In this document: one piece after another, positions 1 through 64,000 of the stretch | How the letters are laid out: every line of letters begins with the position of its first letter | Numbering within the stretch: position 1 is the stretch's first letter | Assembly: GCA_012845835.1 (NCBI GenBank) | Contig: JABAKD010000006.1 | Coordinates: forward strand, 1,348,116-1,412,115 | Direction of reading: 5' to 3' | From: Undaria pinnatifida | Taxonomy: Eukaryota; Sar; Phaeophyceae; Laminariales; Alariaceae | Length of the DNA: 64,000 nt | Translations under genes and position numbers: made by a program | Notes under the pieces: model-generated | Databases searched by the model: none | The model's input: the letters and a program-made list of their open reading frames with translations, nothing else | What the model was told of the DNA's origin: nothing

Positions 1-84
1 AAGCCACACTACCAAAACAGCAACTGTAACGTAACGCCCAAACGGGTTATGGCTGCCGAATTAACACAAAATGCAACCTCAAAG

Positions 85-180
85 TTAACGCCTTTAGCAC
101 TGGAAACCCGTCTTGAGGACAAGATACTAGAATATATCAATATACTTTAGGGAGGCATCTTGAGGCTCTGAAGGGGTTAC
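85..180 (+). mobile_element. TTAA MITE (piggyBac-like), intron or 3' flank of the large gene
   Basis: It begins TTAACGCCTTTAGCACTGG and ends GCTCTGAAGGGGTTA, with AATATACTTTAGGGAGG inside. The family has a TTAA target and short CSCCTTTA inverted ends, as in piggyBac-type elements, and no coding capacity. Confidence 0.75.
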
Positions 181-985
181 GCGGGAAAAGGCTATACGTG
201 GTTGTGGATTCGCGCGTTTAGCGTCTCACCCGCTGGACATTCTGGTGAGGTCCAACTTGTTCGTGGCCACGTGTTCCTGGGGGAGGGGGAGAAAGAGCGG
301 GGGGGAGGTCACGGCCAGGGATAACGTAAGGCATGCATTTCGATATCTTATTGAACTATTGTGAAGACATCCGCTGTATGTTCGATACATTTAGGGCCGA
401 TAATAATCTTTGCAAGCTGCGTAATACACCGGCTGCTCGTTTTTACACATGTGTTATCCTTCGAATACATACGACTAATACGTATGATGCCAACGTGAAC
501 ATCAACAACAAAACTGCCATCAATAATAATCATCGTAGCTACTGCTGTATCTTGTACACGCTAGGGTTTGACGCCGGACATCGCGCAACCAACTCAATTC
601 CGACGCGGTGTAATTATTATTGCTCATACTTCGAAGCATGATATTATGCTTGCAACGTATCACAACCTCGTGTGCACTCGCCCAATTAAGAGTAGCCTGC
701 AGTTCGTTTATTACGCGTGGAAAGACAACGCGGCTGATGCTGTAATCGTCGTTTGCAGTTTCAACAAGGTTATACGTCCAAAAGTTGGAAACTTTGTGGA
801 ATTTTCTGCTTTCGGCAAGCAAAAGCTTAATAAAAAAATAAGAAAATAAAATGTTGAGTTTTTTTGTTGCCATGAGCACCGTGTCTTTCATAACGCATCT
901 GAGGGCTTCCGGGTTGGTTTATGGGGCATCACTTAATACGGCGAACCCAATATGGCTCTCGTATACCATCGAAAAACGTTCTGGG

Positions 986-1075
986 TTAACGTCTTTGCAG
1001 CCATAAACTCTTGTTGGGGGAAAAATTGACTTGAAGTTAGTATAGAGAGGGATTCTGGGGCTCCAAAGGGGTCAA
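986..1075 (+). mobile_element. TTAA MITE just downstream of exon 12
   Basis: It starts TTAACGTCTTTGCAGCC, contains ACTTGAAGTTAGTATAGAGA, and ends GCTCCAAAGGGGTCAA. The exon 12 donor lies about 30 bp away on the other strand. Confidence 0.75.
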
Positions 1076-1106
1076 GGCTATAAGGTTTGTGGTACGCATG
1101 ACTTAC

Positions 1107-1206
1107 ATTTACGACCGAAGATGCTGCTGAAGGTTTGACCACGTCCGCGTCTTCGAACTCGTTCCCGTCAAACAGGCAGTGGTAGCACACCGCCGCCGAG
1201 CAGAAG
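1107..1206 (-). CDS. Exon 12: second half of membrane helix and start of cytoplasmic tail
   Basis: The acceptor is CGTTTTGTGTTGCAG|CTTCTG and the donor GTAAAT|GTAAGT. It enters in phase 2, leaves in phase 0, and codes for residues 816-848. FCSAAVCYHCLF completes the helix begun in exon 11, and the Cys cluster would suit palmitoylation. The tail DGNEFEDADVVKPS is acidic. If the donor were unused the frame would run into a TTAA MITE and stop near 933, so a further exon before position 1 is more likely. Confidence 0.7.
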
Positions 1207-4200
1207 CTGCAACACAAAACGGGGGGTGAAACAAACGCGTTACGATATACAGCGGTAAGCAACACCAACAAAAACATCAACAAGACCAACACCAACGACA
1301 GAAGCGACCAACATACCAATATCTAATTCGTCGAACTCACGGCTGACGTCCTCGAAAATATTTTTTATAGAATATCTACAACAGCAGCAACATGAACTAC
1401 ACAGGTAGAAAACAACAGAGACAAAAAACATCAGCAACCGACAACAACAGCGCATTGAAACACCGCAAACAACATCAACGTCAAAATACCGCGACAAAAA
1501 TATCACCAACCACATCCATACATTACACCCGACAAAACAACGACAACAGCGCCATCACCAACTGAGATAACATCGACCCTCCACCCCCTCAGGACAAGAA
1601 ACTACGCCCACATAAACCACATCTACTACATCGTCAAAAACACACGCACAATCGACCACTCCCCCCACCCCCGCACTTAACATTCCCTCGCCAAACGGCG
1701 CAGGTGACCACGAGCGCCGAAAGCAGCATCCCTCCATACCGGAGAAAACTCTGCCAGGGCCCGCTAGTTCTAACTTCCTCCGCGACGGACCAAAAACACT
1801 ATCAACAACACCAACATCAACCAACACCAACACCACCAACACCAACATCAAACCAACACCACCATCGTGTTTCACCAGACAGCGCAGGTACCGATGAGCG
1901 CCTAAAACAGTACCCCTCCATACTAAAGAAAACTCTGGCAGGTTGCGCTAGTGCTAAGCTTGTCCCAGCCCGATGAACAACACCAACACCACCACCAATA
2001 TCAACACTAACAACACCACCACCACCAATATCAACACTAACAACACCACCACCACCAAAATTAACACCAACACCACCACCACCACCACCAAATCAACTCC
2101 AACACCAGCATTACCACCAACACCACCACTGTTAATAACATGGTACTTTCTCACCAGACAGCGCAGGTGCCGACGAGCGCCAAAAACAGCATCCCTCCAT
2201 ATTTCAGAAAATTCTCCCAAGGTCCGCTGGTGCCAAGCTCGTCCGACACGGATAGGCCCGACGAAGACAGAGTCGTGGCGTTGCCGCACGAGGTGTTGCC
2301 ACCGAGACAGAAAGCCAGGTTGGACATGCTGCCGTACACGCGAAAAAAAAACACAACGCACTTATTTTGTGTGAAAGATACACGCGAAGAAAGCGTTATT
2401 ATCGAACACACTTCGTTTACGACAAAAGAAAGAAAAAAATGTTTTCACGTTTTGGTTGCGAAAATATGTGAAGTAGGGTGTTGCTTCCGAAAGAAGCGCT
2501 TATTTGTTCTCCCGAAAACGGCCTCAATTTCGGGGAAAACGCAATCGTCCGAAAACAAAAAACACACACCCAGAGCGTACAGAAAAGGGAGGGGACGGGG
2601 AACAGCAATACGGCAGTCAACTGTACGAGCTAAGTTTTGGCTACGAGTGTGGGGGAAACCCCTGCTTCGTGGCATATTGCAGCACGATGTGCTGTCGCCG
2701 ACGGCACACAACGCCAGGTTGTACACGTTGCCATAAACTAAAAAAAGTACCCGAACACGACATTTTGTTCAACGACAAACACGATGAAAGTTGATTTATC
2801 GGGCATTGTTGTTTACGAAAATAACAAAGTTTTTTTTCTTTTCTTTTCCGAAAACGTTTTTATTTTTCAAAAAACAAATTCAAACGACGTTTTACATTTT
2901 TCGTTGTTTTGAAAAAAAAAAAAAAAAAGTTCATCCCGCAAGAAAAAAAAAAAAAAATCGTGCAGAAGACGAAGACGGAGGCGGTGGAAGTTGAAGGCAC
3001 TCCAGCCAACAATGATACACGCCACGAAGAAGCAGATGAAGGAAACCGAAGAAACTCTATTAATAGGGGATTAAAATTGCCGCACACATAGGCAACACTA
3101 GGTTGGACAAGCCAGGATAGCTTCCCCGAAAACGCCGATTTCTAGTGAAAAAATTTTGCCGACAACATAACAACTAACACGCCGTGCTGAAAAGAGGGGG
3201 GAGGGGGGGGGGGGGGCATATTGAGTGGAGTCAAGTTTACAAGTTACCTGGAACGTTGTAGGGGGTGCAAACGGGAACAAAGAGGAAAGCCGAAAACTGA
3301 CTCAACTACAAACGACGATTACAGCCCTCTCGTGAGAAAAACACCGCCCGATCCGGACAAAAAATAAAAAACATGTATCATAGTAATGGCACCTCGCACC
3401 TGATCTCCGAAGGTAACACCCCTAACGCGTCCGCGAGTTCCTTCCTCCCCCCTTCCGCATAGTCCTCGACTACAAGCGCCACCCGAGAGGAGGTCGAGTC
3501 CGATGCGTCCCCTTCTTCCGTTGTTAAGACCACCTGGAAGTCCATGTCTACGGTGCTTGCAGTGTTACCGCTTTCGTCTGATTGTAACCCCCTCGAGCTG
3601 CGGAGGTACCCAAATCTGTCGTGGTCATCACCACCATCAATGCTGCTGCTATCGCTATCCCGACTGTCGCCACCAACACCACGAGCGCTATCGCTGCTGC
3701 TGGCGCCACCGCTAGCCTTCCGCTCAACCTCCTCCTCCCAGCCCTCTACCAACTCATCTCCTTCTCCCTTCCCTTCCTCCCGCCCCAAGGCTTCATCCAA
3801 CTCCCACCCCGCCTCCCAGCCCTCATGTAACGCCTCCTCCTTCCAGACGTACTTCCTCGCTTCCCGAGATTGTTCGGAAGGCAGTCGGTTGGCCTCATCA
3901 TCACCATCACCATCATCACCAGCTTCCAGAGAAGACATTTCCCTCCAGACGCTGGGCAATCGACGCCGCGCAGCCCCCCCGCCCCCACCCCCGCCCCCGA
4001 TACCACTACCGCCTCCACATGAGGTATCTCCATCGTTCAAGTCATAACTACCCTCGTTAATATGCGCTGTCTCAAGCGCGTTCATTTCAAGCACCGCGGA
4101 GGCAGCTACCGCGACATTTTGTACCGAATCTAGGCCGAATATCGTGGCAAGCCCTTCTCGAGCGGCGTTGAAAACCTCTTCTTCCTCCGCGTCTGGGTCA

Positions 4201-7200
4201 ACACCGGACACCTGAACGACGCGCAGAGGATATAGTCGAGAGGGATAAAAACGAGCAAGAACAACTTTACAAAAAAACTCTGGAGTGCTAAAATAAGGTT
4301 ACAAGAAAAATACGAACAACGACCCCTCCCTCCTCCTCCCCTACCTCCCCCCCCCCTCTATCCCACCCCTTCCGGCCACCCTTACCCCCCCGCTTGAAGA
4401 GTACCGGCGACACTACCATTTTCGCCTCCATCATGAATATCGGCGCCGCATGCGGAAAAAAAAAAGACGGACAACGAAAATAAACAAGTACCCCCCCCCT
4501 CGCCCACATGCATGATACAATGATTGCACGCCTCCATTTCCTCCTCCAGCCACCTCTACCCTACCTGAAGGCTACCGGTGGGCCGCCTTTACCGCTCTTC
4601 TGGACTATTACACAGGATAACGCATGGAAATAGGGGAGGTTGGTTTGGTCCATGTGTGCTTCCAGAGTCATCGCCAGAAAAAAAAAAAAAAACTACCCAA
4701 AACACTACGTTAGCCCTGACCTTCACCCCTACCCATAAAACTCAAGTCCTGCGAAAAACGTTTTCACTTTTTTAATTGTTTATCAAACCTCGTTTATCAA
4801 GTCATTCCCCGATTTCCATTATTTATCCTACATCATAATCCAGACATTTCGTGAAGGCTACTGGCACCGGTTACACTTCCCTCCCATTCCGCGGATCTCA
4901 TGAAGGTCGGCGACGCGGTCGGCCTGCGTAGTATTAAGACTACAACACAAAAAACAATTATTAATATCAACACTTCGTGTATAATATATAAGCGATATTG
5001 ACAAGAAAAACATTACCCACAAACACACGAACAATGAAAAAAAGGCTCAGGTCTATAGACTATATATGTTTTTTTTCTTCTTCAAACACATCTCCTTTCT
5101 AGCTTCGGGACAAGCTGTGGTCATAAGCGTCGTCCTTTCTCCCCCCCGGCTCTTGCCGCCAATTTTTATCGCGCATAGGGTTCAGCAATCCCACTGCTCG
5201 TCGATCTTTCATCGAGTGTTGCTAACTCACGCTCTCACGTTTTCCGCGAGTCAATTTGTGCACAAGAAAAAGTCCCCACGAAACTACACGAGTATGCACT
5301 CGGGGGGTTCGAACTCACGAAACTAACCTATACCAGGCTCGAGGATAACCTGATACGCCACCGGGGCGACCGGCCGTAATATATTGTAAAAATAAAAATA
5401 CACTCCAGCTGTGAGATCAAAGATTTTGTCGAAACTCATCTTTTCAAGCTGTGTGTGATAATCCGATCGCGCGTATTACGGGCTGTGTGTCCTCATCAAG
5501 GATATAGGTCGGCGACTCCCCTTGGAACTACAGTGTAGCTATCAGGGTCAACAGGGCGATGTTAGGCAGTCTGTGCGCGGAAACTAAAACCTGTTTTCGA
5601 GGGGGCCCAAATCTGACAGCTGTGGAAGGAGATGCATCAGTTTATCAAGTGTATCCTGTAAGTCGTATAACCGGTGAGGGGAGGGCGGAGTTTTTAAGGG
5701 CGTGGGAGCATGGGTTTGAACAAGACGAAGCGGGGGGGGGGGGGGGGGGGGGGGGGGCGGGGCAACTCAATCTGTGCGTGGAAACTATGAATTCTTTAAG
5801 GGGATAAATCTGGCGGTTTTGGAAGGAATGCACCAGTTTATCATGTATATCCTGTAAGTCGTACAACCAGTGAGGAGGGGGTGGAGTGTTCGAGGGGGCG
5901 GGTGGGGGGGGGGGGGGGGGCAAAAGGGTTTTCAACAGATTTCGGTCGCATACAAGCAGGGGTTTGCTAGACGCGTGGTGCTATGTCTAGGCGATGGTGC
6001 GGGTGGTGGGGAAGGAGGGAGCGTTGAGGTGGGGTGTGTGTGTGGGGCGGGGGGGGGTGAATTGGAGCAGCGGCATGGGTGGCTCTAAAAAGATAATGAG
6101 GTGATTTCGATGTTAGGTGGGGCGTTTGAGCAAGAGGGAGCGGGAAAAAAAGAAGAAGAAAAAAAGGGGGCGTTGGGGGGGGGGGGGGCTGAATTAAAGC
6201 TCATCATGGATATATATGGCCATATGACTACGGCCATGCATGAAACGAGTACCTCCCCCCCCCCCCCCAACCGCCTCCACCCCACCTGAAGAGTACCGGT
6301 GACACTACCACCCCTATCCGTCGACGTGATGAAGGTCGGCGCCGATGTTGGGGAAGAAGTCGGCGCAGAAGAAGGGGAGGAGGTGGGGGTGCTCGAGCCA
6401 TCCTGAAATGCGCAGACGGAGTTTGTAAATAAAAAGGGGGAGAGGGAGGGGGGGGGGGAGAGGTGGCGTGGACTATGAAATTAGAACGGAGGATAGGGGC
6501 GGGTAGAGAATGACGTCGGGGCGTTAGAAGGGGATAATGTCGGGGTGCTCGAGTCGTCCTGAAACATCTAGACAACAAAAAAAAAGGTGTGAGAGAGGTT
6601 GAGTGTGGGGGCGGGGGGAGGGGGGTAAACGACGGTAGTTGACACGGCGTTTACGATGGGAGGTGCCGGGGGTAGGGTAAGAAATATCGCATGCTGGTGG
6701 GATGTAGGGTGTCGCAGATAATACAGCGCTGTGAGCCGAGGTGTTTTATAGTGTGAAAAGGGGAGAGGAGGGGAGGGGGGTACTCATTTCATTCATAGCC
6801 GTACTCGAATGACCATAGACCCTCGCATGCCTACAACGTCGGGACGGAGAACAGTCGGGTTTTCACCGATCAGAGAGACATCGCGTGCACCAAACACGAA
6901 GCGCCGTGGGGTGTTCGGCGAGTCGCAGGAAGGAGAGGGCGGGGGGGGAGTAACGCTTCGATACCGTCGACGGCGCAACTCGCGCCAGGCCAGGCCAAGC
7001 AAACTCACCTCAGGCCCCCCAACAGGAGAACTAGGGGGCACCCCCAACACCACCGGTGACGCAGTCGCAGGGCCAGCAGACCCAGGCCAATTGGACGAAG
7101 GCGCAAAAGTTGACAGCGCCGTTGGGGCGGGTGTGGGCACTTGTTCAATGGTGCATTCTAAGCGGGGTTCAGCCAGGTTGTACTGGGAGCCCAGGTAGGT

Positions 7201-10200
7201 TATGACCAAGGTAGCCCGGTTGGTGGCGAAGGCGTCTATCGTCAGCCCGCACCCCTGAAAAAAAAACGCCACCACACAATAAATGGGGGGAAGGGGAAGG
7301 GTGAGGACAAGGATTATTTTTAGTATGTAGTATACACAGCGCAGCATACAGTATCCAGCATATGCTACGCAGGTACAGGATACAGGAATCAAAACAGATG
7401 TTGTGTTGTTCTCACATTAACTCACATAATCAAGTCCGTGGTCACAGGACAGGCTCCAGTCACTCTGGAGTGGAATGATACCCCAGGGACAAAAGAAAAC
7501 AAAAAGTGGTACACGCATATATCGTAGCTGAAGCAACTAACGCATTCGCCGAAAAACATAAACAACAGCAGTATCTGGTAGCCGTATGTATACAGACTAA
7601 ACCTATACACCCGTGTTAGCTATGAATAGTCGGTGTTGCTCGCTCGTCTACCAGGGCGGTGGCTAATTATTTTCGCCTTAGTTTTTTCAAGAGTTCTGTC
7701 TCCCATTAGTTTTCAAGGGCGTTTCGCACGTCGTACCCGGCCAAAGCTCATGGGAACACCTGTGTCCCCTCTTGTTCACCTTGGGATACCCCCGGGAAAA
7801 AAGCCAAACACGTCCCGAAGGGGAACTTGTACAGTGGACGCGTGCTACCATAGAGGCGCGCCACTTTTTTCCTGAGGTTCCTCAACTTGGGGAGCTCAAG
7901 AACTCTCCCAAAAACTGGTTTGGAGAAAAACAAATTGCTATCTAAGATACCGGATGAAAAATTCCATGGCCTAGGGTGAACGACGAGAATCATGCAACAA
8001 AAAAGGCCTATTATTTATTTTTTTTCCGACGATTTTGGGTCAAGGAGCTCCGTCATATAGAAACACTTTCAGACGAAAAGTGCTACCTCTATCGTAGCAG
8101 GCGTCAGCGGGCACCCCAATTTAACGCCTTCCACCACTGGAAACCCGTTTTTAATTACAATTTTACTTGAAGCTAGTATAGGGAGGGATTTTGGGGGCTC
8201 TAAAGGGGTTAAGGGCGCGCCCCGTGACAGGCCCAAACAAGCGCTCTTAACTACACATTGCTCTTATCTGTAGTGGGAAATATATAGCGTTTAGTATAGG
8301 TGGGGCGTACGCCGATTTGACCCGCTCTTAAGTCCCGAACGCTCTTATCCTGGGCGCTCTTAAATCGGGGTACCCACTGTAGTATACAGCATCGTACCTT
8401 TCCCGACAAGGCCGTTTCTCTTGCAGTACGGCATAGAGCATCGTGCTGTATATTCACCAAGTGCGTATCTACAAGCTCCCCCTTGGTACCACGGGTGACG
8501 CCAGGCCGATGACTTCGCACCCCCGTGCGTTCTCCCGCATCCTTACGGAGTGGTGTGTGCTTCACATTACACTGGTATTCCCAGCCATCTAGAAAACATC
8601 CCGCACAACCGGTGTACGTGCCGAAGCCTGCTAGAGAGACTAGCTCTGTGGTCTACGACACAGAGATACACCTTGCAAAATAAGGCAAGGCGATTGGGCC
8701 AAACAATGCTAACCACAATGGACACGCGGGCAAAAAAAAGATTATGCACGCCAGCACCAGACTAATTGCAACAAAAAGCAACAAAAAAAAGGCAGTAGTA
8801 GCGCATGAAGCAATACTGCGATGTAATTTCACATTCACGGGTGATGAAGGTAAGGACCAAGAGAATATGATAACGTCTACATGGCAAATATATCTACCGC
8901 GGCTGCGACTTTCAGTGCTTGATAGCCGGCGTCAGCATCCGGGTGCAACGAAACACAACAAAAACTGCTGATATGCTCGGCACCATTTGATGCGTTGGTA
9001 CAGCAGTCCACTGGCATCTCTCACCATTCGCTGCAGCCAGTACAACCTACCCGCAATACAAGAAAAAAATGCCACGAACATTAGAAGAAAAAAGAAAACA
9101 ACGCTCACAGCAGTGGTCTACAGCATCCCATACCGACACACAGCCAGGTGCTGTACGCAACCTTACATACGTATCGTGCGTGCAAGAAGCAAAAAGGAAA
9201 ACGCAGCACAGCAGTCGTAACGGACACAATACAACCCAATATCTGCTAGGAAAATGAACTTTGACCCCTTGACCGACGGCAATTTTCAAACAATTGACCT
9301 TGACTGACGTCATCTTTACTAGGTTTTAGTGTGGAAGATGTCGGTGAACGGCACTTTCAGCCCTTGACCGTCGGAATTTTTCCAATATTTTACCTTGACT
9401 GACACCAAACTACTAGGTTTAAGTGTGGAAGACGTCGGTAAACGGCACTTTCAGCCCTTGACCGACAAGTTTCCAATATGTTACCTTGACTGACGCCAAA
9501 CTACTAGATTTTAGTGAGAAACGATCGATTTGACTGACGCCCTTGACGGCTGGACGTTTTCCCTTGACTGATAGTCTCCTGGCATCTTTGACAACCACCC
9601 AAGGCAGACACAGGTGGACCAATCACACAGAGCCCCGGGCGTCTTTGGTCCTCGGAGGAACTCCACCCGGGCGAGAGCCGCTGGCGTCGTGTAGGCCAGG
9701 CTTTGCCGGAGGCCACCACAAGTCCACCAAGTCAGTACAACAAAAGCATCTAGCAACTAACTCATGCGCACTCCTGACGTCACCGGCGTGACGCTTTTTT
9801 GTGCACCAGCAGTAGAAAAATCAAGTCTTAATAGCCCCCCAAAAAACGAAAGGCCCCTCCGCAGTTGAACGGTGACATCTGTACGAGCCAATAGGCGAAA
9901 TGCCATTATCCCGTAGGGGCTTGATTATATCTTGATTATAGTACAGGGAAACATGACGAATAAAACGGATAATTGCAGCACATCCCTGACACGAAGCCCC
10001 CCGGGCTGCTAGTTTTGGTGGCGACGATTTTCCAGTCGATCTTCACCGCAAGTGCCCGTACGACACGCGCACAGCTTGCGCTGCCGTGTGCTGCATGCTC
10101 GCATCACGACAAAGAACGCGTCAATACTTCGTTTTATCGCTGTACATGGGCCTCGAAAGGGTTAAACCACCACCGAAATATAAAACCGCAACTAATTCTG

Positions 10201-13200
10201 AAAAACAACGGCATATACCCGGAAGGCTAATTTATCGTAATTCAACGCCAAGGATGACCATTCATTGCCTGCGCAAAATCGTTCTACCTACCGGTAATCG
10301 GCGACATTCCAGACTCGTGTTACCTTACGCAGTAACCGTAAAAACAGGGGGAAATGCGAACCATCCCCGGGGGGGATGACTACGGCAACCCCCCTCCCCC
10401 CCCCCCCTCCCCGGGGTAACTTGTGAAAAATTCAGCGATATATACCAAGTACAGGCGTTACAAGACAGAAGTTAGCGGGCACTAAAAAAGTTACACGAGA
10501 CTTTCGGGTTATCTACCGTGAACACGTGTTACACCGACGTCATGGGTTATAGGTAACTGCCATCCCTGCCCAACGGTAGCAACGGGGGTCTTGTACCAGG
10601 TACCTGGTGCTATTCCTTACCATGTACCAGGTATACTATGCAGTATCCGTACCCTCAAGCCAACGGTGAGGAAAGAGCGGTCGCCCCAAAACTACGAAAT
10701 AACACATACATATCCTTCCCCAAATGTCGTGCCTCTTTAAACAACGGTACTATTCTCCACCTCTCAACTTACCCATACACAACGATACGATGCAACGATA
10801 CGATGGCTGTGCGTAATATTATGTACCTGGTATATTTACCCTCGAGTTGCCGGGGAGGAAAGACCTGTCGCCCTCGAACGCGATGGTTAACCAACGGCGC
10901 TGTTCACGACGGCGATTTTACACTTAGCCAACGGAGGTAATATCATGTGTACCAGGTATCAATATCAATGATATCAATGTATCCTTACCTGACAACGGTG
11001 GGTAGTGTTACTTGTTACCATTTATAAGGTTTTTCACGGGTCATGGCCCGACCCGACCCGACCCGCGAGTTTCCATAACGCCCCTTAAAACTGGAAACCC
11101 GTTCTTGGGGACAAAGGAGGTAATATCATGTGTACCAGGTATCAAGATCAATGTATCCTTACCTAACAACGGTGGGTAGTGTTACTTGTTACCATTCATA
11201 AGGTTTTTCACGGGTCATGGCCCGACCCGACTCGACCCGCGAGTTTCCATAACGCCCCTTAAAAACTGGAAACCCGTTCTTGGGGGCAAAACTACTTGGA
11301 AATAGTATGGGGAAAGCTTTTGGAGGTCCTAAAGGGGTTAACTCGACCCGCGAGTTTCCATAACGCCTATAAAACTGGAAACCCGTTTTTCGGGAAAAAA
11401 ATACTTGGAAGTAGTATAGGGAACGGTTTTGGGGGCCCTAAAGGGGTTGCTCGTCCCGTGAGTTTCCATAACGCCCCTTTACAACTGGAAACTCGTCTTC
11501 GGGAAAAAAACTACTTGGAAATAGTAAAAGGATTGGTTTTGGGGCCCTGAAGGGGTTACTCGACCCGCGAGTTTCCATAACGCCTTTACAACTGGAAACT
11601 CGTTTTGGGGACAAAACTACTTGGAAATAGTATAGGGATTGGTTTTGGGGGCCCTGAAGGGCACCGCAGTCCCAACATGGCGACGAAACACTTGCGAGTT
11701 AGACTAGGAAAACGTCTTAGAAGTTGGAAATGGGTTAATAAATAGTATCGCAGGGATAACGTTTGTATCTTCACATGTGCTACGATAGAAGCAGTAAGGT
11801 ATCCCGTTTTTTGGCACTTTTCGGCAGTTTTTGGCACTTTTTGGCACTTTCTTAAACTCACCGTAGTTTAACGCCTTTACAAGTAGAAACTCGTTTTCGG
11901 GGGCCGGTTTTGGGGATAAACTACTTGGAAATAGTATAGGACTTTTTTTGGGGGGGGGGTCCAAAAGGGGTTAACTCTTGCCAAGTACTGTGCGTGTTTC
12001 GTGTCCATGTCGGGAGTGCGGTGAGCACTACAAGGATTAAAGAAACTCGCGAATTGAGTCGGATCGGGTCAGGAGGTGTCCAAAATTTGACGGGTCGGTT
12101 CGGGTTGGATCAGGAGCCTTTCAAATATAACGGGTCGGGTCGGATCACCCTGACCCGATCCAACCCGCGAGAAGTGATTCCACTGGTGAAAACCCCTGCA
12201 ATCTATCCGTGCCCAAATGTGCTTCTTTTGAACGATAATGTGTGCGATGGTAATAACCAGGTATATTATTGCAACTAGGTATATGCATCATTTCCCACAC
12301 GTGTACTGCATCGTACACAGCATACACCAGTACATCCTTGACTGAAGACAATTCATAGCTAAACAACGGTACTACTACCCAACGATCAACTTAACCTTAT
12401 CCAACGGCATACTATTATCCCTAATATTATCACCATCATGATCATGATCAAAATTGTCAATGATCACGAGATATCATTGCTATTACTATTACTATTTCTA
12501 TTACTATTACTATTACTCTTGTTGTTGTTGTTGTTGCTGTTGCTGTTGCTGTTGCTGTTGTTGTTGTTGTTGTCATTATTACTACTACTATTATCACTAT
12601 TATTACTATTGCTACTATTGTTAATGGTTCCTTACCTTCAAGTTGACGGTGAGGGAAGAGCTGTCGCCTTCAAAAGCGACGGCCATGTCGAAGCCGCTGC
12701 TGCCCGAGTCAAAACCGTCGATCGCCGACAATTCTGATTGGTCCACTTTTTCCGAAGAAATATCCACGGAACCGTCCGTTGGCGACACTAACGTCGCCGT
12801 TAACTCCAAGTTGTCCAAATCCTTGTTCTGACAAACACAAAGCATGTTTGTATGGGGGGGGGGGGGGGGGGGGGGTCATTTGTTGCGTACCTTAGTCGTT
12901 CGACCATTGACCACGCATCCCTTTCGAGACGGAGCACCGCTCCTACTACTAACAGAGACACCTCCAACCACTCGGCGCTCATTACGCTTCTTCCATATAT
13001 ATACTACATAGAAAGCCGGGGGGGGTCCACTTACAGCTATAGTTTCAGCCGCCCCGATAGCTTTGAAGAAACAAAAAAACTCAGCTATGAAGCGAGGGTT
13101 TCGTCGAAACGCCTTTTCGCAAAAGCTCCACGTGACATTTCGATCGCGTGTGGCAAGGGGTTTGTGATCTCATGAACTACAGCAGTTGCAGCAGTTGCGG

Positions 13201-16200
13201 TTTCACTTCCAGGCGCTTTCAACTTGTACGCTTTACAGTTGTTTTCGCAGTTTGCGGCATGACAAGTTACAAAGACGACGTCGAAAAAACGCCGCAAATT
13301 ACCGCCAAGGAACTAACCGCAATGCCCAGCCAACTAGTATTTACTGTAGTCGGTGACTTATTTAGGGTAAGTAAAAAAACAACCGAAAAAACAAAAAAAC
13401 AAAAAACAACATAAAAATGGACCGAATATCCTTGGCAAAAAAACAGGGGATTAACAGATCTTCAAAGGCTACAAAAGCGCCACCGGTGTATCACGCACCT
13501 TGCAGAGATGAGTATCGACCCCCAACTCCCTTATACTCCCAAGTACTCTTCCTATAGTAACACCAAGTAATATGTGCCCAGTTATGCGTTTCCGGTCGTC
13601 AAGGCGTTAAATTGATCGAACTCACAGCTGAGGTGTTGCGAAACGTGAACAAAAGAAAATGTGAACCAAGAAAACGAAGAAAGCTGAACCGTTCCGCAAG
13701 CAATGGAAGGAGGCGGTGTTCACGGGGGCGTCTTGACCCAAGAAGTGCTTTCTCTGTCGTAGGCGTGTATGATACAAAACGTGTTAACACTTTTCGCCGT
13801 TTTTTCCGGCACTATAGCGGCTCCTCGACCGACGTGTAGAACTTACTATTAACAGCAATATTAGCAATGGTCAGCAAAGCTCATATACAGCCGTAAGAGT
13901 TATAGGAATTCCAACGTTTTCCCGTTGTTTCTGTCACTAAAGCGGCTCCTCGACTGAGGTGCATAACTTAATATTAATAGTAATATTAGCAATGGTCAGT
14001 AAAGCTCATATACAGCCATAACACTTATAGTAGTTCCACTTGACCTTTCTGTGATTGCCGCTGTAAGAACGACCCCATGCTAATTGAAAGTCACGTTCGC
14101 CCAAAAGCGCGGGTGCAGCTATTAAGGGGCTAAGCTGCGTTTATCAATCTGATTTCCCTTGACGTCGAAAAACGCCGCTTTCAAGGAACTCCCCACGCAG
14201 CTATCTATAGCCAAACAATAACCAGTTGGTGACTTAAGGTCAAGCCCACTCAGCTCAAACATTTACTGTACACAATGGCGGAATTCGACGAAAATCGACC
14301 AGCGAGCATAACGAGCTGACGAGTGGGAATGCGGAACCCTATGATATGCGCGATAAACATCAAGACATGTACGGGGGGAAGGGAAGACAGTTGTGATCAC
14401 GGGTTTTGTTGTCCAGAACGTTGCTGAGGGTAAATCCTCTTACGAGTTAAGTTAAGCTGGAGAGTAAAAGTCATGATAGAACAAAAACAGCTACAAGACG
14501 AAGCTGCGTTTAAGAATCGGACGCACCTCCAAGTCGAAAAACGCCGCTTTCACGGAACTCCCCTCCCAGGCTTCGAGCGAGACGGTGATGGTGCGAATCG
14601 CGCAATCCTCCGTGCTAAAAAAACAGGAAACATAGACGAACGGAGGGGAAGGCAGAGGAGGAGGGGGGATGGCAGAGGATGGGATGGGATGGTATGGGAT
14701 GGGATTAATGGGATGGGATTAATGGGATGGGATCGGATCGGACGGGAGGGATGGGATGGGATGGGATGGGATGGGATGGGATGGGATGGGACGGGACGGG
14801 ACGGGAAGGGACAGGATGTGTTGGGAGGCTATGGGACGGGAGGGGAGAAAGGGAGGGGGTGTTCTGCGACGGGGAATATGGCCAACACAAACACAAGCGT
14901 ATTCATACGGTAGACAAGATCCCGTTCGAGATGCGGTTGGCTTGGAATCCCGGGTGTCCTAAGTTGGAAAGAGGGACAAAAATCTTGAAAAAGCTAAAGC
15001 AAAAACAATTAGCCGCAGCGGAAGTAACCCGGCAAGTAACACCGACCATATTAGCCCGCCCAAACGAGTTTTAGCTTAGCCTACATTAATGGTATATAGC
15101 CGACTGCGTCTAGCGTAGCTATCGAAAAGCCTATGAACAGCCTACGTGCTTGTGAATAGGTTATGAAAAGCAAGCATTGAACGGCCCATATGTTGGTATG
15201 GACATGCTGTCACGCTGGGACAGATCAGATGCCTATTGATGATCTATATGATCTGTGTCCTTCCATATTGATTGTCTACAAGATCTATATGATGTATGTC
15301 TTTAATGCTGATGATCTACATGATCTATGGCTTCCATATTGATGATCTATATGATATACTTCGTATATGATAGATGTATATCCATATTGATGATCTATAT
15401 GATTGCCTTTCAGAGCATATACATCCCTGGTCTATAATATCTGCATGGACTATGGATATGTTGCCCGATGAAAGCCGGGTGACCTGAATCATCTAGCACA
15501 TGTTTCGTGCGCGTGATCTGTACCATACAGATCCTGCGCCACATACTACGACTACAGAAAAATGATCTATATGATCCATGCCATCTAGATCGTGGTCTTT
15601 GTGTAATCTATGTATAGCCTGGCCCGGGCTAGTGAGCCTAGGCTATTTGTCCTAGAAGCCAACGAATAGCCTATCACTTCGAAGCTTTAAAAAACAAGCA
15701 TCTCTGATCGACAACCCCTAACAAATGTATCCCCCATCGGCAGTATTCCCTTTCATCACTCATCACCAAGAAGCCCATACAATTTACCGGCACAGTATCC
15801 CCGTCGCTGACCACTGTCTGGGAACCAATACCCAAATGATGAGTTCAAACAAAAACTAGTACGATTTCACCAAGCTAAATTAAACCACCAAAATCTCGTA
15901 CGACGTAACCAACCGCCACCATTACTACTCACCAATCACCTCACCAACCATCAACACACCATCAAGTGAAACCCTCCTTGCAGAAAACAGCAGCGGCTCA
16001 ACATCTACAAAAACAACTGCAGATCTGCCCTCCAGAACGATCTGTATGATCTGCAACCTGTACGATTTGTACAGCGATCTGATCTATGGAGCACTAACCG
16101 AAATCCACCTTGTCGAAAACACCAGCGGGTCAGCCTCCACAACAGACGTCACCGCAGACCTACCCTACATAACGATTTGTGTGATATGCACGGCGGTATG

Positions 16201-18756
16201 CTTTGTAAGACCTGCGAAACCTAGACCGGAGCCCACCTTCATCCTCGACAATAGATGCCACCGCAGACCTCCCTTGAATAACGATATATGTGATCTGAAC
16301 AACGATATGCTTTGTATGATCTGCGAAAACCTAAACCGAAACTCACCTTGTCGAATACAACAGCGGCTCATCCTCCCAAATAGAAACCAGCGCAGATCTC
16401 CCGTCAAGCTTAAGCACATTCGCCAGCTCCTTGCAGTCCGTAAAACCACTCGCCGACGACCCCCCCCCAACCCCACCTCTTCCAGCGCTACCACTACTCC
16501 CACCAACCGTGTCACTTGGACTTCTACTATCGTCAACTCTGCTGTCACTACTCGCATAAGACCCCCCGGTTGTAGACGAGGAGGTCTTACCTAAGCTATA
16601 CTCCAACACCTGTTTTCCCCGGCAAAGGAGGCGGCAAAGGAGGGGGGGGGAGGGTCGGGGTTCGACCCGCCGTACAGTGTGAGAAACGAACAATTAGCAA
16701 AAGCAATTGAAATACTTCGAAATATAATATACCTACGTGAACGGGGAAGAGGTAATACACGCGGCTCGCAAAAATGAGCCTCCACGGAATCCTCCATAAC
16801 ACGGTAAGTGCAGAGGGAATATTAAACAAAGCTGGGATCGTCGAACAGCATGAAAACGTCAAAAAACACGAGGAAACCCGAAAAAAGAGTTGACCTTTCA
16901 AAAATGACGGAAAGTCGAACAAAACGAAAAATGCAAAAAGAAAGGAGGGAAAGACTACTGACAGTGTATGTCAATAAAAAAAATGATGGAAAAAACAAAA
17001 AAACGGTCAAGCCGTAAAAAATATGAAACCGTAAAAAAAAAAAAGAAACCGTCAACACCGATCAAACCCTCACAAACAAAGAAAGTGGGTACCCCGATTT
17101 AAGAGCGCTGAGGACGAGAGCATTCAAGGCTCTAGAGAGGTCAAATCGGCCTGTTCTGCCCTCCTAAAAGCCATACACTTCCCACCACAGAAAATAGCCA
17201 TGTGTAGGTAAGAGCGCCGGCTTTCGGCTTGTCACAGGTGCGCTCTTGAAATTAGCGTACTCCATAAAACGAAAAAAAAAAAAAAACGCGGCCAAACCAA
17301 AAGGCGAAGCTGTAATAAACAACGCAGCTTGCAAAGATGAGTTTTGACCTGAAATTCGTCAAACTCACGGCTGACGTCCTTGAAAATTAGTATAAATAAT
17401 AGCAATGAAAACGTCATAATAAGGCTATTTCTTACACAGTCGGATTCGTCGGTCGAAAACGGCCTTTTTCGACCGAAGCCCAAATCGGGCTTCCTTACAC
17501 AGTCGACAAAGGGCTTTTTCGACGCAACTTTTACGACTGGCGGATCCAGACAAAATGCTTGACTTATATTGCTGAATCTGCCAGTCGAAAAAATCAGTCG
17601 AAAAAGTGTTACAGTGTGTTTTTAACCCATCGCATATCCCATCCCACCCCAAAGCATACACCCACGCGCGCATACCAGGTACCACACAGCAGTATCATAC
17701 AACAGCGTCGGCGCGGGCTTGGCTATCACTGCTGTTGCTTCTTGCCGTAAGTCAGCGTGGCACATTCCTACCTCCGGTCGCCAGCAGCGTGTATCACACG
17801 ACGACAGCAGCGCGCAGTATGGATGTAATTTTGCCTCCAACGGCTACGCCGGCTGCAGCTTTGGCGGCTCTCGGCTGAGTGCAACGCCACAAATGTAGCT
17901 TTAGCGACTTTGGGCTATTGTCCAACGCCACCAACCCGCTTGGACGAGGGTTCGTCGCGCGCGAAGCACGCGTTGCTCGAGGGGAACGCGCGAAGCACAG
18001 AGCTGCCAACCGACTTTCGACGGCCATGCAGCAGCAGCACAGCAATACTCCCTCACACCAACAGCCTCTAGGAAGAGCACAACAACCACAAAACCGACTC
18101 AACTGACGATAAGAAGAACGACCAGACGAACCCAGCCAAAAAAAGTCCAGTCGAAAAGGGCCGTTTTCGACTGGCGGGATCCGACCGTGTAAGAAATGGC
18201 CTAACGGAGATGGAACCGCAACAACTAAGAAACGTAGATACACCTTGATCATGAATATTTAGGGGCGTATTGGCCGTGATGCCTAAAGCTGATCACCTGA
18301 CCCGAACCCCAACTTTAACCCTCGCCCTTAAGGCTATTGGGTGACCTGTGCTTGGATGATGTGCCTTGTGAACGCTCTAGGCTGACTCGGCAGGCTTGGA
18401 TATTGTGCTCGGAAAGACTACTCGTAGGTCGATCCGGCCGGCTCGCGGTGCTGTGGCTTGGAAAGACGCTACGAGGTTGATCGAGCCGCTTGCAACGTAC
18501 CCCTTGGCCAACCGAGTGCGTACACAGCTACCTCAGGGAGATTTATAATCCCCACCAATCTACGAATACCTAAAATGAACCGATGTCGGGAAAGAAAGTA
18601 CCTGGTAGTAGAAAAAATGGGAAGGTGTAGGGAAAGGAAATGGGGAAATGGCTGGTATAATAGAAGGTCCTATAGATACCACTGCTTTATGGAAGGATAT
18701 TCGTTACATAGGAAAGGCATTTACGCCAAATTGTCGGAGGGCCAAACTAATGATAG

Positions 18757-18852
<96 letters not shown>

Positions 18853-18931
18853 TAATAATAATGATAATAATAATGATAATAATAATGATAATAATAATAA
18901 TAATAAAAATAATAATAATAATAAAAATAAA

Positions 18932-19027
<96 letters not shown>

Positions 19028-22000
19028 CCGGAGTAATAATAATAATACCTCGGAAAAAAATAATAATTTAGTACCAGGTATAGTATATAATGATACTACT
19101 GACAAAAGTATTATATTGTACCAGGTACAAGGTTTCGCACGTCGGAAATATCGCCGATTCCCACTTGATGATCTAGATCTTTCGCGAAGATCTGCACGGT
19201 CTAGCTCATGTTGCCGGATGGCAGCTGTACGATCGGTATGATCTAGCACATGTTTCCTGGGTCGGATATGGACTCTGCATACACAGATTCCTACACTACA
19301 TCTATAACGACAGCTGTAGAATGTACTGCAGATAATCTATATTATCTATACTATCTAGAGTATACTATTAATATCTATACGACGTAGTATCTATATGACC
19401 TATATTATCTGTATGATCTACATATGATCTAGATCGTAATCTGTCCGAGACGTGCAAGGTGTCCCTTCGGGGTGTGGCTGGCCTCCAACCCCGGGGGTGC
19501 CGCATGCCGAGTAAGGGGGACACAACTCTTGAAAAAATCAAAGCAAAAACAATTAGCCACTCGGCACCGTGCAAAAATCAAAGCAAAAACAACTAGCCAC
19601 TTGGCACCGCGCAAGTAACCGGGCAAGTAGACGGACTATTCATAGATGAAACGAGTTTATAGTTTAGTCCTCAAGGTTTTTCCTCGGGACGTTTTGTGTT
19701 TTTGTTTGGCTCATCCTCTCCACTGTCTTCGCACGTTTTCTTTCTCCTTCTCCCTCCCTCCGTGGATGTAACTCAGATACGGGGTGAGCAAGCTCTTCCC
19801 CCTCGCAACTACGGTACGCGTCTTCGTTTTTTTCATTGCGAGAAGACTCGAGCCTTTTTCTTCCCTCGTTGACTCGCATCGAATTGCGCCTTCCCATACT
19901 GCTGTTACGCGCTCTCAGCAGTTGGTTCCATTAATTTTTCGGTTTTTCAAAATTTGGCTGGCTTGAAATCTCGGGGGTCGTTTTTTATATTTTGATGAAG
20001 AAATAATAAAAACGTCAGCTGTGAGTACGACCGATTGAATGGTTGACACTCAACTTCGCAAGCTGCGTGGTACATCCGTGTCTCACTCATGATATGGTGT
20101 TTGTGAATTAAGCCTACGATATGGTTGTTATTACACGGTTGCGCAAATTTTACAAGGTCGTTCGCGCGTGTTGTATATTTTATCCTCATGAAATATTTAA
20201 GCAAGTTGAAGAGGTAGGGGGGGAGGATTCTTGAAAAACAAAAGAAGAAAAAAACGCCGCGGAAGTAACCCCGGCAGGTAACTCCATCGACCAGCCCTAA
20301 CGAGCTGACACTCAAGTCTGCGGGTACTCGTAGCGCTCACCTCTCCCGCAGAGCAACCATCCGGCACGGCCCGGCCATAGCCCAGCGTGGCGATATCTGA
20401 TTCCGAATCCTCTCCAACGCAACTAGTCACCACACTAATCCTCTGGAACTTTAGGTGGGCCAAAGTAAAGCCGCATCCCACAACCCTCACGGCAAGGTGG
20501 CTTAGGGCCTCCTTTCATACAGAAAAAAAAGAAAAACAGCGCGAAGATAGGGATATCACGGAGGGCAGCAAAAACGCACGAGGACAAAGGGTAAGCGCAA
20601 GGTGTTACAATAACAAAAAAGGCGTTTTGGCAAGGGGCAGGGTGCTCAAGATGCCACCGCTGTAGGATGTTGCGCACCACATAAGCACATAGAACAGCGT
20701 GTGTATACAAAAACAACGCAGAAACAAGTAAAAACGAAAAAAGGGACATTTTGATATAGGGCAAGAGTGTGTAAGGTACGGGGTGTTCGAACATTCAGCG
20801 GCATTTTGGGAGGGGGGGAGGGGGGTACTCATATCATGCATAGCCGTCGTCTTTAAGACACTAGACAGTCGCATCTCATAATGTGGGGGGCGTACTCAAT
20901 TTTTTGCTTGCCTGAAGTCATTCGACCATTCATTGACCACGCACCCTCTTCGAGACGGAGCATCCTTCCTAGTCTTCAAAAACGGGTAGGCTGCGTTAAG
21001 AGTATTGCCAATGTGTAACGTCACCCACGCTAGAATGAAACGCAACTGCAAAAAAACGCGTGCCCTGTTGCGGGGGTGGGGTGACAACCTCTTCAGCGCT
21101 TTATCATTTTTGTTGCGAAAAAACAGTTTCAAATATTACCCAGGTTTAGCTAGGGAGGGGGGTGTACTCGATATTCATGCATGGCCGTAGTCGTGTGACC
21201 ATAGGCTCTTGCATCCCTACTATGCCGGGACGGAGCATATCGGGTTTTCACCGACCAGACAGACATCGCGTGCACCAAGCGCGAAGCGCTGTGAGATGTT
21301 CGGCGAGTCGCATGAAGGGTGAGTTGCATCCTACTAAGAACCACTTGTGACGCGGACTTCCGCACCTTGTGCGTACTTTCTTGCATATCGGATGACAGCT
21401 GAATTGTTTTCTCTGTTTTCTGGTGCGGCCACGTAACACACGGGGCATCATTTTGTAGCGACTCAGAGCCATCACCGCGAGTAGCTACCAACCACGGAAC
21501 AGCTTCTCGATAAGCACCGCCATGGAACAGCAGTTTTTGCTATGGTTATGCTTTGCGCCAATAAAAACGCTCAAGTCCGTTTGGAAGTGAGGACGCGAGC
21601 CATGCATGCGCGCGAGTGGTCTTTATCGCCCAAAGATATCGATTGACGGCACTCTTGACGGACGGCCGTCGAGGAACTCCACACACTAAAACTAGAATGA
21701 AAATTCCAAAGACGCCTTGACGGGTCAAAACTTGAACGTCAACCAACATCTTTGACATCGCCCGTAGCGAAAAGGAGGTGTACCAATTCCTTTCTAGAGC
21801 TTCGCACAACTTGGGGAGCCTCACACCTCCCCCCCCCCAAAAAAGATTTCGAGAAACACGGAGGTTCTTCCCGATGAACAACACCATGGACTATTGATAG
21901 GCGTCGCAAAAAAAAGAATGCCATTCCCACGATTTTGTTAATAAGTTACGGAGCCTCGTCTTTCGGAAAACGTTCTGACGCGTTTACAACTGGAAACCCG

Positions 22001-25000
22001 TTATTTTTTCAAATTTACTCGAAATTAGTATAGCGCAGGAATTTCGGGGCTTTAAAGGGTGTGCTAATCCCCGTCGCAGCAGCGTCCAACAACAGCACGG
22101 ACAGAGATGTCAGAGGAGACACCACGTTCACCACTTGGCACGCTTCACCATGGACGATAAGTATTCCTTAATTTTGTCAACACCGAAATAGCAGGTGCTA
22201 GCGTGAGCCACTTCACCCCAGACCCTTGACGGGCGCGCGTTTTGCCTTGCTTGACACGTCTCCTGACGTCTTCGGTAAGAGCATGACCACGAACGATGGG
22301 ACTGACTTACCTCCTGCGTGGAACACACGTCGTCCCCGATGGCCATGCCCATGTCGAACGCGCCGTTCTCCTGAGGAACGACCCCTGCTACCGAATCCAC
22401 CCCGTTGTATTCTGCAACAGCACGCACGGTACCGTACAGACGATGCAAATGTTGGAGTTTGAGAGAAAATGACGCATCTCAGTGAGAGGCAGAGACAAAA
22501 CAAAAACGCGTAGCACAGACTAAGCAACGCAAGGTTACATCACAGCGGCGTGACAGGCTTATAATAAATACTTGAACTACGCCCCACCCCCCCCGCCCGC
22601 CCCACCACCCTCACACTCCCACCACCACCACCGCCAACGCCCCCACCGCCATCTCACCGCAACGTGCACCATACCACCTTGCACCCCGTAACCCCACCCC
22701 CGACACAACGATGATGACCACCACCAACACCACGCCCATCTTTACCATCTAAACTCTCATCACCACACCACCGCATCCACGGCACTACCAGCACAATCGT
22801 CATCACCTCACCACCCACCATAACCCCACCATGCCGCTGCCGACACCGCCATCCTCCCCACCATCACCACACCATGCACCCCGCAGCCCCACCCCCCAAA
22901 CAACTACGACCATCACCGCCCATCTTCACCCGCCAACCCTCACCACCAAACCACCGTACTCCACCACCACAACCGCACCACCAGCACGACCGTCATCACT
23001 TTCACCACCCACCCCCAACCCCGCCACCAACCCCTCCCCTACCACCACCCTACCGCCATCGCCCCCCCCCCCAACCCCCCTTCCCATCACCTTCTCTACA
23101 CAACACGCACACCCCAATCCCACCCGCCCAACAGCGACGACGACAACGACGCCTATCCTCCCCACCCATAACCCATCACCATTACTGCCACCGCCACGCC
23201 ACTGCCAATCCTCATCATCGCACCACCAGCACGACCGTCACCATTCCCATCACCCCTGCCACCAACCCCTCCACCGCCGCCACCCCACACCACACCATCA
23301 CCACCCCCACCCCCACAGACAACACCACCACCACACACCACACCGCCGACCCTTCCCCCACCACCTCCGCCACCCCACCCCCACCGATGCTGCCACCTCC
23401 TTCACCATCAACTCCACCCCGGCCACCTCCCCCCATCAACACTAACAGCGCCAAGGACACCCGACAACCCCCCCCCCCCCTACGCTCCCTACCCACCACT
23501 CCAACCCCAACCTGCCACCACAATCACCACCCCCGACCACTACTCCTTCCCCAACCCCCACCTGCTACCACAACCACCAGCCCCAACCACTACCCCCCTC
23601 AACCCCTCCCCACCTCCGTTCCCAACTACCATAAACATGACCACCCCCCCAACCCCCAACCCCCCCCTAGCGCCTTCCTACCCGTCCTTCCTCCCACACC
23701 ACCACTACCACTTTCCCTGCCTTTGCCACTCACCAACAGTAAAGGCGCTAAGGGTAGTCTCCCGGTGGGCGTCAACTAAGGTTGGATCATGGTCATCTAG
23801 CGTCGACCCCCCCGCCCTACTCCCTACCTTCGCACCCCCCCCCACCCCCCCCACCTCAAACCACCACCATCACCACGACCACCTCCCCAATCCTGTCAGT
23901 GAAAAACAGACGTACTCAGTCCCGGCAATGTACGGATGCAAGGGTCAACGGTATACAGCTATGCATGAAACGAGTACACCCCCCCCAACCCCCCCCCCCC
24001 TGCCCCCATAGCCACTCACCAACACTAAACCCTTCAAGGGTGGTCCCCCGGTTGGCGTCAACAAGCGTCGGCCCGTGGTCATCTAAGGTCGACAGAAGGC
24101 CGTAGTTTACGGAGATGTCGAGAAATAATGCTCGAATGTTTCCGCTCGCCGTTCGCAAGTCCAAAACCACTGCGCCATACCCTGTTTGATAAGCAAAACC
24201 AACAAAAGTGAAAGTGTGTCATACCAGGTTTCAGTGACAGATATCGGAACAGCACTGATAGATATAAAAAAACACAATCCAGTTCGATCTAACAAGTTAC
24301 AAGGTATGATATGAAGCCCCTGTTTGATAAGCAAAACCAACAAAAGTGAAAACGTGTCGTACCATGTATCAGTGACAGATATCGGGACAGCACTGATAAA
24401 TATCAAAACACAATCCAGTTCGATCTAACAAGTTACAAGGTATGATATTAAGCCCCTGTTTGATAAGCAAACCCAACAAAAGTGAAAACGTGTCATACCA
24501 GGTATCAGTGACAGATATATGAACGGCACTGATAGATATCAAAACAAAATCCAGTTCGATACTTGCATACGCCGCTACAAGATATGATATGAAGCCCGAA
24601 AACGGCTACTGATTTCGGTATCCTCCAGCGGGTGGAAAAAAAAGAAGCTCAAGCTCACCACACTTACACGCAATGTCATACATGCCGTGTGTCACTTTAA
24701 CTCAATCGTATTCGCAAATCCAGCGCTAGCTGGCGTACGGCATGTATGACACGTGAGAGTTAACGAGCCTGCCCCTCTCTTGGCACCCCAATCCGACCCG
24801 GACCTAACCCAGGCGAATCTGAGTCCTCCAAAGATGCATAGAACGGCAGAGGCGCACCATTGTTTTTCTGAGCCCGCCTCCACTTCAGGACAGCTCTAAA
24901 TTTCACCCATAAAACTGATCAAGGATAAAAATAAAACTTCTCCCGCATGGACAATCCCTCCCATGGCCAACGTATGCAACGAAACACATACTTCCCGCTT

Positions 25001-27378
25001 TTGCGCCGAACTGGTTGGAAATTCGTGTGGAATCATATCTGCACGTGACAAAAGGCCTTACACCATACCACACCACGCGCGGAAATGATTACACGCCAAT
25101 TCCAACCCTTCTCCCATCGCAGACATGATTCCACTCAAATTCGAAGTAGTTTCACCCGAAAACGCGAGCCAAGGACGGTTCTTTGGAGGCTGAACCCAAA
25201 TCGGGTGTCCACCAGATCAACCATAACAAAAACGGGAAGAATACCTCCCTCCCATCTACATTATTTGCCGTGCTTCTCCACCTCCCTCCGTTTCGTAACT
25301 CAGATCCGGGGTCGCATAGGAGGCACTCCTACCCTCTCCCCGTTACGGTACACGCCTCCATTTTTATCGCGGGAAAAAGGCTCAGCAATTCCTTCCCTCG
25401 CCAACTCGTGTCGCGTTTTTGATACACACGCCAGGCGCTCCCTGCGCGTCAATTTTTGCACCGTAAAAAATCTCTCCGAACGAAATCAGGTGGATTCGTA
25501 CTCGCGAAATCAGCCTTCAGTGGTGTTGAGGTGAAGACGACTCGACCACCAGGTACTTTGAAGTAGAATATTACACATCAGAAAAATCTGTGTACTTCAG
25601 GGGAGACAGATTCCTGGTCTCCTTGTGGCCACGGGAGGAGGGGCACCCTTGGGGCCATATTTTTCTGTGACAGCGGGTCACTCGCGCGAGTGCCTCCCCT
25701 GTTTCTTTGCGTGTTAAACCTTTCGCGTTGTCTTAATTTTGCCGTATGGATCCGCGATGGGACGGTAAGCTACGCTGCGCCAAAAAAAGCGCCTAAAAAG
25801 TAATTTTGTTCCTGAGGTAGAGAGCCACTCGTGGGCGTGGTGAAAACCTAGTAGCAAAAACTTGCAGTGATATGATACCCCCCCCGCCCCCTACCGTACA
25901 GCCACCGTGGAGTTCACCCTTCATGCGACTCGCCGAACATCTCACGGCGCTTTGTTCGCGCTTGGTGCAAGCAATGTCTGCCTGGTTGGTCAAACCCGAC
26001 GTGCTCCGTCCCGGCGTAGTAGGGATGCGAGAGTCTATGGTCATACGAGTGCGGCCGCGCACAAACTGATTACACCCCCCCACACACACCTATAACCGTA
26101 GCTTTGGTCGCCTTTATGATCTGCATGGCCTTTGGACCATGTTGTCGGGTCAGAGGCGGACATCTTCGTCCCGGCGTAGTAGGGATGCGAGGGTCTATCG
26201 TCATACGAGTACGGCCATGCACAAACTGATCACACACACCCACACACACCCACAACCGTAGCTTTGGTCGCCTATATGATCTGCATGGCCTTTGGACCAT
26301 GTTGGCGGGTCAGAGGCGGACATCTCAAGTGCTTAGTACGTGTTCCTCCGGTTGGACCTGTACCACGCCGATCCCGGACAGCATATCATATAACGACAGA
26401 AAGACAAAGGGTCTAGATCATCAAGATCATATGATCTATTTGATGCGTGAACCTCATGCCTGACTTGTGGTTTTTCTCCCGGAGGCTCGTGTATACAAAC
26501 ATTTACGCCCATACGACCACGACACCAGAAAAAGGTACAGAACGTACCACCGGCACGTACCACGTATACCTTTTTCTGTCTAAACGCCGTTACAACTGCA
26601 AACCCGCTTCTGGGGTTAATTACTTGTACTTAGTATAGGGAGGGGTTTGGGGGCTCTAAAGTCGAGTATTGAACAAGGATGCTCATACAAGAGTGGTCCC
26701 TCTATACAGCGCACACAAGTGCCAGCCAAAATCACCGGCACTACATCGTATAATGCTGCTGGCAAGTAAGTCTACGTAACTTATTGCGTGTCGGGCACGT
26801 ATTATTTTCCTTCGTTCGTTTTTCATTTATCTCGTTTTACTCTTGTTTCTTCCTTACGTTCCCACTCCAGAGTAACTGGAGCCTGTCCAGTGACCATGGG
26901 CTCGATTACGCAAGTTAATGTGAGGAGAACGGCGACAACACCAAGCAGCAACCGACTCTACTCCGCATGCTGGTGTACTACTGTCACTACTGCTGCGGGT
27001 TTCCCACGCGACCCAGTAAATTTCACGTGCGCTAACAAGCGGGCAATCGGCGGCACTACTCAACCGGCGCTACAGAGGGATCGTTGCTGATGCCCGTGCC
27101 AGCAAAGGTTGCAGCGTTTCACAAGTGTAAAGCAAAGTTCAACCTTCGGTGAGCTACTTGCCAATGGCCACACCTGACTGGACCTGGGATGGCGCAGGGG
27201 AATTGTTCTATCATACTATCTAAAGCAGAACAGCAGGGGTTCGTACCACGAGCAAAACACCCACAGTTCATAAAACATCAAACTTTGCGTGTTCTCTGTC
27301 TCGCAGTTTGGTTTGTGGCGACATAATGAGTACCTGGTACCTGGAATAAATACGAGTAGGAAATGAGACAACAAAAAC

Positions 27379-27437
<59 letters not shown>

Positions 27438-30400
27438 CGAAAACATAAATACGAGTAGTCCTAGGAAGAGGCGTGACAAAGGGGCACTCGGTGTGCGGGC
27501 CCCTACATGTTACTGGTCTGGCGGTTGATGGGGTAGAAACAACTGACAAGAAAGAACGGTTTAATGTCTAAAACGTCGAGAGACAAGGCACCAAGCAAAA
27601 ACTACTGTACTGCGGACCGCACCCTGCAGCAGCACACCAGCAGGTCAAACACAAACAGCAGCACATCCCAGCCACACAGCAGCAGTATGGCAGCAAAAAG
27701 CCCATGGAAGGTTCCGGCCGTCTGGCCGTCATTTCGATACAGCGGACCATGTACCTGGTACCTGGGGTCATGCCGACGATGTTTTGAATTTTGAATATTC
27801 GACCGGTGCCGGTGCCGCCCGATATTTTTACGATCGATCAAGATCTTATAAGAATTGATTATGATTTGTATAACAGCACAGCAGAGTTCGTCGTACATAT
27901 ACACATGTATCATACCGACAAAATTTTGGATGCTTCCAATTTGGTGTAATTTGAGAGGTTTCGGTGCTGCCTGCCGCACGTACGTACTACCGCTATTAAT
28001 ACCTGCGACGGCTACGATTCTTATCTGTGTATCGCATGTATCATACACGTTGATACCGCTTATCACATCACAAGCTCGTACGCCAAGGCGCTTGCCAAGA
28101 GAGACTCCGAGAGCACTAAGGGAACGGTACGGAGACGGAGGATCATACCGTTCGCGGGATTCGTGGCACGAACGGGGGAGGAGCGTCTGCCGCGGAGGAG
28201 GAGCTGGTTGGGGGTAAGAGCTAATCCGGGGGGCACGAGTGATGGGATGGCGTGTCTCGAGGAATATTTGACGGGAATTAAGTCCGAAGGGTGGCGAATG
28301 GCTGCACACAAGACCGGTAGACGGTTTCGACGGGTCAAGGAGGGGACCGAAACATTCATCCGGAAACGGCATGACGCGGAGAGCTGTAGTGCTGCAGAGC
28401 GACACACGCAGGCCGCGGCCGGGCCACCCACCGTTGACACCAATACGCGTCGAGGGGGGGGGGGGGGGGGGGGGAGGGGGGGGATAGTTTTAGTTAAAGC
28501 TGTGTAACATTTTCTTTCCTCGCCTTTCCGTCTTCGCTTTCTTTTCTTTTCTTTCCCTCCTTTTCTCTCCTTTTCTTTTCTTTTCTTTTCTTTTTTATCC
28601 CAATTGACTTGAGTCTGACGAGCGTATGCGTACTGGTACGTACTACGTGTAATACTTCGTATAGGCGTGGCAGTCTTTTCTGGGTGGCGAGCGGTATATG
28701 ATCGTCGGTTTTTCAGGCGCGAGTCGTGACACGTATGTGTGTGTGTGTGTTCTTCACATTAAACCGTTCTTCTACTCGTCGACATCCAGCACGTATGCAC
28801 CAGTATAGACCTGGCACATTGTCGGCTGACTCCCGATTCTACTTTTTATATTTTTCTGGTTTTTTTTTTTTTTTTTTTTTATCCTCCGGCGGATGGGGAA
28901 AAATAAAGCTTTAGCTCACCACACTTCCACGTATTTTCATACGCGTCGTGTGTCGATTTAACTCAGTTGCTTTCGCAGCCCAACGCAATATATTTTTCTG
29001 GCGGAGGCATGAATTGCGTCAGCTAGATACACGCGTGTACCACCTTTGGTTTGGTTTTTTTCCCTGGGGTATTCCTCCACTCCAGAGTGACTGGAGCCTG
29101 TCCTGTGACCAGGGACTTGATTACGCGAGTTAATGTGAGAACAATAACAACAACCATTATCGATTTCGTTGTGATTCTCCACCTTGCTTGGGAAAAAATA
29201 ACCTCGGGATATTACCCCAGGGGGTCTGCTATCTTGCTCGTTTTACGCCGAATCTAGCCAGGTGTGCAGCCATGCTGGCCTTGGGCTTCTGCTGAATCCA
29301 GGGGCATAGGCAGGGACGGGCGGTACCGGTCCCGGTGCGCGAGTAGTTCGCGAACCCCGGTATCTAGATACAACTGCTTCTACATGCACTGGAAACCTAT
29401 CCTTTTAACGCGTTCTCACAAGCTCACAAGGGAATGCTAGGAATCCCTCCCCGACCGTAAATTTTCGCGGTAGCGGTTCTTGAGTGCCGTTCTCACAATT
29501 GACACTTTTGAGGTATTATGCATTACCGGTAGGTTCGAGCTCAAATCTGCGGAAACACAATAAATAATACTTGGGTAAAAGCGTGGAGGTGGGTAACCGC
29601 TTCTTTGCATGCCCCAGTGGGCCTCTGGGGTATAGGGGATGTGTGCACAGGTTTGACAGATCATATATCTGTACGAGTACAGTTCAGACATACAATTTTC
29701 ATTTGAATGATCTGTACAAGTTTCCACCAGGCTATTCTACAGGATCTGCAAGATCCATTCGTGTTTGGCCAATGAAAATCTACATGGTGTGGTCATGGTG
29801 TCATGCATGTGCCCGCCCCTTGTGCGCACTTATACTGAGAGGTTTTCTTCGACTCCAGGGCTTTGCAGCGTGTCCTGTGACCAACGAATTAAATCATGGC
29901 GATGAAGCTAGAACACGAGAACAGCAACTATACTGATATGGTAGGACCTGTGTGATACGCACCAGATACACGTTTGCAATGGCACTGCTGCGCTTCGCAA
30001 TGCTGTGGGCGGATTTTAGCCCTGCTAAGAGTCTCAAAATATCTGCCGATAATAACTTCAAGTAACTTGTCCCCATAAACAGGTTTCCAGTTGTAGTGGC
30101 GTTTTTTACTTTGTTATCGCTGTACCTAGGTGCCAAAAGGGTGCCATAAGCTGAGACTGCTGTGTGTGATGTTCACATCAAATAGGTGTTTCTACTCATC
30201 TACACCCAGCACAACCAGTCAGTGTACGTGCGAATGCCTCCTAGAGAGACTCTGGTCACAAACTACAACACAAAAATACGCATTGCAAAGTATACAGCTA
30301 GGTGATTTGGCCATGCAATAACAACAGCAATGACCACGAGGGCGGAAAAAAAGCGAGCCAGCACACCAGACTATTCGCAAGGAAAGAATAAAAGAAGAGT

Positions 30401-33400
30401 AAGAAAGAAAGAAGAAAAAGAAATAAAAATAGCCTATTTGGGTGGAACCACAGCATCATTGCTGTACGACCACCTCGTGACAAGCCAACTCAGGTGGTGG
30501 CATCTCTAATACCTTGTGCGGTCTGAAATTATCCTGTACGAATTCCAAAAAATTCCAAATATTAGTAGTTTTGTTTCGTGACAAGCCGATTCACCTGGTT
30601 TTATCTCTACTAAATGTGGTCTTAAACCGGATGCTCTGATTAAAACAGGTACACCACTTCTTTTTTTTTCACATCCCGTTTACTACTCGTATCCTCGCAC
30701 TACTCTCGCGCTCTTTCCCAGTAGTAACTTAGATCTGGGGTCACATAGCGGGCCCTGCTCCCCCATCTCCACTACGGCGGTACACGCCTTCAGTATCTCG
30801 AGAAGACTTCAGCATTTATTTTCTCCCTCGTGGACTCGCGTCGAGTTGTGCCCATCCACGCTGCTAGGCGTTCTCAGCAATCGATCGTTTTTTTGCATTT
30901 TTACAATGAATTCAAAATCTCACCATGCACGGAGGGAATCGAGCTCCACTTAAGTACCAACGCTATTAACGCCTTTACAACTGGAAACCCATTTTGGGGA
31001 CAAATCCACTTGAAGTTAGTATAGGGAGGAATTTTGGGCTCTAAAGCGGTTAATATTAATAGTAGTATTCGAGGGTAACCACTAGACCACCAGACACTGG
31101 CTCTAAAACAATATGCTGGAAAACTATGTTTTCGTACCAGTACAGCAACTTCGGCCCGCCCGGCTGTGAACACCAACTAAGTTAACACATAATTTAAGAT
31201 TTATTATTTCCAATTTCCACTTTCCTTTCATACGAACGAGTACGTACCTGGTGCGAGTCGAATGTATTTTTCCTTTCATTTTTCACATCTGTCATATTTG
31301 TACTGGTACTTTCATGCAAGAAAGCCGAAAATAGCCGAAAACATGAAAATGCGGCTGAACGTTACGTTTCTTTCAAAAATATTTAAAATGTCACATTTCT
31401 TCAAAATTTAATTATTCTGCTGTGGCGTAAAACATGAAGACAACGCCAAAAGGTCAGCGGATATATAGCAACTGCTGTAGCCCAACAGCCAAGGGCTACG
31501 ATACGCATGTATCATATCCACTGATTATATTTTGGTTATATCACAAGAAAGCAAGGAAAAGGAAACCTAACCCAACCCGAACTCTGCTTTCCCATGCCAC
31601 TATTAATAGAAACTGTAATATCGTAACCTTTAGACTGCAGAAGGCAGCAGTGCTGGTACGTTTGTCCTTCGCATTTTACAATAGAAATACAGCAGTGCCA
31701 GGGTATCACGACATCACGACTATTTATAGCACGACACCACGGTGGTGAGCACGATACCATATCATCACTACATATCATGATCGATCATGCATGACACGAT
31801 GCACCGGGGTACCAGGTATGCTCTGTATAGCGACCGCAGGAGGTCTATATAACTTCTATCTGTGATGTCTATCTCCTTGAACATGAACACACAAAATACG
31901 GCGTCAACGTCTCGCGTCGAGCCACCCCACAGGTTCCGTTAGATGTGTCGGCTTCACATTAGACGACCAGCATGGAAAACAATCGCCATGACGAGGAGAC
32001 AGACCAAGGAGCCCAGTAGCGCAGAGCCACGAAAAAAAACACGAATCGGACAGATCAGACCCCTATTGACGATCTATATGATCCATGTCTTTCAGGGCAG
32101 ACAGATCATGTTGCTGGCGGGGGAAAGCCGGATGGTCAAGATGATCTACTGTAGCACAAGTTTCCTGGGTTTGGATCTGTACTTCAAAGATCCTGCACAA
32201 CATAACATCACGACAGATCTACGATATAGATAATCTATATGATCTACACGATCTAGATCGTGATGTGTCAGATGTGCGAACAACTTCAACAAATATCCAT
32301 GACAACAATATTATCCACACATTCGTGCCCCTCCACTGCTCCACCCTTGACGCGGCTTGCGGCGTAACCCGTATACTGTTGTTGCCTCCTGCTACTGGGT
32401 GCTGGGGTTGCTGGAACCTGTATACTGTTCCAACCCTTACGGTAAACTGCATATCATACAATCTGCTGTTACTGAATACTGCTGAATACACTACCCGTAC
32501 AGACCATGGTATACACACCAGGGGTATATACACATACACAGTCAAATACCTGGTATTATGCCAGGCCAGATAGCGTTTACACCAGTTACCAACACCACAG
32601 CAGCAATACCGACAAAAACATCAGCAATCACACCAACCGCAGTATCGGTATCGACACCTTGTCATGTCAGCGCCTGTTTTGACCAGTTACCAGAACCAGA
32701 GCAGTAGCAACGATATGAACAATAACATCGACAAATCAGACGAGACGTCCTTGAAAATTAGTTATAAAATAACATCGACAAATCAGACGAAGGTGGAGCA
32801 AGGCCAGCAGGTGGATGCTTGCAGCGATACTAAGCCACAAGTAGAATACACGAGGGGCGGAGAGATTGGGCATAGATTTCCGTTTTCTGGGTTTCCCGTG
32901 GATTTGTTCCATTCACGTTTTCCAGGAAAATTTTGTGAGTGATCAACGTTGAGGAGAATGCTGCACATTTGTTATCGGAAGGCGAACCTAACAAAAAATA
33001 TCAAACAAAATCACCCTGTTGACCCTGATATCACACTAGCTGGTACTAAAAGAGTCGGCGACCTATGTCATTTGACGAGCGGAAATCGCGAGAGAGTAAG
33101 TTAGCAAAAGTTGATGGCAACCGACGAGCATCAAAAGCTGAGAAGTGGGAAAGCAGGACGGACCTTATGCAGGAAAAATAATGAAGTACCGGGGGGGAAG
33201 AAGTGAAGACACCTGTGACAACGGCTTGTCCAAAAGGTTAACACCTCTTTACGGGTTGAGCTGAATAGAAAAAAAACGATGAAAACAAAAACAACAAAAA
33301 AGAAGTTCACCGGTCGCCCCGGTGGTCTAGTGGCTACCCTCGAACACTACCAGCAGCGTCGGTCCTTAAGTTCGATTCCCACCGTGGTGAGATTTTGAAC

Positions 33401-36400
33401 TTATATGCAAAAATTCAAAAAAAGGACCAACTGCTGAGAACGCCTGTAATAGCAGCGGAGGTTGGCAAAATTCGACGCTAGTCGACGAGGAAGAAAACGA
33501 TCAAGTCTTCTCGCGATAAAAATGAAGGCGCGTGCCGTAGTGGGGAGGGGGGAGAAGAGCCTGCGTAGTGACCCCGGATCTGAGTTACTACTGGGTGGGA
33601 GCGCGAGATTAGTGCGAAGATACTGCATGGGATAAAGAAAAAATAAATGAATAAATAAATAAATACATGAAAAAAAAAAAAATGGGGACATCGACACCAC
33701 GACATAACACCCCGTAAAACGCGCGATGATCGGCGATCGAAGCATCACACACAGCTTGCGAAGTCCATCTCAAAGCTGTACGAGTGTATTCTTAACTTTT
33801 AATAGAAATAAGATCGATCGACTCATGCCCTTTCAGCCCCTGCGACGGCCAGTTACTAAAGCCGCCGCCGCGAACACAGGGGTATCTGAAGAAATACTCC
33901 TTTTTTTTTTCATCCTCCGGCGGATGGGGAAAACAGAGCTTAAGCTCACCACGCTTCCACGTATTTTCATACACGTCGTGTGTCGATTTACCTCAATTGC
34001 TTTCGCAATCCAGCGCTAGCTGGCTAGCTGGCGTGTCCTTCGGTTCCCACTATAGCGAGCGCGCGAGCGGTCCCTATCGGCGGTCCCCGTTACTACTCCG
34101 GCAGCGCAAAAATACTCTAGAACAAAACCCTAATATATTTCCAGGGCCTATAACGTAAACAGGGGAGGGGGGCTCACAACAAAGCCAAGGAAATAGTTAC
34201 GAAAAAGCATGAACGTTCATGTTTTCTAGTGCTCCACTGGAAAAAGAACTTGCACTCTAAACGCAAGTGTTTTGGAAAATCCCATAACTCTTGTTTGATT
34301 TTGGATTCTGATCTTGTTTCAAGAGCGTGTTTTTTCGTCGCGTTCCCTTTTTGTCACGTACTCGTCGGCGACATACTGACATGAACATCGGCAATCGCAT
34401 ACACGACCAAGACATACTTAGGGGCCGCATATCATACAAAGAAAACATCAAAAACCCGAAATAAACAATATACAAGGTACACCCTTAAGGGTGCATCTAA
34501 GCCATGCTCCCACCCAAATTATTGTATGTTACTTACACACCCTGATCGAAGTCACGACGACTTTCGGTCTAGCTGCTATCATTGGTATCAAAGGTTACGG
34601 CTAATTATTAGTTGGGGCTTAGACTGAGGCTTCTGTTCAGGTAAGGTTGATACCTGGTATCAGGTGTATCGGTACCAGGTAAACAATTATTAGTAGGGTG
34701 CATCGTCCGACATACACCGCCGGTGGTGCATACAAGTATTGCATAACCGGTCGCTCCGGTGGTTTATCAGGTTATCCTCGAGCCTGGCATAGGTCAGCTT
34801 CGTGAGTTCGAGTCCCCCCGAGTGCATACTCACTCGTATAAATTCGTTTGGGTTTTTCCTTAATGCACAAATTGAAATGTGAAAATGCGAGAGCGTGAGT
34901 TAGCAACACTCGATGAAAAAATCGACGAGCAGTGGAATTGCTGAACCCTATGCGCGATAAAAACTGAAGGCAAGAACCGCCCCGGGGAAAAAGGGACGAC
35001 ACCTGTGACCACGGATTGTCCAGAGGTTGGAAAGTAGAAGTGTGCAAGAAAAAAAAAAAATGCATAAGAGTATATACACACATTTCACTTGTGCGCCTTC
35101 TTCGTCTGTTCTAGGTGGGAAAGCGCACTAGTATTTCCCGGTCTTTCATTGTGGCTTTTCGGATCTTCCTAGGGCTACATACAGCACCTTCCTGTGACCG
35201 TCGTCAGTATATTTTTTACATAAGAGTTAATGCGAAACACCAAAATATACATTGTTGTCGAAACCCCGGACCCCTCTGCTTCCGAGTTTAAAACGGCGGT
35301 AAATGCTGGAGTTCTTGTAAGCGAACAGTAACAAGCATACAGATACTGCAACTCATGACCTGGTAGTCAGTATCATACCACCGGCGATAGAAACCACACA
35401 AGTTTGGAGGGTTCAGGTCTGGGTGGAATTGAGGTGCCAAACGCGAGGTGGGTACGTCCGGAAAAAAAGTAGTGGCCTTTTGGTTTCTCTAGTCGGCATG
35501 GTTTGTGGACTGCAACAACCTCTGCTGGCCTGTGGAGTGCAACCGAGTTGCCAACCATAAGATCTAGCGGAATCGAACTCCCAAGCTTCTCAGATGGTTA
35601 TCCGGGCACATAGGATCAGGGGTCAGACCTGCGCGGGAAGAGGGTGTCAACCGGAACCTGGGAGCTACCTGGGTCGTAGATGGGTAGGCTATCATAGGCA
35701 AAAAGCTGTGGACTTTTGGTTTCAACAGCAGCATTTACGGTAAACCGCCAACAGTAGCAGTGGTACTATAGGAAATATCGAAAAATTGATAAAAGCTGTG
35801 TGCGTTCTTCACTCCTTTAGAACTGCACCGACGCATTTGGTGACAAATCACTTGAAACTAGTGGGGCACAAGGTTTGCAGTTATCTCAAGGGTGGTTACG
35901 GTAACATTCCTAGCCATCTAGTACAATACATCCAGCACAACCAGTGTCCGTGTCCGTGCCAGCTGGAGATACGAGCACTGGGGTCACAAACTACGACACA
36001 GACATACACATTGCAGACACAGCAAGGTGATTTGGCCTGTATCAGTATCAATATCGACAATTCCACACCCTTTCAAATCTACTCTCCAATAATAAAATCG
36101 CACTCCAAGCCTCCCTGAGGGCCACGTAGGGTCCGGGATCAGGTTTGGGAGGGATCAGGGTGTCGGTGTCAATCGAGAACTAGGGGCTGGGTGTGTTGGG
36201 TAAAAAGCTTTATCTCACAGTGTTGAATGCAAGTAGCAGAAAAGTTCGCAGTAGTAACGATCAACAATTCGGTGCTTTCAAACTCTCAGCCTTCAGAAGT
36301 AAGCCTTGGCCCACGGAACACCCAATATGGGGGACAAACTACAGTAGTAGGAGTTGGTGTTGGGACGGATGGTGGGGCTCTAAAGGGGGTACAATGTCAG

Positions 36401-39400
36401 CACCTCAAAGGGATATCTGTGGGTGGAATCAGGTAGGGGTGAGATCAGCGTGTGCCAAGCGGGAGCTGGGTATCATAAGTCGAAGCTAGGTAAAAAACTG
36501 TGGAGTTATTGTTTCCCTCACAGTCCGTGGACTGCAGGTACCCGTACGTGGGTGCGTTCCTGAAATATCGAAATTCGACTCGTACGGAATGACTGGACAT
36601 ATAATAACATCGACAAATGGGCACCCGTTCAAACTCTCAGTCTCTCCACGACTAGTCAAACGCCAGGAACATGGTGAAAAAGAACGACAAATCGACACAT
36701 CAGTATGAACTTACTCAAGCCACCCATGAGAGTCGAACTCTCACCTCTCACTGCGAGCCTCAAAAGGGTAAGGATACGTGTACCCTGGTACACAACAATA
36801 CTATAAAATGAAAATACACTCCAGCTGTGAGATCGAAGATTTCGTCGAAACTCATGTTTGCAAGCTATGTGTGATACTCCGATCGCGCGTATTACTGGGT
36901 GTGTGTCCTCGTTAAGGATACAGGTCGGCGACTCCCCTTGGAACTACAGTGTAGCATGTACCAGGGTCGACAAGGTTACGTTAATCAATCTCTGCGCGGA
37001 AACTATAAAACCCGTTTCTGAGGGGGACAAAAACTGACAGCTGTGGAAGGAAAAGGCATCAGTTCAAGTATATCCTGAAAGTCGTACGTACAATCGGTGA
37101 GGGGAGGGCGGAGATTTTTCAAGGCGTGGGGACCGGGGGCGGGGGGGGGAGGGGTAGTAGAGGGGGGGGGCAACTCGATCTGTGCAGCAGCTATAAACCC
37201 CTGAAGGGGACAAATCTGGCGGTTGTGGGAGAATGCATCAGTTTATCATGTATATCATGTAAGTCGTACAACCGGTGAGGAGAAGAGATCCGCCTATAGT
37301 GCCGGTTGAGTAGTGCCGGTTGCCTGATATACTGCCCGTGAAACCGCCTGACACATATGGGAACAAGTACTAGTAGCAGTAGGCGGAGTAGTGCCGGTTT
37401 CCGCTATACTACCGGTATTTCCCTTTATAGTGCACATACCAGCACTATACGGGTACCACTGCTGCAACGGTAAGGCATCGAAATGCAAGGATGTCGGATG
37501 ACGGTCTAGTTTCGTCCCGTCAAGGCCTAGTTAGATGTAATATACTGACTGTTTGGGTTTAGTATCAAGCGGTCCTTGACGGTTTTCCGTCAAAAGTCAA
37601 AAGTGCCGTCAACCGACATCGTCGAGATGTCGAATTATTGAATGTCGCCAACAATACTTTTTTTTTTTTTTGCACACTTCTACTTTCCAGCTTCTGGACA
37701 AGCCGTGGACACAGGTGCCGTTCCTTCCCCCCGGTTCTTGCCTTCAATTTTTATCGCGCATAGGGTTCAGCAATCCCACTGCTCGCCGGTTTTTCATCGA
37801 GTGTTGCTAACTCACGCTCTCGCGCTTTCCGCAAGTCAATTTGTGCACACGAAAAAGTCCCCACGAATTAGTACGAGTATGCACTCGGGGGGATTCGAAC
37901 TCACGAAGCTGACCTATGCCAGGCTCGAGGATAACCTGATACGCCACCGGGGCGACCGTTATTGAATGTCTACAAGGTGACACCCGTTCAAAGTCTCAAG
38001 CTCCTCAGAATCAAACTCTCAGCCTGCAAGGTAGAGGCGAAATATCCCACGAAGTTGTAACCCCAATATTGAAATCTTGGCAAATTAGGGCAGCATCGAC
38101 AAATAGATACCCGTTTAGCAATCTCAGCCCGTCGGACTCAAAACTCTCAGCATCTCAGAGTCAAACTCTCAGCATCTCGGAGTCAAACTCTCAGCATCTC
38201 AGAGTCAAAACTGAGAAGATAAAGAGTCTAACCTGTGCTGTGCTCTGCCTCTGCCTCTTAGGTTGCAGTCTGCATGAACACAGCCGCCAAGCAAGCTGTG
38301 TGCTACAAACTGATTCTGTACCCCCGGTACAAAAAAAAAATATGAAAACCACAAGCGACGTTGAAATACTGCTGTATCGACAACAATATCGACAAATTCA
38401 CACCCTTTCATATGCCTGGTACATTCTGGTAAGCCTCTCAAGACTGGTAAGCCTCTGAAGAGGGTTATAAACGTGCAATCGAAGTATAATATCACACGCA
38501 GTTTGCAAATATGAGTTTGACGAAATTATCGATCTCACGGCTGAGGTGGTCGATTTAACGTTTTAAAGAAAATAAAATTACACTACTACCTGGTACTCGT
38601 TTAGCTGTGAGATCGAGGATTTCGGCGAACTCATGTTTGCAAGTCGTGTGTGATTGATTGATAATGTTAAACTCCGATCGCGCGTGTTACGTCATGTTTG
38701 GAGAAAGTACCCGAGGCAATATCTGCAGTGCTTTCTCTGCCTCATGCTGAATACCAGGTATACAGAGTACTATGATGGTAGGTGTAGAGTAGCTAGTGTT
38801 TGATAGTGCTGCACATAATTAGGTAGACTGCCTCCGGTTCCACAAAAACAGAAACAAAGCGATATTTCAAACAACACAGCACACAACACTATCCCCGCCT
38901 CTCCCAAGAAAGCCTCCATATAGCCCATCAGAGGTCTTCACAGCAGTGCAAAAGGTTACCAACTGAAGATGACAGAGCTCACGATAAAATCTCTGGGTAT
39001 ATCCCAAGCAAATCGCGAGTAGCGTGCCGCCTAAAAAAAAACGTGGTGCAGTTAAAACGGTCCACAAGTGGGATAGTGGGGTAGCGGATTGCGTTGTTCG
39101 CTAGCAGCGAGTTCGAATTGAAAATGTTGTACAGGACAGACCTGCGGATGTCTGAATGCCACATGCGTCGTATAGACAACGTACTATAAACCTAACCCTA
39201 GCCGGTCGCCCCGGTGGCGAATCAGGTTATCCTCGAGCCTGATATAAATCAGTTTTCGTCGGAGTCCCCTGGAGCGCATACTCGTATAAATTCGTGGGGA
39301 CTTTTTTTAGTGCACAAATTGACTTGCGGAAAGCGCAATAGCGTGAGTTAGCAACACTCCATGAAAAATCGACGAGCAATGGGCAGTGGGATTGCTGAAC

Positions 39401-42400
39401 CCTATGCGCGATAAAGATGGAAGGCAAGAACCGGGGGGGAGAAGGGACGACACCTGTGACCACAGCTTGTCAAGGGGCTAGAAAGTAGAAGTGTGAAAAA
39501 TAAAACGGGTACACGAGGTTCGTAGTATAATCGCGAGATATTAAAGATGAGAGTACAAAAGGTCTACCAGGTATATTTTTTGCCAATCTCTATACGAGTA
39601 CTAATGTTACGACTCAGCAAGCAGCACCTGGTGTGTTCTGAGTGCGAGTCCAACACGTGATTCGTGAGACGCGATATGGCGAGCAAGACGGGCCTCTCTG
39701 TGAAAAACACATTCAAGGCACGTCTAAGGAGATGGGGGCTAATGCCGTGGCACTAACGCCAGGTATACCAGGTTCCAAATTGGAAATGAGTGACCCTTTT
39801 GGCTTCATAAACTCAGAATCACACCCACGATTCCGAGACAAACCACAAACTCGTAACATACCATACGTATCATGCTTGGAATTATAGCTATTCATAGATC
39901 ATTTTGCACGTATGTACAAGTGGTACATGCGCATGATAACGTCATGACTGTTCTCACATGATCTCGCATCAAGTCCGTGGTCACAGGACAGGCATCCAGT
40001 TACTAACTACGATGGAGAGGAAGAAAACCCTAGGGAAAGAAAAAGATGAAGAAAAAGTAGTGCGCGTATATTCTTCGATTTCGCATTTGTACACGCCCAA
40101 GACAGCAGACCACCTGGGACGAATTTCCAAGCTATAATACGATAATCATTCTCGACAACGGCGCATCGCAAGCACTGAACGATGCATGCGCTTATGGAAA
40201 TATCTTGTAACCATTTTATGGCAAGATCTTGTCGAGATGTTTCCAAAGCCACCATGTGATGGCAGGGTCTCGTCGAGATCTCTCAAAAGCCGCCACGTTT
40301 TGTTTTGTGTCCTTCGTTTCGGAGAAACACGGAGATGAGTCCAAAACAACCCTTTCTGTTACAGCAAGTGCTCGTCGAGAAGATCGCGTCGAGATATTTC
40401 CGAAGCCAACATTTTTTATCGTATGTGTCCCTAATTTTGGAGAAACTCGGGATCTGTCCGAAGCCACCATCTTTTTGGCAAGATCTCGTCAACGAAGATA
40501 TCGTCAAGACCTTTCCAAAGCCGCAACTTCGGGTTGCGCGTGTCCTAAATTTTGGAGCAACTTGGGATCTCCCCAAAGCCACAGTTTTCTATGGCAAGAT
40601 CTCGCCATCGAAGATATCGTAGAGATCTTCCAACGCCACCACGTTTCTTCGTGTGTCCTTACTTTTGGAGAAACTCAGCATCTGGCCAAAGCCGCCATTT
40701 TTGATGGCAAGATCTCGTGAAGATCTCGTCCAGGTCTTTCCAGAGCCACAACTTTTCGTCTTGTGTGCCTCCCATATAGTTTCGGAGAAAACCTGGTAGG
40801 AAGTGCATCCCAGGCGAGGGCACATGTTGTCTTGCAAGCTATATCGGATACAGTAAGGGTCCCCCAGTAAGAGGCGGTGGCGTGCCAGAGCAATATGACC
40901 GCCTAGTGGAGGAAGCTGCCTCATTCATTCCACGTCAAGAGTGCAATTACCAGGTCGCGCCAAGCGATTTTGATCGCCTTATATAGGGATACCGCCTCAA
41001 TGTGAGAACCCTAGTGTAAGGTGATACTGGTACGCGTATATACGTCGTGGGGTTAAGGTGTTGGGGTACAACATACATTGTCAAATCAAATGAAACTGAG
41101 GCTGGCTCTTTCGGGACCCTGAGAAAAATGATTTGAGACTTCATTATCAGTGGCTAGCGCTACGGGTACTCGCACTCTGAATCCTACCCGAACTATAGAA
41201 TGGCTGATGCTCAAGGTCGGCGTTCTAGCAAGGCTTCAGCTAGCTCAAAGTAGGCGTTTCTACCTGGCCATGCCATTGGCCAAACTGCTGTTGCTTAGAC
41301 CCGTGGGCGGTCTTTGTCCGCTTCTCCCCCCCCTGCCATAATGCGGGGTACAGCAGCAGCAGTATACAACACGCGGTTTGGCGCTTTGGGCACTAAGGGT
41401 GTTAATCGTACTCTAAATAATACCGGTATGTGTATGTATTTTCGCATAAGCTCCAGGTTGGGGTCGCAACAAGGTTTCAGCCTTGCTCGAAGTCGTACAT
41501 TGAACCCTTTCTCCCCTCCACAACATAGATGAAATACAAGGGCTGTGCGGCTGACGCCGTCCGCTCAATGAAGTGACCCTCTCAAGTGTACAGGTATGCA
41601 CTCGGCTGTTCTCGGTACCCAAAAAGGTGGATTTCATGTGTGCCAAGTGCCACGCGATTCCTCAAAACGTTACGCAACATGAATTCTAAGCAATCTGCCG
41701 TCAAAACTGAGGGTGCAATTACTAAGGGGATGTATCATACATAAAAACATCTATGCGATCTAAAGCCCCCTCCCCCCCCCGCCCCCCGCCCCCCCCGCCA
41801 TATCCCCCCCCCCTCCCCCACAAGAAGGATTTATAGTTTCCACGCACAAACTGACCTGCCCCACCCGTCCCCTCCCCCCCCTCCCCCCCTCCCGCCCCCT
41901 TTTGATCAAAATCAGGCCCCCATGTCCTTAAAAACTCCGCCCCCCCCTCACCGGTTATTCGACTTACAGTATTCACTTGATAAACTGATGCATTTCCTTC
42001 CACAGCAGCTGTCAGATTCTGTCCCCCTCAGAAACGTGTTTTATAGTTTCCGCGCACAGACTGCCTAACATCACCCTGTTGACCCTGATAGCTACACTGA
42101 CTGTAGTTGCAAGGGGAGTCGCCGACCTATATCCTTAATGAGGACACATAACCCGTAATACGCGTGATCGGAGTATCACACACAGCTTGCAAAGATGAGT
42201 TTCGACAAAATATTCGATCTCACAGCTGGAGTGTAATTTAATTTTTATAATAAACCAGAGGTATACCGAAAAAGAGGTCTCTCTATGATAGTAAAAGATT
42301 AATTGAAAAAAATTAAAAACGTCTTGCAGAACGTAGCCTGCGTGCCGCAAACCGGTAGCTATGGCGGTGACTTGATGTGAGAACAAAAGCAACACAACAC

Positions 42401-45185
42401 CGCCACCTCCACCACCACCAACTACAACAACAGCCTTACCACAACACCAAACTGTAGACATAACGTATGTGGTAACAAGGGTGATTAGCATCACGCGTAG
42501 CCAGCAGGTAAAGGACAGGATCTCTCGATACCAACTCGGAGTGTCATCGCGCCAAGAAACGGCTCGCAGGATATGATACACATCAGGCACTACCATGTAC
42601 CGGTAAAACAGATGATGCAGTATTCTATGAAGAGTGAATCGCCAACATCACCGGCACTGCCACCTGCTTGCCTCATACGGTAACAAGGGGGTGGCCCATC
42701 ATGCCATACAGAGTACACCACTAATAAAAAAACAGGGAAGTAAGAAAGGCAAGCTCTTTAATGGATGCCAGGTATAAGAAACCCAGGGGCCATTATACTG
42801 AAGTTAATGTATAACGCACCCTCTCCAAAATAAGAAACCCAGCCAAGTCAGCATTTCTGTTACATTCGTACAGAATACTTGTAGGTGTGCTGTACGGCTG
42901 TTTGGCAGGTCAACTGCAAACGAACGGCGCTGGCTGCAAGCGGCAGAGGTCATCAGGTCAGCCCAGACAAGGGAAGATCCCGCGATTGCAAGGGTATGAT
43001 ACGTTATGCATCATCACACCAGGTGGTATTCGTTCATGCATTCTTCATACCCCACCGAGGTGATGTCCGTATGATGCACCGCGACCAGTGAGCAGTACCT
43101 CCCACCGTACCTAAGACCAATAGGTACGCAAATATAAGCACCGTTTTAATGATTAGTAGTATACACACGGTGCTTATATTTATGTAAATAATCACAACTA
43201 CTGGTACAAAGTGCAGCGGTATCCTATAAATGTACATGCCAAAAAATATGTATCTGATCTACCAGGTACGAAAAGCGACAGAAAACATTTTAGGGGCCAT
43301 GCTTTCGTCTGTCTAACAAGAGCAAGCGGCAGTCCGACTACGCCCGCGCTGCGGGCGTGTACTGCAGCTCCATACATTGCAGTTCGGGCACTCCGTACGC
43401 CAGCATCCCGGGCAGCTACGTGTTTGCTGATGCCGCAATCGTCGTGTCGTCTCGTCATGTTGCCCCTCTAAATGCTACCAGGTGCCAGATATATAGACAG
43501 CAGAGCAAATAGACAGCAGAGAAAACTAGGCAACACAACACAAGGTACTGATGAAGCAATCTGCAATCATCAGCAGCATCAGCAGCAGTGGCGTTGCACA
43601 ATCGATCGGAGGCAGTCCCAAATCTCAATTATTCAGTTGCCAATTGCATGTCCGCTGTACATCTTGCATGATGGCGAGCTTGCGTCCGACCAGTTGTTCT
43701 TTCGTCGCGTTTCGGTCGTACTGCTGTTAAAGTTCGTGTGTTTTTCGCGACAAACATTGGAGACAAAAAAGTATGTCCGAGGGGGGTGCGTTGACCTAAA
43801 ACAGCAGTAGAAAAGCTGTCTTGCACCCTTATAAAACCAGTACGATCGATTTTTTCGTGACGCAAATGATTTCTTGACGATGAAAGACGATATTTTGCTC
43901 GTACGAACGTCCGAGCACCTACAAAGAGTGGGCTGCAGACGAGCATTACTCGGCTGGGATGACAACTACGGGGTAATTACAGCGCAGCAGCAGTCAGCAA
44001 CGACGTTGCTCGGGGATAAATATCATAGATGTCACGCGGGGGAGAGAGAAAGGAGGAGGAGGAGTTGGAGGATTAGGAAGAGTGGGTGCGGGCGGAAGGT
44101 ACTTGAGGTTTTGCAAACCAGGGTCTGGGAGGAATGCAACATCAAAAATAGGCCATGGTTTCGTTTGTAATGGGAGTGGTATACCCGCACAGCAGCACCA
44201 TACATGGCATTGGCCTCGCGTAGAGATAGATAGACGCGCCCACAAGGAGCGACAGAGGAGAAGGAAGAGGAGGGCGAGGAGGTGAGTTGAAACTTTTGCA
44301 AGACTCTCAGTCTACCAAAAGGGGGAATGCACCAACACCTAAAAGAGGCGATCATTCTGTTTTTACCCCAAGAGCGCGGGGGGGGGGGGGGGACGAAAAA
44401 AACACCAGAGGAACGGTTTCCGTTGAAAAATTTCAATGAAAAATTCTGTCTCGTGGTTCATGGTCAAGGCTGCTTGCTGCTGATTCTGGGAAGGGGGTGG
44501 AAGGGGGGATCGGCGACCTTGTGAGCATAGCCTACCGTCCCGAGCTTTACAGCCCAAGCGCTTGACATTTCAAACCGAGGGCAGCTGAGCAGCAAGATGA
44601 AATGGTCTCCCGGAATTTTGAACTGCTTTTTGGCGGTCCAGATTATTCTGTTCGTACACTATGAACGAGTCACCTACCTACCTAGGAGAAAATAACTGAC
44701 AAGAGGCAAAACACCTGGAATTAGAACAGGGCATTTTTGTAAGGTTAACTCTGTTAGCAACGTACTCCCGACATGGGTATAAAACACTTGGAATTAGAAA
44801 GTCCAGGAGCTGGAAACGGGATACAAGCAAGTTTTTTCATTTTGTGGTGAACGACCCAAAGGGCCCGGGGGCTATTATAGCCTGAGAGGTCGATAACAGC
44901 TAGCCTGGCCGCAACGCAGGCGCCGACAGAGACGACATCTAGTGGGATTGGAACGAGATCAAACCCTAGTTGGTGTGTATTCGTACACTCTAGCTCACCT
45001 TGAGGGCAGCTTTGGTCAGCCGCTGGCACTCCATCGAAAGTATGGGAAACGTCGACCGAGACCTCATGCGAGCCTCCTCCAAGCTCATCAAGCGTGGTCT
45101 CGTACGAGCACTCCGTTGCCTCCATCGCCGCCGCTGCCACCCCCCCCAGCACTGCGAGGAAAACCGTGCGCCAGCTCCACCACAT
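1107..45185 (-). CDS. Twelve-exon gene for a probable type I membrane protein with a large ectodomain (gene-level entry; 3' end outside window)
   Basis: Twelve exons on the minus strand (45185-44999, 24181-24020, 22411-22311, 20442-20341, 16609-16347, 14614-14527, 12827-12636, 7254-7009, 6402-6286, 4211-3400, 2328-2155, 1206-1107) each carry an AG acceptor and GT donor. Intron phases run 1,1,0,0,2,0,0,0,0,2,2,0 and agree at every junction, giving 2544 nt or 848 codons without a stop. The product has a signal peptide (about 1-20), a first domain (about 60-160), a second related domain (about 270-390), a Pro/Ser/Thr linker (about 400-470), an acidic Gly/Ser-rich part (487-756), one membrane helix (about 801-827) and an acidic tail. 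An adhesion or cell-wall contact role is inferred from this layout; no enzyme motif is seen. Extra exons inside the 20.8-kb first intron cannot be excluded. The gene continues past 1107. Confidence 0.72.
1685..1965 (-). pseudogene. Two decayed copies of the exon 11 3' end
   Basis: Plus-strand blocks at 1860-1965 and 1685-1790 repeat the last 100 or so bases of exon 11 and its donor (2154-2260): both share CAGACAGCGCAGGT-like text and the CATCCCTCCATA box. Donor-equivalent points are 2154, 1875 and 1691, so spacings are 279 and 184 bp. The copies carry stops in the exon 11 frame and lack acceptors, so they are probably silent. CAC/AAC triplet repeats lie between them. Confidence 0.65.
2155..2328 (-). 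CDS. Exon 11: juxtamembrane region and first half of the membrane helix
   Basis: The acceptor is CGCGTGTACGGCAG|CATGTCC and the donor GCTGTCTG|GTGAGAAAG. It enters and leaves in phase 2 and codes for residues 758-814. Four cysteines and an NAT glycosylation sequon precede LKYGGMLFLALVGTCAV, the start of a membrane helix that exon 12 finishes. The split codons become Ser (AG+C) and Cys (TG+C). Two decayed copies of its 3' half follow in the next intron. Confidence 0.75.
3400..4211 (-). CDS. Exon 10: large acidic Gly/Ser-rich region
   Basis: The acceptor is TGCGCGTCGTTCAG|GTGTCC and the donor GAGATCAG|GTGCGAG. The 812-nt exon enters in phase 0, leaves in phase 2, and codes for residues 487-756. 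The start (VFNAAREGLATIFGLDSVQN) and the end (MDFQVVLTTEE, then RKELADALGVLPSEI) look like two halves of a compact alpha/beta module. Between them lies an insert of poly-Gly, Glu- and Ser-rich sequence. The module resembles SEA-like repeats of algal surface proteins in rhythm only. Confidence 0.77.
4370..4930 (-). pseudogene. Three decayed copies of the exon 9 3' end
   Basis: Blocks at 4855-4930, 4560-4615 and 4370-4445 repeat the exon 9 ending (minus-strand GGTGGTAGTGTCACCGGTAC and ...CTTCAG). Matching points are 4852, 4566 and 4395, spaced 286 and 171 bp. The two largest keep the upstream GCGCCGACCTTCAT-like text. None has both an acceptor and a donor of quality, so I read them as fossil exon pieces inside intron 9. 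Confidence 0.6.
5069..5372 (-). mobile_element. SINE1 (tRNA-derived) copy
   Basis: On the minus strand it starts CCGGTCGCCCCGGTGGCGTA (A-box region), has a GTTCGAA B-box-like site, then body text CACTCGATGAAAGATCGACG and an A-rich tail. No coding capacity is expected. Confidence 0.8.
5385..5925 (+). repeat. Dispersed family F, copy 1
   Basis: It begins CTCCAGCTGTGAGATCAAAG and continues through AGGTCGGCGACTCCCCTTGG and GACAGCTGTGGAAGGAGATG to G-runs, with an inner repeat of about 140 bp (TGTGCGTGGAAACTATGAAT). The beginning alone also occurs near 17340, 20000, 33750, 38500 and 38610. Confidence 0.75.
6286..6402 (-). CDS. Exon 9: Ser/Thr/Pro stalk
   Basis: The acceptor is CTGCGCATTTCAG|GATGGC and the donor ACTCTTCAG|GTGGGG, phase 0 at both ends. 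It codes for 39 residues (448-486): a repeat of the SSAPTSSPTSAPT kind, then FITSTDRGGSVTGTLQ leading into exon 10. The donor is weaker than the others. Decayed copies lie upstream (about 6425-6575) and downstream (4855-4930, 4560-4615, 4370-4445). Confidence 0.7.
6425..6575 (-). pseudogene. Decayed upstream copy of exon 9
   Basis: On the minus strand TGTTTCAG is followed by GACGACTCGAGCACCCCGAC and then Pro/Ser/Thr codons, mirroring the exon 9 start (TTTCAG|GATGGCTCGAGCACCCC). The frame closes within about 25 codons and no donor is visible. It sits in intron 8, 5' of the real exon. Confidence 0.55.
6775..6950 (+). repeat. Dispersed family C copy
   Basis: After a G-run come GTACTCATTTCATTCATAGC, GACCATAGACCCTCGCATGC and GAAGCGCCGTGGGGTGTTCG. 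Other copies lie at 21155, 25885, 26155 and 61555. Confidence 0.75.
7009..7254 (-). CDS. Exon 8: end of ectodomain 2 and Pro/Thr/Ser linker
   Basis: The acceptor is GGCGTTTTTTTTTCAG|GGGTGC and the donor CCTGAG|GTGAGTTT, phase 0 at both ends. It codes for residues 366-447. The first part, GCGLTIDAFATNRATLV, reads as the closing strands of domain 2. From about 400 it becomes a linker of Pro, Thr, Ser and Gly (VPTPAPTALSTFAPSS), typical of O-glycosylated stalks. Confidence 0.75.
7405..7560 (-). repeat. Dispersed family E copy
   Basis: It contains the hairpin-forming CTCCAGTCACTCTGGAG and GTCCGTGGTCACAGGACAGG; the same block is at 26860, 29045, 29840 (partial) and 39948. Confidence 0.7.
8121..8212 (+). 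mobile_element. TTAA MITE, near-complete copy
   Basis: It is bounded by TTAA on both sides, with CGCCTTCCACCACTGG at one end, AGTATAGGGAGGGATTTTGG inside and CTCTAAAGGGG at the other. It lies in intron 7. Confidence 0.85.
8226..8387 (-). repeat. Dispersed family G copy
   Basis: Inverted relative of 17085-17245, sharing CGCTCTTAAATCGGGGTACC and GTGACAGGC with a GCGCTCTTA repeat. Confidence 0.65.
8545..8790 (+). repeat. Dispersed family J copy
   Basis: CCAGCCATCTAGAAAACATC, CTGCTAGAGAGACTAGCTCT and GACACAGAGATACACCTTGC match 30160 and 35795. Confidence 0.7.
9246..9535 (+). repeat. Tandem repeat, about 95 bp, three units
   Basis: Each unit holds CCCTTGACCG, TACCTTGACTGACRCCAAAC and CTAGGTTTTAGTGTGGAAGA. 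Related CTTGACGG text occurs near 21650, 22225 and 37575. Intron 7. Confidence 0.8.
10560..11175 (-). pseudogene. Cluster of degenerate exon 7 tails
   Basis: Blocks near 10650-10690 and 10840-10885 repeat the exon 7 end plus donor (plus strand TACCYTCRAG, then CGGTGAGGAAAGA and the box meaning VAFEGD). Shorter versions of TTACCT...CAACGGT lie near 10985 and 11160. They are 145-190 bp apart and mixed with ACCAGGTA motifs and MITE pieces. None is a full exon. Confidence 0.5.
10934..11292 (+). repeat. Direct duplication (about 180 bp, twice) carrying a MITE end and GACCCG repeats
   Basis: 10934-11115 and 11116-11292 share GGAGGTAATATCATGTGTAC, CACGGGTCATGGCCCGACCC and CCATAACGCCCCTTAAAA. The TTTTTCACGGGTCATG text matches the ends of the hAT-like element at 51185, so a hAT end and a MITE end were duplicated together. 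Confidence 0.75.
11250..11661 (+). repeat. Tandem array of four TTAA MITE units
   Basis: Units near 11250, 11361, 11469 and 11578 each run from ACGCCYYTTA and AACTGGAAAC to CCTRAAGGGGTT. They are joined by ACTCGACCCGCGAGTTTCCA, period about 110 bp. A transposon turned into a short satellite is the simplest reading. Confidence 0.85.
11868..11974 (+). mobile_element. TTAA MITE, single copy beside the array
   Basis: It has TTAA at both ends, starts CGCCTTTACAAGTAGAAAC and ends TCCAAAAGGGG; a G-run lengthens the 3' part. Confidence 0.8.
12470..12612 (+). repeat. (TTA/TTG/CTG)n microsatellite
   Basis: An imperfect trinucleotide tract ending 25 bp before the exon 7 donor on the other strand. It yields a poly-Leu open frame that is not a gene. 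Confidence 0.9.
12636..12827 (-). CDS. Exon 7: core of ectodomain 2
   Basis: The acceptor is GTGTTTGTCAG|AACAAGG and the donor AACTTGAAG|GTAAGG, phase 0 at both ends. It codes for 64 residues (302-365), rich in Asp/Ser, with SGFDMAVAFEGDSSSLTVN; FDM sits at 347-349. The acidic loops would suit calcium binding, an inference only. Several degenerate copies of the 3' end with its donor lie between 10560 and 11170 in the following intron. Confidence 0.76.
13270..14202 (-). pseudogene. Two degenerate exon 6 tails and a 123-bp tandem pair in intron 6
   Basis: The string GTCGAAAAACGCCGC of exon 6 recurs at about 14157 and, less well, at about 13277, each with flanking exon and intron bases (AAGCTGCGTTTA precedes the 14128-14202 copy). 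Between them 13800-13922 and 13923-14045 form a tandem pair sharing GCGGCTCCTCGAC and AGCTCATATACAGCC. Both tails have lost the donor. Confidence 0.55.
14527..14614 (-). CDS. Exon 6: first strand block of ectodomain 2
   Basis: The acceptor is TTCCTGTTTTTTTAG|CACGG and the donor TTGGAG|GTGCGTCC. It enters in phase 2, leaves in phase 0, and codes for residues 273-301, including TITVSLEAWEGSSVKAAFFD. The split codon becomes Ser (AG+C). VKAAFFDLE aligns with IRALFLDIS of exon 2. The pattern recalls the 'DIRGxFFD' domain of secreted marine bacterial and stramenopile proteins; that comparison is from memory. Confidence 0.7.
14690..14820 (+). repeat. (GGGAT)n pentanucleotide tract
   Basis: ATGGGATGGGATGGG units with GGGAC variants, beside exon 6. 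The transcript strand is CCCAT-rich and pyrimidine-rich. Confidence 0.9.
14935..15075 (+). repeat. Dispersed family I copy
   Basis: CTTGAAAAAGCTAAAGCAAA and ACAATTAGCCGC with AGTAACCCGGCAAGTAAC match 19455-19640, 20230-20310 and, inverted, 7625-7760. Confidence 0.6.
15215..15620 (+). repeat. Dispersed family H copy, rich in GATCTATATGAT
   Basis: Repeated TTGATGATCTATATGAT units surround the core TAGCACATGTTTCGTGCG and CAGATCCTGCGCCACATA. The ATCTGTATGATCTGC text of this family also fills the exon 5 tail array next door. Confidence 0.7.
15970..16280 (-). pseudogene. Three tandem copies of the exon 5 end with donor
   Basis: Blocks starting near 15975, 16100 and 16216 repeat the last 50 or so bases of exon 5 (plus strand CACCTTGTCGAAAACACC, then GCGCAGATCTCCC-like text). 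The period is about 120 bp, and each is followed by ATCTGTATGATCTGC intron text. Two of the three keep a recognisable donor context. The array abuts the real exon, so exon border and intron were amplified as one unit. Confidence 0.65.
16347..16609 (-). CDS. Exon 5: Ser/Gly-rich linker leading into ectodomain 2
   Basis: The acceptor follows a long pyrimidine tract (GGGGAAAACAG|GTGTTGG) and the donor is CGACAAG|GTGAGTTT. The exon enters in phase 0, leaves in phase 2, and codes for residues 185-271. The first two thirds are low-complexity Ser/Gly. The end reads DCKELANVLKLDGRSALVS, then WEDEPLLYST. CKELANVL resembles RKELADAL at the end of exon 10, so that module may occur twice. The exon's last 50 or so bases and donor recur three times downstream in the next intron. 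Confidence 0.68.
17085..17245 (+). repeat. Dispersed family G copy
   Basis: GTGGGTACCCCGATTTAAGA, GCGCCGGCTTTCGGCTTGTC and GTGCGCTCTTG match the complement of 8226-8387. Confidence 0.65.
17423..18201. mobile_element. 779-bp non-autonomous element with 50-bp inverted ends (Harbinger-like)
   Basis: The left end GGCTATTTCTTACACAGTCG pairs with the right end, whose complement reads GGCCATTTCTTACACGGTCG; similarity extends about 50 bp. TAA flanks both ends (17420-17422, 18202-18204), fitting the 3-bp TWA target of PIF/Harbinger. A second inverted pair sits near 17490-17610. No transposase is recognised. Confidence 0.75.
18540..18715 (+). repeat. Dispersed family M copy
   Basis: CTAAAATGAACCGATGTCGG, GGTGTAGGGAAAGGAAATGG and AGAAGGTCCTATAGATACCA match 50205-50345. 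Confidence 0.7.
18750..19032 (+). repeat. Long (AAT)n microsatellite
   Basis: About 280 bp of TAA/AAT units with GAT and AAA interruptions. Poly-Asn and poly-Ile frames across it are artefacts. Confidence 0.95.
19165..19460 (+). repeat. Dispersed family H copy
   Basis: The core CTAGCACATGTTTCCTGGGT with GGATATGGACTCTGC is followed by many ATCTATAT-type units ending GATCTAGATCGTAATCTG. Confidence 0.7.
19455..19640 (+). repeat. Dispersed family I copy with a 50-bp inner duplication
   Basis: CAAAAATCAAAGCAAAAACA, then TAGCCACTYGGCACCG, occurs twice in tandem before AGTAACCGGGCAAGTAG. Confidence 0.65.
19725..19985 (-). mobile_element. SINE2 copy, tRNA-like head not recognised
   Basis: It shares AACTCAGATACGGGGT, GCGAGAAGACTCGAGCC and CTCTCAGCAGTTGGTTCC with the copy at 33310. 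Intron 4. Confidence 0.65.
20341..20442 (-). CDS. Exon 4: end of ectodomain 1
   Basis: The acceptor is CCTAAAGTTCCAG|AGGATTAG and the donor GGAGAG|GTGAGCG, phase 0 at both ends. It codes for 34 residues (151-184) with ISVVTSCVGEDSES and two cysteines, matching in position the beta-strand-like end of domain 2 (exon 7/8 junction). It is short but supported by clean splice sites, correct phase and position. Confidence 0.68.
21155..21460 (+). repeat. Dispersed family C copy, long form
   Basis: G-run, GTGTACTCGATATTCATGCA, CGGGACGGAGCATATCGGGT, then a 3' part (TTCCGCACCTTGTGCGTACT, TGTTTTCTGGTGCGGCCAC) that the 61555 copy also has. A shorter relative lies at 20815-20970. Confidence 0.78.
21976..22064 (+). 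mobile_element. TTAA MITE, worn copy in intron 3
   Basis: GCGTTTACAACTGGAAACCC, GAAATTAGTATAG and GGGGCTTTAAAGGG mark the family; both TTAA borders have decayed. Confidence 0.7.
22311..22411 (-). CDS. Exon 3: second half of ectodomain 1
   Basis: The acceptor is GCTGTTGCAG|AATACAACG and the donor CAGGAG|GTAAGTCAG, close to consensus. The exon enters in phase 1, leaves in phase 0, and codes for residues 118-150 with ENGAFDMGMAIGDD. The FDM triplet (135-137) lies about 53 residues after the FLD of exon 2. Domain 2 has FFD and FDM about 50 residues apart, so the two exon pairs look like copies of one fold. Confidence 0.75.
22570..23995 (+). repeat. C-rich CCACC low-complexity tract in intron 2
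   Basis: Some 1.4 kb of CACC, CCACCA and C-runs on the plus strand, hence G-rich in the transcript of the large gene. Poly-Pro/Thr frames of up to 300 codons cross it and are not credible. The exon 2 duplicate sits inside it. Confidence 0.88.
23737..23830 (-). pseudogene. Duplicate of the exon 2 3' half with donor
   Basis: On the minus strand this repeats exon 2 from GTCGACGCTAGATGACCATG to CTGTTG|GTGAGTGGC, with reading frame and donor intact over about 28 codons (STLDDHDPTLVDAHRETT). It lies 282 bp downstream of the real donor. No acceptor is visible because C-rich low-complexity DNA precedes it. It could act as an alternative 3' end if exon 2's own donor were skipped. Confidence 0.6.
24020..24181 (-). 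CDS. Exon 2: first half of ectodomain 1
   Basis: The acceptor is GCTTATCAAACAG|GGTATGG and the donor AGTGTTG|GTGAGTGG. The exon enters and leaves in phase 1 and codes for residues 64-116, including AVVLDLRTASGNIRALFLD. The segment IRALFLDIS (78-86) matches VKAAFFDLE in exon 6, the main evidence for two homologous ectodomains. The acceptor lies in a 137-bp tandem repeat, and the exon's 3' half is repeated at 23737-23830. Confidence 0.72.
24182..24597 (-). repeat. 137-bp tandem repeat, three copies, each with the exon 2 acceptor
   Basis: Units begin at CCTGTTTGATAAGCAAAACC (24181, 24319, 24456) and share CAGTGACAGATAT and CACAATCCAGTTCGAT. On the gene's strand each unit ends in the polypyrimidine/CAG acceptor context of exon 2, so intron 1 offers three near-identical 3' splice sites in a row. 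Confidence 0.85.
24597..24745 (+). repeat. Dispersed family D copy
   Basis: TATCCTCCAGCGGGTGGAAA, AAGCTCACCACACTT and CCAGCGCTAGCTGGC match the other three copies. Intron 1. Confidence 0.7.
25225..25555 (-). mobile_element. SINE2-like copy with a different tRNA-like head
   Basis: The body matches SINE2 (AACTCAGATCCGGGGTCGCA). The right end on the minus strand reads CTGGTGGTCGAGTCGTC, then GAGTACGAATCCACC, a tRNA-like A/B pair unlike the other copies. It may be a subfamily or a chimera. Confidence 0.6.
25885..26240 (-). repeat. Dispersed family C, one long and one short inverted copy
   Basis: 25885-26090 and 26155-26240 both hold CCCGGCGTAGTAGGGATGCG, and both are followed by ACACACACCYAYAACCGTAG. 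The block was therefore duplicated locally after insertion. Confidence 0.75.
26335..26450 (+). repeat. Dispersed family H fragment
   Basis: TAGTACGTGTTCCTCCGGTT, GACCTGTACCACGCCGATCC and GATCATATGATCTATTTGAT are a diverged core and tail. Confidence 0.55.
26578..26664 (+). mobile_element. TTAA MITE in intron 1
   Basis: It runs from AACGCCGTTACAACTGC through ACTTAGTATAGGGAGGGG to GGGCTCTAAAG; the borders are worn. Confidence 0.7.
26860..26935 (+). repeat. Dispersed family E copy
   Basis: CACTCCAGAGTAACTGGAGC, then CCTGTCCAGTGACCATGGGC and GTTAATGTGAGGA. Confidence 0.7.
27365..27450 (+). repeat. (AAC)n microsatellite
   Basis: CAACAACAACAACAACAACA with few interruptions. Confidence 0.92.
28130..28445. 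other. Unassigned GC-rich block open on both strands (intron 1)
   Basis: Both strands keep 100-codon frames. The plus frame contains DGMACLEEYLTGIKSEGWRM and KEGTETFIRKRH, which look protein-like. The minus frame follows a CAG acceptor-like site but no donor. I do not recognise either; it may be an old insertion of coding DNA. Confidence 0.25.
28860..29010 (+). repeat. Dispersed family D copy after an oligo-T
   Basis: A 20-T run is followed by ATCCTCCGGCGGATGGGGAA and CACTTCCACGTATTTTCATA. The oligo-T start suggests a minus-oriented retroposon. Confidence 0.72.
29045..29140 (+). repeat. Dispersed family E copy
   Basis: ACTCCAGAGTGACTGGAGCC and TGTCCTGTGACCAGGGACTT match the family; it directly follows a family D copy. 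A partial relative is at 29840-29930. Confidence 0.7.
30160..30390 (+). repeat. Dispersed family J copy
   Basis: GTGTGTGATGTTCACATCAA, CTCCTAGAGAGACTCTGGTC and AGCCAGCACACCAGACTA follow the order of the 8545 copy. A start fragment is at 28725-28800. Confidence 0.7.
30660..31100 (-). mobile_element. SINE2 copy interrupted by a TTAA MITE
   Basis: The tRNA-like head on the minus strand (CTGGTGGTCTAGTGGTTACC) ends near 31100. The body carries TCTGGGGTCACATAGCGGGC and CTCGTGGACTCGCGTCGAG like the copy at 33310, with the tail near 30660. A MITE occupies 30966-31053 inside it. Confidence 0.7.
30966..31053 (+). mobile_element. TTAA MITE inserted in SINE2
   Basis: An 80-bp element flanked by TTAA on both sides (30966-30969, 31050-31053). 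SINE2 sequence continues on both sides, which dates the MITE as the younger insertion. Confidence 0.85.
32045..32275 (+). repeat. Dispersed family H copy
   Basis: GACAGATCAGACCCCTATTG, GGGGAAAGCCGGATGGTCAA, ACAAGTTTCCTGGGTTTGGA and TCTAGATCGTGATGTG give the whole family order. Confidence 0.72.
33310..33700 (+). mobile_element. SINE2 copy, most complete
   Basis: The head CCGGTCGCCCCGGTGGTCTA with TAAGTTCGATTCCCACC is tRNA-like. Body and A-rich tail (TAAATGAATAAATAAATA) follow. The head resembles SINE1 while the body differs, so the two families may share an origin. Confidence 0.72.
33898..34110 (+). repeat. Dispersed family D copy, long form
   Basis: Oligo-T, CATCCTCCGGCGGATGGGGA, CAATCCAGCGCTAGCTGGC, then CGGTCCCTATCGGCGGTCCC and TCCGGCAGCGCAA, which the 47785 copy also carries. 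Confidence 0.75.
34747..35060 (+). mobile_element. SINE1 copy with 7-bp target duplication
   Basis: The tRNA-like head is followed by GTGAGTTCGAGTCCCC (B box) and the family body, ending in a 13-A tail. TGCATAA flanks it on both sides (34740-34746, 35061-35067), the mark of LINE-driven insertion. Confidence 0.88.
35795..36040 (+). repeat. Dispersed family J copy
   Basis: CCTAGCCATCTAGTACAATA, CAGCACAACCAGTGTCCGTG and CACAAACTACGACACAGACA match the family. Confidence 0.68.
36805..37280 (+). repeat. Dispersed family F, copy 2
   Basis: It follows copy 1 throughout, including GGCGACTCCCCTTGGAACTA and the G-rich centre between two related halves. Confidence 0.78.
37657..37958 (-). mobile_element. 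SINE1 copy with 12-bp flanking duplication
   Basis: A full-length minus copy with an oligo-T (A tail) at the left end. TTATTGAATGTC occurs at 37635-37646 and 37959-37970; the left copy is separated from the tail by about 10 bases of extra sequence. Confidence 0.85.
39202..39505 (+). mobile_element. SINE1 copy
   Basis: It starts CCGGTCGCCCCGGTGGCGAA and keeps the body through AGTAGAAGTGTGAAAAATAA; the B box is worn and no target duplication is seen. Confidence 0.78.
39948..40125 (-). repeat. Dispersed family E copy
   Basis: ACTGTTCTCACATGATCTCG and CGTGGTCACAGGACAGGCAT match 7405; the A-rich part and GTACACGCCCAAG follow. Confidence 0.65.
40195..40800 (+). repeat. Satellite-like tandem repeat, about 120 bp, five units
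   Basis: Units share ATGGCAAGATCTCGTC, CTTTCCAAAGCC and GTGTCCTTACTTTTGGAGAA. Open frames of 100-160 codons on both strands come from the repeat and lack protein features. Intron 1. Confidence 0.82.
41735..42240 (-). repeat. Dispersed family F, copy 3 (inverted)
   Basis: Complementary to copies 1 and 2 from the C-rich centre (41765-41900) to AGATGAGTTTCGACAAAATA. Family class unknown. Confidence 0.78.
44999..45185 (-). CDS. Exon 1: signal peptide and start of ectodomain
   Basis: The chosen ATG (45185-45183) has G at -3 and opens MWWSWRTVFLAVLGG followed by VAAAA, a textbook signal peptide with Trp/Arg n-region and Ala-rich cleavage zone. The mature part carries ECSYETTLDELGG and ends PAADQSCPQ. 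The donor is CTCAAG|GTGAGC, leaving phase 1. The frame stays open upstream to an ATG at 45332 and another near 45269. These would put a 20-50 residue basic leader before the hydrophobic segment, so I prefer the inner start. No TATA-like promoter was recognised upstream. Confidence 0.62.
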
Positions 45186-47780
45186 CCCCGGCTGGCGTCG
45201 CAAGCAACGCTCACGTCGTCCTGGTGTACAGGGCGAGCCCGAGCGAGCTACCTCGTCCCCCCGTCCCATGTAATGTGACTCCCTACTTCGGCAGCTGTGC
45301 TCTTGTGGCGAGAGACTGCCGTTAAAAGTCATATTGCCAAGGCCGTGGCTCGAGAAGGGTCGCCTCTCAGCAACCCTCCGGTGGATTGGTGGGTGAGTTC
45401 GGCTAGCGGGCTGGCCGCGTGGTGGTAGGGATGTGCTGCGCTGCTTGCGTGCGTGCTGTGTGTGTCCCCCCCCCGCGTGTGTGCCCCCCCCCTACCAAGC
45501 AGCAAAGCTACCTTCGCTGATGGTGATAAAAAAATATTTGGCGATATGTGTTGGTTTTGGGTTGATTTTTTGTGGGACGCCAACACAGAAATTTAGAGGA
45601 TCTTCAGGTGTGGAGAATGAGAAAATGTTTTCCCGTTGTGGCATAGTTCTACCTCTTCCAATTAAACCCTTGGGAGAACGTGGTTTATCTTGTGTTTTGT
45701 GTAGCCATTTCATATTGAAAATTAAGGATCGGTTTTTATTGGTTTTGGTATTTAAACGATCATAAAATTTTGGTCCAAAATGGTTAACATGTATACTGCT
45801 GTAGCATCACAAATAATTTGAAGATAATTTGACTTGGTTTCATGATTTTGTTTGATCTTGATTGGTGTGTAGCGTAAAGCCTAGGAGTTTGGACGTAAAT
45901 ATAATCACCGTTTTGTGGTCTTTTTGTGTCCCATCGGAACTCATTTTTTTTTTTTTTTAATCGATTTTGTTTTGTGACGTATAGCAAAATCAAACCATTC
46001 TGAACGTAAATTTAAGGGATTGTTTAATAACATATTTATGATTGAATCGGTCACTAGTTAGTCTATACTTTCGTTCAAAAAGGTTTTGTGTGTATATAAC
46101 ACCACATACAGATGATTTTACCACGTGAGTTTGTCTCGATTTATTGTCCTAAATAATGGTAATAAATATATTAATTGTGAGGTACTCGTATAACTAATAC
46201 GTACGTATACGATCGATTAATTTTTGTTGCTGCACTTGACACTTGATTTTGTTGAACTCACATGCATCCCACACGCACGAACGAGATAATATATTGATGT
46301 ATCTCGTAAATTGTCGCTGTCGCTAATGCTATGTATTATATTATCGTTATTTGGTTTCTTGCTGTTTCGGCGGATGATGATATTATTTTTGCGATGTCTG
46401 ATGCTACATTATTTTTGTATCCTGCTATACGAAAACGAATGGTCAGCGGCATTTTAAAACAGGTCTGCACTATCGCGTAATATAACGAACTCTACACTGC
46501 TACATGGCGAGAAGTGCAGCAAGCACTCCTAAACCTGGCCTGTCCGTACGAAACAACACTTTCTTCCTACACACGCAGATAAACAAATATATATGTGGCA
46601 TGCCTACACGCTGTGCTACTATAGTTAGACAGCACGCTACACGCGGTTAGTTACCTTGCTACTAGTATAAAGTGCAGCAGCACAGCGCAAATAATATTCA
46701 AGATATCACATGAAATATTACTAGTAAACAGCCCTTTTTTCCCTTCAATTTCAACATTGAATTGTTCGTCGCGACAACGGCCGCCACACCCGCAGGCAGC
46801 CAGTCGCGGATGCGTCCCCCGTGATTGCAACACACTCGTGTACCGAGCCACAGCATTTACCTGCACCTGCTCGTGCAACTACGGCACGCATTGTGGGCTC
46901 TGTGGCCACCTCCTGTAAGAAAAGGCCTGGAGGAGCTTCGTAAAAGCGCGCGAGGATCTGCCTTGCAAGTTTTTTTCTGGGTGCGCATATCGGCTGGATA
47001 CGCTTTTTTCTTCCCGGTGCTTACTTTTTCTGTGCGAGAACAACGAACAACGAATACTTCGTACTGCTGCTGCTGTGTGAGAATGGGGAGGAGGTTTGTG
47101 CGGCATGACACATGTATGTATGTGTATACGACGTGGTGTGCTGGTGGTATAGTCTACTAATCGGGTTTATTCTATGACCAGATTCTTACGGTGGTAGTCG
47201 ATGACGCTGATGTTCTAAGTAGACTAGCCATTATTATGGTGATGACGATGGTGATGGTGGATGCATATTATTAGTAAACACACAACAAACAGCGGCACAC
47301 ACGAAACAACAGAAGCAACAGCAACAACCACAGCGAAACGACAGCGAAACTACTAGACTATACAATTGGTGGCCATTCCGTTACATGATACGTACTGCCT
47401 GTGTACGACAGGTGCATTTGGAGCAGTGTGCATCTATCATACAGCGCATACATTTCACAACACCTGGTACATGATATATCTAAATGTATAGACTGGCATA
47501 CGACCTATTATCCTATGTGCCATCTGTGTATCGAACCAACGTGCATCTACCTTTTTGCAGGAGCCACCAACACTAGACTAAATTATTAGTATTAATATCA
47601 TATCCATACTACCCACACCGAGACCGTTGCACCAACACCGACCAACACCACAAAAAAAAATACCACACCTGCCTCAGAACATCAAAACATCATCTGATCA
47701 CTTGATCACTATTAATAACAACACGACAACAACGCCAACATCACGAACACCACGCCACTCCACACCAACACCAGCACACC
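45186..47780. other. 5' flank of the large gene, AT-rich, no gene recognised
   Basis: 45500-46480 is clearly more AT-rich than its surroundings and poor in the dispersed families. 46500-47600 is mixed. Short open frames occur, but none shows a domain or splice pattern I can defend. The promoter of the large gene should lie here. Confidence 0.5.
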
Positions 47781-47784
47781 CCCA

Positions 47785-48010
47785 TCTTTTTTTTTATTTT
47801 ATTTTTTATCCTCCGACAGATGGGGAAAAATAAAGCTTTAGCTCACCACACTTCCACGTTTTCATACGCGTCGTGTCGATTTAACTCAGTTGCTTTCGCA
47901 GCCCAACGCTAGCTGGTGCACCCTTCGGGTCCCATCGTAGGTATTATAGCGTAAGCTGTCCCTATCAGTGGTCTTCGTTACAATCCCGGCAGCGCAAGCT
48001 GCCGTTGTAT
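47785..48010 (+). repeat. Dispersed family D copy, long form
   Basis: T-rich start, ATCCTCCGACAGATGGGGAA, GCAGCCCAACGCTAGCTGG and TCCCGGCAGCGCAAGC. It lies upstream of the large gene. Confidence 0.75.
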
Positions 48011-48179
48011 ACGGATGCGTGTGTATGTCCACCCGGCCTGTCCCCTGAGGGTCAGTTTCGGTGGAGATAGCCACCCGGAATGTCATATTTCCGGGTAGTG
48101 TGGGACTTGCGCAAGCTCACCCACTAACAAAACCCCTGGCCATGGGAGATGGCCTTCCGCCGGACTTGGTCCAGTTACG

Positions 48180-49739
48180 GTCCAACCTACCCATTCGGGC
48201 GTTGGTCCCCATCACCACTAAAGAACGACAACAACACCACCAATGCCGCCACCAATACTGCCACCATAGCCGCCTCTTCACCTTCGCCAGTGCAAGTGCA
48301 CACCACCACCACTACATACACCACAAACGATAAATAGCACCACCACAGCACGAAGACACCAGTAGTACCACAAGAAGAGACGCCGCCAACGCCACCACAT
48401 ACCAACACAAAACCAACACTCACCCGTACAAGAGCAATGCCACCACTTATAGCACCCCCACCATCAGCACCAATATGACAACACCCCATACCGAGAGACC
48501 GCGGCAAAAACGGCGACACTAACACAACAGTAGTAACATCACAAGCAACAAAAAAGCACCAATATATAATACCGCCACCACAACTCACAACATTCCACAA
48601 GACCACACGCCCAGCACAAGAGCAGCATCATTAACGTCCCCATTAAAATAACCATCGCCAACAGTAATGACACCACCACAACTCAACATCAAATACCACC
48701 ACCAACACCAACGCCAACACCAACACATATATCTATACGCCACCAGCACCACAACAGCACCAACACGGACACCAACACCTATTAATAATGTACCCACATA
48801 GCACCAACACCCCATAAGCCGGTCGCCCCGGTGGCGTATCAGGTTATCCTCGAGCCTGTGGTGTAGGTCAGTTTCGTGAGTTCGAATCCCCACGAGTGCA
48901 TACTCGTATAAATTCGTGGAGACTTTTTCTTGCGCACAAATTCAGTTGCGGAAAACGCGAGAGCGTGAGTTAGCAACACTCGATGAAAAATCGACGAGCA
49001 GTGGGATTGCTGAACCCTATGCGCGATAAAAAAAATGAAGGCGAGAGCCGGGGGGGAGAAGGGACGACTCCTGTGACCACAGCTTGTCCAGAAGCTGGAA
49101 AGTAAAAGTGCGCGAAGAAAAAAAGCAACAACAACAACAGCAACGACAACAGCAACAACACCGTTCCTAACACCACACCAACACCTATACCAACACACCA
49201 ACAGCGCAACAACATCACCAACATCGCCATATATACCATCACCAACACGCCACCACCACCACAACAACATCACCAACGTCGCTATCAACCCCATCACCAA
49301 CACACCACCAACACCATCACCAGCACGACCGACGCCACTAATAAATGGTAGCGCATATCTGCAACAACACCACCATAAATGCCACCAACGCCACACATCA
49401 CTGCCACAACACCACCAACACCAACACCAAAACCAACACCACTAACACCAACATAACACATCACCCGCACCGCAACAACACCACCATCAACAATACCGCG
49501 GTCATCAACACCAACACTAGTAACACCGCCACAACACAGGCAACATCAATACCAATACAACACACCCCGACACCACAATAGCGCCACCACCATCACAAAA
49601 TGCTACCACCACCAATACCGCTACCACACTGCCACACTAACAACACCAACAACACCACCACCATTGACGCCACACCGCCACACACGACACTAACACCAAC
49701 ACCAACACCAACAACAACAACAACAACAACAAAAACAAA

Positions 49740-49770
<31 letters not shown>

Positions 49771-49815
49771 ACACCAACACCAACACCACCGCCCGTGTGT
49801 TTTTAGAGTTCGGAC
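48180..49815 (+). repeat. CAA/CACCA low-complexity DNA around a SINE1 copy
   Basis: AACACCACCA-type units fill 48225-48810 and 49125-49800, with an (ACA)n stretch near 49705-49775. Thr/Asn- or Val/Gly-rich frames are by-products. Confidence 0.85.
48819..49124 (+). mobile_element. SINE1 copy in low-complexity DNA
   Basis: It runs from CCGGTCGCCCCGGTGGCGTA through GAGTTCGAATCCCCACGAG (good B box) to GCGCGAAGAAAAAAAG. CAA repeats follow directly and may have grown from the tail. Confidence 0.82.
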
Positions 49816-50204
49816 ACAACCCTCCCACTTACCCCCGCGCCCACAAGGTAGGACCGCCGTTTACTTCAAATAACACAGCCCATTAGGCAAGACTACGTGC
49901 CGGGTGTTATTATCAATAGAGTAATTTTGGGAAAGAAGGCAGCAGCCTGATCGATCAGGTACAATAGCGGCCGGCATAGTCGGAGGGACGGACGGATCGT
50001 TCCTATCGCAGGAAGGCGTGTGCAAGGAACGCCTCTTCCAGATCATTTCTGTGACCAATCAGGTCACGATTTCGCGCAGAATTAATTGCAGATTTAATTG
50101 GATTTAGACTAATATAGCTCTGAGGGACCGCCGAGCCGCGAGGGGAAGGGAAGAAGAAGCGGGAGGACTGCGGCTAATGCCCTGGGGGGTGGGAATGTTG
50201 ATGA

Positions 50205-50345
50205 GGATCATGGTATACTAATAGCTAAAATGAACAGATGCAGACTAGGGAAAGGGAGTAGTAGATAACAGGAGAAGGTGTGGGGAAAGGAAATGGCGAA
50301 ATTGTTGGCAGAAGGTCTCATAGATACTACTCTGCTGCATGGAAA
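50205..50345 (+). repeat. Dispersed family M copy
   Basis: CTAAAATGAACAGATGCAGA, GGTGTGGGGAAAGGAAATGG and AGAAGGTCTCATAGATACTA; second copy of the 18540 sequence. Confidence 0.7.
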
Positions 50346-50589
50346 TATTAACACCGGCCCTAGATTTTGTCGAACCAACACCTGGCGTTGTTAGAATAAT
50401 TTGATAAAATAGTAAATGAACTCCTAGTATAGACTAGATGTATACCACGCAGCTTGCAAAGTTGAGTTTCATTGTGATGGTACTCTGCAAAGCGATGCAA
50501 GACCAAAAGAGCTTGCCTTGGGGAGAGGACACTAGAGAGCCGGAGGAGGTCGCGCAAGCCCAAGATAGACACAGTCCTTTGCCGACGAC

Positions 50590-50945
50590 GTTATATGTTA
50601 TGGTGCTCCGGGGGGGGATGCGCGGTTGGACGGTGTTGGGAAGCGTGCTCCTCATGGATTCCAGTGTCTGTATTATCTCTCCATGGGCTCGCTGGTTAGG
50701 CTCAAAGCTTATACATTATTAATCTAAATAGAACGCCAAAAGACAGACAGAACAGGGCAAGGCAGGGGAGTGAGGTGAGGGGCGTCCTGCGTGTCCCGTC
50801 ACCGTCCCCTAAATTATCGCCCATCTATGATGTCCTTGACGTGAGTGTGACGTCTGCTAGATAATCACGTGGTTTCAACCTCAACCATGACACGGTTTCA
50901 CGTCAAATCTAGACACTATTCATCTACGGAGGGCACTCCATAGCA
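50590..50945 (+). repeat. Left arm of a 350-bp inverted repeat pair
   Basis: It shares GGGAAGCGTGCTCCTCATGG, CTCAAAGCTTAT and TCGCCCATCTATGATG with the complement of 53290-53655. The arms enclose 2.3 kb including the hAT-like element. Confidence 0.8.
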
Positions 50946-51184
50946 TCAATCATTCAATTTTTCGTACTCACAGCTGACGCTTTTCAATTTTTATATTAAA
51001 AAATCACAGAGTGAACCCGCGGCCAGTCGGCAGTAAGCATAGCTAGCTCGTGCCTACGAGGAGAGTTGTTCGCGTCCTCAATGAGGAGGGCGAAATCGAC
51101 CTTTTTTATTCTGTCTGTATGCGTATAACCAAAAGCCGTTGTCGCCGCCGCCGTCGTCGTCACCGTCTCGCTAGAGGTTATTGT

Positions 51185-52844
51185 CAGGGCTTTTCACGGG
51201 TCATGACCCGACCCGCGGGTCGGGTCAAGGGGGTTTCAAAATCTCGCGGGTCGGGTCGGGTCGGGTCATTACGTTTTAAAATCTCACGGGTCGGGTCGGG
51301 TCGGGTCAAGAGGTTCTCAAAATCTCGCGGGTCGGGTCGGGTCGGGTCAAAAGGCTTCAAAATCTCGCGGGTCGGGTCGGGTCGGGTCAAGAGGTTTTCA
51401 AAATCTCGCGGGTCGGGTCGGGTCATGACCCGCGAGATACGGGTCACTTCGCGGGTCAAGCCATAATGACCCGTGAGTTGTTTTGGGCTGACCCGCGGGT
51501 CAAACCCGCGGATCTAGCCGACGGATCGGCCTTTTTGAAACTCACAGCTGAGAGCCACGTTGATGCCGTGCAGGCGCCCCGCGGGTCGGGCCCGCGGGTC
51601 CGCCAATAAAATGCAAACATTTCGGCTTCCTGCCTCCCTCGTGCCGATGCTCCGATCATATGTCATCACAGCGTGCAGAACAATCACCAGGCAGTATCCC
51701 TAGCTACTCGTACCAAGGCATACAACAGTGTGACGCGAATCCGTACCTACTGAAGCCGTAACAACAGCAGTAATATTACGGTCATCATACCAGTACGAAA
51801 TGTGACCAAACGTAAAAAGGCAAGGAAGGGCAGTCGTCGTCGAAGCAGCAGCAGCAGCAGCACTGGCAGCAGCAAGCACCAGCAGCAGACCCCGGATTCT
51901 CGCGGATCGCAGCCCCTGCTGACAGACCCACCGCCCCAGTTGTGGGCTTGCTGCCGGAGGCGGCTCAGCCAGGCTGCTTGCCGGGGCTGGAGACTGCAAT
52001 ACGAAATGTGACCAAACGTAAAAAAGCAAGAAGAGCAGCCAGCCGTTGTCGAAGCAGCAGCAGCAGCAGCAAGCAGCAGCAGCAGCAGCAGCAAGCAGCA
52101 GCAGCAGCAGCACAGCAGCAGCGGCACCCTGGCAGCAGCAAGCACCAGCAGCAGACAACGCATCCTCGCGGATCGCAGCCCCTGCTGACAGATCCACCGC
52201 CCCAGTGGTGGGCTTGCTGCCGGAGGCGGCTCAGCTAGGCTGCTTGCCGGGGCCGGAGATTGCACTTGTAACTTATAACTAGCTCGCTCGTCGGGTCGCC
52301 CGTCGGGTCGACCCGGTGGTCTAGCGGTACGGGCATGTCCATGCATGTGGGTTGCGGTTCCTTTCCTATTTCTCGCGCGCACACCACATGACATAATCAT
52401 CAGCTGCAAACAATGCCGGTAAAAAACGCAGAGAACACGACATACATACTGGGAAAAGTACGAGGGACCAAGGACCAACCAACCGACCGAGGTATACATG
52501 CTTTGACCCGTGACTTTTCGACTTTGACCCGTGAGAAATGTCACGGGTCAAGTTAACGTGACCCGCCAGACGACCCGAATCTCGCGGGTCACCCGGATTG
52601 TCGCGGGTCGGGTTGGGTCGGGTCAGGACGATTTCAAAATCTCGCGGGTCGGGTCGGGTCGGGTCAAGACATCTCGAAAATCTCGCGGGTCGGGTCGGGT
52701 CGGGTCAAGACGTCTCGAGAATCTCGCGGGTCGGGTCGGGTCGGGTCAAGACGTCTCGAAAATCTCGCGGGTCGTGTCGGGTCAGCTGACCCGACCCGAC
52801 CCGACCCGACCCGCGAGATTTGACCCGACCCGTGAAAAGCCCTG
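51185..52844. mobile_element. 1660-bp hAT-like non-autonomous element
   Basis: CAGGGCTTTTCACGGGTC at the left matches the complement of GACCCGTGAAAAGCCCTG at the right. GTTATTGT flanks it on both sides (51177-51184, 52845-52852). An 8-bp duplication with CAGGG ends is the hAT signature. Arrays of GGGTCGGGTC units (51195-51480, 52500-52830) lie inside both ends, as transposase-binding subterminal repeats do in hAT. A duplicated CAG-rich block fills the middle. No transposase is seen. Confidence 0.82.
51797..52262 (+). repeat. Tandem pair of CAG-rich blocks inside the hAT-like element
   Basis: Two units (about 51797-52003 and 52004-52262) share ACGAAATGTGACCAAACGTA, a variable (CAG/AGC)n tract, CGCGGATCGCAGCCCCTGCT and GGCTTGCTGCCGGAGGCGGC. 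Open frames across it are poly-Ser, poly-Gln or poly-Ala by-products of the triplet. Confidence 0.8.
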
Positions 52845-53289
52845 GTTATTGTGGCCTCGCGGGTTTTGCCGCCCCGGGGTGTTTCGGCCCCGGAATTCGG
52901 CGTGGGCTTGACGGGTCGGGCCCACACAAGGGGGGGCAAATAATAGTAAAGTTAAAATTCCATATCGAGCGGGTGGCAATTTTAAATGCGATACTGCAGT
53001 GACTCCAGGCTGCTGCCAGGTATTGGTGTGGCTATAGAGCATGTATCTCTCTGTCGATAGGATGAAGAGTCGACACGGATGTTTTGTTTGTTCTGGGCGT
53101 CAGCGGGTAGAGTTAGCAACCACCTCGCGACCAAGGACAACGAGTGCGTGTTACGTTTTCAATCGACTACTATTAACAATAGGAAGAATAGGAAGATCGT
53201 GTACAGTACAAGGCGCACCATAGCAAAAAACAAAGGTACCGACCCAGGCTGGGTTTCTCGACCTGGAGGGGGGGCGTGCGGTAATGGAG

Positions 53290-53655
53290 TGCCCTCCGTA
53301 GAAGGATAGTTTGTAAATCCAACGTAAAACTATGTCATGGTTGAGGTGAAACCACGTGACATTAGATGTAACATTCACGTCAAGGCCATCATAGATGGGC
53401 GATAATGCAGGTGACGATGGTGGGACAAGCAGGACGCCCATCATCTCACTACCCTGTTCTACCCTGCGCTACCCGGCGCTACCCGGCAGCCTTGTTATGT
53501 CTGTCTTTTAGAATTCAATGTAGAGGAAATAATGCATAAGCTTTGAGTCTATCCAGCGAGCCATGAGGAGAGACCAACCGAAGACACCGGAGCCCATGAG
53601 GAGCACGCTTCCCAACATCGACCAACCACGCATCCCCCACTCACTCAGAGTACCA
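53290..53655 (-). repeat. Right arm of the 350-bp inverted repeat pair
   Basis: Read on the minus strand it follows the left arm in order, from GGGGGATGCG to ACGGAGGGCACTCCAT, with scattered differences and one extra GGTAGCGCCGGGTAGCGC block. Confidence 0.8.
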
Positions 53656-53806
53656 CTACATACAGTGCTACACTATCTTCGAAGTCACCTGCTTCGGGTG
53701 ACGATGGATGATGTTGATATTGATCTCCCTACATTAGGAGCTCAGAAACTTCGTAGAATCTGCTGCACCGCTAGCGTGTGAAGACACTCCGACGACTTTG
53801 GGTTAT

Positions 53807-53999
53807 AACCCCTTTAGTGCCCCAAAACCCCTCCCTACGCTAAATCCAAGTAAAGTTGTAAAAACAAAAAGGGTTTTCCAGTTGTAAAGGCGTTAAACGA
53901 CGACTTTGGGTTAACCCCTTTAGAGCCCAAACACCCCTCCCTATACTGACTTCAAGTAAATGTGTCTAAAGAAAGGGTTTCCAGTTGTAAACGCGTTAA
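53807..53999 (-). mobile_element. Two TTAA MITEs in direct tandem
   Basis: Copies 53807-53896 and 53911-53999, both minus, are each preceded by CGACGACTTTGGG, so copy plus flank was duplicated. The second is bounded by TTAA on both sides. Confidence 0.8.
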
Positions 54000-54466
54000 G
54001 GAGCCCCGTCGTTCAGAAAAAAAATGGCTATAGATAAAGTGGTATACCTTTGATACCTCTGTCGTAGGACGCATCTCCAAAGAGGTTACAATCCTTTTTG
54101 GCTACTGCAAAAATAAATGATCCGACACCAACCCTACGTGGTATGTATGCACTTCGTGTGTCGCTAAAACGCGTGTTGTGTGCATTTTGGGGGCTTGATG
54201 ATGGTTTACAGGCCAAAAGACTCACGGACGCGATCTTTTCAAGCGTCTACTGTTAACGTTAGGAAAAGCTTTTATCGTCATGCCTCGCGCTTTGCCTCAC
54301 AGCTCCCCGGCGCTGCTGTTCGAAACGCACCTCCCACACCAGCAGCAGCTCGGATTGCTTCATGCGGCCGAGGCCGTAATCGGCTTTTTATGTGTCAATT
54401 TCTGCGTCTGAACTTGTTGAGTGATTGGGCGGGGACACAGATTATCCCCTGGCAGAACTGTGTGAT

Positions 54467-55726
54467 TGTTAGAAGGAAGCCTTAGTTTGGGTGAGCTACG
54501 TATTGGTTAACCTTTTTGCAAGTGGTCAAACGGACTAATACCCCACTAATACCTTAACAAATGGCGTCGTCGGCAGGACCATGGGTTTTTTGGGGTCGTG
54601 GCTTCAAATCCCACATCCACCAAAATAAACTTTTCTCAGACTTTCCCCATGTCGAACTTGAAAAATACTCTCACCGGCATCCCCAGGAAATGAAACCGCT
54701 TGGATACTGACAGGTCCGCCCGTATATCCGGCCGACCTGCTATCCCGCCGTTTTAGGGCGGGAGAGTGTTATAAGGCTTAGTTTGGGCAAGCTATTGGTT
54801 ATAACCTTTTGCAAGTGGTCAAACGGACTAACACCTCACTAATTTCCTCAACAAACGGCCTCGTCGACAGACCATTTTTTTTGTTGATCTTGGGTTCGAG
54901 TCCCACATTCACCATAATAAACTTTTTCAGACTTTCCCCATGTCGAACTTGAAAAATACTCTCCCCGGCATCCCCAGGAAATGAAACCGCTTGGATAATT
55001 GACAGATCCGCCCGTATATCCGGCCGACCTGCTATCCCGCCGTTTCAGGGGGAGAGAGTGTTTTAAGGCTTAGTTTGGGCAAGCTATTGGTTATAACCTT
55101 TTGCAAGTGGTCAAACGGACTAACACCTCACTAATTTTCTCAACAAACGGCCTCGTCGACAGACCATTTTTTTTGTTGATCTTGGGTTCGAGTCCCACAT
55201 TCACCATAATAAACTTTTCTCAGACTTTCCCCATGTCGAACTTGAAAAACACTCTCCCCGGCATCCCCAGGAAATGAAACCGCTTGGATACTGACAGGTC
55301 CGCCCGTATATCCGGCCGACCTGCTATCCCGCCGTTTTAGGGCGGGAGAGTGGTATAAGGCTTAGTTTTGTTAAGCTATTGGTTATAACCTTTTGCAAGT
55401 GGTCAACCGGACTAACACCTCACTAATTTCCTCAATAAATGGCGTCGTCGACAGACCATTTTTTTTTGTTGATCTTGGGTTCGAGTCCCACATTCACCAT
55501 AATAAACTTTTCTCAGACTTTCCCCATGTCGAACTTGAAAAAACGCTCCCCGGTATATCCAAGAAATGAAACGGCTTGGATATTGACAGGTCCGCCCGTA
55601 TATTCGGCCGACCTGCTATCCCGCCGTTTTAGGGGGGGACAGTGTTATAAGGCTTAGTTTTGTCAAGCTATTGGTTAACCTTTTGCAAGTGGTCAAACGG
55701 ACTAATACCCCACTAATACCTTAACA
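54467..55726 (+). mobile_element. TRIM (miniature LTR) tandem array: five LTRs, four internal regions
   Basis: LTRs of 84-93 bp (54467-54559, 54767-54853, 55059-55145, 55351-55437, 55643-55726) mostly begin TGTT and end in CA. Each is followed by TGGCGTCGTCGACAGACC or a close variant, which begins with TGG like a tRNA primer site, and preceded by a purine tract. Internal parts are about 205 bp, non-coding, with a T-arm-like GTGGGTTCAAATCCCAC and a CCCGCC/GGGCGGG hairpin. Unequal crossing-over between LTRs explains the array. No outer target duplication is visible. Confidence 0.8.
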
Positions 55727-56420
55727 CCTGCCTATTAAGCAAGCCTTCGGTGGTCACTCACTTTCTTAGCCTTTGAAGACGTAGTAGAGAAACAGCTTTT
55801 ATTAGTTCCACCAGAGCCCCGGACAACGTCTTAGCTGGCGGGCTCTGTTCGTCTCATTTTGGGATCATGCCGAATGCAGAACGCCATCCTATAAAATACA
55901 AAAAATCCAATTACCTTGAGGTAACTACCGGCTTTCTAGGCCGCACCTCAACACTAGCCCACCCTGATGAGCGGCATATGCAAAAATATGGGAGATTCGG
56001 AGAAACTCCTGTTCTACGAATTAGACCATGAGTCGAAGATGCGGATCCTCAAAACCCACTCCCACACCTCTAAACGGCCTGTCTATGAAACCAGGAAAAC
56101 GCGAAGGGAAGCAAGGAAAACGCAAATCCTATTAAAAGGTAAACCACCCATAAAAAAACTCCTGCGTACCGCCGGTGTGGCGAGGGCGGGAGAGACGAAA
56201 AATGTACCATGGCCAAACAAACCACCGAAAAAGGCGCTATGGCAGGGCACACCATCGTCGAAAGCCTCCCGCGTACCGTGTGGTGGGCGGCCGAGACGAA
56301 GAAATTGGGACTGAAGGGAAACACAGGCGCTAAGACAAGAGAAAGCATGTCAAAACCCTCTCGCGGGCCACCAGTATGGCGGGGGGGTGTACTCAATGCG
56401 TCGGGGGGCGGAGATGAGAA
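55727..56420. other. Spacer between TRIM array and 122-bp repeat, no gene recognised
   Basis: It contains two related 100-bp blocks (GCGTACCGCCGGTGTGGCGA and GCGTACCGTGTGGTGGGCGG) and a plus-strand frame of 115 codons rich in Lys/Arg without a known domain. Confidence 0.45.
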
Positions 56421-56663
56421 AACAACAAACGCACGAAACGGAAGGTGACCCTACCTACAGCTCCGCGAGGGGGAGAAGTGTCTAGCTGAAAATGTAGCAC
56501 AAATACAACTCAACATAATAACAAACAGTCCTGTGCCACGTAAACAACAAACGCACGAAACGGAAGGTGACCCTACCTACAGCCCCGAGAGGGGGAGAAG
56601 TGTCTAGCTGAAAATGTAGCACAAATACAACTCAAGATAATAACAAACAGTCCTGTGCCACGT
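56421..56663 (+). repeat. 122-bp direct repeat, two copies
   Basis: 56421-56541 and 56543-56663 are nearly identical (CGCACGAAACGGAAGGTGAC, GTCTAGCTGAAAATGTAGCA). They lie just beyond the 3' side of the Ty3 fossil and might be remains of its end, but no TG...CA border is visible. Confidence 0.8.
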
Positions 56664-56939
56664 TATGAGTGGACACAATGTCCTGACCACCCGCCAGCTC
56701 GGGGCTGAGGGGGGCATCGGCAAGGCGAAATGTGAACGAACACGAAAAACAGACAGCCATGTGCCTCAAATAACGACCGGATTACCCAGATCCTGGCCCG
56801 ACTCTAGGCGGCGGGGGTCGGCAGGACTTAGAAAAAATGGTAACAAACGCTCCAAACCCAGCCCAAACGTATCCAGCACCACAAGCAACCCAAGGGCAAG
56901 AACTCAAAATATCATAAGCCAGAAAATGAATGGAAAACG

Positions 56940-59900
56940 ATGGAGGAGCGGCGGTGGCTTGAAAGTCAACTGGCCACGGCCGCGCGTTGAGATTCATCTA
57001 CGTTACGTTGGATCCCCCGAGGAAGCGCGCTGGCGATGTTGATCTGCACGCACCAAGACCCTCGTATGCCCCCCGTCGAAGTCGTGTAGCGCGCCGGAGC
57101 GAGAGGAAGTTTAATCGGCCCCGGGCCGTCCAAGCAATCGGACCAGATGTATCTTGTCCTCGGTTGTACTCGCCTGATTTTTCCATGCCACCACAACCCA
57201 TCGTCACCGCTGTACCAAAAGTGGGTTCCCTTGGGGAGCACCGTATCGTGGTAGCGACATAACCACTCCACGCGTGGGACACAAGTGTAGCCCGGCGCTT
57301 CAAAACCTTATCCGCTGTTCCGGGAGAGCTCACGCTGTGCCGCCCCAATCCGCATCCGGCGGTAGAAGCGGTTGGTTTGGCGGTGCTGGTCCGGAGTGCC
57401 AGCCCACTAACGCAAAATGTGGGAGCGGGAGAGGGGAAAGTCCATTTCTCGCTCTCAGGATGGTTTGGAGAGTCCCACCTAATGCGTCTTGTATAGCACC
57501 GCGACGACGCCACCTCGTCCCCGGACCTCCCGATGACCGGTGATCTTCTCTACCTCTAGCCGTTGGAGGGCAGCCGAAACGTTGTCTTGAGTGACGTGGC
57601 ACGGAGGGGACTTCTTGTGAAAAATGTTGAGCACATACTGCGTTAGCCCCGCCAGTAGGCATTTGGGTATGTCACTGCTGTCGTGGGGGTTGGCACCGGG
57701 CTTGCAGCATTCAATTGCCGCACGCCGACAAGCGTCTGAACCGGTCAGGTCGGAACCGAGGTCCAAATAGAGGGGGTTGCCACCAAGTGGCGCGCCGTCC
57801 GGGGTCTCGGGCGGAGGGGCAGGAATCGACTGCCAGGATCTTGTAAGGGCCCGTCCAGTTAAGTGCGAGTTTGGCCTTGAGTACCTAGGCGTCCGTGTTC
57901 GCCTTTACACCCTGGCGGATGCTGGAAACAGAGTTGTACACCCACGCACAACCACCCACGGCGAATGTAGGTGCCGGACGCAGCGCGTCGGCGAGGGCGG
58001 AGTTTCGACGGTTAACGCGAGAAACGGCGAGGGCATGGTGTGCGCGAACAATGTCGTTCGCGCGATATTACCCGTCTGTGGCCAAGTTGCAATAAGCCAT
58101 GTGGTGGCGGGCCAGACTTTGGTGTCCCACGACGCCGGTGCGTTCGAAAACCGTCAGAGGGAGACGTGGAAGTCTGCCCATGTGGATCTCGTTGGGCGTC
58201 AGACCCATCGCCGCGCTGACCAAATTGTTGAAAGCAAACTCGACGTTAGGCAGGTGCAAATCCCTATCGTTTTGTCGTTCGTTGGCGACCATAGCCAGCA
58301 TTTGGGCCATAGTGTGGTTCACCCGCTCCACGCGTCCGTTTCTGTTGGGATGATAGGAGCTTGTGGCAAGCCTACGCACTCCCAGCAGCTGGTATACAGC
58401 TTGAAAAATCTTGGAGCCGAAATTGCAGGCCGTTGTCCGAGAGTATAGTGCGCGGACACCCCCACAAGGGGATGTGTTGGTTCACCAAGATATTGGCTGT
58501 ACCTTCGCGGTGAACTCAGCGGCAGTGGTGGGGAACATGTCGGCCCGACGATCGAAACGATCGGTGATCAGCAAGATGTAGGTGTTGTCTCGCGGTGTGA
58601 CCGGAAGGGGGGCGAAGTAGTCGACACGGACGGCGACACCTGGGCCTTCCGGGAGAGGCTTGGAGATGATTGGCCAACGGACAGTCAGTCGCGGGGTTTC
58701 CGCGTTTGACACTTCAAGCACTGGTGAAGCCACCATGCCGATCCGCAAAAAAAAACGCTCTAGCATGCGCAATGTGCGCGTGGTGCCAACGTGGCAAGAA
58801 GTCGTCGAATGGCAAGCTTGCATGACCCAAGGGCGCATGAGTAGGGGGGCGTAGATGCGAACAGGCTCGTCGTTCAACAATCAAGAAACTCGCCCCACAG
58901 AGTTGGGTTTGTCAGACCTTGTCGGTGGCAGTGTCGGGTTACGGACGAGTAGGACAATGCCGTCGTCGGTTGTATGTAATTGCCCTTTAACAGGCAGTCC
59001 GTGGTTGGCCGAAAGGGAGAGACGCTTGTGTGAGGGGTAGCACAACAAAAAGTCGGGTGGCAGGACCGACGGCCGGCCGATAGTGATGTAGCGCATCGCG
59101 GAGTGGCTCGTCGGCTCAGCTTGCTGCGCTCGCCCCCAATCGGCATGTGAACAACGCGCGACGGAATCAGCGAACCGCAATTCAGCAGCGTCGCCGAGGA
59201 CGTCTGACTTTGTAGGTGCAGTCGGCGTGTCGCCAGGAGGAGGCGTAGGCCGTAAGATAGGAATTCCCGCAGGCTCTGCGCGGTCGCAGTCGGACGGAAA
59301 CGGCATAGTGGGGACCTGCGAGGCGGCAAGAGCAGGGGCCGCGGCGATGGGCGGAGCCGACCGCGGCCGTGGAACTCACGGCTGGATCGTAGCCCGCCTG
59401 GCAGATGGTCGAGGGGCCCTGCCGGGCCCGAAGTCATGGTCGACAGCAGGGGGTGCCTTACGGACTGCTGTTGCTGAGCGCCGGCGCGTCCGAGTGGTCC
59501 GAAGATTGCTTCACCATCTGGAGCGCCGGAGAGTCAGGCGAGGCCGAGACGGACACGGCCGGGCCCGTGGGCTCTATCGAGTTAGGTTCTTGTGTAGAAC
59601 TCCTTGAAGGAGTCGGTTGGGCGACGGTCGTCGTGGCACCCGGGGCTTCTGCGGAGCCCGTGCCCGCTGCAGTGGGTGCAGCAAAAACCGAAGAGAACTC
59701 GTTGTCGGCTGCGCGCGAGGCCTCCCCGCGGTCGGGATAGCGATCGATGGTGGTGACGGGTGCAGACACACGAGCGACAAACGTCCCCGAAGGAGCAGAA
59801 ACGCCGTCAATCCTCACACGTGGCCCGTGTGTGCGAAAATCGCAAAAATCGGCAGAGAGAGGTGAAAGGGGGCCCACCCAAGACGGCACGTTCGGTGCGG

Positions 59901-61190
59901 AGCACTAGTCCACCCGAGCCGACACCCAGAATCGGCGAGGAAGGAATGTGTAGCCCGCAAGCCCTTATGAGGTATATACCGCCATCCTCCGCAAGGTTGA
60001 GACTCGTCCGCTTAGTACGGTCATGTTCCGTGGCACGCTCTGGTAAGCGAGACAGGAAGTCGGCGTTGCCGTTCGCGCTTCCTCTTCGGTATTCGAGGGT
60101 GTAGGCGAACGCGGTGAGGAACTCGAGCCATCTCTGGACTCGGGCGTTGTGGTCCCCCACTTTGTTCATGCTTTCGAGTGCCTTGTGGTTAGAAAATATG
60201 CGGAACTTGGTTCCCCAAAGGTAGCCGCGGAGGGGCGTGAGAGCCCAAACGATGCTGCCGGCCTCCAAATCCAGAGGAGTCCAATGTCTTTCCGAGTCGA
60301 GCGTAGCTCGGCTGATATACGCGGTGGGTTTTATGGAGCCGCCCGCCTGCTCCTGTTCGAGAGCGGCGCCAAACCCGTCGATGCAAGTGTCGCAGTACAC
60401 GTGGAACGGACGTCGTGGACGACAGCGTCCCAATTTGAGGAAAATCAGGATCGGCGGGGTTACAAGCTCCGCTGGACTTCTCGCACCAATTTTTCCATAG
60501 CGGGCGTAAATGCAAACGAAACTAACTTCCGGAGAAGCGAGTAAATCGTACAAAGCCTCTTCGGTAAGTCGGGCAAACATTTGCGGTAATACTTGATATC
60601 ACCCATCAGTGCACGCACGCGCTTTACGTCCGTGCGCATCGGCATGTTGATCAATGCTGACACTTTTTCTGCGTTTGGGCGCAGGCCTGCCGGGCAAATG
60701 GAGTGGCCCAGAAAGTTCGCCTCGGTGGCACCCAATCGTGCCTTTGAGGAGGGCGAAAGCTTGAGGTCATGCTTTGGAAGGCGTTCGAAGAGGGAGCGAA
60801 TCGTCTGAGCATGCGCTATCGGATCGGAATCGAACACAATGACATGATCGAGGTATGCCGCCACCTGTTTTAAGTCCTTAACCCCTTTAGAGCCCCCAAA
60901 ATCTCTCCCTATACTAAATTCAAGTAAATTCGTCCCCAACAAGGGTTTCCAGTAGTGAAGGGGTTAATCGCCTCATTGATCACCTTGACGAATCACCACG
61001 CAGGCGAAGCGCTGCTGCATTGAGGCACGACGAGCCACTCGCAGAGACCCGCGAGTGTGTAGAACGCTGTAAGGGTGACCGTAAGGGTGACCATATCCTT
61101 ATGCGAAGCTATCTGGTGGAACGACCGGTCTTCCAGATCGTTCCTTAACAAAATCCCCCAAAAAAGTGCCGAACCCCTTTTGGGGCTCAG
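56940..61190 (-). mobile_element. Ty3/gypsy retrotransposon fossil, 5' part and LTRs not found
   Basis: On the minus strand, from high to low coordinates, there are reverse transcriptase remains (61190-60460, with CEWLVVP and AYLDHVIVFD), RNase H (60450-59990, FHVYCDTCIDGFGAALEQ), a long Pro/Ser-rich spacer (59990-58900), integrase with its zinc-binding and core parts (58880-58060), and a C-terminal region (57760-56960) with a chromodomain-like stretch and the DGLWWHGKI/GPIKLPLAPARY block. It is clearly broken, with roughly half a dozen or more interruptions, and a TTAA MITE sits in the reverse transcriptase. Gag, protease and both LTRs are not recognised. Probably old. Confidence 0.85.
60878..60967 (-). 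mobile_element. TTAA MITE inserted in the Ty3 fossil
   Basis: An 82-bp element between two TTAA copies, starting CCCCTTTAGAGCCCCC and ending AGTAGTGAAGGGG (8-bp inverted ends). Reverse-transcriptase-like sequence lies on both sides. Confidence 0.88.
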
Positions 61191-61554
61191 GTGCATAAAC
61201 AACGCGAACAGCCCCGTTTCCTACATGTACAAAACGGGAAAAAAATATGGGGCAAAGAAAATGGTCTTTTCCAACGAAATTGGGTTAATGTCGAGTCCCG
61301 AAAGCCAGAAAAACGTTTTTGGGGGAAAAGGTGTTGACTCTTATCATAGCAGGCACCAGTATTTTCACTTCGCATATGTTCCCTAAAAGCGCGAGCCGTG
61401 TGCAATTCTGATTGGTTGGGTTCGTCAACCCCCCGCGGGGCTCAGATACATAAAATCATCATGAACACTAGAAAAGCGGTCTTGCCGCGGCCGTGAGCGC
61501 GGAGCAGTACCAGTTTTTTCGTCGTGCAGTGGGTCCCAGGCTTCGGTGTGGGGG

Positions 61555-61860
61555 AGGTGTAACCATTGTATCATGCCATGACCGTAGTCGTGTGACCGTA
61601 GACCCTTGCATCCCTACCATGCCGAGGCGGAACAAGTCGGGTTTTTACCAACCAGGCAGGCATTTGCTTGCACCAAGCGCGAAGCGCCGTGAGGTGTTCG
61701 GCGAGTCGCATGAAGGCTGAGGGATATCCTTCCAGGAACCGCTCGTAAGACGGACTTCGGCACCTTGTGCCTACTTTCTTGCTGATGGATGACTGCGCCA
61801 ATAAGTTCTACTCTGTTTTCTGGTGTGGCCACTCCAGAGACAACAATGGGTATTACTTTG
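61555..61860 (+). repeat. Dispersed family C copy, long form
   Basis: GGTGTAACCATTGTATCATG, GAAGCGCCGTGAGGTGTTCG and GTTTTCTGGTGTGGCCACTC match the 21155 copy. It lies just outside the Ty3 fossil. Confidence 0.78.
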
Positions 61861-62363
61861 TAACTAACTTGTGGGCGCCATACCATACTCACACTAGGTG
61901 ATGCGATCCTTCCCCTTGTGCGGAGTTAGGGTTCTCCACCCCGCACAATATGACCTAACTCGATAACCATCATGGTGACCGCCGAAAAACAAAAAAAAAC
62001 GGTACCCAGGTTGTCTAGCTCACGGCAGTGATTGCCATGTTTTACAGCGTCGTTGCCAAGCCAACGCCAACCCCAATGTACACATAATGATTTGCAGCGT
62101 CGGTGCCAACCGAGGCCAACCATTGCATATATATATATTAAGGGGGGTAACGTCAGGGGGGGTGACTTTTGAGGCTTTTTTGTTGGCATTATTGGCTCGA
62201 TGTCGGCCGCACGAGCGACTCCCCTATTCCTTGTGAGGCTTTGAGCTTTCGTGTGGTTAACCTTCGCCATATTAATCCCAAACGGAACAATAGTAAGCTA
62301 CGTTGCACCATAATGTTATAAGGTCTGATGACCACCACCTCCAGCCGTTGGAGGGGGGGAGAG

Positions 62364-62735
62364 TGTATAAGGCTTAGTTTGGGTAAGCTATTGGTTAACC
62401 TTTTGCAAGTGGTAAAATGGACTAATACCCCACTCATACCTTAACAAATGGCGTCGTCGACAGACCATGGGTTTTTTGGGTCGTGGGTTCAAATCCCACA
62501 TCCACCATAATAAACTTTTTTAGACTTTCCCCATGTCGAACTTGAAAAATACTCGCCCCGGTATACCCAGGAAATGAAACGGCTTGAATAATTGACAGAT
62601 CCGCCCGTATATCCGGCCGACCTGCTATCCCGCCGCTTCAGGGGGGGAGAGTGTTATAAGGCTTAGTTTGGGTAAGCTATTGGTTAACCTTTTGCAAGTG
62701 GTCAAACGGACTAATACCCCACCAAGTCCTGAACG
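62364..62735 (+). mobile_element. TRIM copy with two LTRs
   Basis: LTRs at 62364-62446 and 62652-62735 enclose the same kind of internal region as the array at 54467. A purine tract also precedes the left LTR, so another unit may once have stood there. Confidence 0.8.
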
Positions 62736-62836
62736 ATAAACATAACCCGAACTATTTTCATCTGTGAGGTGCAGAGTCACTCACTCGTTCGACTGGCGGA
62801 AAACACGGTGGTGATTTTTTCTGTTGTTGCTCCTGT

Positions 62837-63216
62837 TGTTATAAGGAAGGCTTAGTGTGGGTAAGCAAGTGGTTAACCTTTTGCAAGTGGCCAAACAGAT
62901 TAACACCCCACTAATATCTCAGCAAGTGGCGTCGTCGACAGACCGCGATGGGTTTTTGAGTCGTGGGTTCGAACCCCATCATCCACAATCATGAACTTTT
63001 TCAGACTTTCCCCATGATCGAACTTGGAAAATACTACCCCCGGTATACCCAGGAAATGAAACCGCTGGGATATTGACACGTCCGCCCGTATATCCGGCCG
63101 ACCTGCTATCCCGCCGTTTGAGGAGGGGAGAGTGTTATAAGGCTTAGTTTGGGTAAGCAAGTGGTTAACCTTTTGCAAGTGGCCAAACGGACTTATACCC
63201 CACTAATTCCTTAACG
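62837..63216 (+). mobile_element. TRIM copy with two LTRs, more diverged
   Basis: LTRs at 62837-62924 and 63133-63216. It is similar in layout to its neighbour 100 bp away. The text after both right LTRs is alike (ACGATAMCATAAC), so the two copies may derive from one duplicated locus. Confidence 0.78.
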
Positions 63217-64000
63217 ATACCATAACATCCCTCCTTTCGTACCGTAGTGTTGATGGCAGCTTCTCCAATCGTGGCCCAGACACAATAATGTAATACCAGG
63301 CGCCTGTTATCACCCTACCCGGCCGGCCCTCTTTCCGAAATGTAACCGCGGTGCTGCTTGTAATCGTCGTTTTCGTGGTTTTCGTCATTTATTGTTCCTT
63401 TTGCAAGTTCCCAAAGGGCTGATTTGAATACAACAAACGCACACAAATTTCATGTCATACTGGTATTAGTCGCATTTAACATGGCGTCATGTTACCCATT
63501 TTTTTTTCGTGTACAAGCACATTACATACTCTGCTGCTTTGTGGAAGGACATTCGATTTACATCGGAACGACATCCATCTATCTGCCGTACGCTATATTC
63601 TCGGAGGACAAGCTGACAACCATCAAAATAGTAGCTATTGACCCCGCAGCTGTTCGGACATTTGCCGGGGAAAATCTTTATCAGCACCTGTCCGGAACAG
63701 ACACGAGACACCACGACACAACAAGCGCTGCGGGCGCCCAAACGCGCAGAGCGAACGGAAATAAGCGTTGAAAAACAGAACCTGACGTGTATTTTAACCC
63801 TTTTGTACTGCAAATAAACATTCCGCTCTGTTCCCAAGCAAGTTGTCCCAAAAACCGCCTCACCCTTTGTAGAACCCCGCCCGCCGCGTTTGGGGGATAA
63901 AGTGCTTAAACTCGGTGTGGGATAGTGTGGAATATGTCTTGCCATGGACGCTAAAGGGCCGATACTGCTAGTTGTGGGTGTCATCCGTTAAACGTCTGTA
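63217..64000. other. Right end of window, nothing named
   Basis: Overlapping frames of 115 (plus) and 165 (minus) codons cross 63424-63984. Neither shows a motif, splice site pair or repeat match that I can name. Confidence 0.4.

Follow-up and report, generated by a model that had tools for sequence, protein, structure and literature searches.

A candidate surface-protein gene with long introns

The minus strand of the window (the whole stretch of 64,000 nucleotides of Undaria pinnatifida DNA analysed here) carries twelve linked exons. With a probability of about 60%, they belong to a genuine nuclear gene of at least ~51 kb, probably with at least 16 exons, which encodes a single-pass type I plasma-membrane protein facing the wall or matrix for sensing or adhesion, and whose introns were lengthened by duplications. 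A 12-exon gene with introns of up to 20.8 kb could thus be read from the raw sequence, the reading being stopped by the window edge. The product is an orphan surface-protein candidate in an alga of whose wall sensing little is known.

Exon structure

The exon set was picked by hand from ranked open AG...GT segments of the minus strand to match the totals of an earlier, sequence-only reading, which had given outer coordinates only. The numbers of that reading were rebuilt exactly: 12 exons on the minus strand with a total length of 2,544 nt, or 848 stop-free codons, and 11 compatible phases (Table 1). AG and GT are present at every internal border, and the largest intron, intron 1, has 20,817 bp. 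By a generic matrix the donors of the 12 exons score 7.7-12.2, and the acceptors score from -1.6 (exon 4) to 4.7 (exon 6). An alternative in-frame ATG for exon 1 is also possible at 45269; with this start, exon 1 ranks second among the initial exons of the window's minus strand. The acceptor of exon 4 may be at 20511 instead of 20442. The gene is indeed missed by single-frame scans, its exons being short and its introns long and repeat-rich.

Table 1. Exons and partial exon copies. Positions are those of the window, negative ones lying beyond its first base; a slash marks the splice border; chain, phase-aware chain with the independent codon model; p, leave-one-out test.
Feature	Position	Strand	Comments
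exon 1	44999..45185	-	start codon, signal-peptide-like start, ectodomain begins; donor CAAG/gtgagc, 10.8; p 0.012
exon 2	24020..24181	-	ectodomain; acceptor 2.8, donor 8.8; p 0.032; frame missed by chain
exon 3	22311..22411	-	ectodomain; donor 11.7; recovered exactly by chain
exon 4	20341..20442	-	ectodomain; donor 10.0, acceptor -1.6; chain prefers acceptor 20511
exon 5	16347..16609	-	Gly/Ser-rich ectodomain linker; donor 12.2, acceptor -0.6; recovered exactly by chain
exon 6	14527..14614	-	second ectodomain segment; recovered exactly by chain
exon 7	12636..12827	-	second ectodomain segment; recovered exactly by chain
exon 8	7009..7254	-	ectodomain end and start of Ser/Thr/Pro stalk; donor 11.4; recovered exactly; weakest codon signal, p 0.099
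exon 9	6286..6402	-	Ser/Thr/Pro stalk; recovered exactly by chain
exon 10	3400..4211	-	acidic low-complexity stretch flanked by two ordered-looking ends; recovered exactly
exon 11	2155..2328	-	juxtamembrane region and first part of membrane helix; recovered exactly
exon 12	1107..1206	-	rest of membrane helix and start of tail; recovered exactly; ends in donor aaat/gtaagt, 9.2
exon 13 (new)	230..276	-	phase-compatible; acceptor 7.5, donor 8.7; chosen by chain at all three penalties
further exon	-842..-1025 (or -1090)	-	required phase; outside window
further exon	-3669..-3734	-	required phase; outside window
tail exon	-4862..-6253	-	1.4 kb, 463 residues; reaches stop at -6253; base -4862 is C55:1343253
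exon 2 3'-end copy	23734..23807	-	76% over 74 nt; donor kept; best acceptor in open frame -0.8
exon 5 3'-end copy	16109..16164	-	best acceptor -2.8; another exon 5 copy begins at 16035
exon 6 3'-end copy	14158..14200	-	GT donor lost
exon 7 3'-end copy	10840..10886	-	keeps donor; best acceptor -1.0
exon 7 second 3'-end copy	10685..10653	-	no acceptor
exon 9 5'-end copy	6512..6564	-	79% over 53 nt; upstream of exon 9
exon 9 3'-end copy	4385..4448	-	from comparison of window with exons
exon 9 3'-part copy	4915..4866	-	ends 9 nt short of junction
exon 11 3'-end copy (first)	1876..1965	-	in-frame stops
exon 11 3'-end copy	1692..1789	-	open; no GT donor

The sequence-only reading had argued that agreement at so many borders could hardly arise by chance. 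The conclusion is borne out by a frame-specific codon signal, whereas the phase argument itself was overstated: phase agreement is weak proof because the exons were picked so that the phases fit, and the codon signal is the stronger evidence. The other claim, that these 12 exons make up a complete 44-kb gene, does not hold. Exon 12 ends in a donor, phase-matching exons run on beyond the window, and the 848 codons are an incomplete coding sequence.

The 20 kb downstream of the window were scored in the same way for exons in the required phases. The exons added there are stop-free in one frame and have AG/GT borders up to the stop at -6253. There is a donor at -6237, just ahead of this stop, and more exon-like segments follow to -10907. 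The chain trained on other genes takes -842 to -1090 as exon 14 and continues with -2277 to -2370. The span from 45185 to -6253 is 51.4 kb, and the 12-exon model is probably the 5' part of a gene of at least ~51 kb with at least 16 exons.

Coding potential

The first exon ranking was circular, as the codon usage came from the same exons; leave-one-out and other-gene training followed. In the leave-one-out analysis, with the other 11 exons used for training, the claimed frame is the best of six in all 12 exons, and p against stop-free random segments is at most 0.032 in 11 of them, exon 8 being the exception.

An independent codon model was trained on eight exons of other genes (588 codons) situated ~100-168 kb beyond the first base of the window. 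These training exons were themselves found by a scan seeded with the gene under study; in Pfam, five have some support for the expected families (one above the cut-off), one matches an unrelated family and two have no match. Under this model the claimed frame is best in 10 of the 12 exons, a frame of the opposite strand beating it in exons 8 and 9. Exon 2 scores -0.5 bits, though its frame is still the best of the six.

A phase-aware chain with the independent model, started at the exon 1 donor, was run with three penalties (10, 12 and 14). At each penalty it re-finds exons 3 and 5-12 to the base, that is, nine of the 11 internal exons. In place of exon 2 it takes a shorter segment that has the same donor and another frame. 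The chain also adds, at the three penalties respectively, 12, 7 and 5 non-model segments within the stretch; many of them are G-rich, and one of those added at penalty 10 is a copy of exon 5. We count these 5-12 extra segments, the lost frame of exon 2 and the lost acceptor of exon 4 against the main reading.

Exon-like segments scoring at least 17, with low complexity excluded, were found eight times on the minus strand and three times on the other strand between 45000 and 1001. All eight minus-strand segments use donors of model exons, and in six of them both ends are equal. The region 46001-64000 contains one such segment per strand, and 12 first-order Markov sequences contain four in total (0-1 in each).

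The weakest junction is the join of exons 1 and 2, although its phases fit. Here two genes could have been merged, with exon 1 and the signal peptide belonging to one transcript and exons 2 onward to another one with an unseen first exon. Intron 1 is ~11 times as long as the mean intron of the kelp S. japonica (1,816 bp; PMC11836290), the phase match of these two exons alone is a one-in-three chance, and the independent model gives exon 2 little support. However, the coding signal and the donor of exon 1 are strong, and intron 1 offers no good partner for it: the best candidate is a 43-nt Gly-rich run with a score of 20.2, and the others among the 12 listed score at most 17.1. Nor does any of the ten best minus-strand initial exons listed fall between exons 1 and 2. 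We thus consider a pair of genes unlikely, and exon 1 is retained in the model.

A tandem array of 136-bp units (24180-24597, minus strand) ends at the acceptor of exon 2. As a result, TTATCAAACAG/GG occurs three times, and the last copy alone abuts exon 2.

Predicted protein

Of all 19-residue windows across the 848 residues, only those that start at residue 8 or at residues 797-809 have a hydropathy above 1.5. The former corresponds to a signal-peptide-like hydrophobic start and the latter, the second and last hydrophobic stretch, to a membrane helix that is split by intron 11 between exons 11 and 12; both features had been pointed out in the sequence-only reading. Judged by hydropathy, the product has a putative signal peptide and one helix, as expected of a single-pass type I protein, while the charges around the helix give no clear indication of its topology. 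Ser, Thr and Pro make up 57% of residues 405-486, and Asp and Glu 27% of residues 570-740. The tail exon encodes 18% Ser, 16% Gly, 16% Ala and 0.4% Lys. The membrane helix is Cys-rich, and the low-complexity tail carries the sequence NPMF.

The product resembles a type I membrane protein; it has a Ser/Thr/Pro stalk, and its tail is long and of low complexity. Its ectodomain would face the cell wall or matrix, with the stalk holding it off the membrane, and the low-complexity tail with NPMF may recruit cytoplasmic partners. The earlier assignment to surface proteins fits this topology but has no domain family behind it. Because no family matches, the sensor or adhesion role is proposed from the topology alone.

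Two segments of the ectodomain seem alike by eye (GNIRALFLDI and SSVKAAFFDL; FDMGMAIG and FDMAVAFE). This likeness is not significant, as 197 of 2,000 shuffles reach the score. The segments also suggested a domain of bacterial surface proteins; this assignment was rejected, since it found no confirmation and the two segments have no significant likeness.

Homology searches

No relatives were found, at the sensitivities applied, in any of the collections searched. With the 848-residue product, Pfam at E <= 10 returned PUB_1 only (11.8 bits against a cut-off of 31.2); it was taken as a chance match, as was its score of 16 bits in a second Pfam scan with the same cut-off. NCBIfam gave no family at cut-off, and among PDB sequences there was no relative, the best E-values being 0.85 and 0.94. 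A tblastn search of phages and plasmids with residues 21-407 gave no match. Two parts of the product had four pattern matches each in viral contigs, none of which was confirmed, and the alignment of the two ectodomain segments had 495 pattern matches in bacterial and archaeal contigs, again with none confirmed. In the U. pinnatifida genome itself (511,146,479 bases), a first look in which few candidates were scored, and which may have missed distant paralogues, revealed no paralogue; all of its matches fall in this gene or in copies of its exons (three matches for the exon 9-10 region, five and four for the ectodomain segments, eight for the C-terminal part). The window has no Rfam match at the gathering score. 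Our verdict is that this is likely a real orphan gene.

Partial copies of exons in introns

Comparison of the window with its own exons revealed 11 partial copies of six exons (2, 5, 6, 7, 9 and 11) in the introns. Ten of them are copies of a 3' part and lie downstream of the exon, nine reaching the donor junction; the remaining one is a copy of a 5' part and lies upstream (Table 1). At a fixed score, 3' ends of six of the 12 exons are copied within 3 kb, all downstream, and the sole 5'-end match is the same exon 6 copy. For comparison, a local copy accompanies 72 of 487 non-exonic tiles, lying upstream in 49 and downstream in 43; the excess for exons need not mean a higher rate of duplication, because copies of exons stay recognisable longer than copies of introns.

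None of the seven copies checked combines a GT donor with an acceptor of at least 0 in an open frame, a lenient comparison given that the acceptors of exons 4 and 5 themselves are below zero and the copies of exons 2 and 7 are not clearly worse. Five of the seven clearly have no usable site at one end (either the GT donor is missing or the acceptor scores -2.8 at best).

A similar pattern was observed elsewhere. The comparison set consisted of 21 exon-like segments, this gene and low complexity being excluded; one of these segments, which lies antisense to exon 8, is probably spurious. Four of the 21 show copies: two 3'-end copies, both downstream, and two 5'-end copies, both upstream. The 5'-end copies belong to a gene with copper-transporting P-type ATPase-like exons (L016-L018, on the minus strand at approximately -146543 to -167889; four of the seven exons searched have Pfam support, for the most part weak), in which two exons have copies of their 5' ends just upstream. 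At L022-L023 (approximately -103051 to -99962, plus strand) there are two exon-like segments, one with a weak match to TruD (pseudouridine synthase), and both have 3'-end copies downstream.

These positions follow from the geometry of duplication, because the partial copy left by a tandem duplication has to lie downstream if a donor was crossed and upstream if an acceptor was. A selection-based reason for the positions was also considered, and dropped since the geometry explains them.

Another reading takes the copies for alternative exons, used in a mutually exclusive way to vary the ectodomain, as is thought for the LRR exons of brown-algal ROCO genes. Eleven copies derive from parts of six exons, and shuffled, alternatively spliced exons of ROCO genes are described in the available part of PMC11378527; moreover, a donor is retained in the exon 2 copy and in the exon 7 copy at 10840..10886, whose acceptors are no worse than that of exon 4. 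However, all 11 copies are partial, most of those checked clearly lack one of the two sites, the first exon 11 copy contains stops, and the pattern recurs in four of the 21 segments elsewhere. A set of alternative exons is thus very improbable, and most copies seem to have arisen by tandem duplication across a splice junction and to have decayed since.

Differences between exons and copies, summed over the 11 copies of six exons, number 41/217, 35/218 and 65/217 at codon positions 1, 2 and 3, an excess at the third position that is possibly inflated, as some copies were first noticed by protein comparison. Such an excess is expected if the protein of the exon is kept while the copy drifts, and may point indirectly to purifying selection acting on the exons.

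The surroundings of the gene are rich in repeats. Repeats of ~165 bp, some in one orientation and some in the other, are dispersed next to exon 8 and through introns (6771-6933, 7399-7560, 21153-21318, 25918-26081, 26163-26219, 28989-29152). A TAA-type array of 278 bp occupies 18748-19025, similar 41-bp GC-rich tandem units are found at 51216-51424 and 52601-52783, and a 292-bp unit is repeated 4.2 times at 54501-55717. A broken Ty3/gypsy-like retrotransposon lies on the minus strand at 58482-60963, its separate frames giving an RNase H-like match (RT_RNaseH, 8e-27) and weak matches to reverse transcriptase and integrase zinc-binding models.

Such surroundings, the broken element upstream, the partial copies, some of them with stops, and the lack of relatives in our searches would also suit a decaying pseudogene or a transposon-derived reading frame. 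Against this, all 12 exons and the added ones are stop-free in frame with AG/GT borders up to the stop at -6253, every exon has a codon signal, and third-position differences from the copies are in excess. The limited first look at the own genome, too, matched only this gene and its exon copies. An origin of this kind is hardly credible.

In this gene, the introns would owe part of their length to local tandem duplications; where these ran across a splice junction, they would have left partial exon copies, most of which would decay as they have no usable splice site at one end. These scraps could be used to estimate when the introns grew, since selection holds one member of each pair. A broader proposal, which we put forward only tentatively, is that the protein is a lineage-specific receptor with an ectodomain unlike described families, and that its introns record a general process in this genome, in which frequent junction-crossing duplications lengthen introns and leave partial copies as a fossil record of the exons. 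If true, the strewn partial copies would be a source from which new exons could arise.

Comparison with known systems

Fungal Wsc-type wall sensors consist of a signal peptide, a Ser/Thr/Pro-rich stalk, one membrane helix and a cytoplasmic tail. The predicted product shares all of these, including, by hydropathy and composition, the single membrane helix after the Ser/Thr/Pro stalk, and it may face the wall or matrix and serve in sensing or adhesion like a Wsc-type sensor, without being one. The resemblance is one of working only: no WSC domain was matched in the product (Pfam, E <= 10), its tail is far longer, and it belongs to another kingdom. A second likeness is to mucin-like single-pass proteins with a juxtamembrane SEA domain, as here, too, the Ser/Thr/Pro stalk is followed by a segment before the helix that looks alpha/beta by eye; at the level of sequence, Pfam listed no SEA match there at E <= 10.

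The literature on exon duplication in brown algae includes the shuffling of ROCO exons (PMC11378527, available part). As in the LRR-ROCO genes described there, we deal with a candidate brown-algal receptor and local exon duplication. However, the LRR-ROCO exons are complete 72-bp phase-2 LRR units, whereas the copies observed here are partial. Moreover, no LRR or ROC domain was found in the 848-residue product by Pfam or, at E <= 1, in the 20 kb beyond the window when translated in its three minus-strand frames.

Apart from its length and the exon scraps in its introns, the structure of the gene is ordinary. Genes of the 2025 assembly of S. japonica are likewise intron-rich, with averages of 6.99 exons and 12,489 bp per gene in the available text of PMC11836290; the gene described here is ~4 times as long and has the 20.8-kb intron. 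Finally, published cases from other eukaryotes, as far as the accessible parts of the reports go, concern the gain of introns by tandem duplication, whereas here existing introns would have been lengthened.
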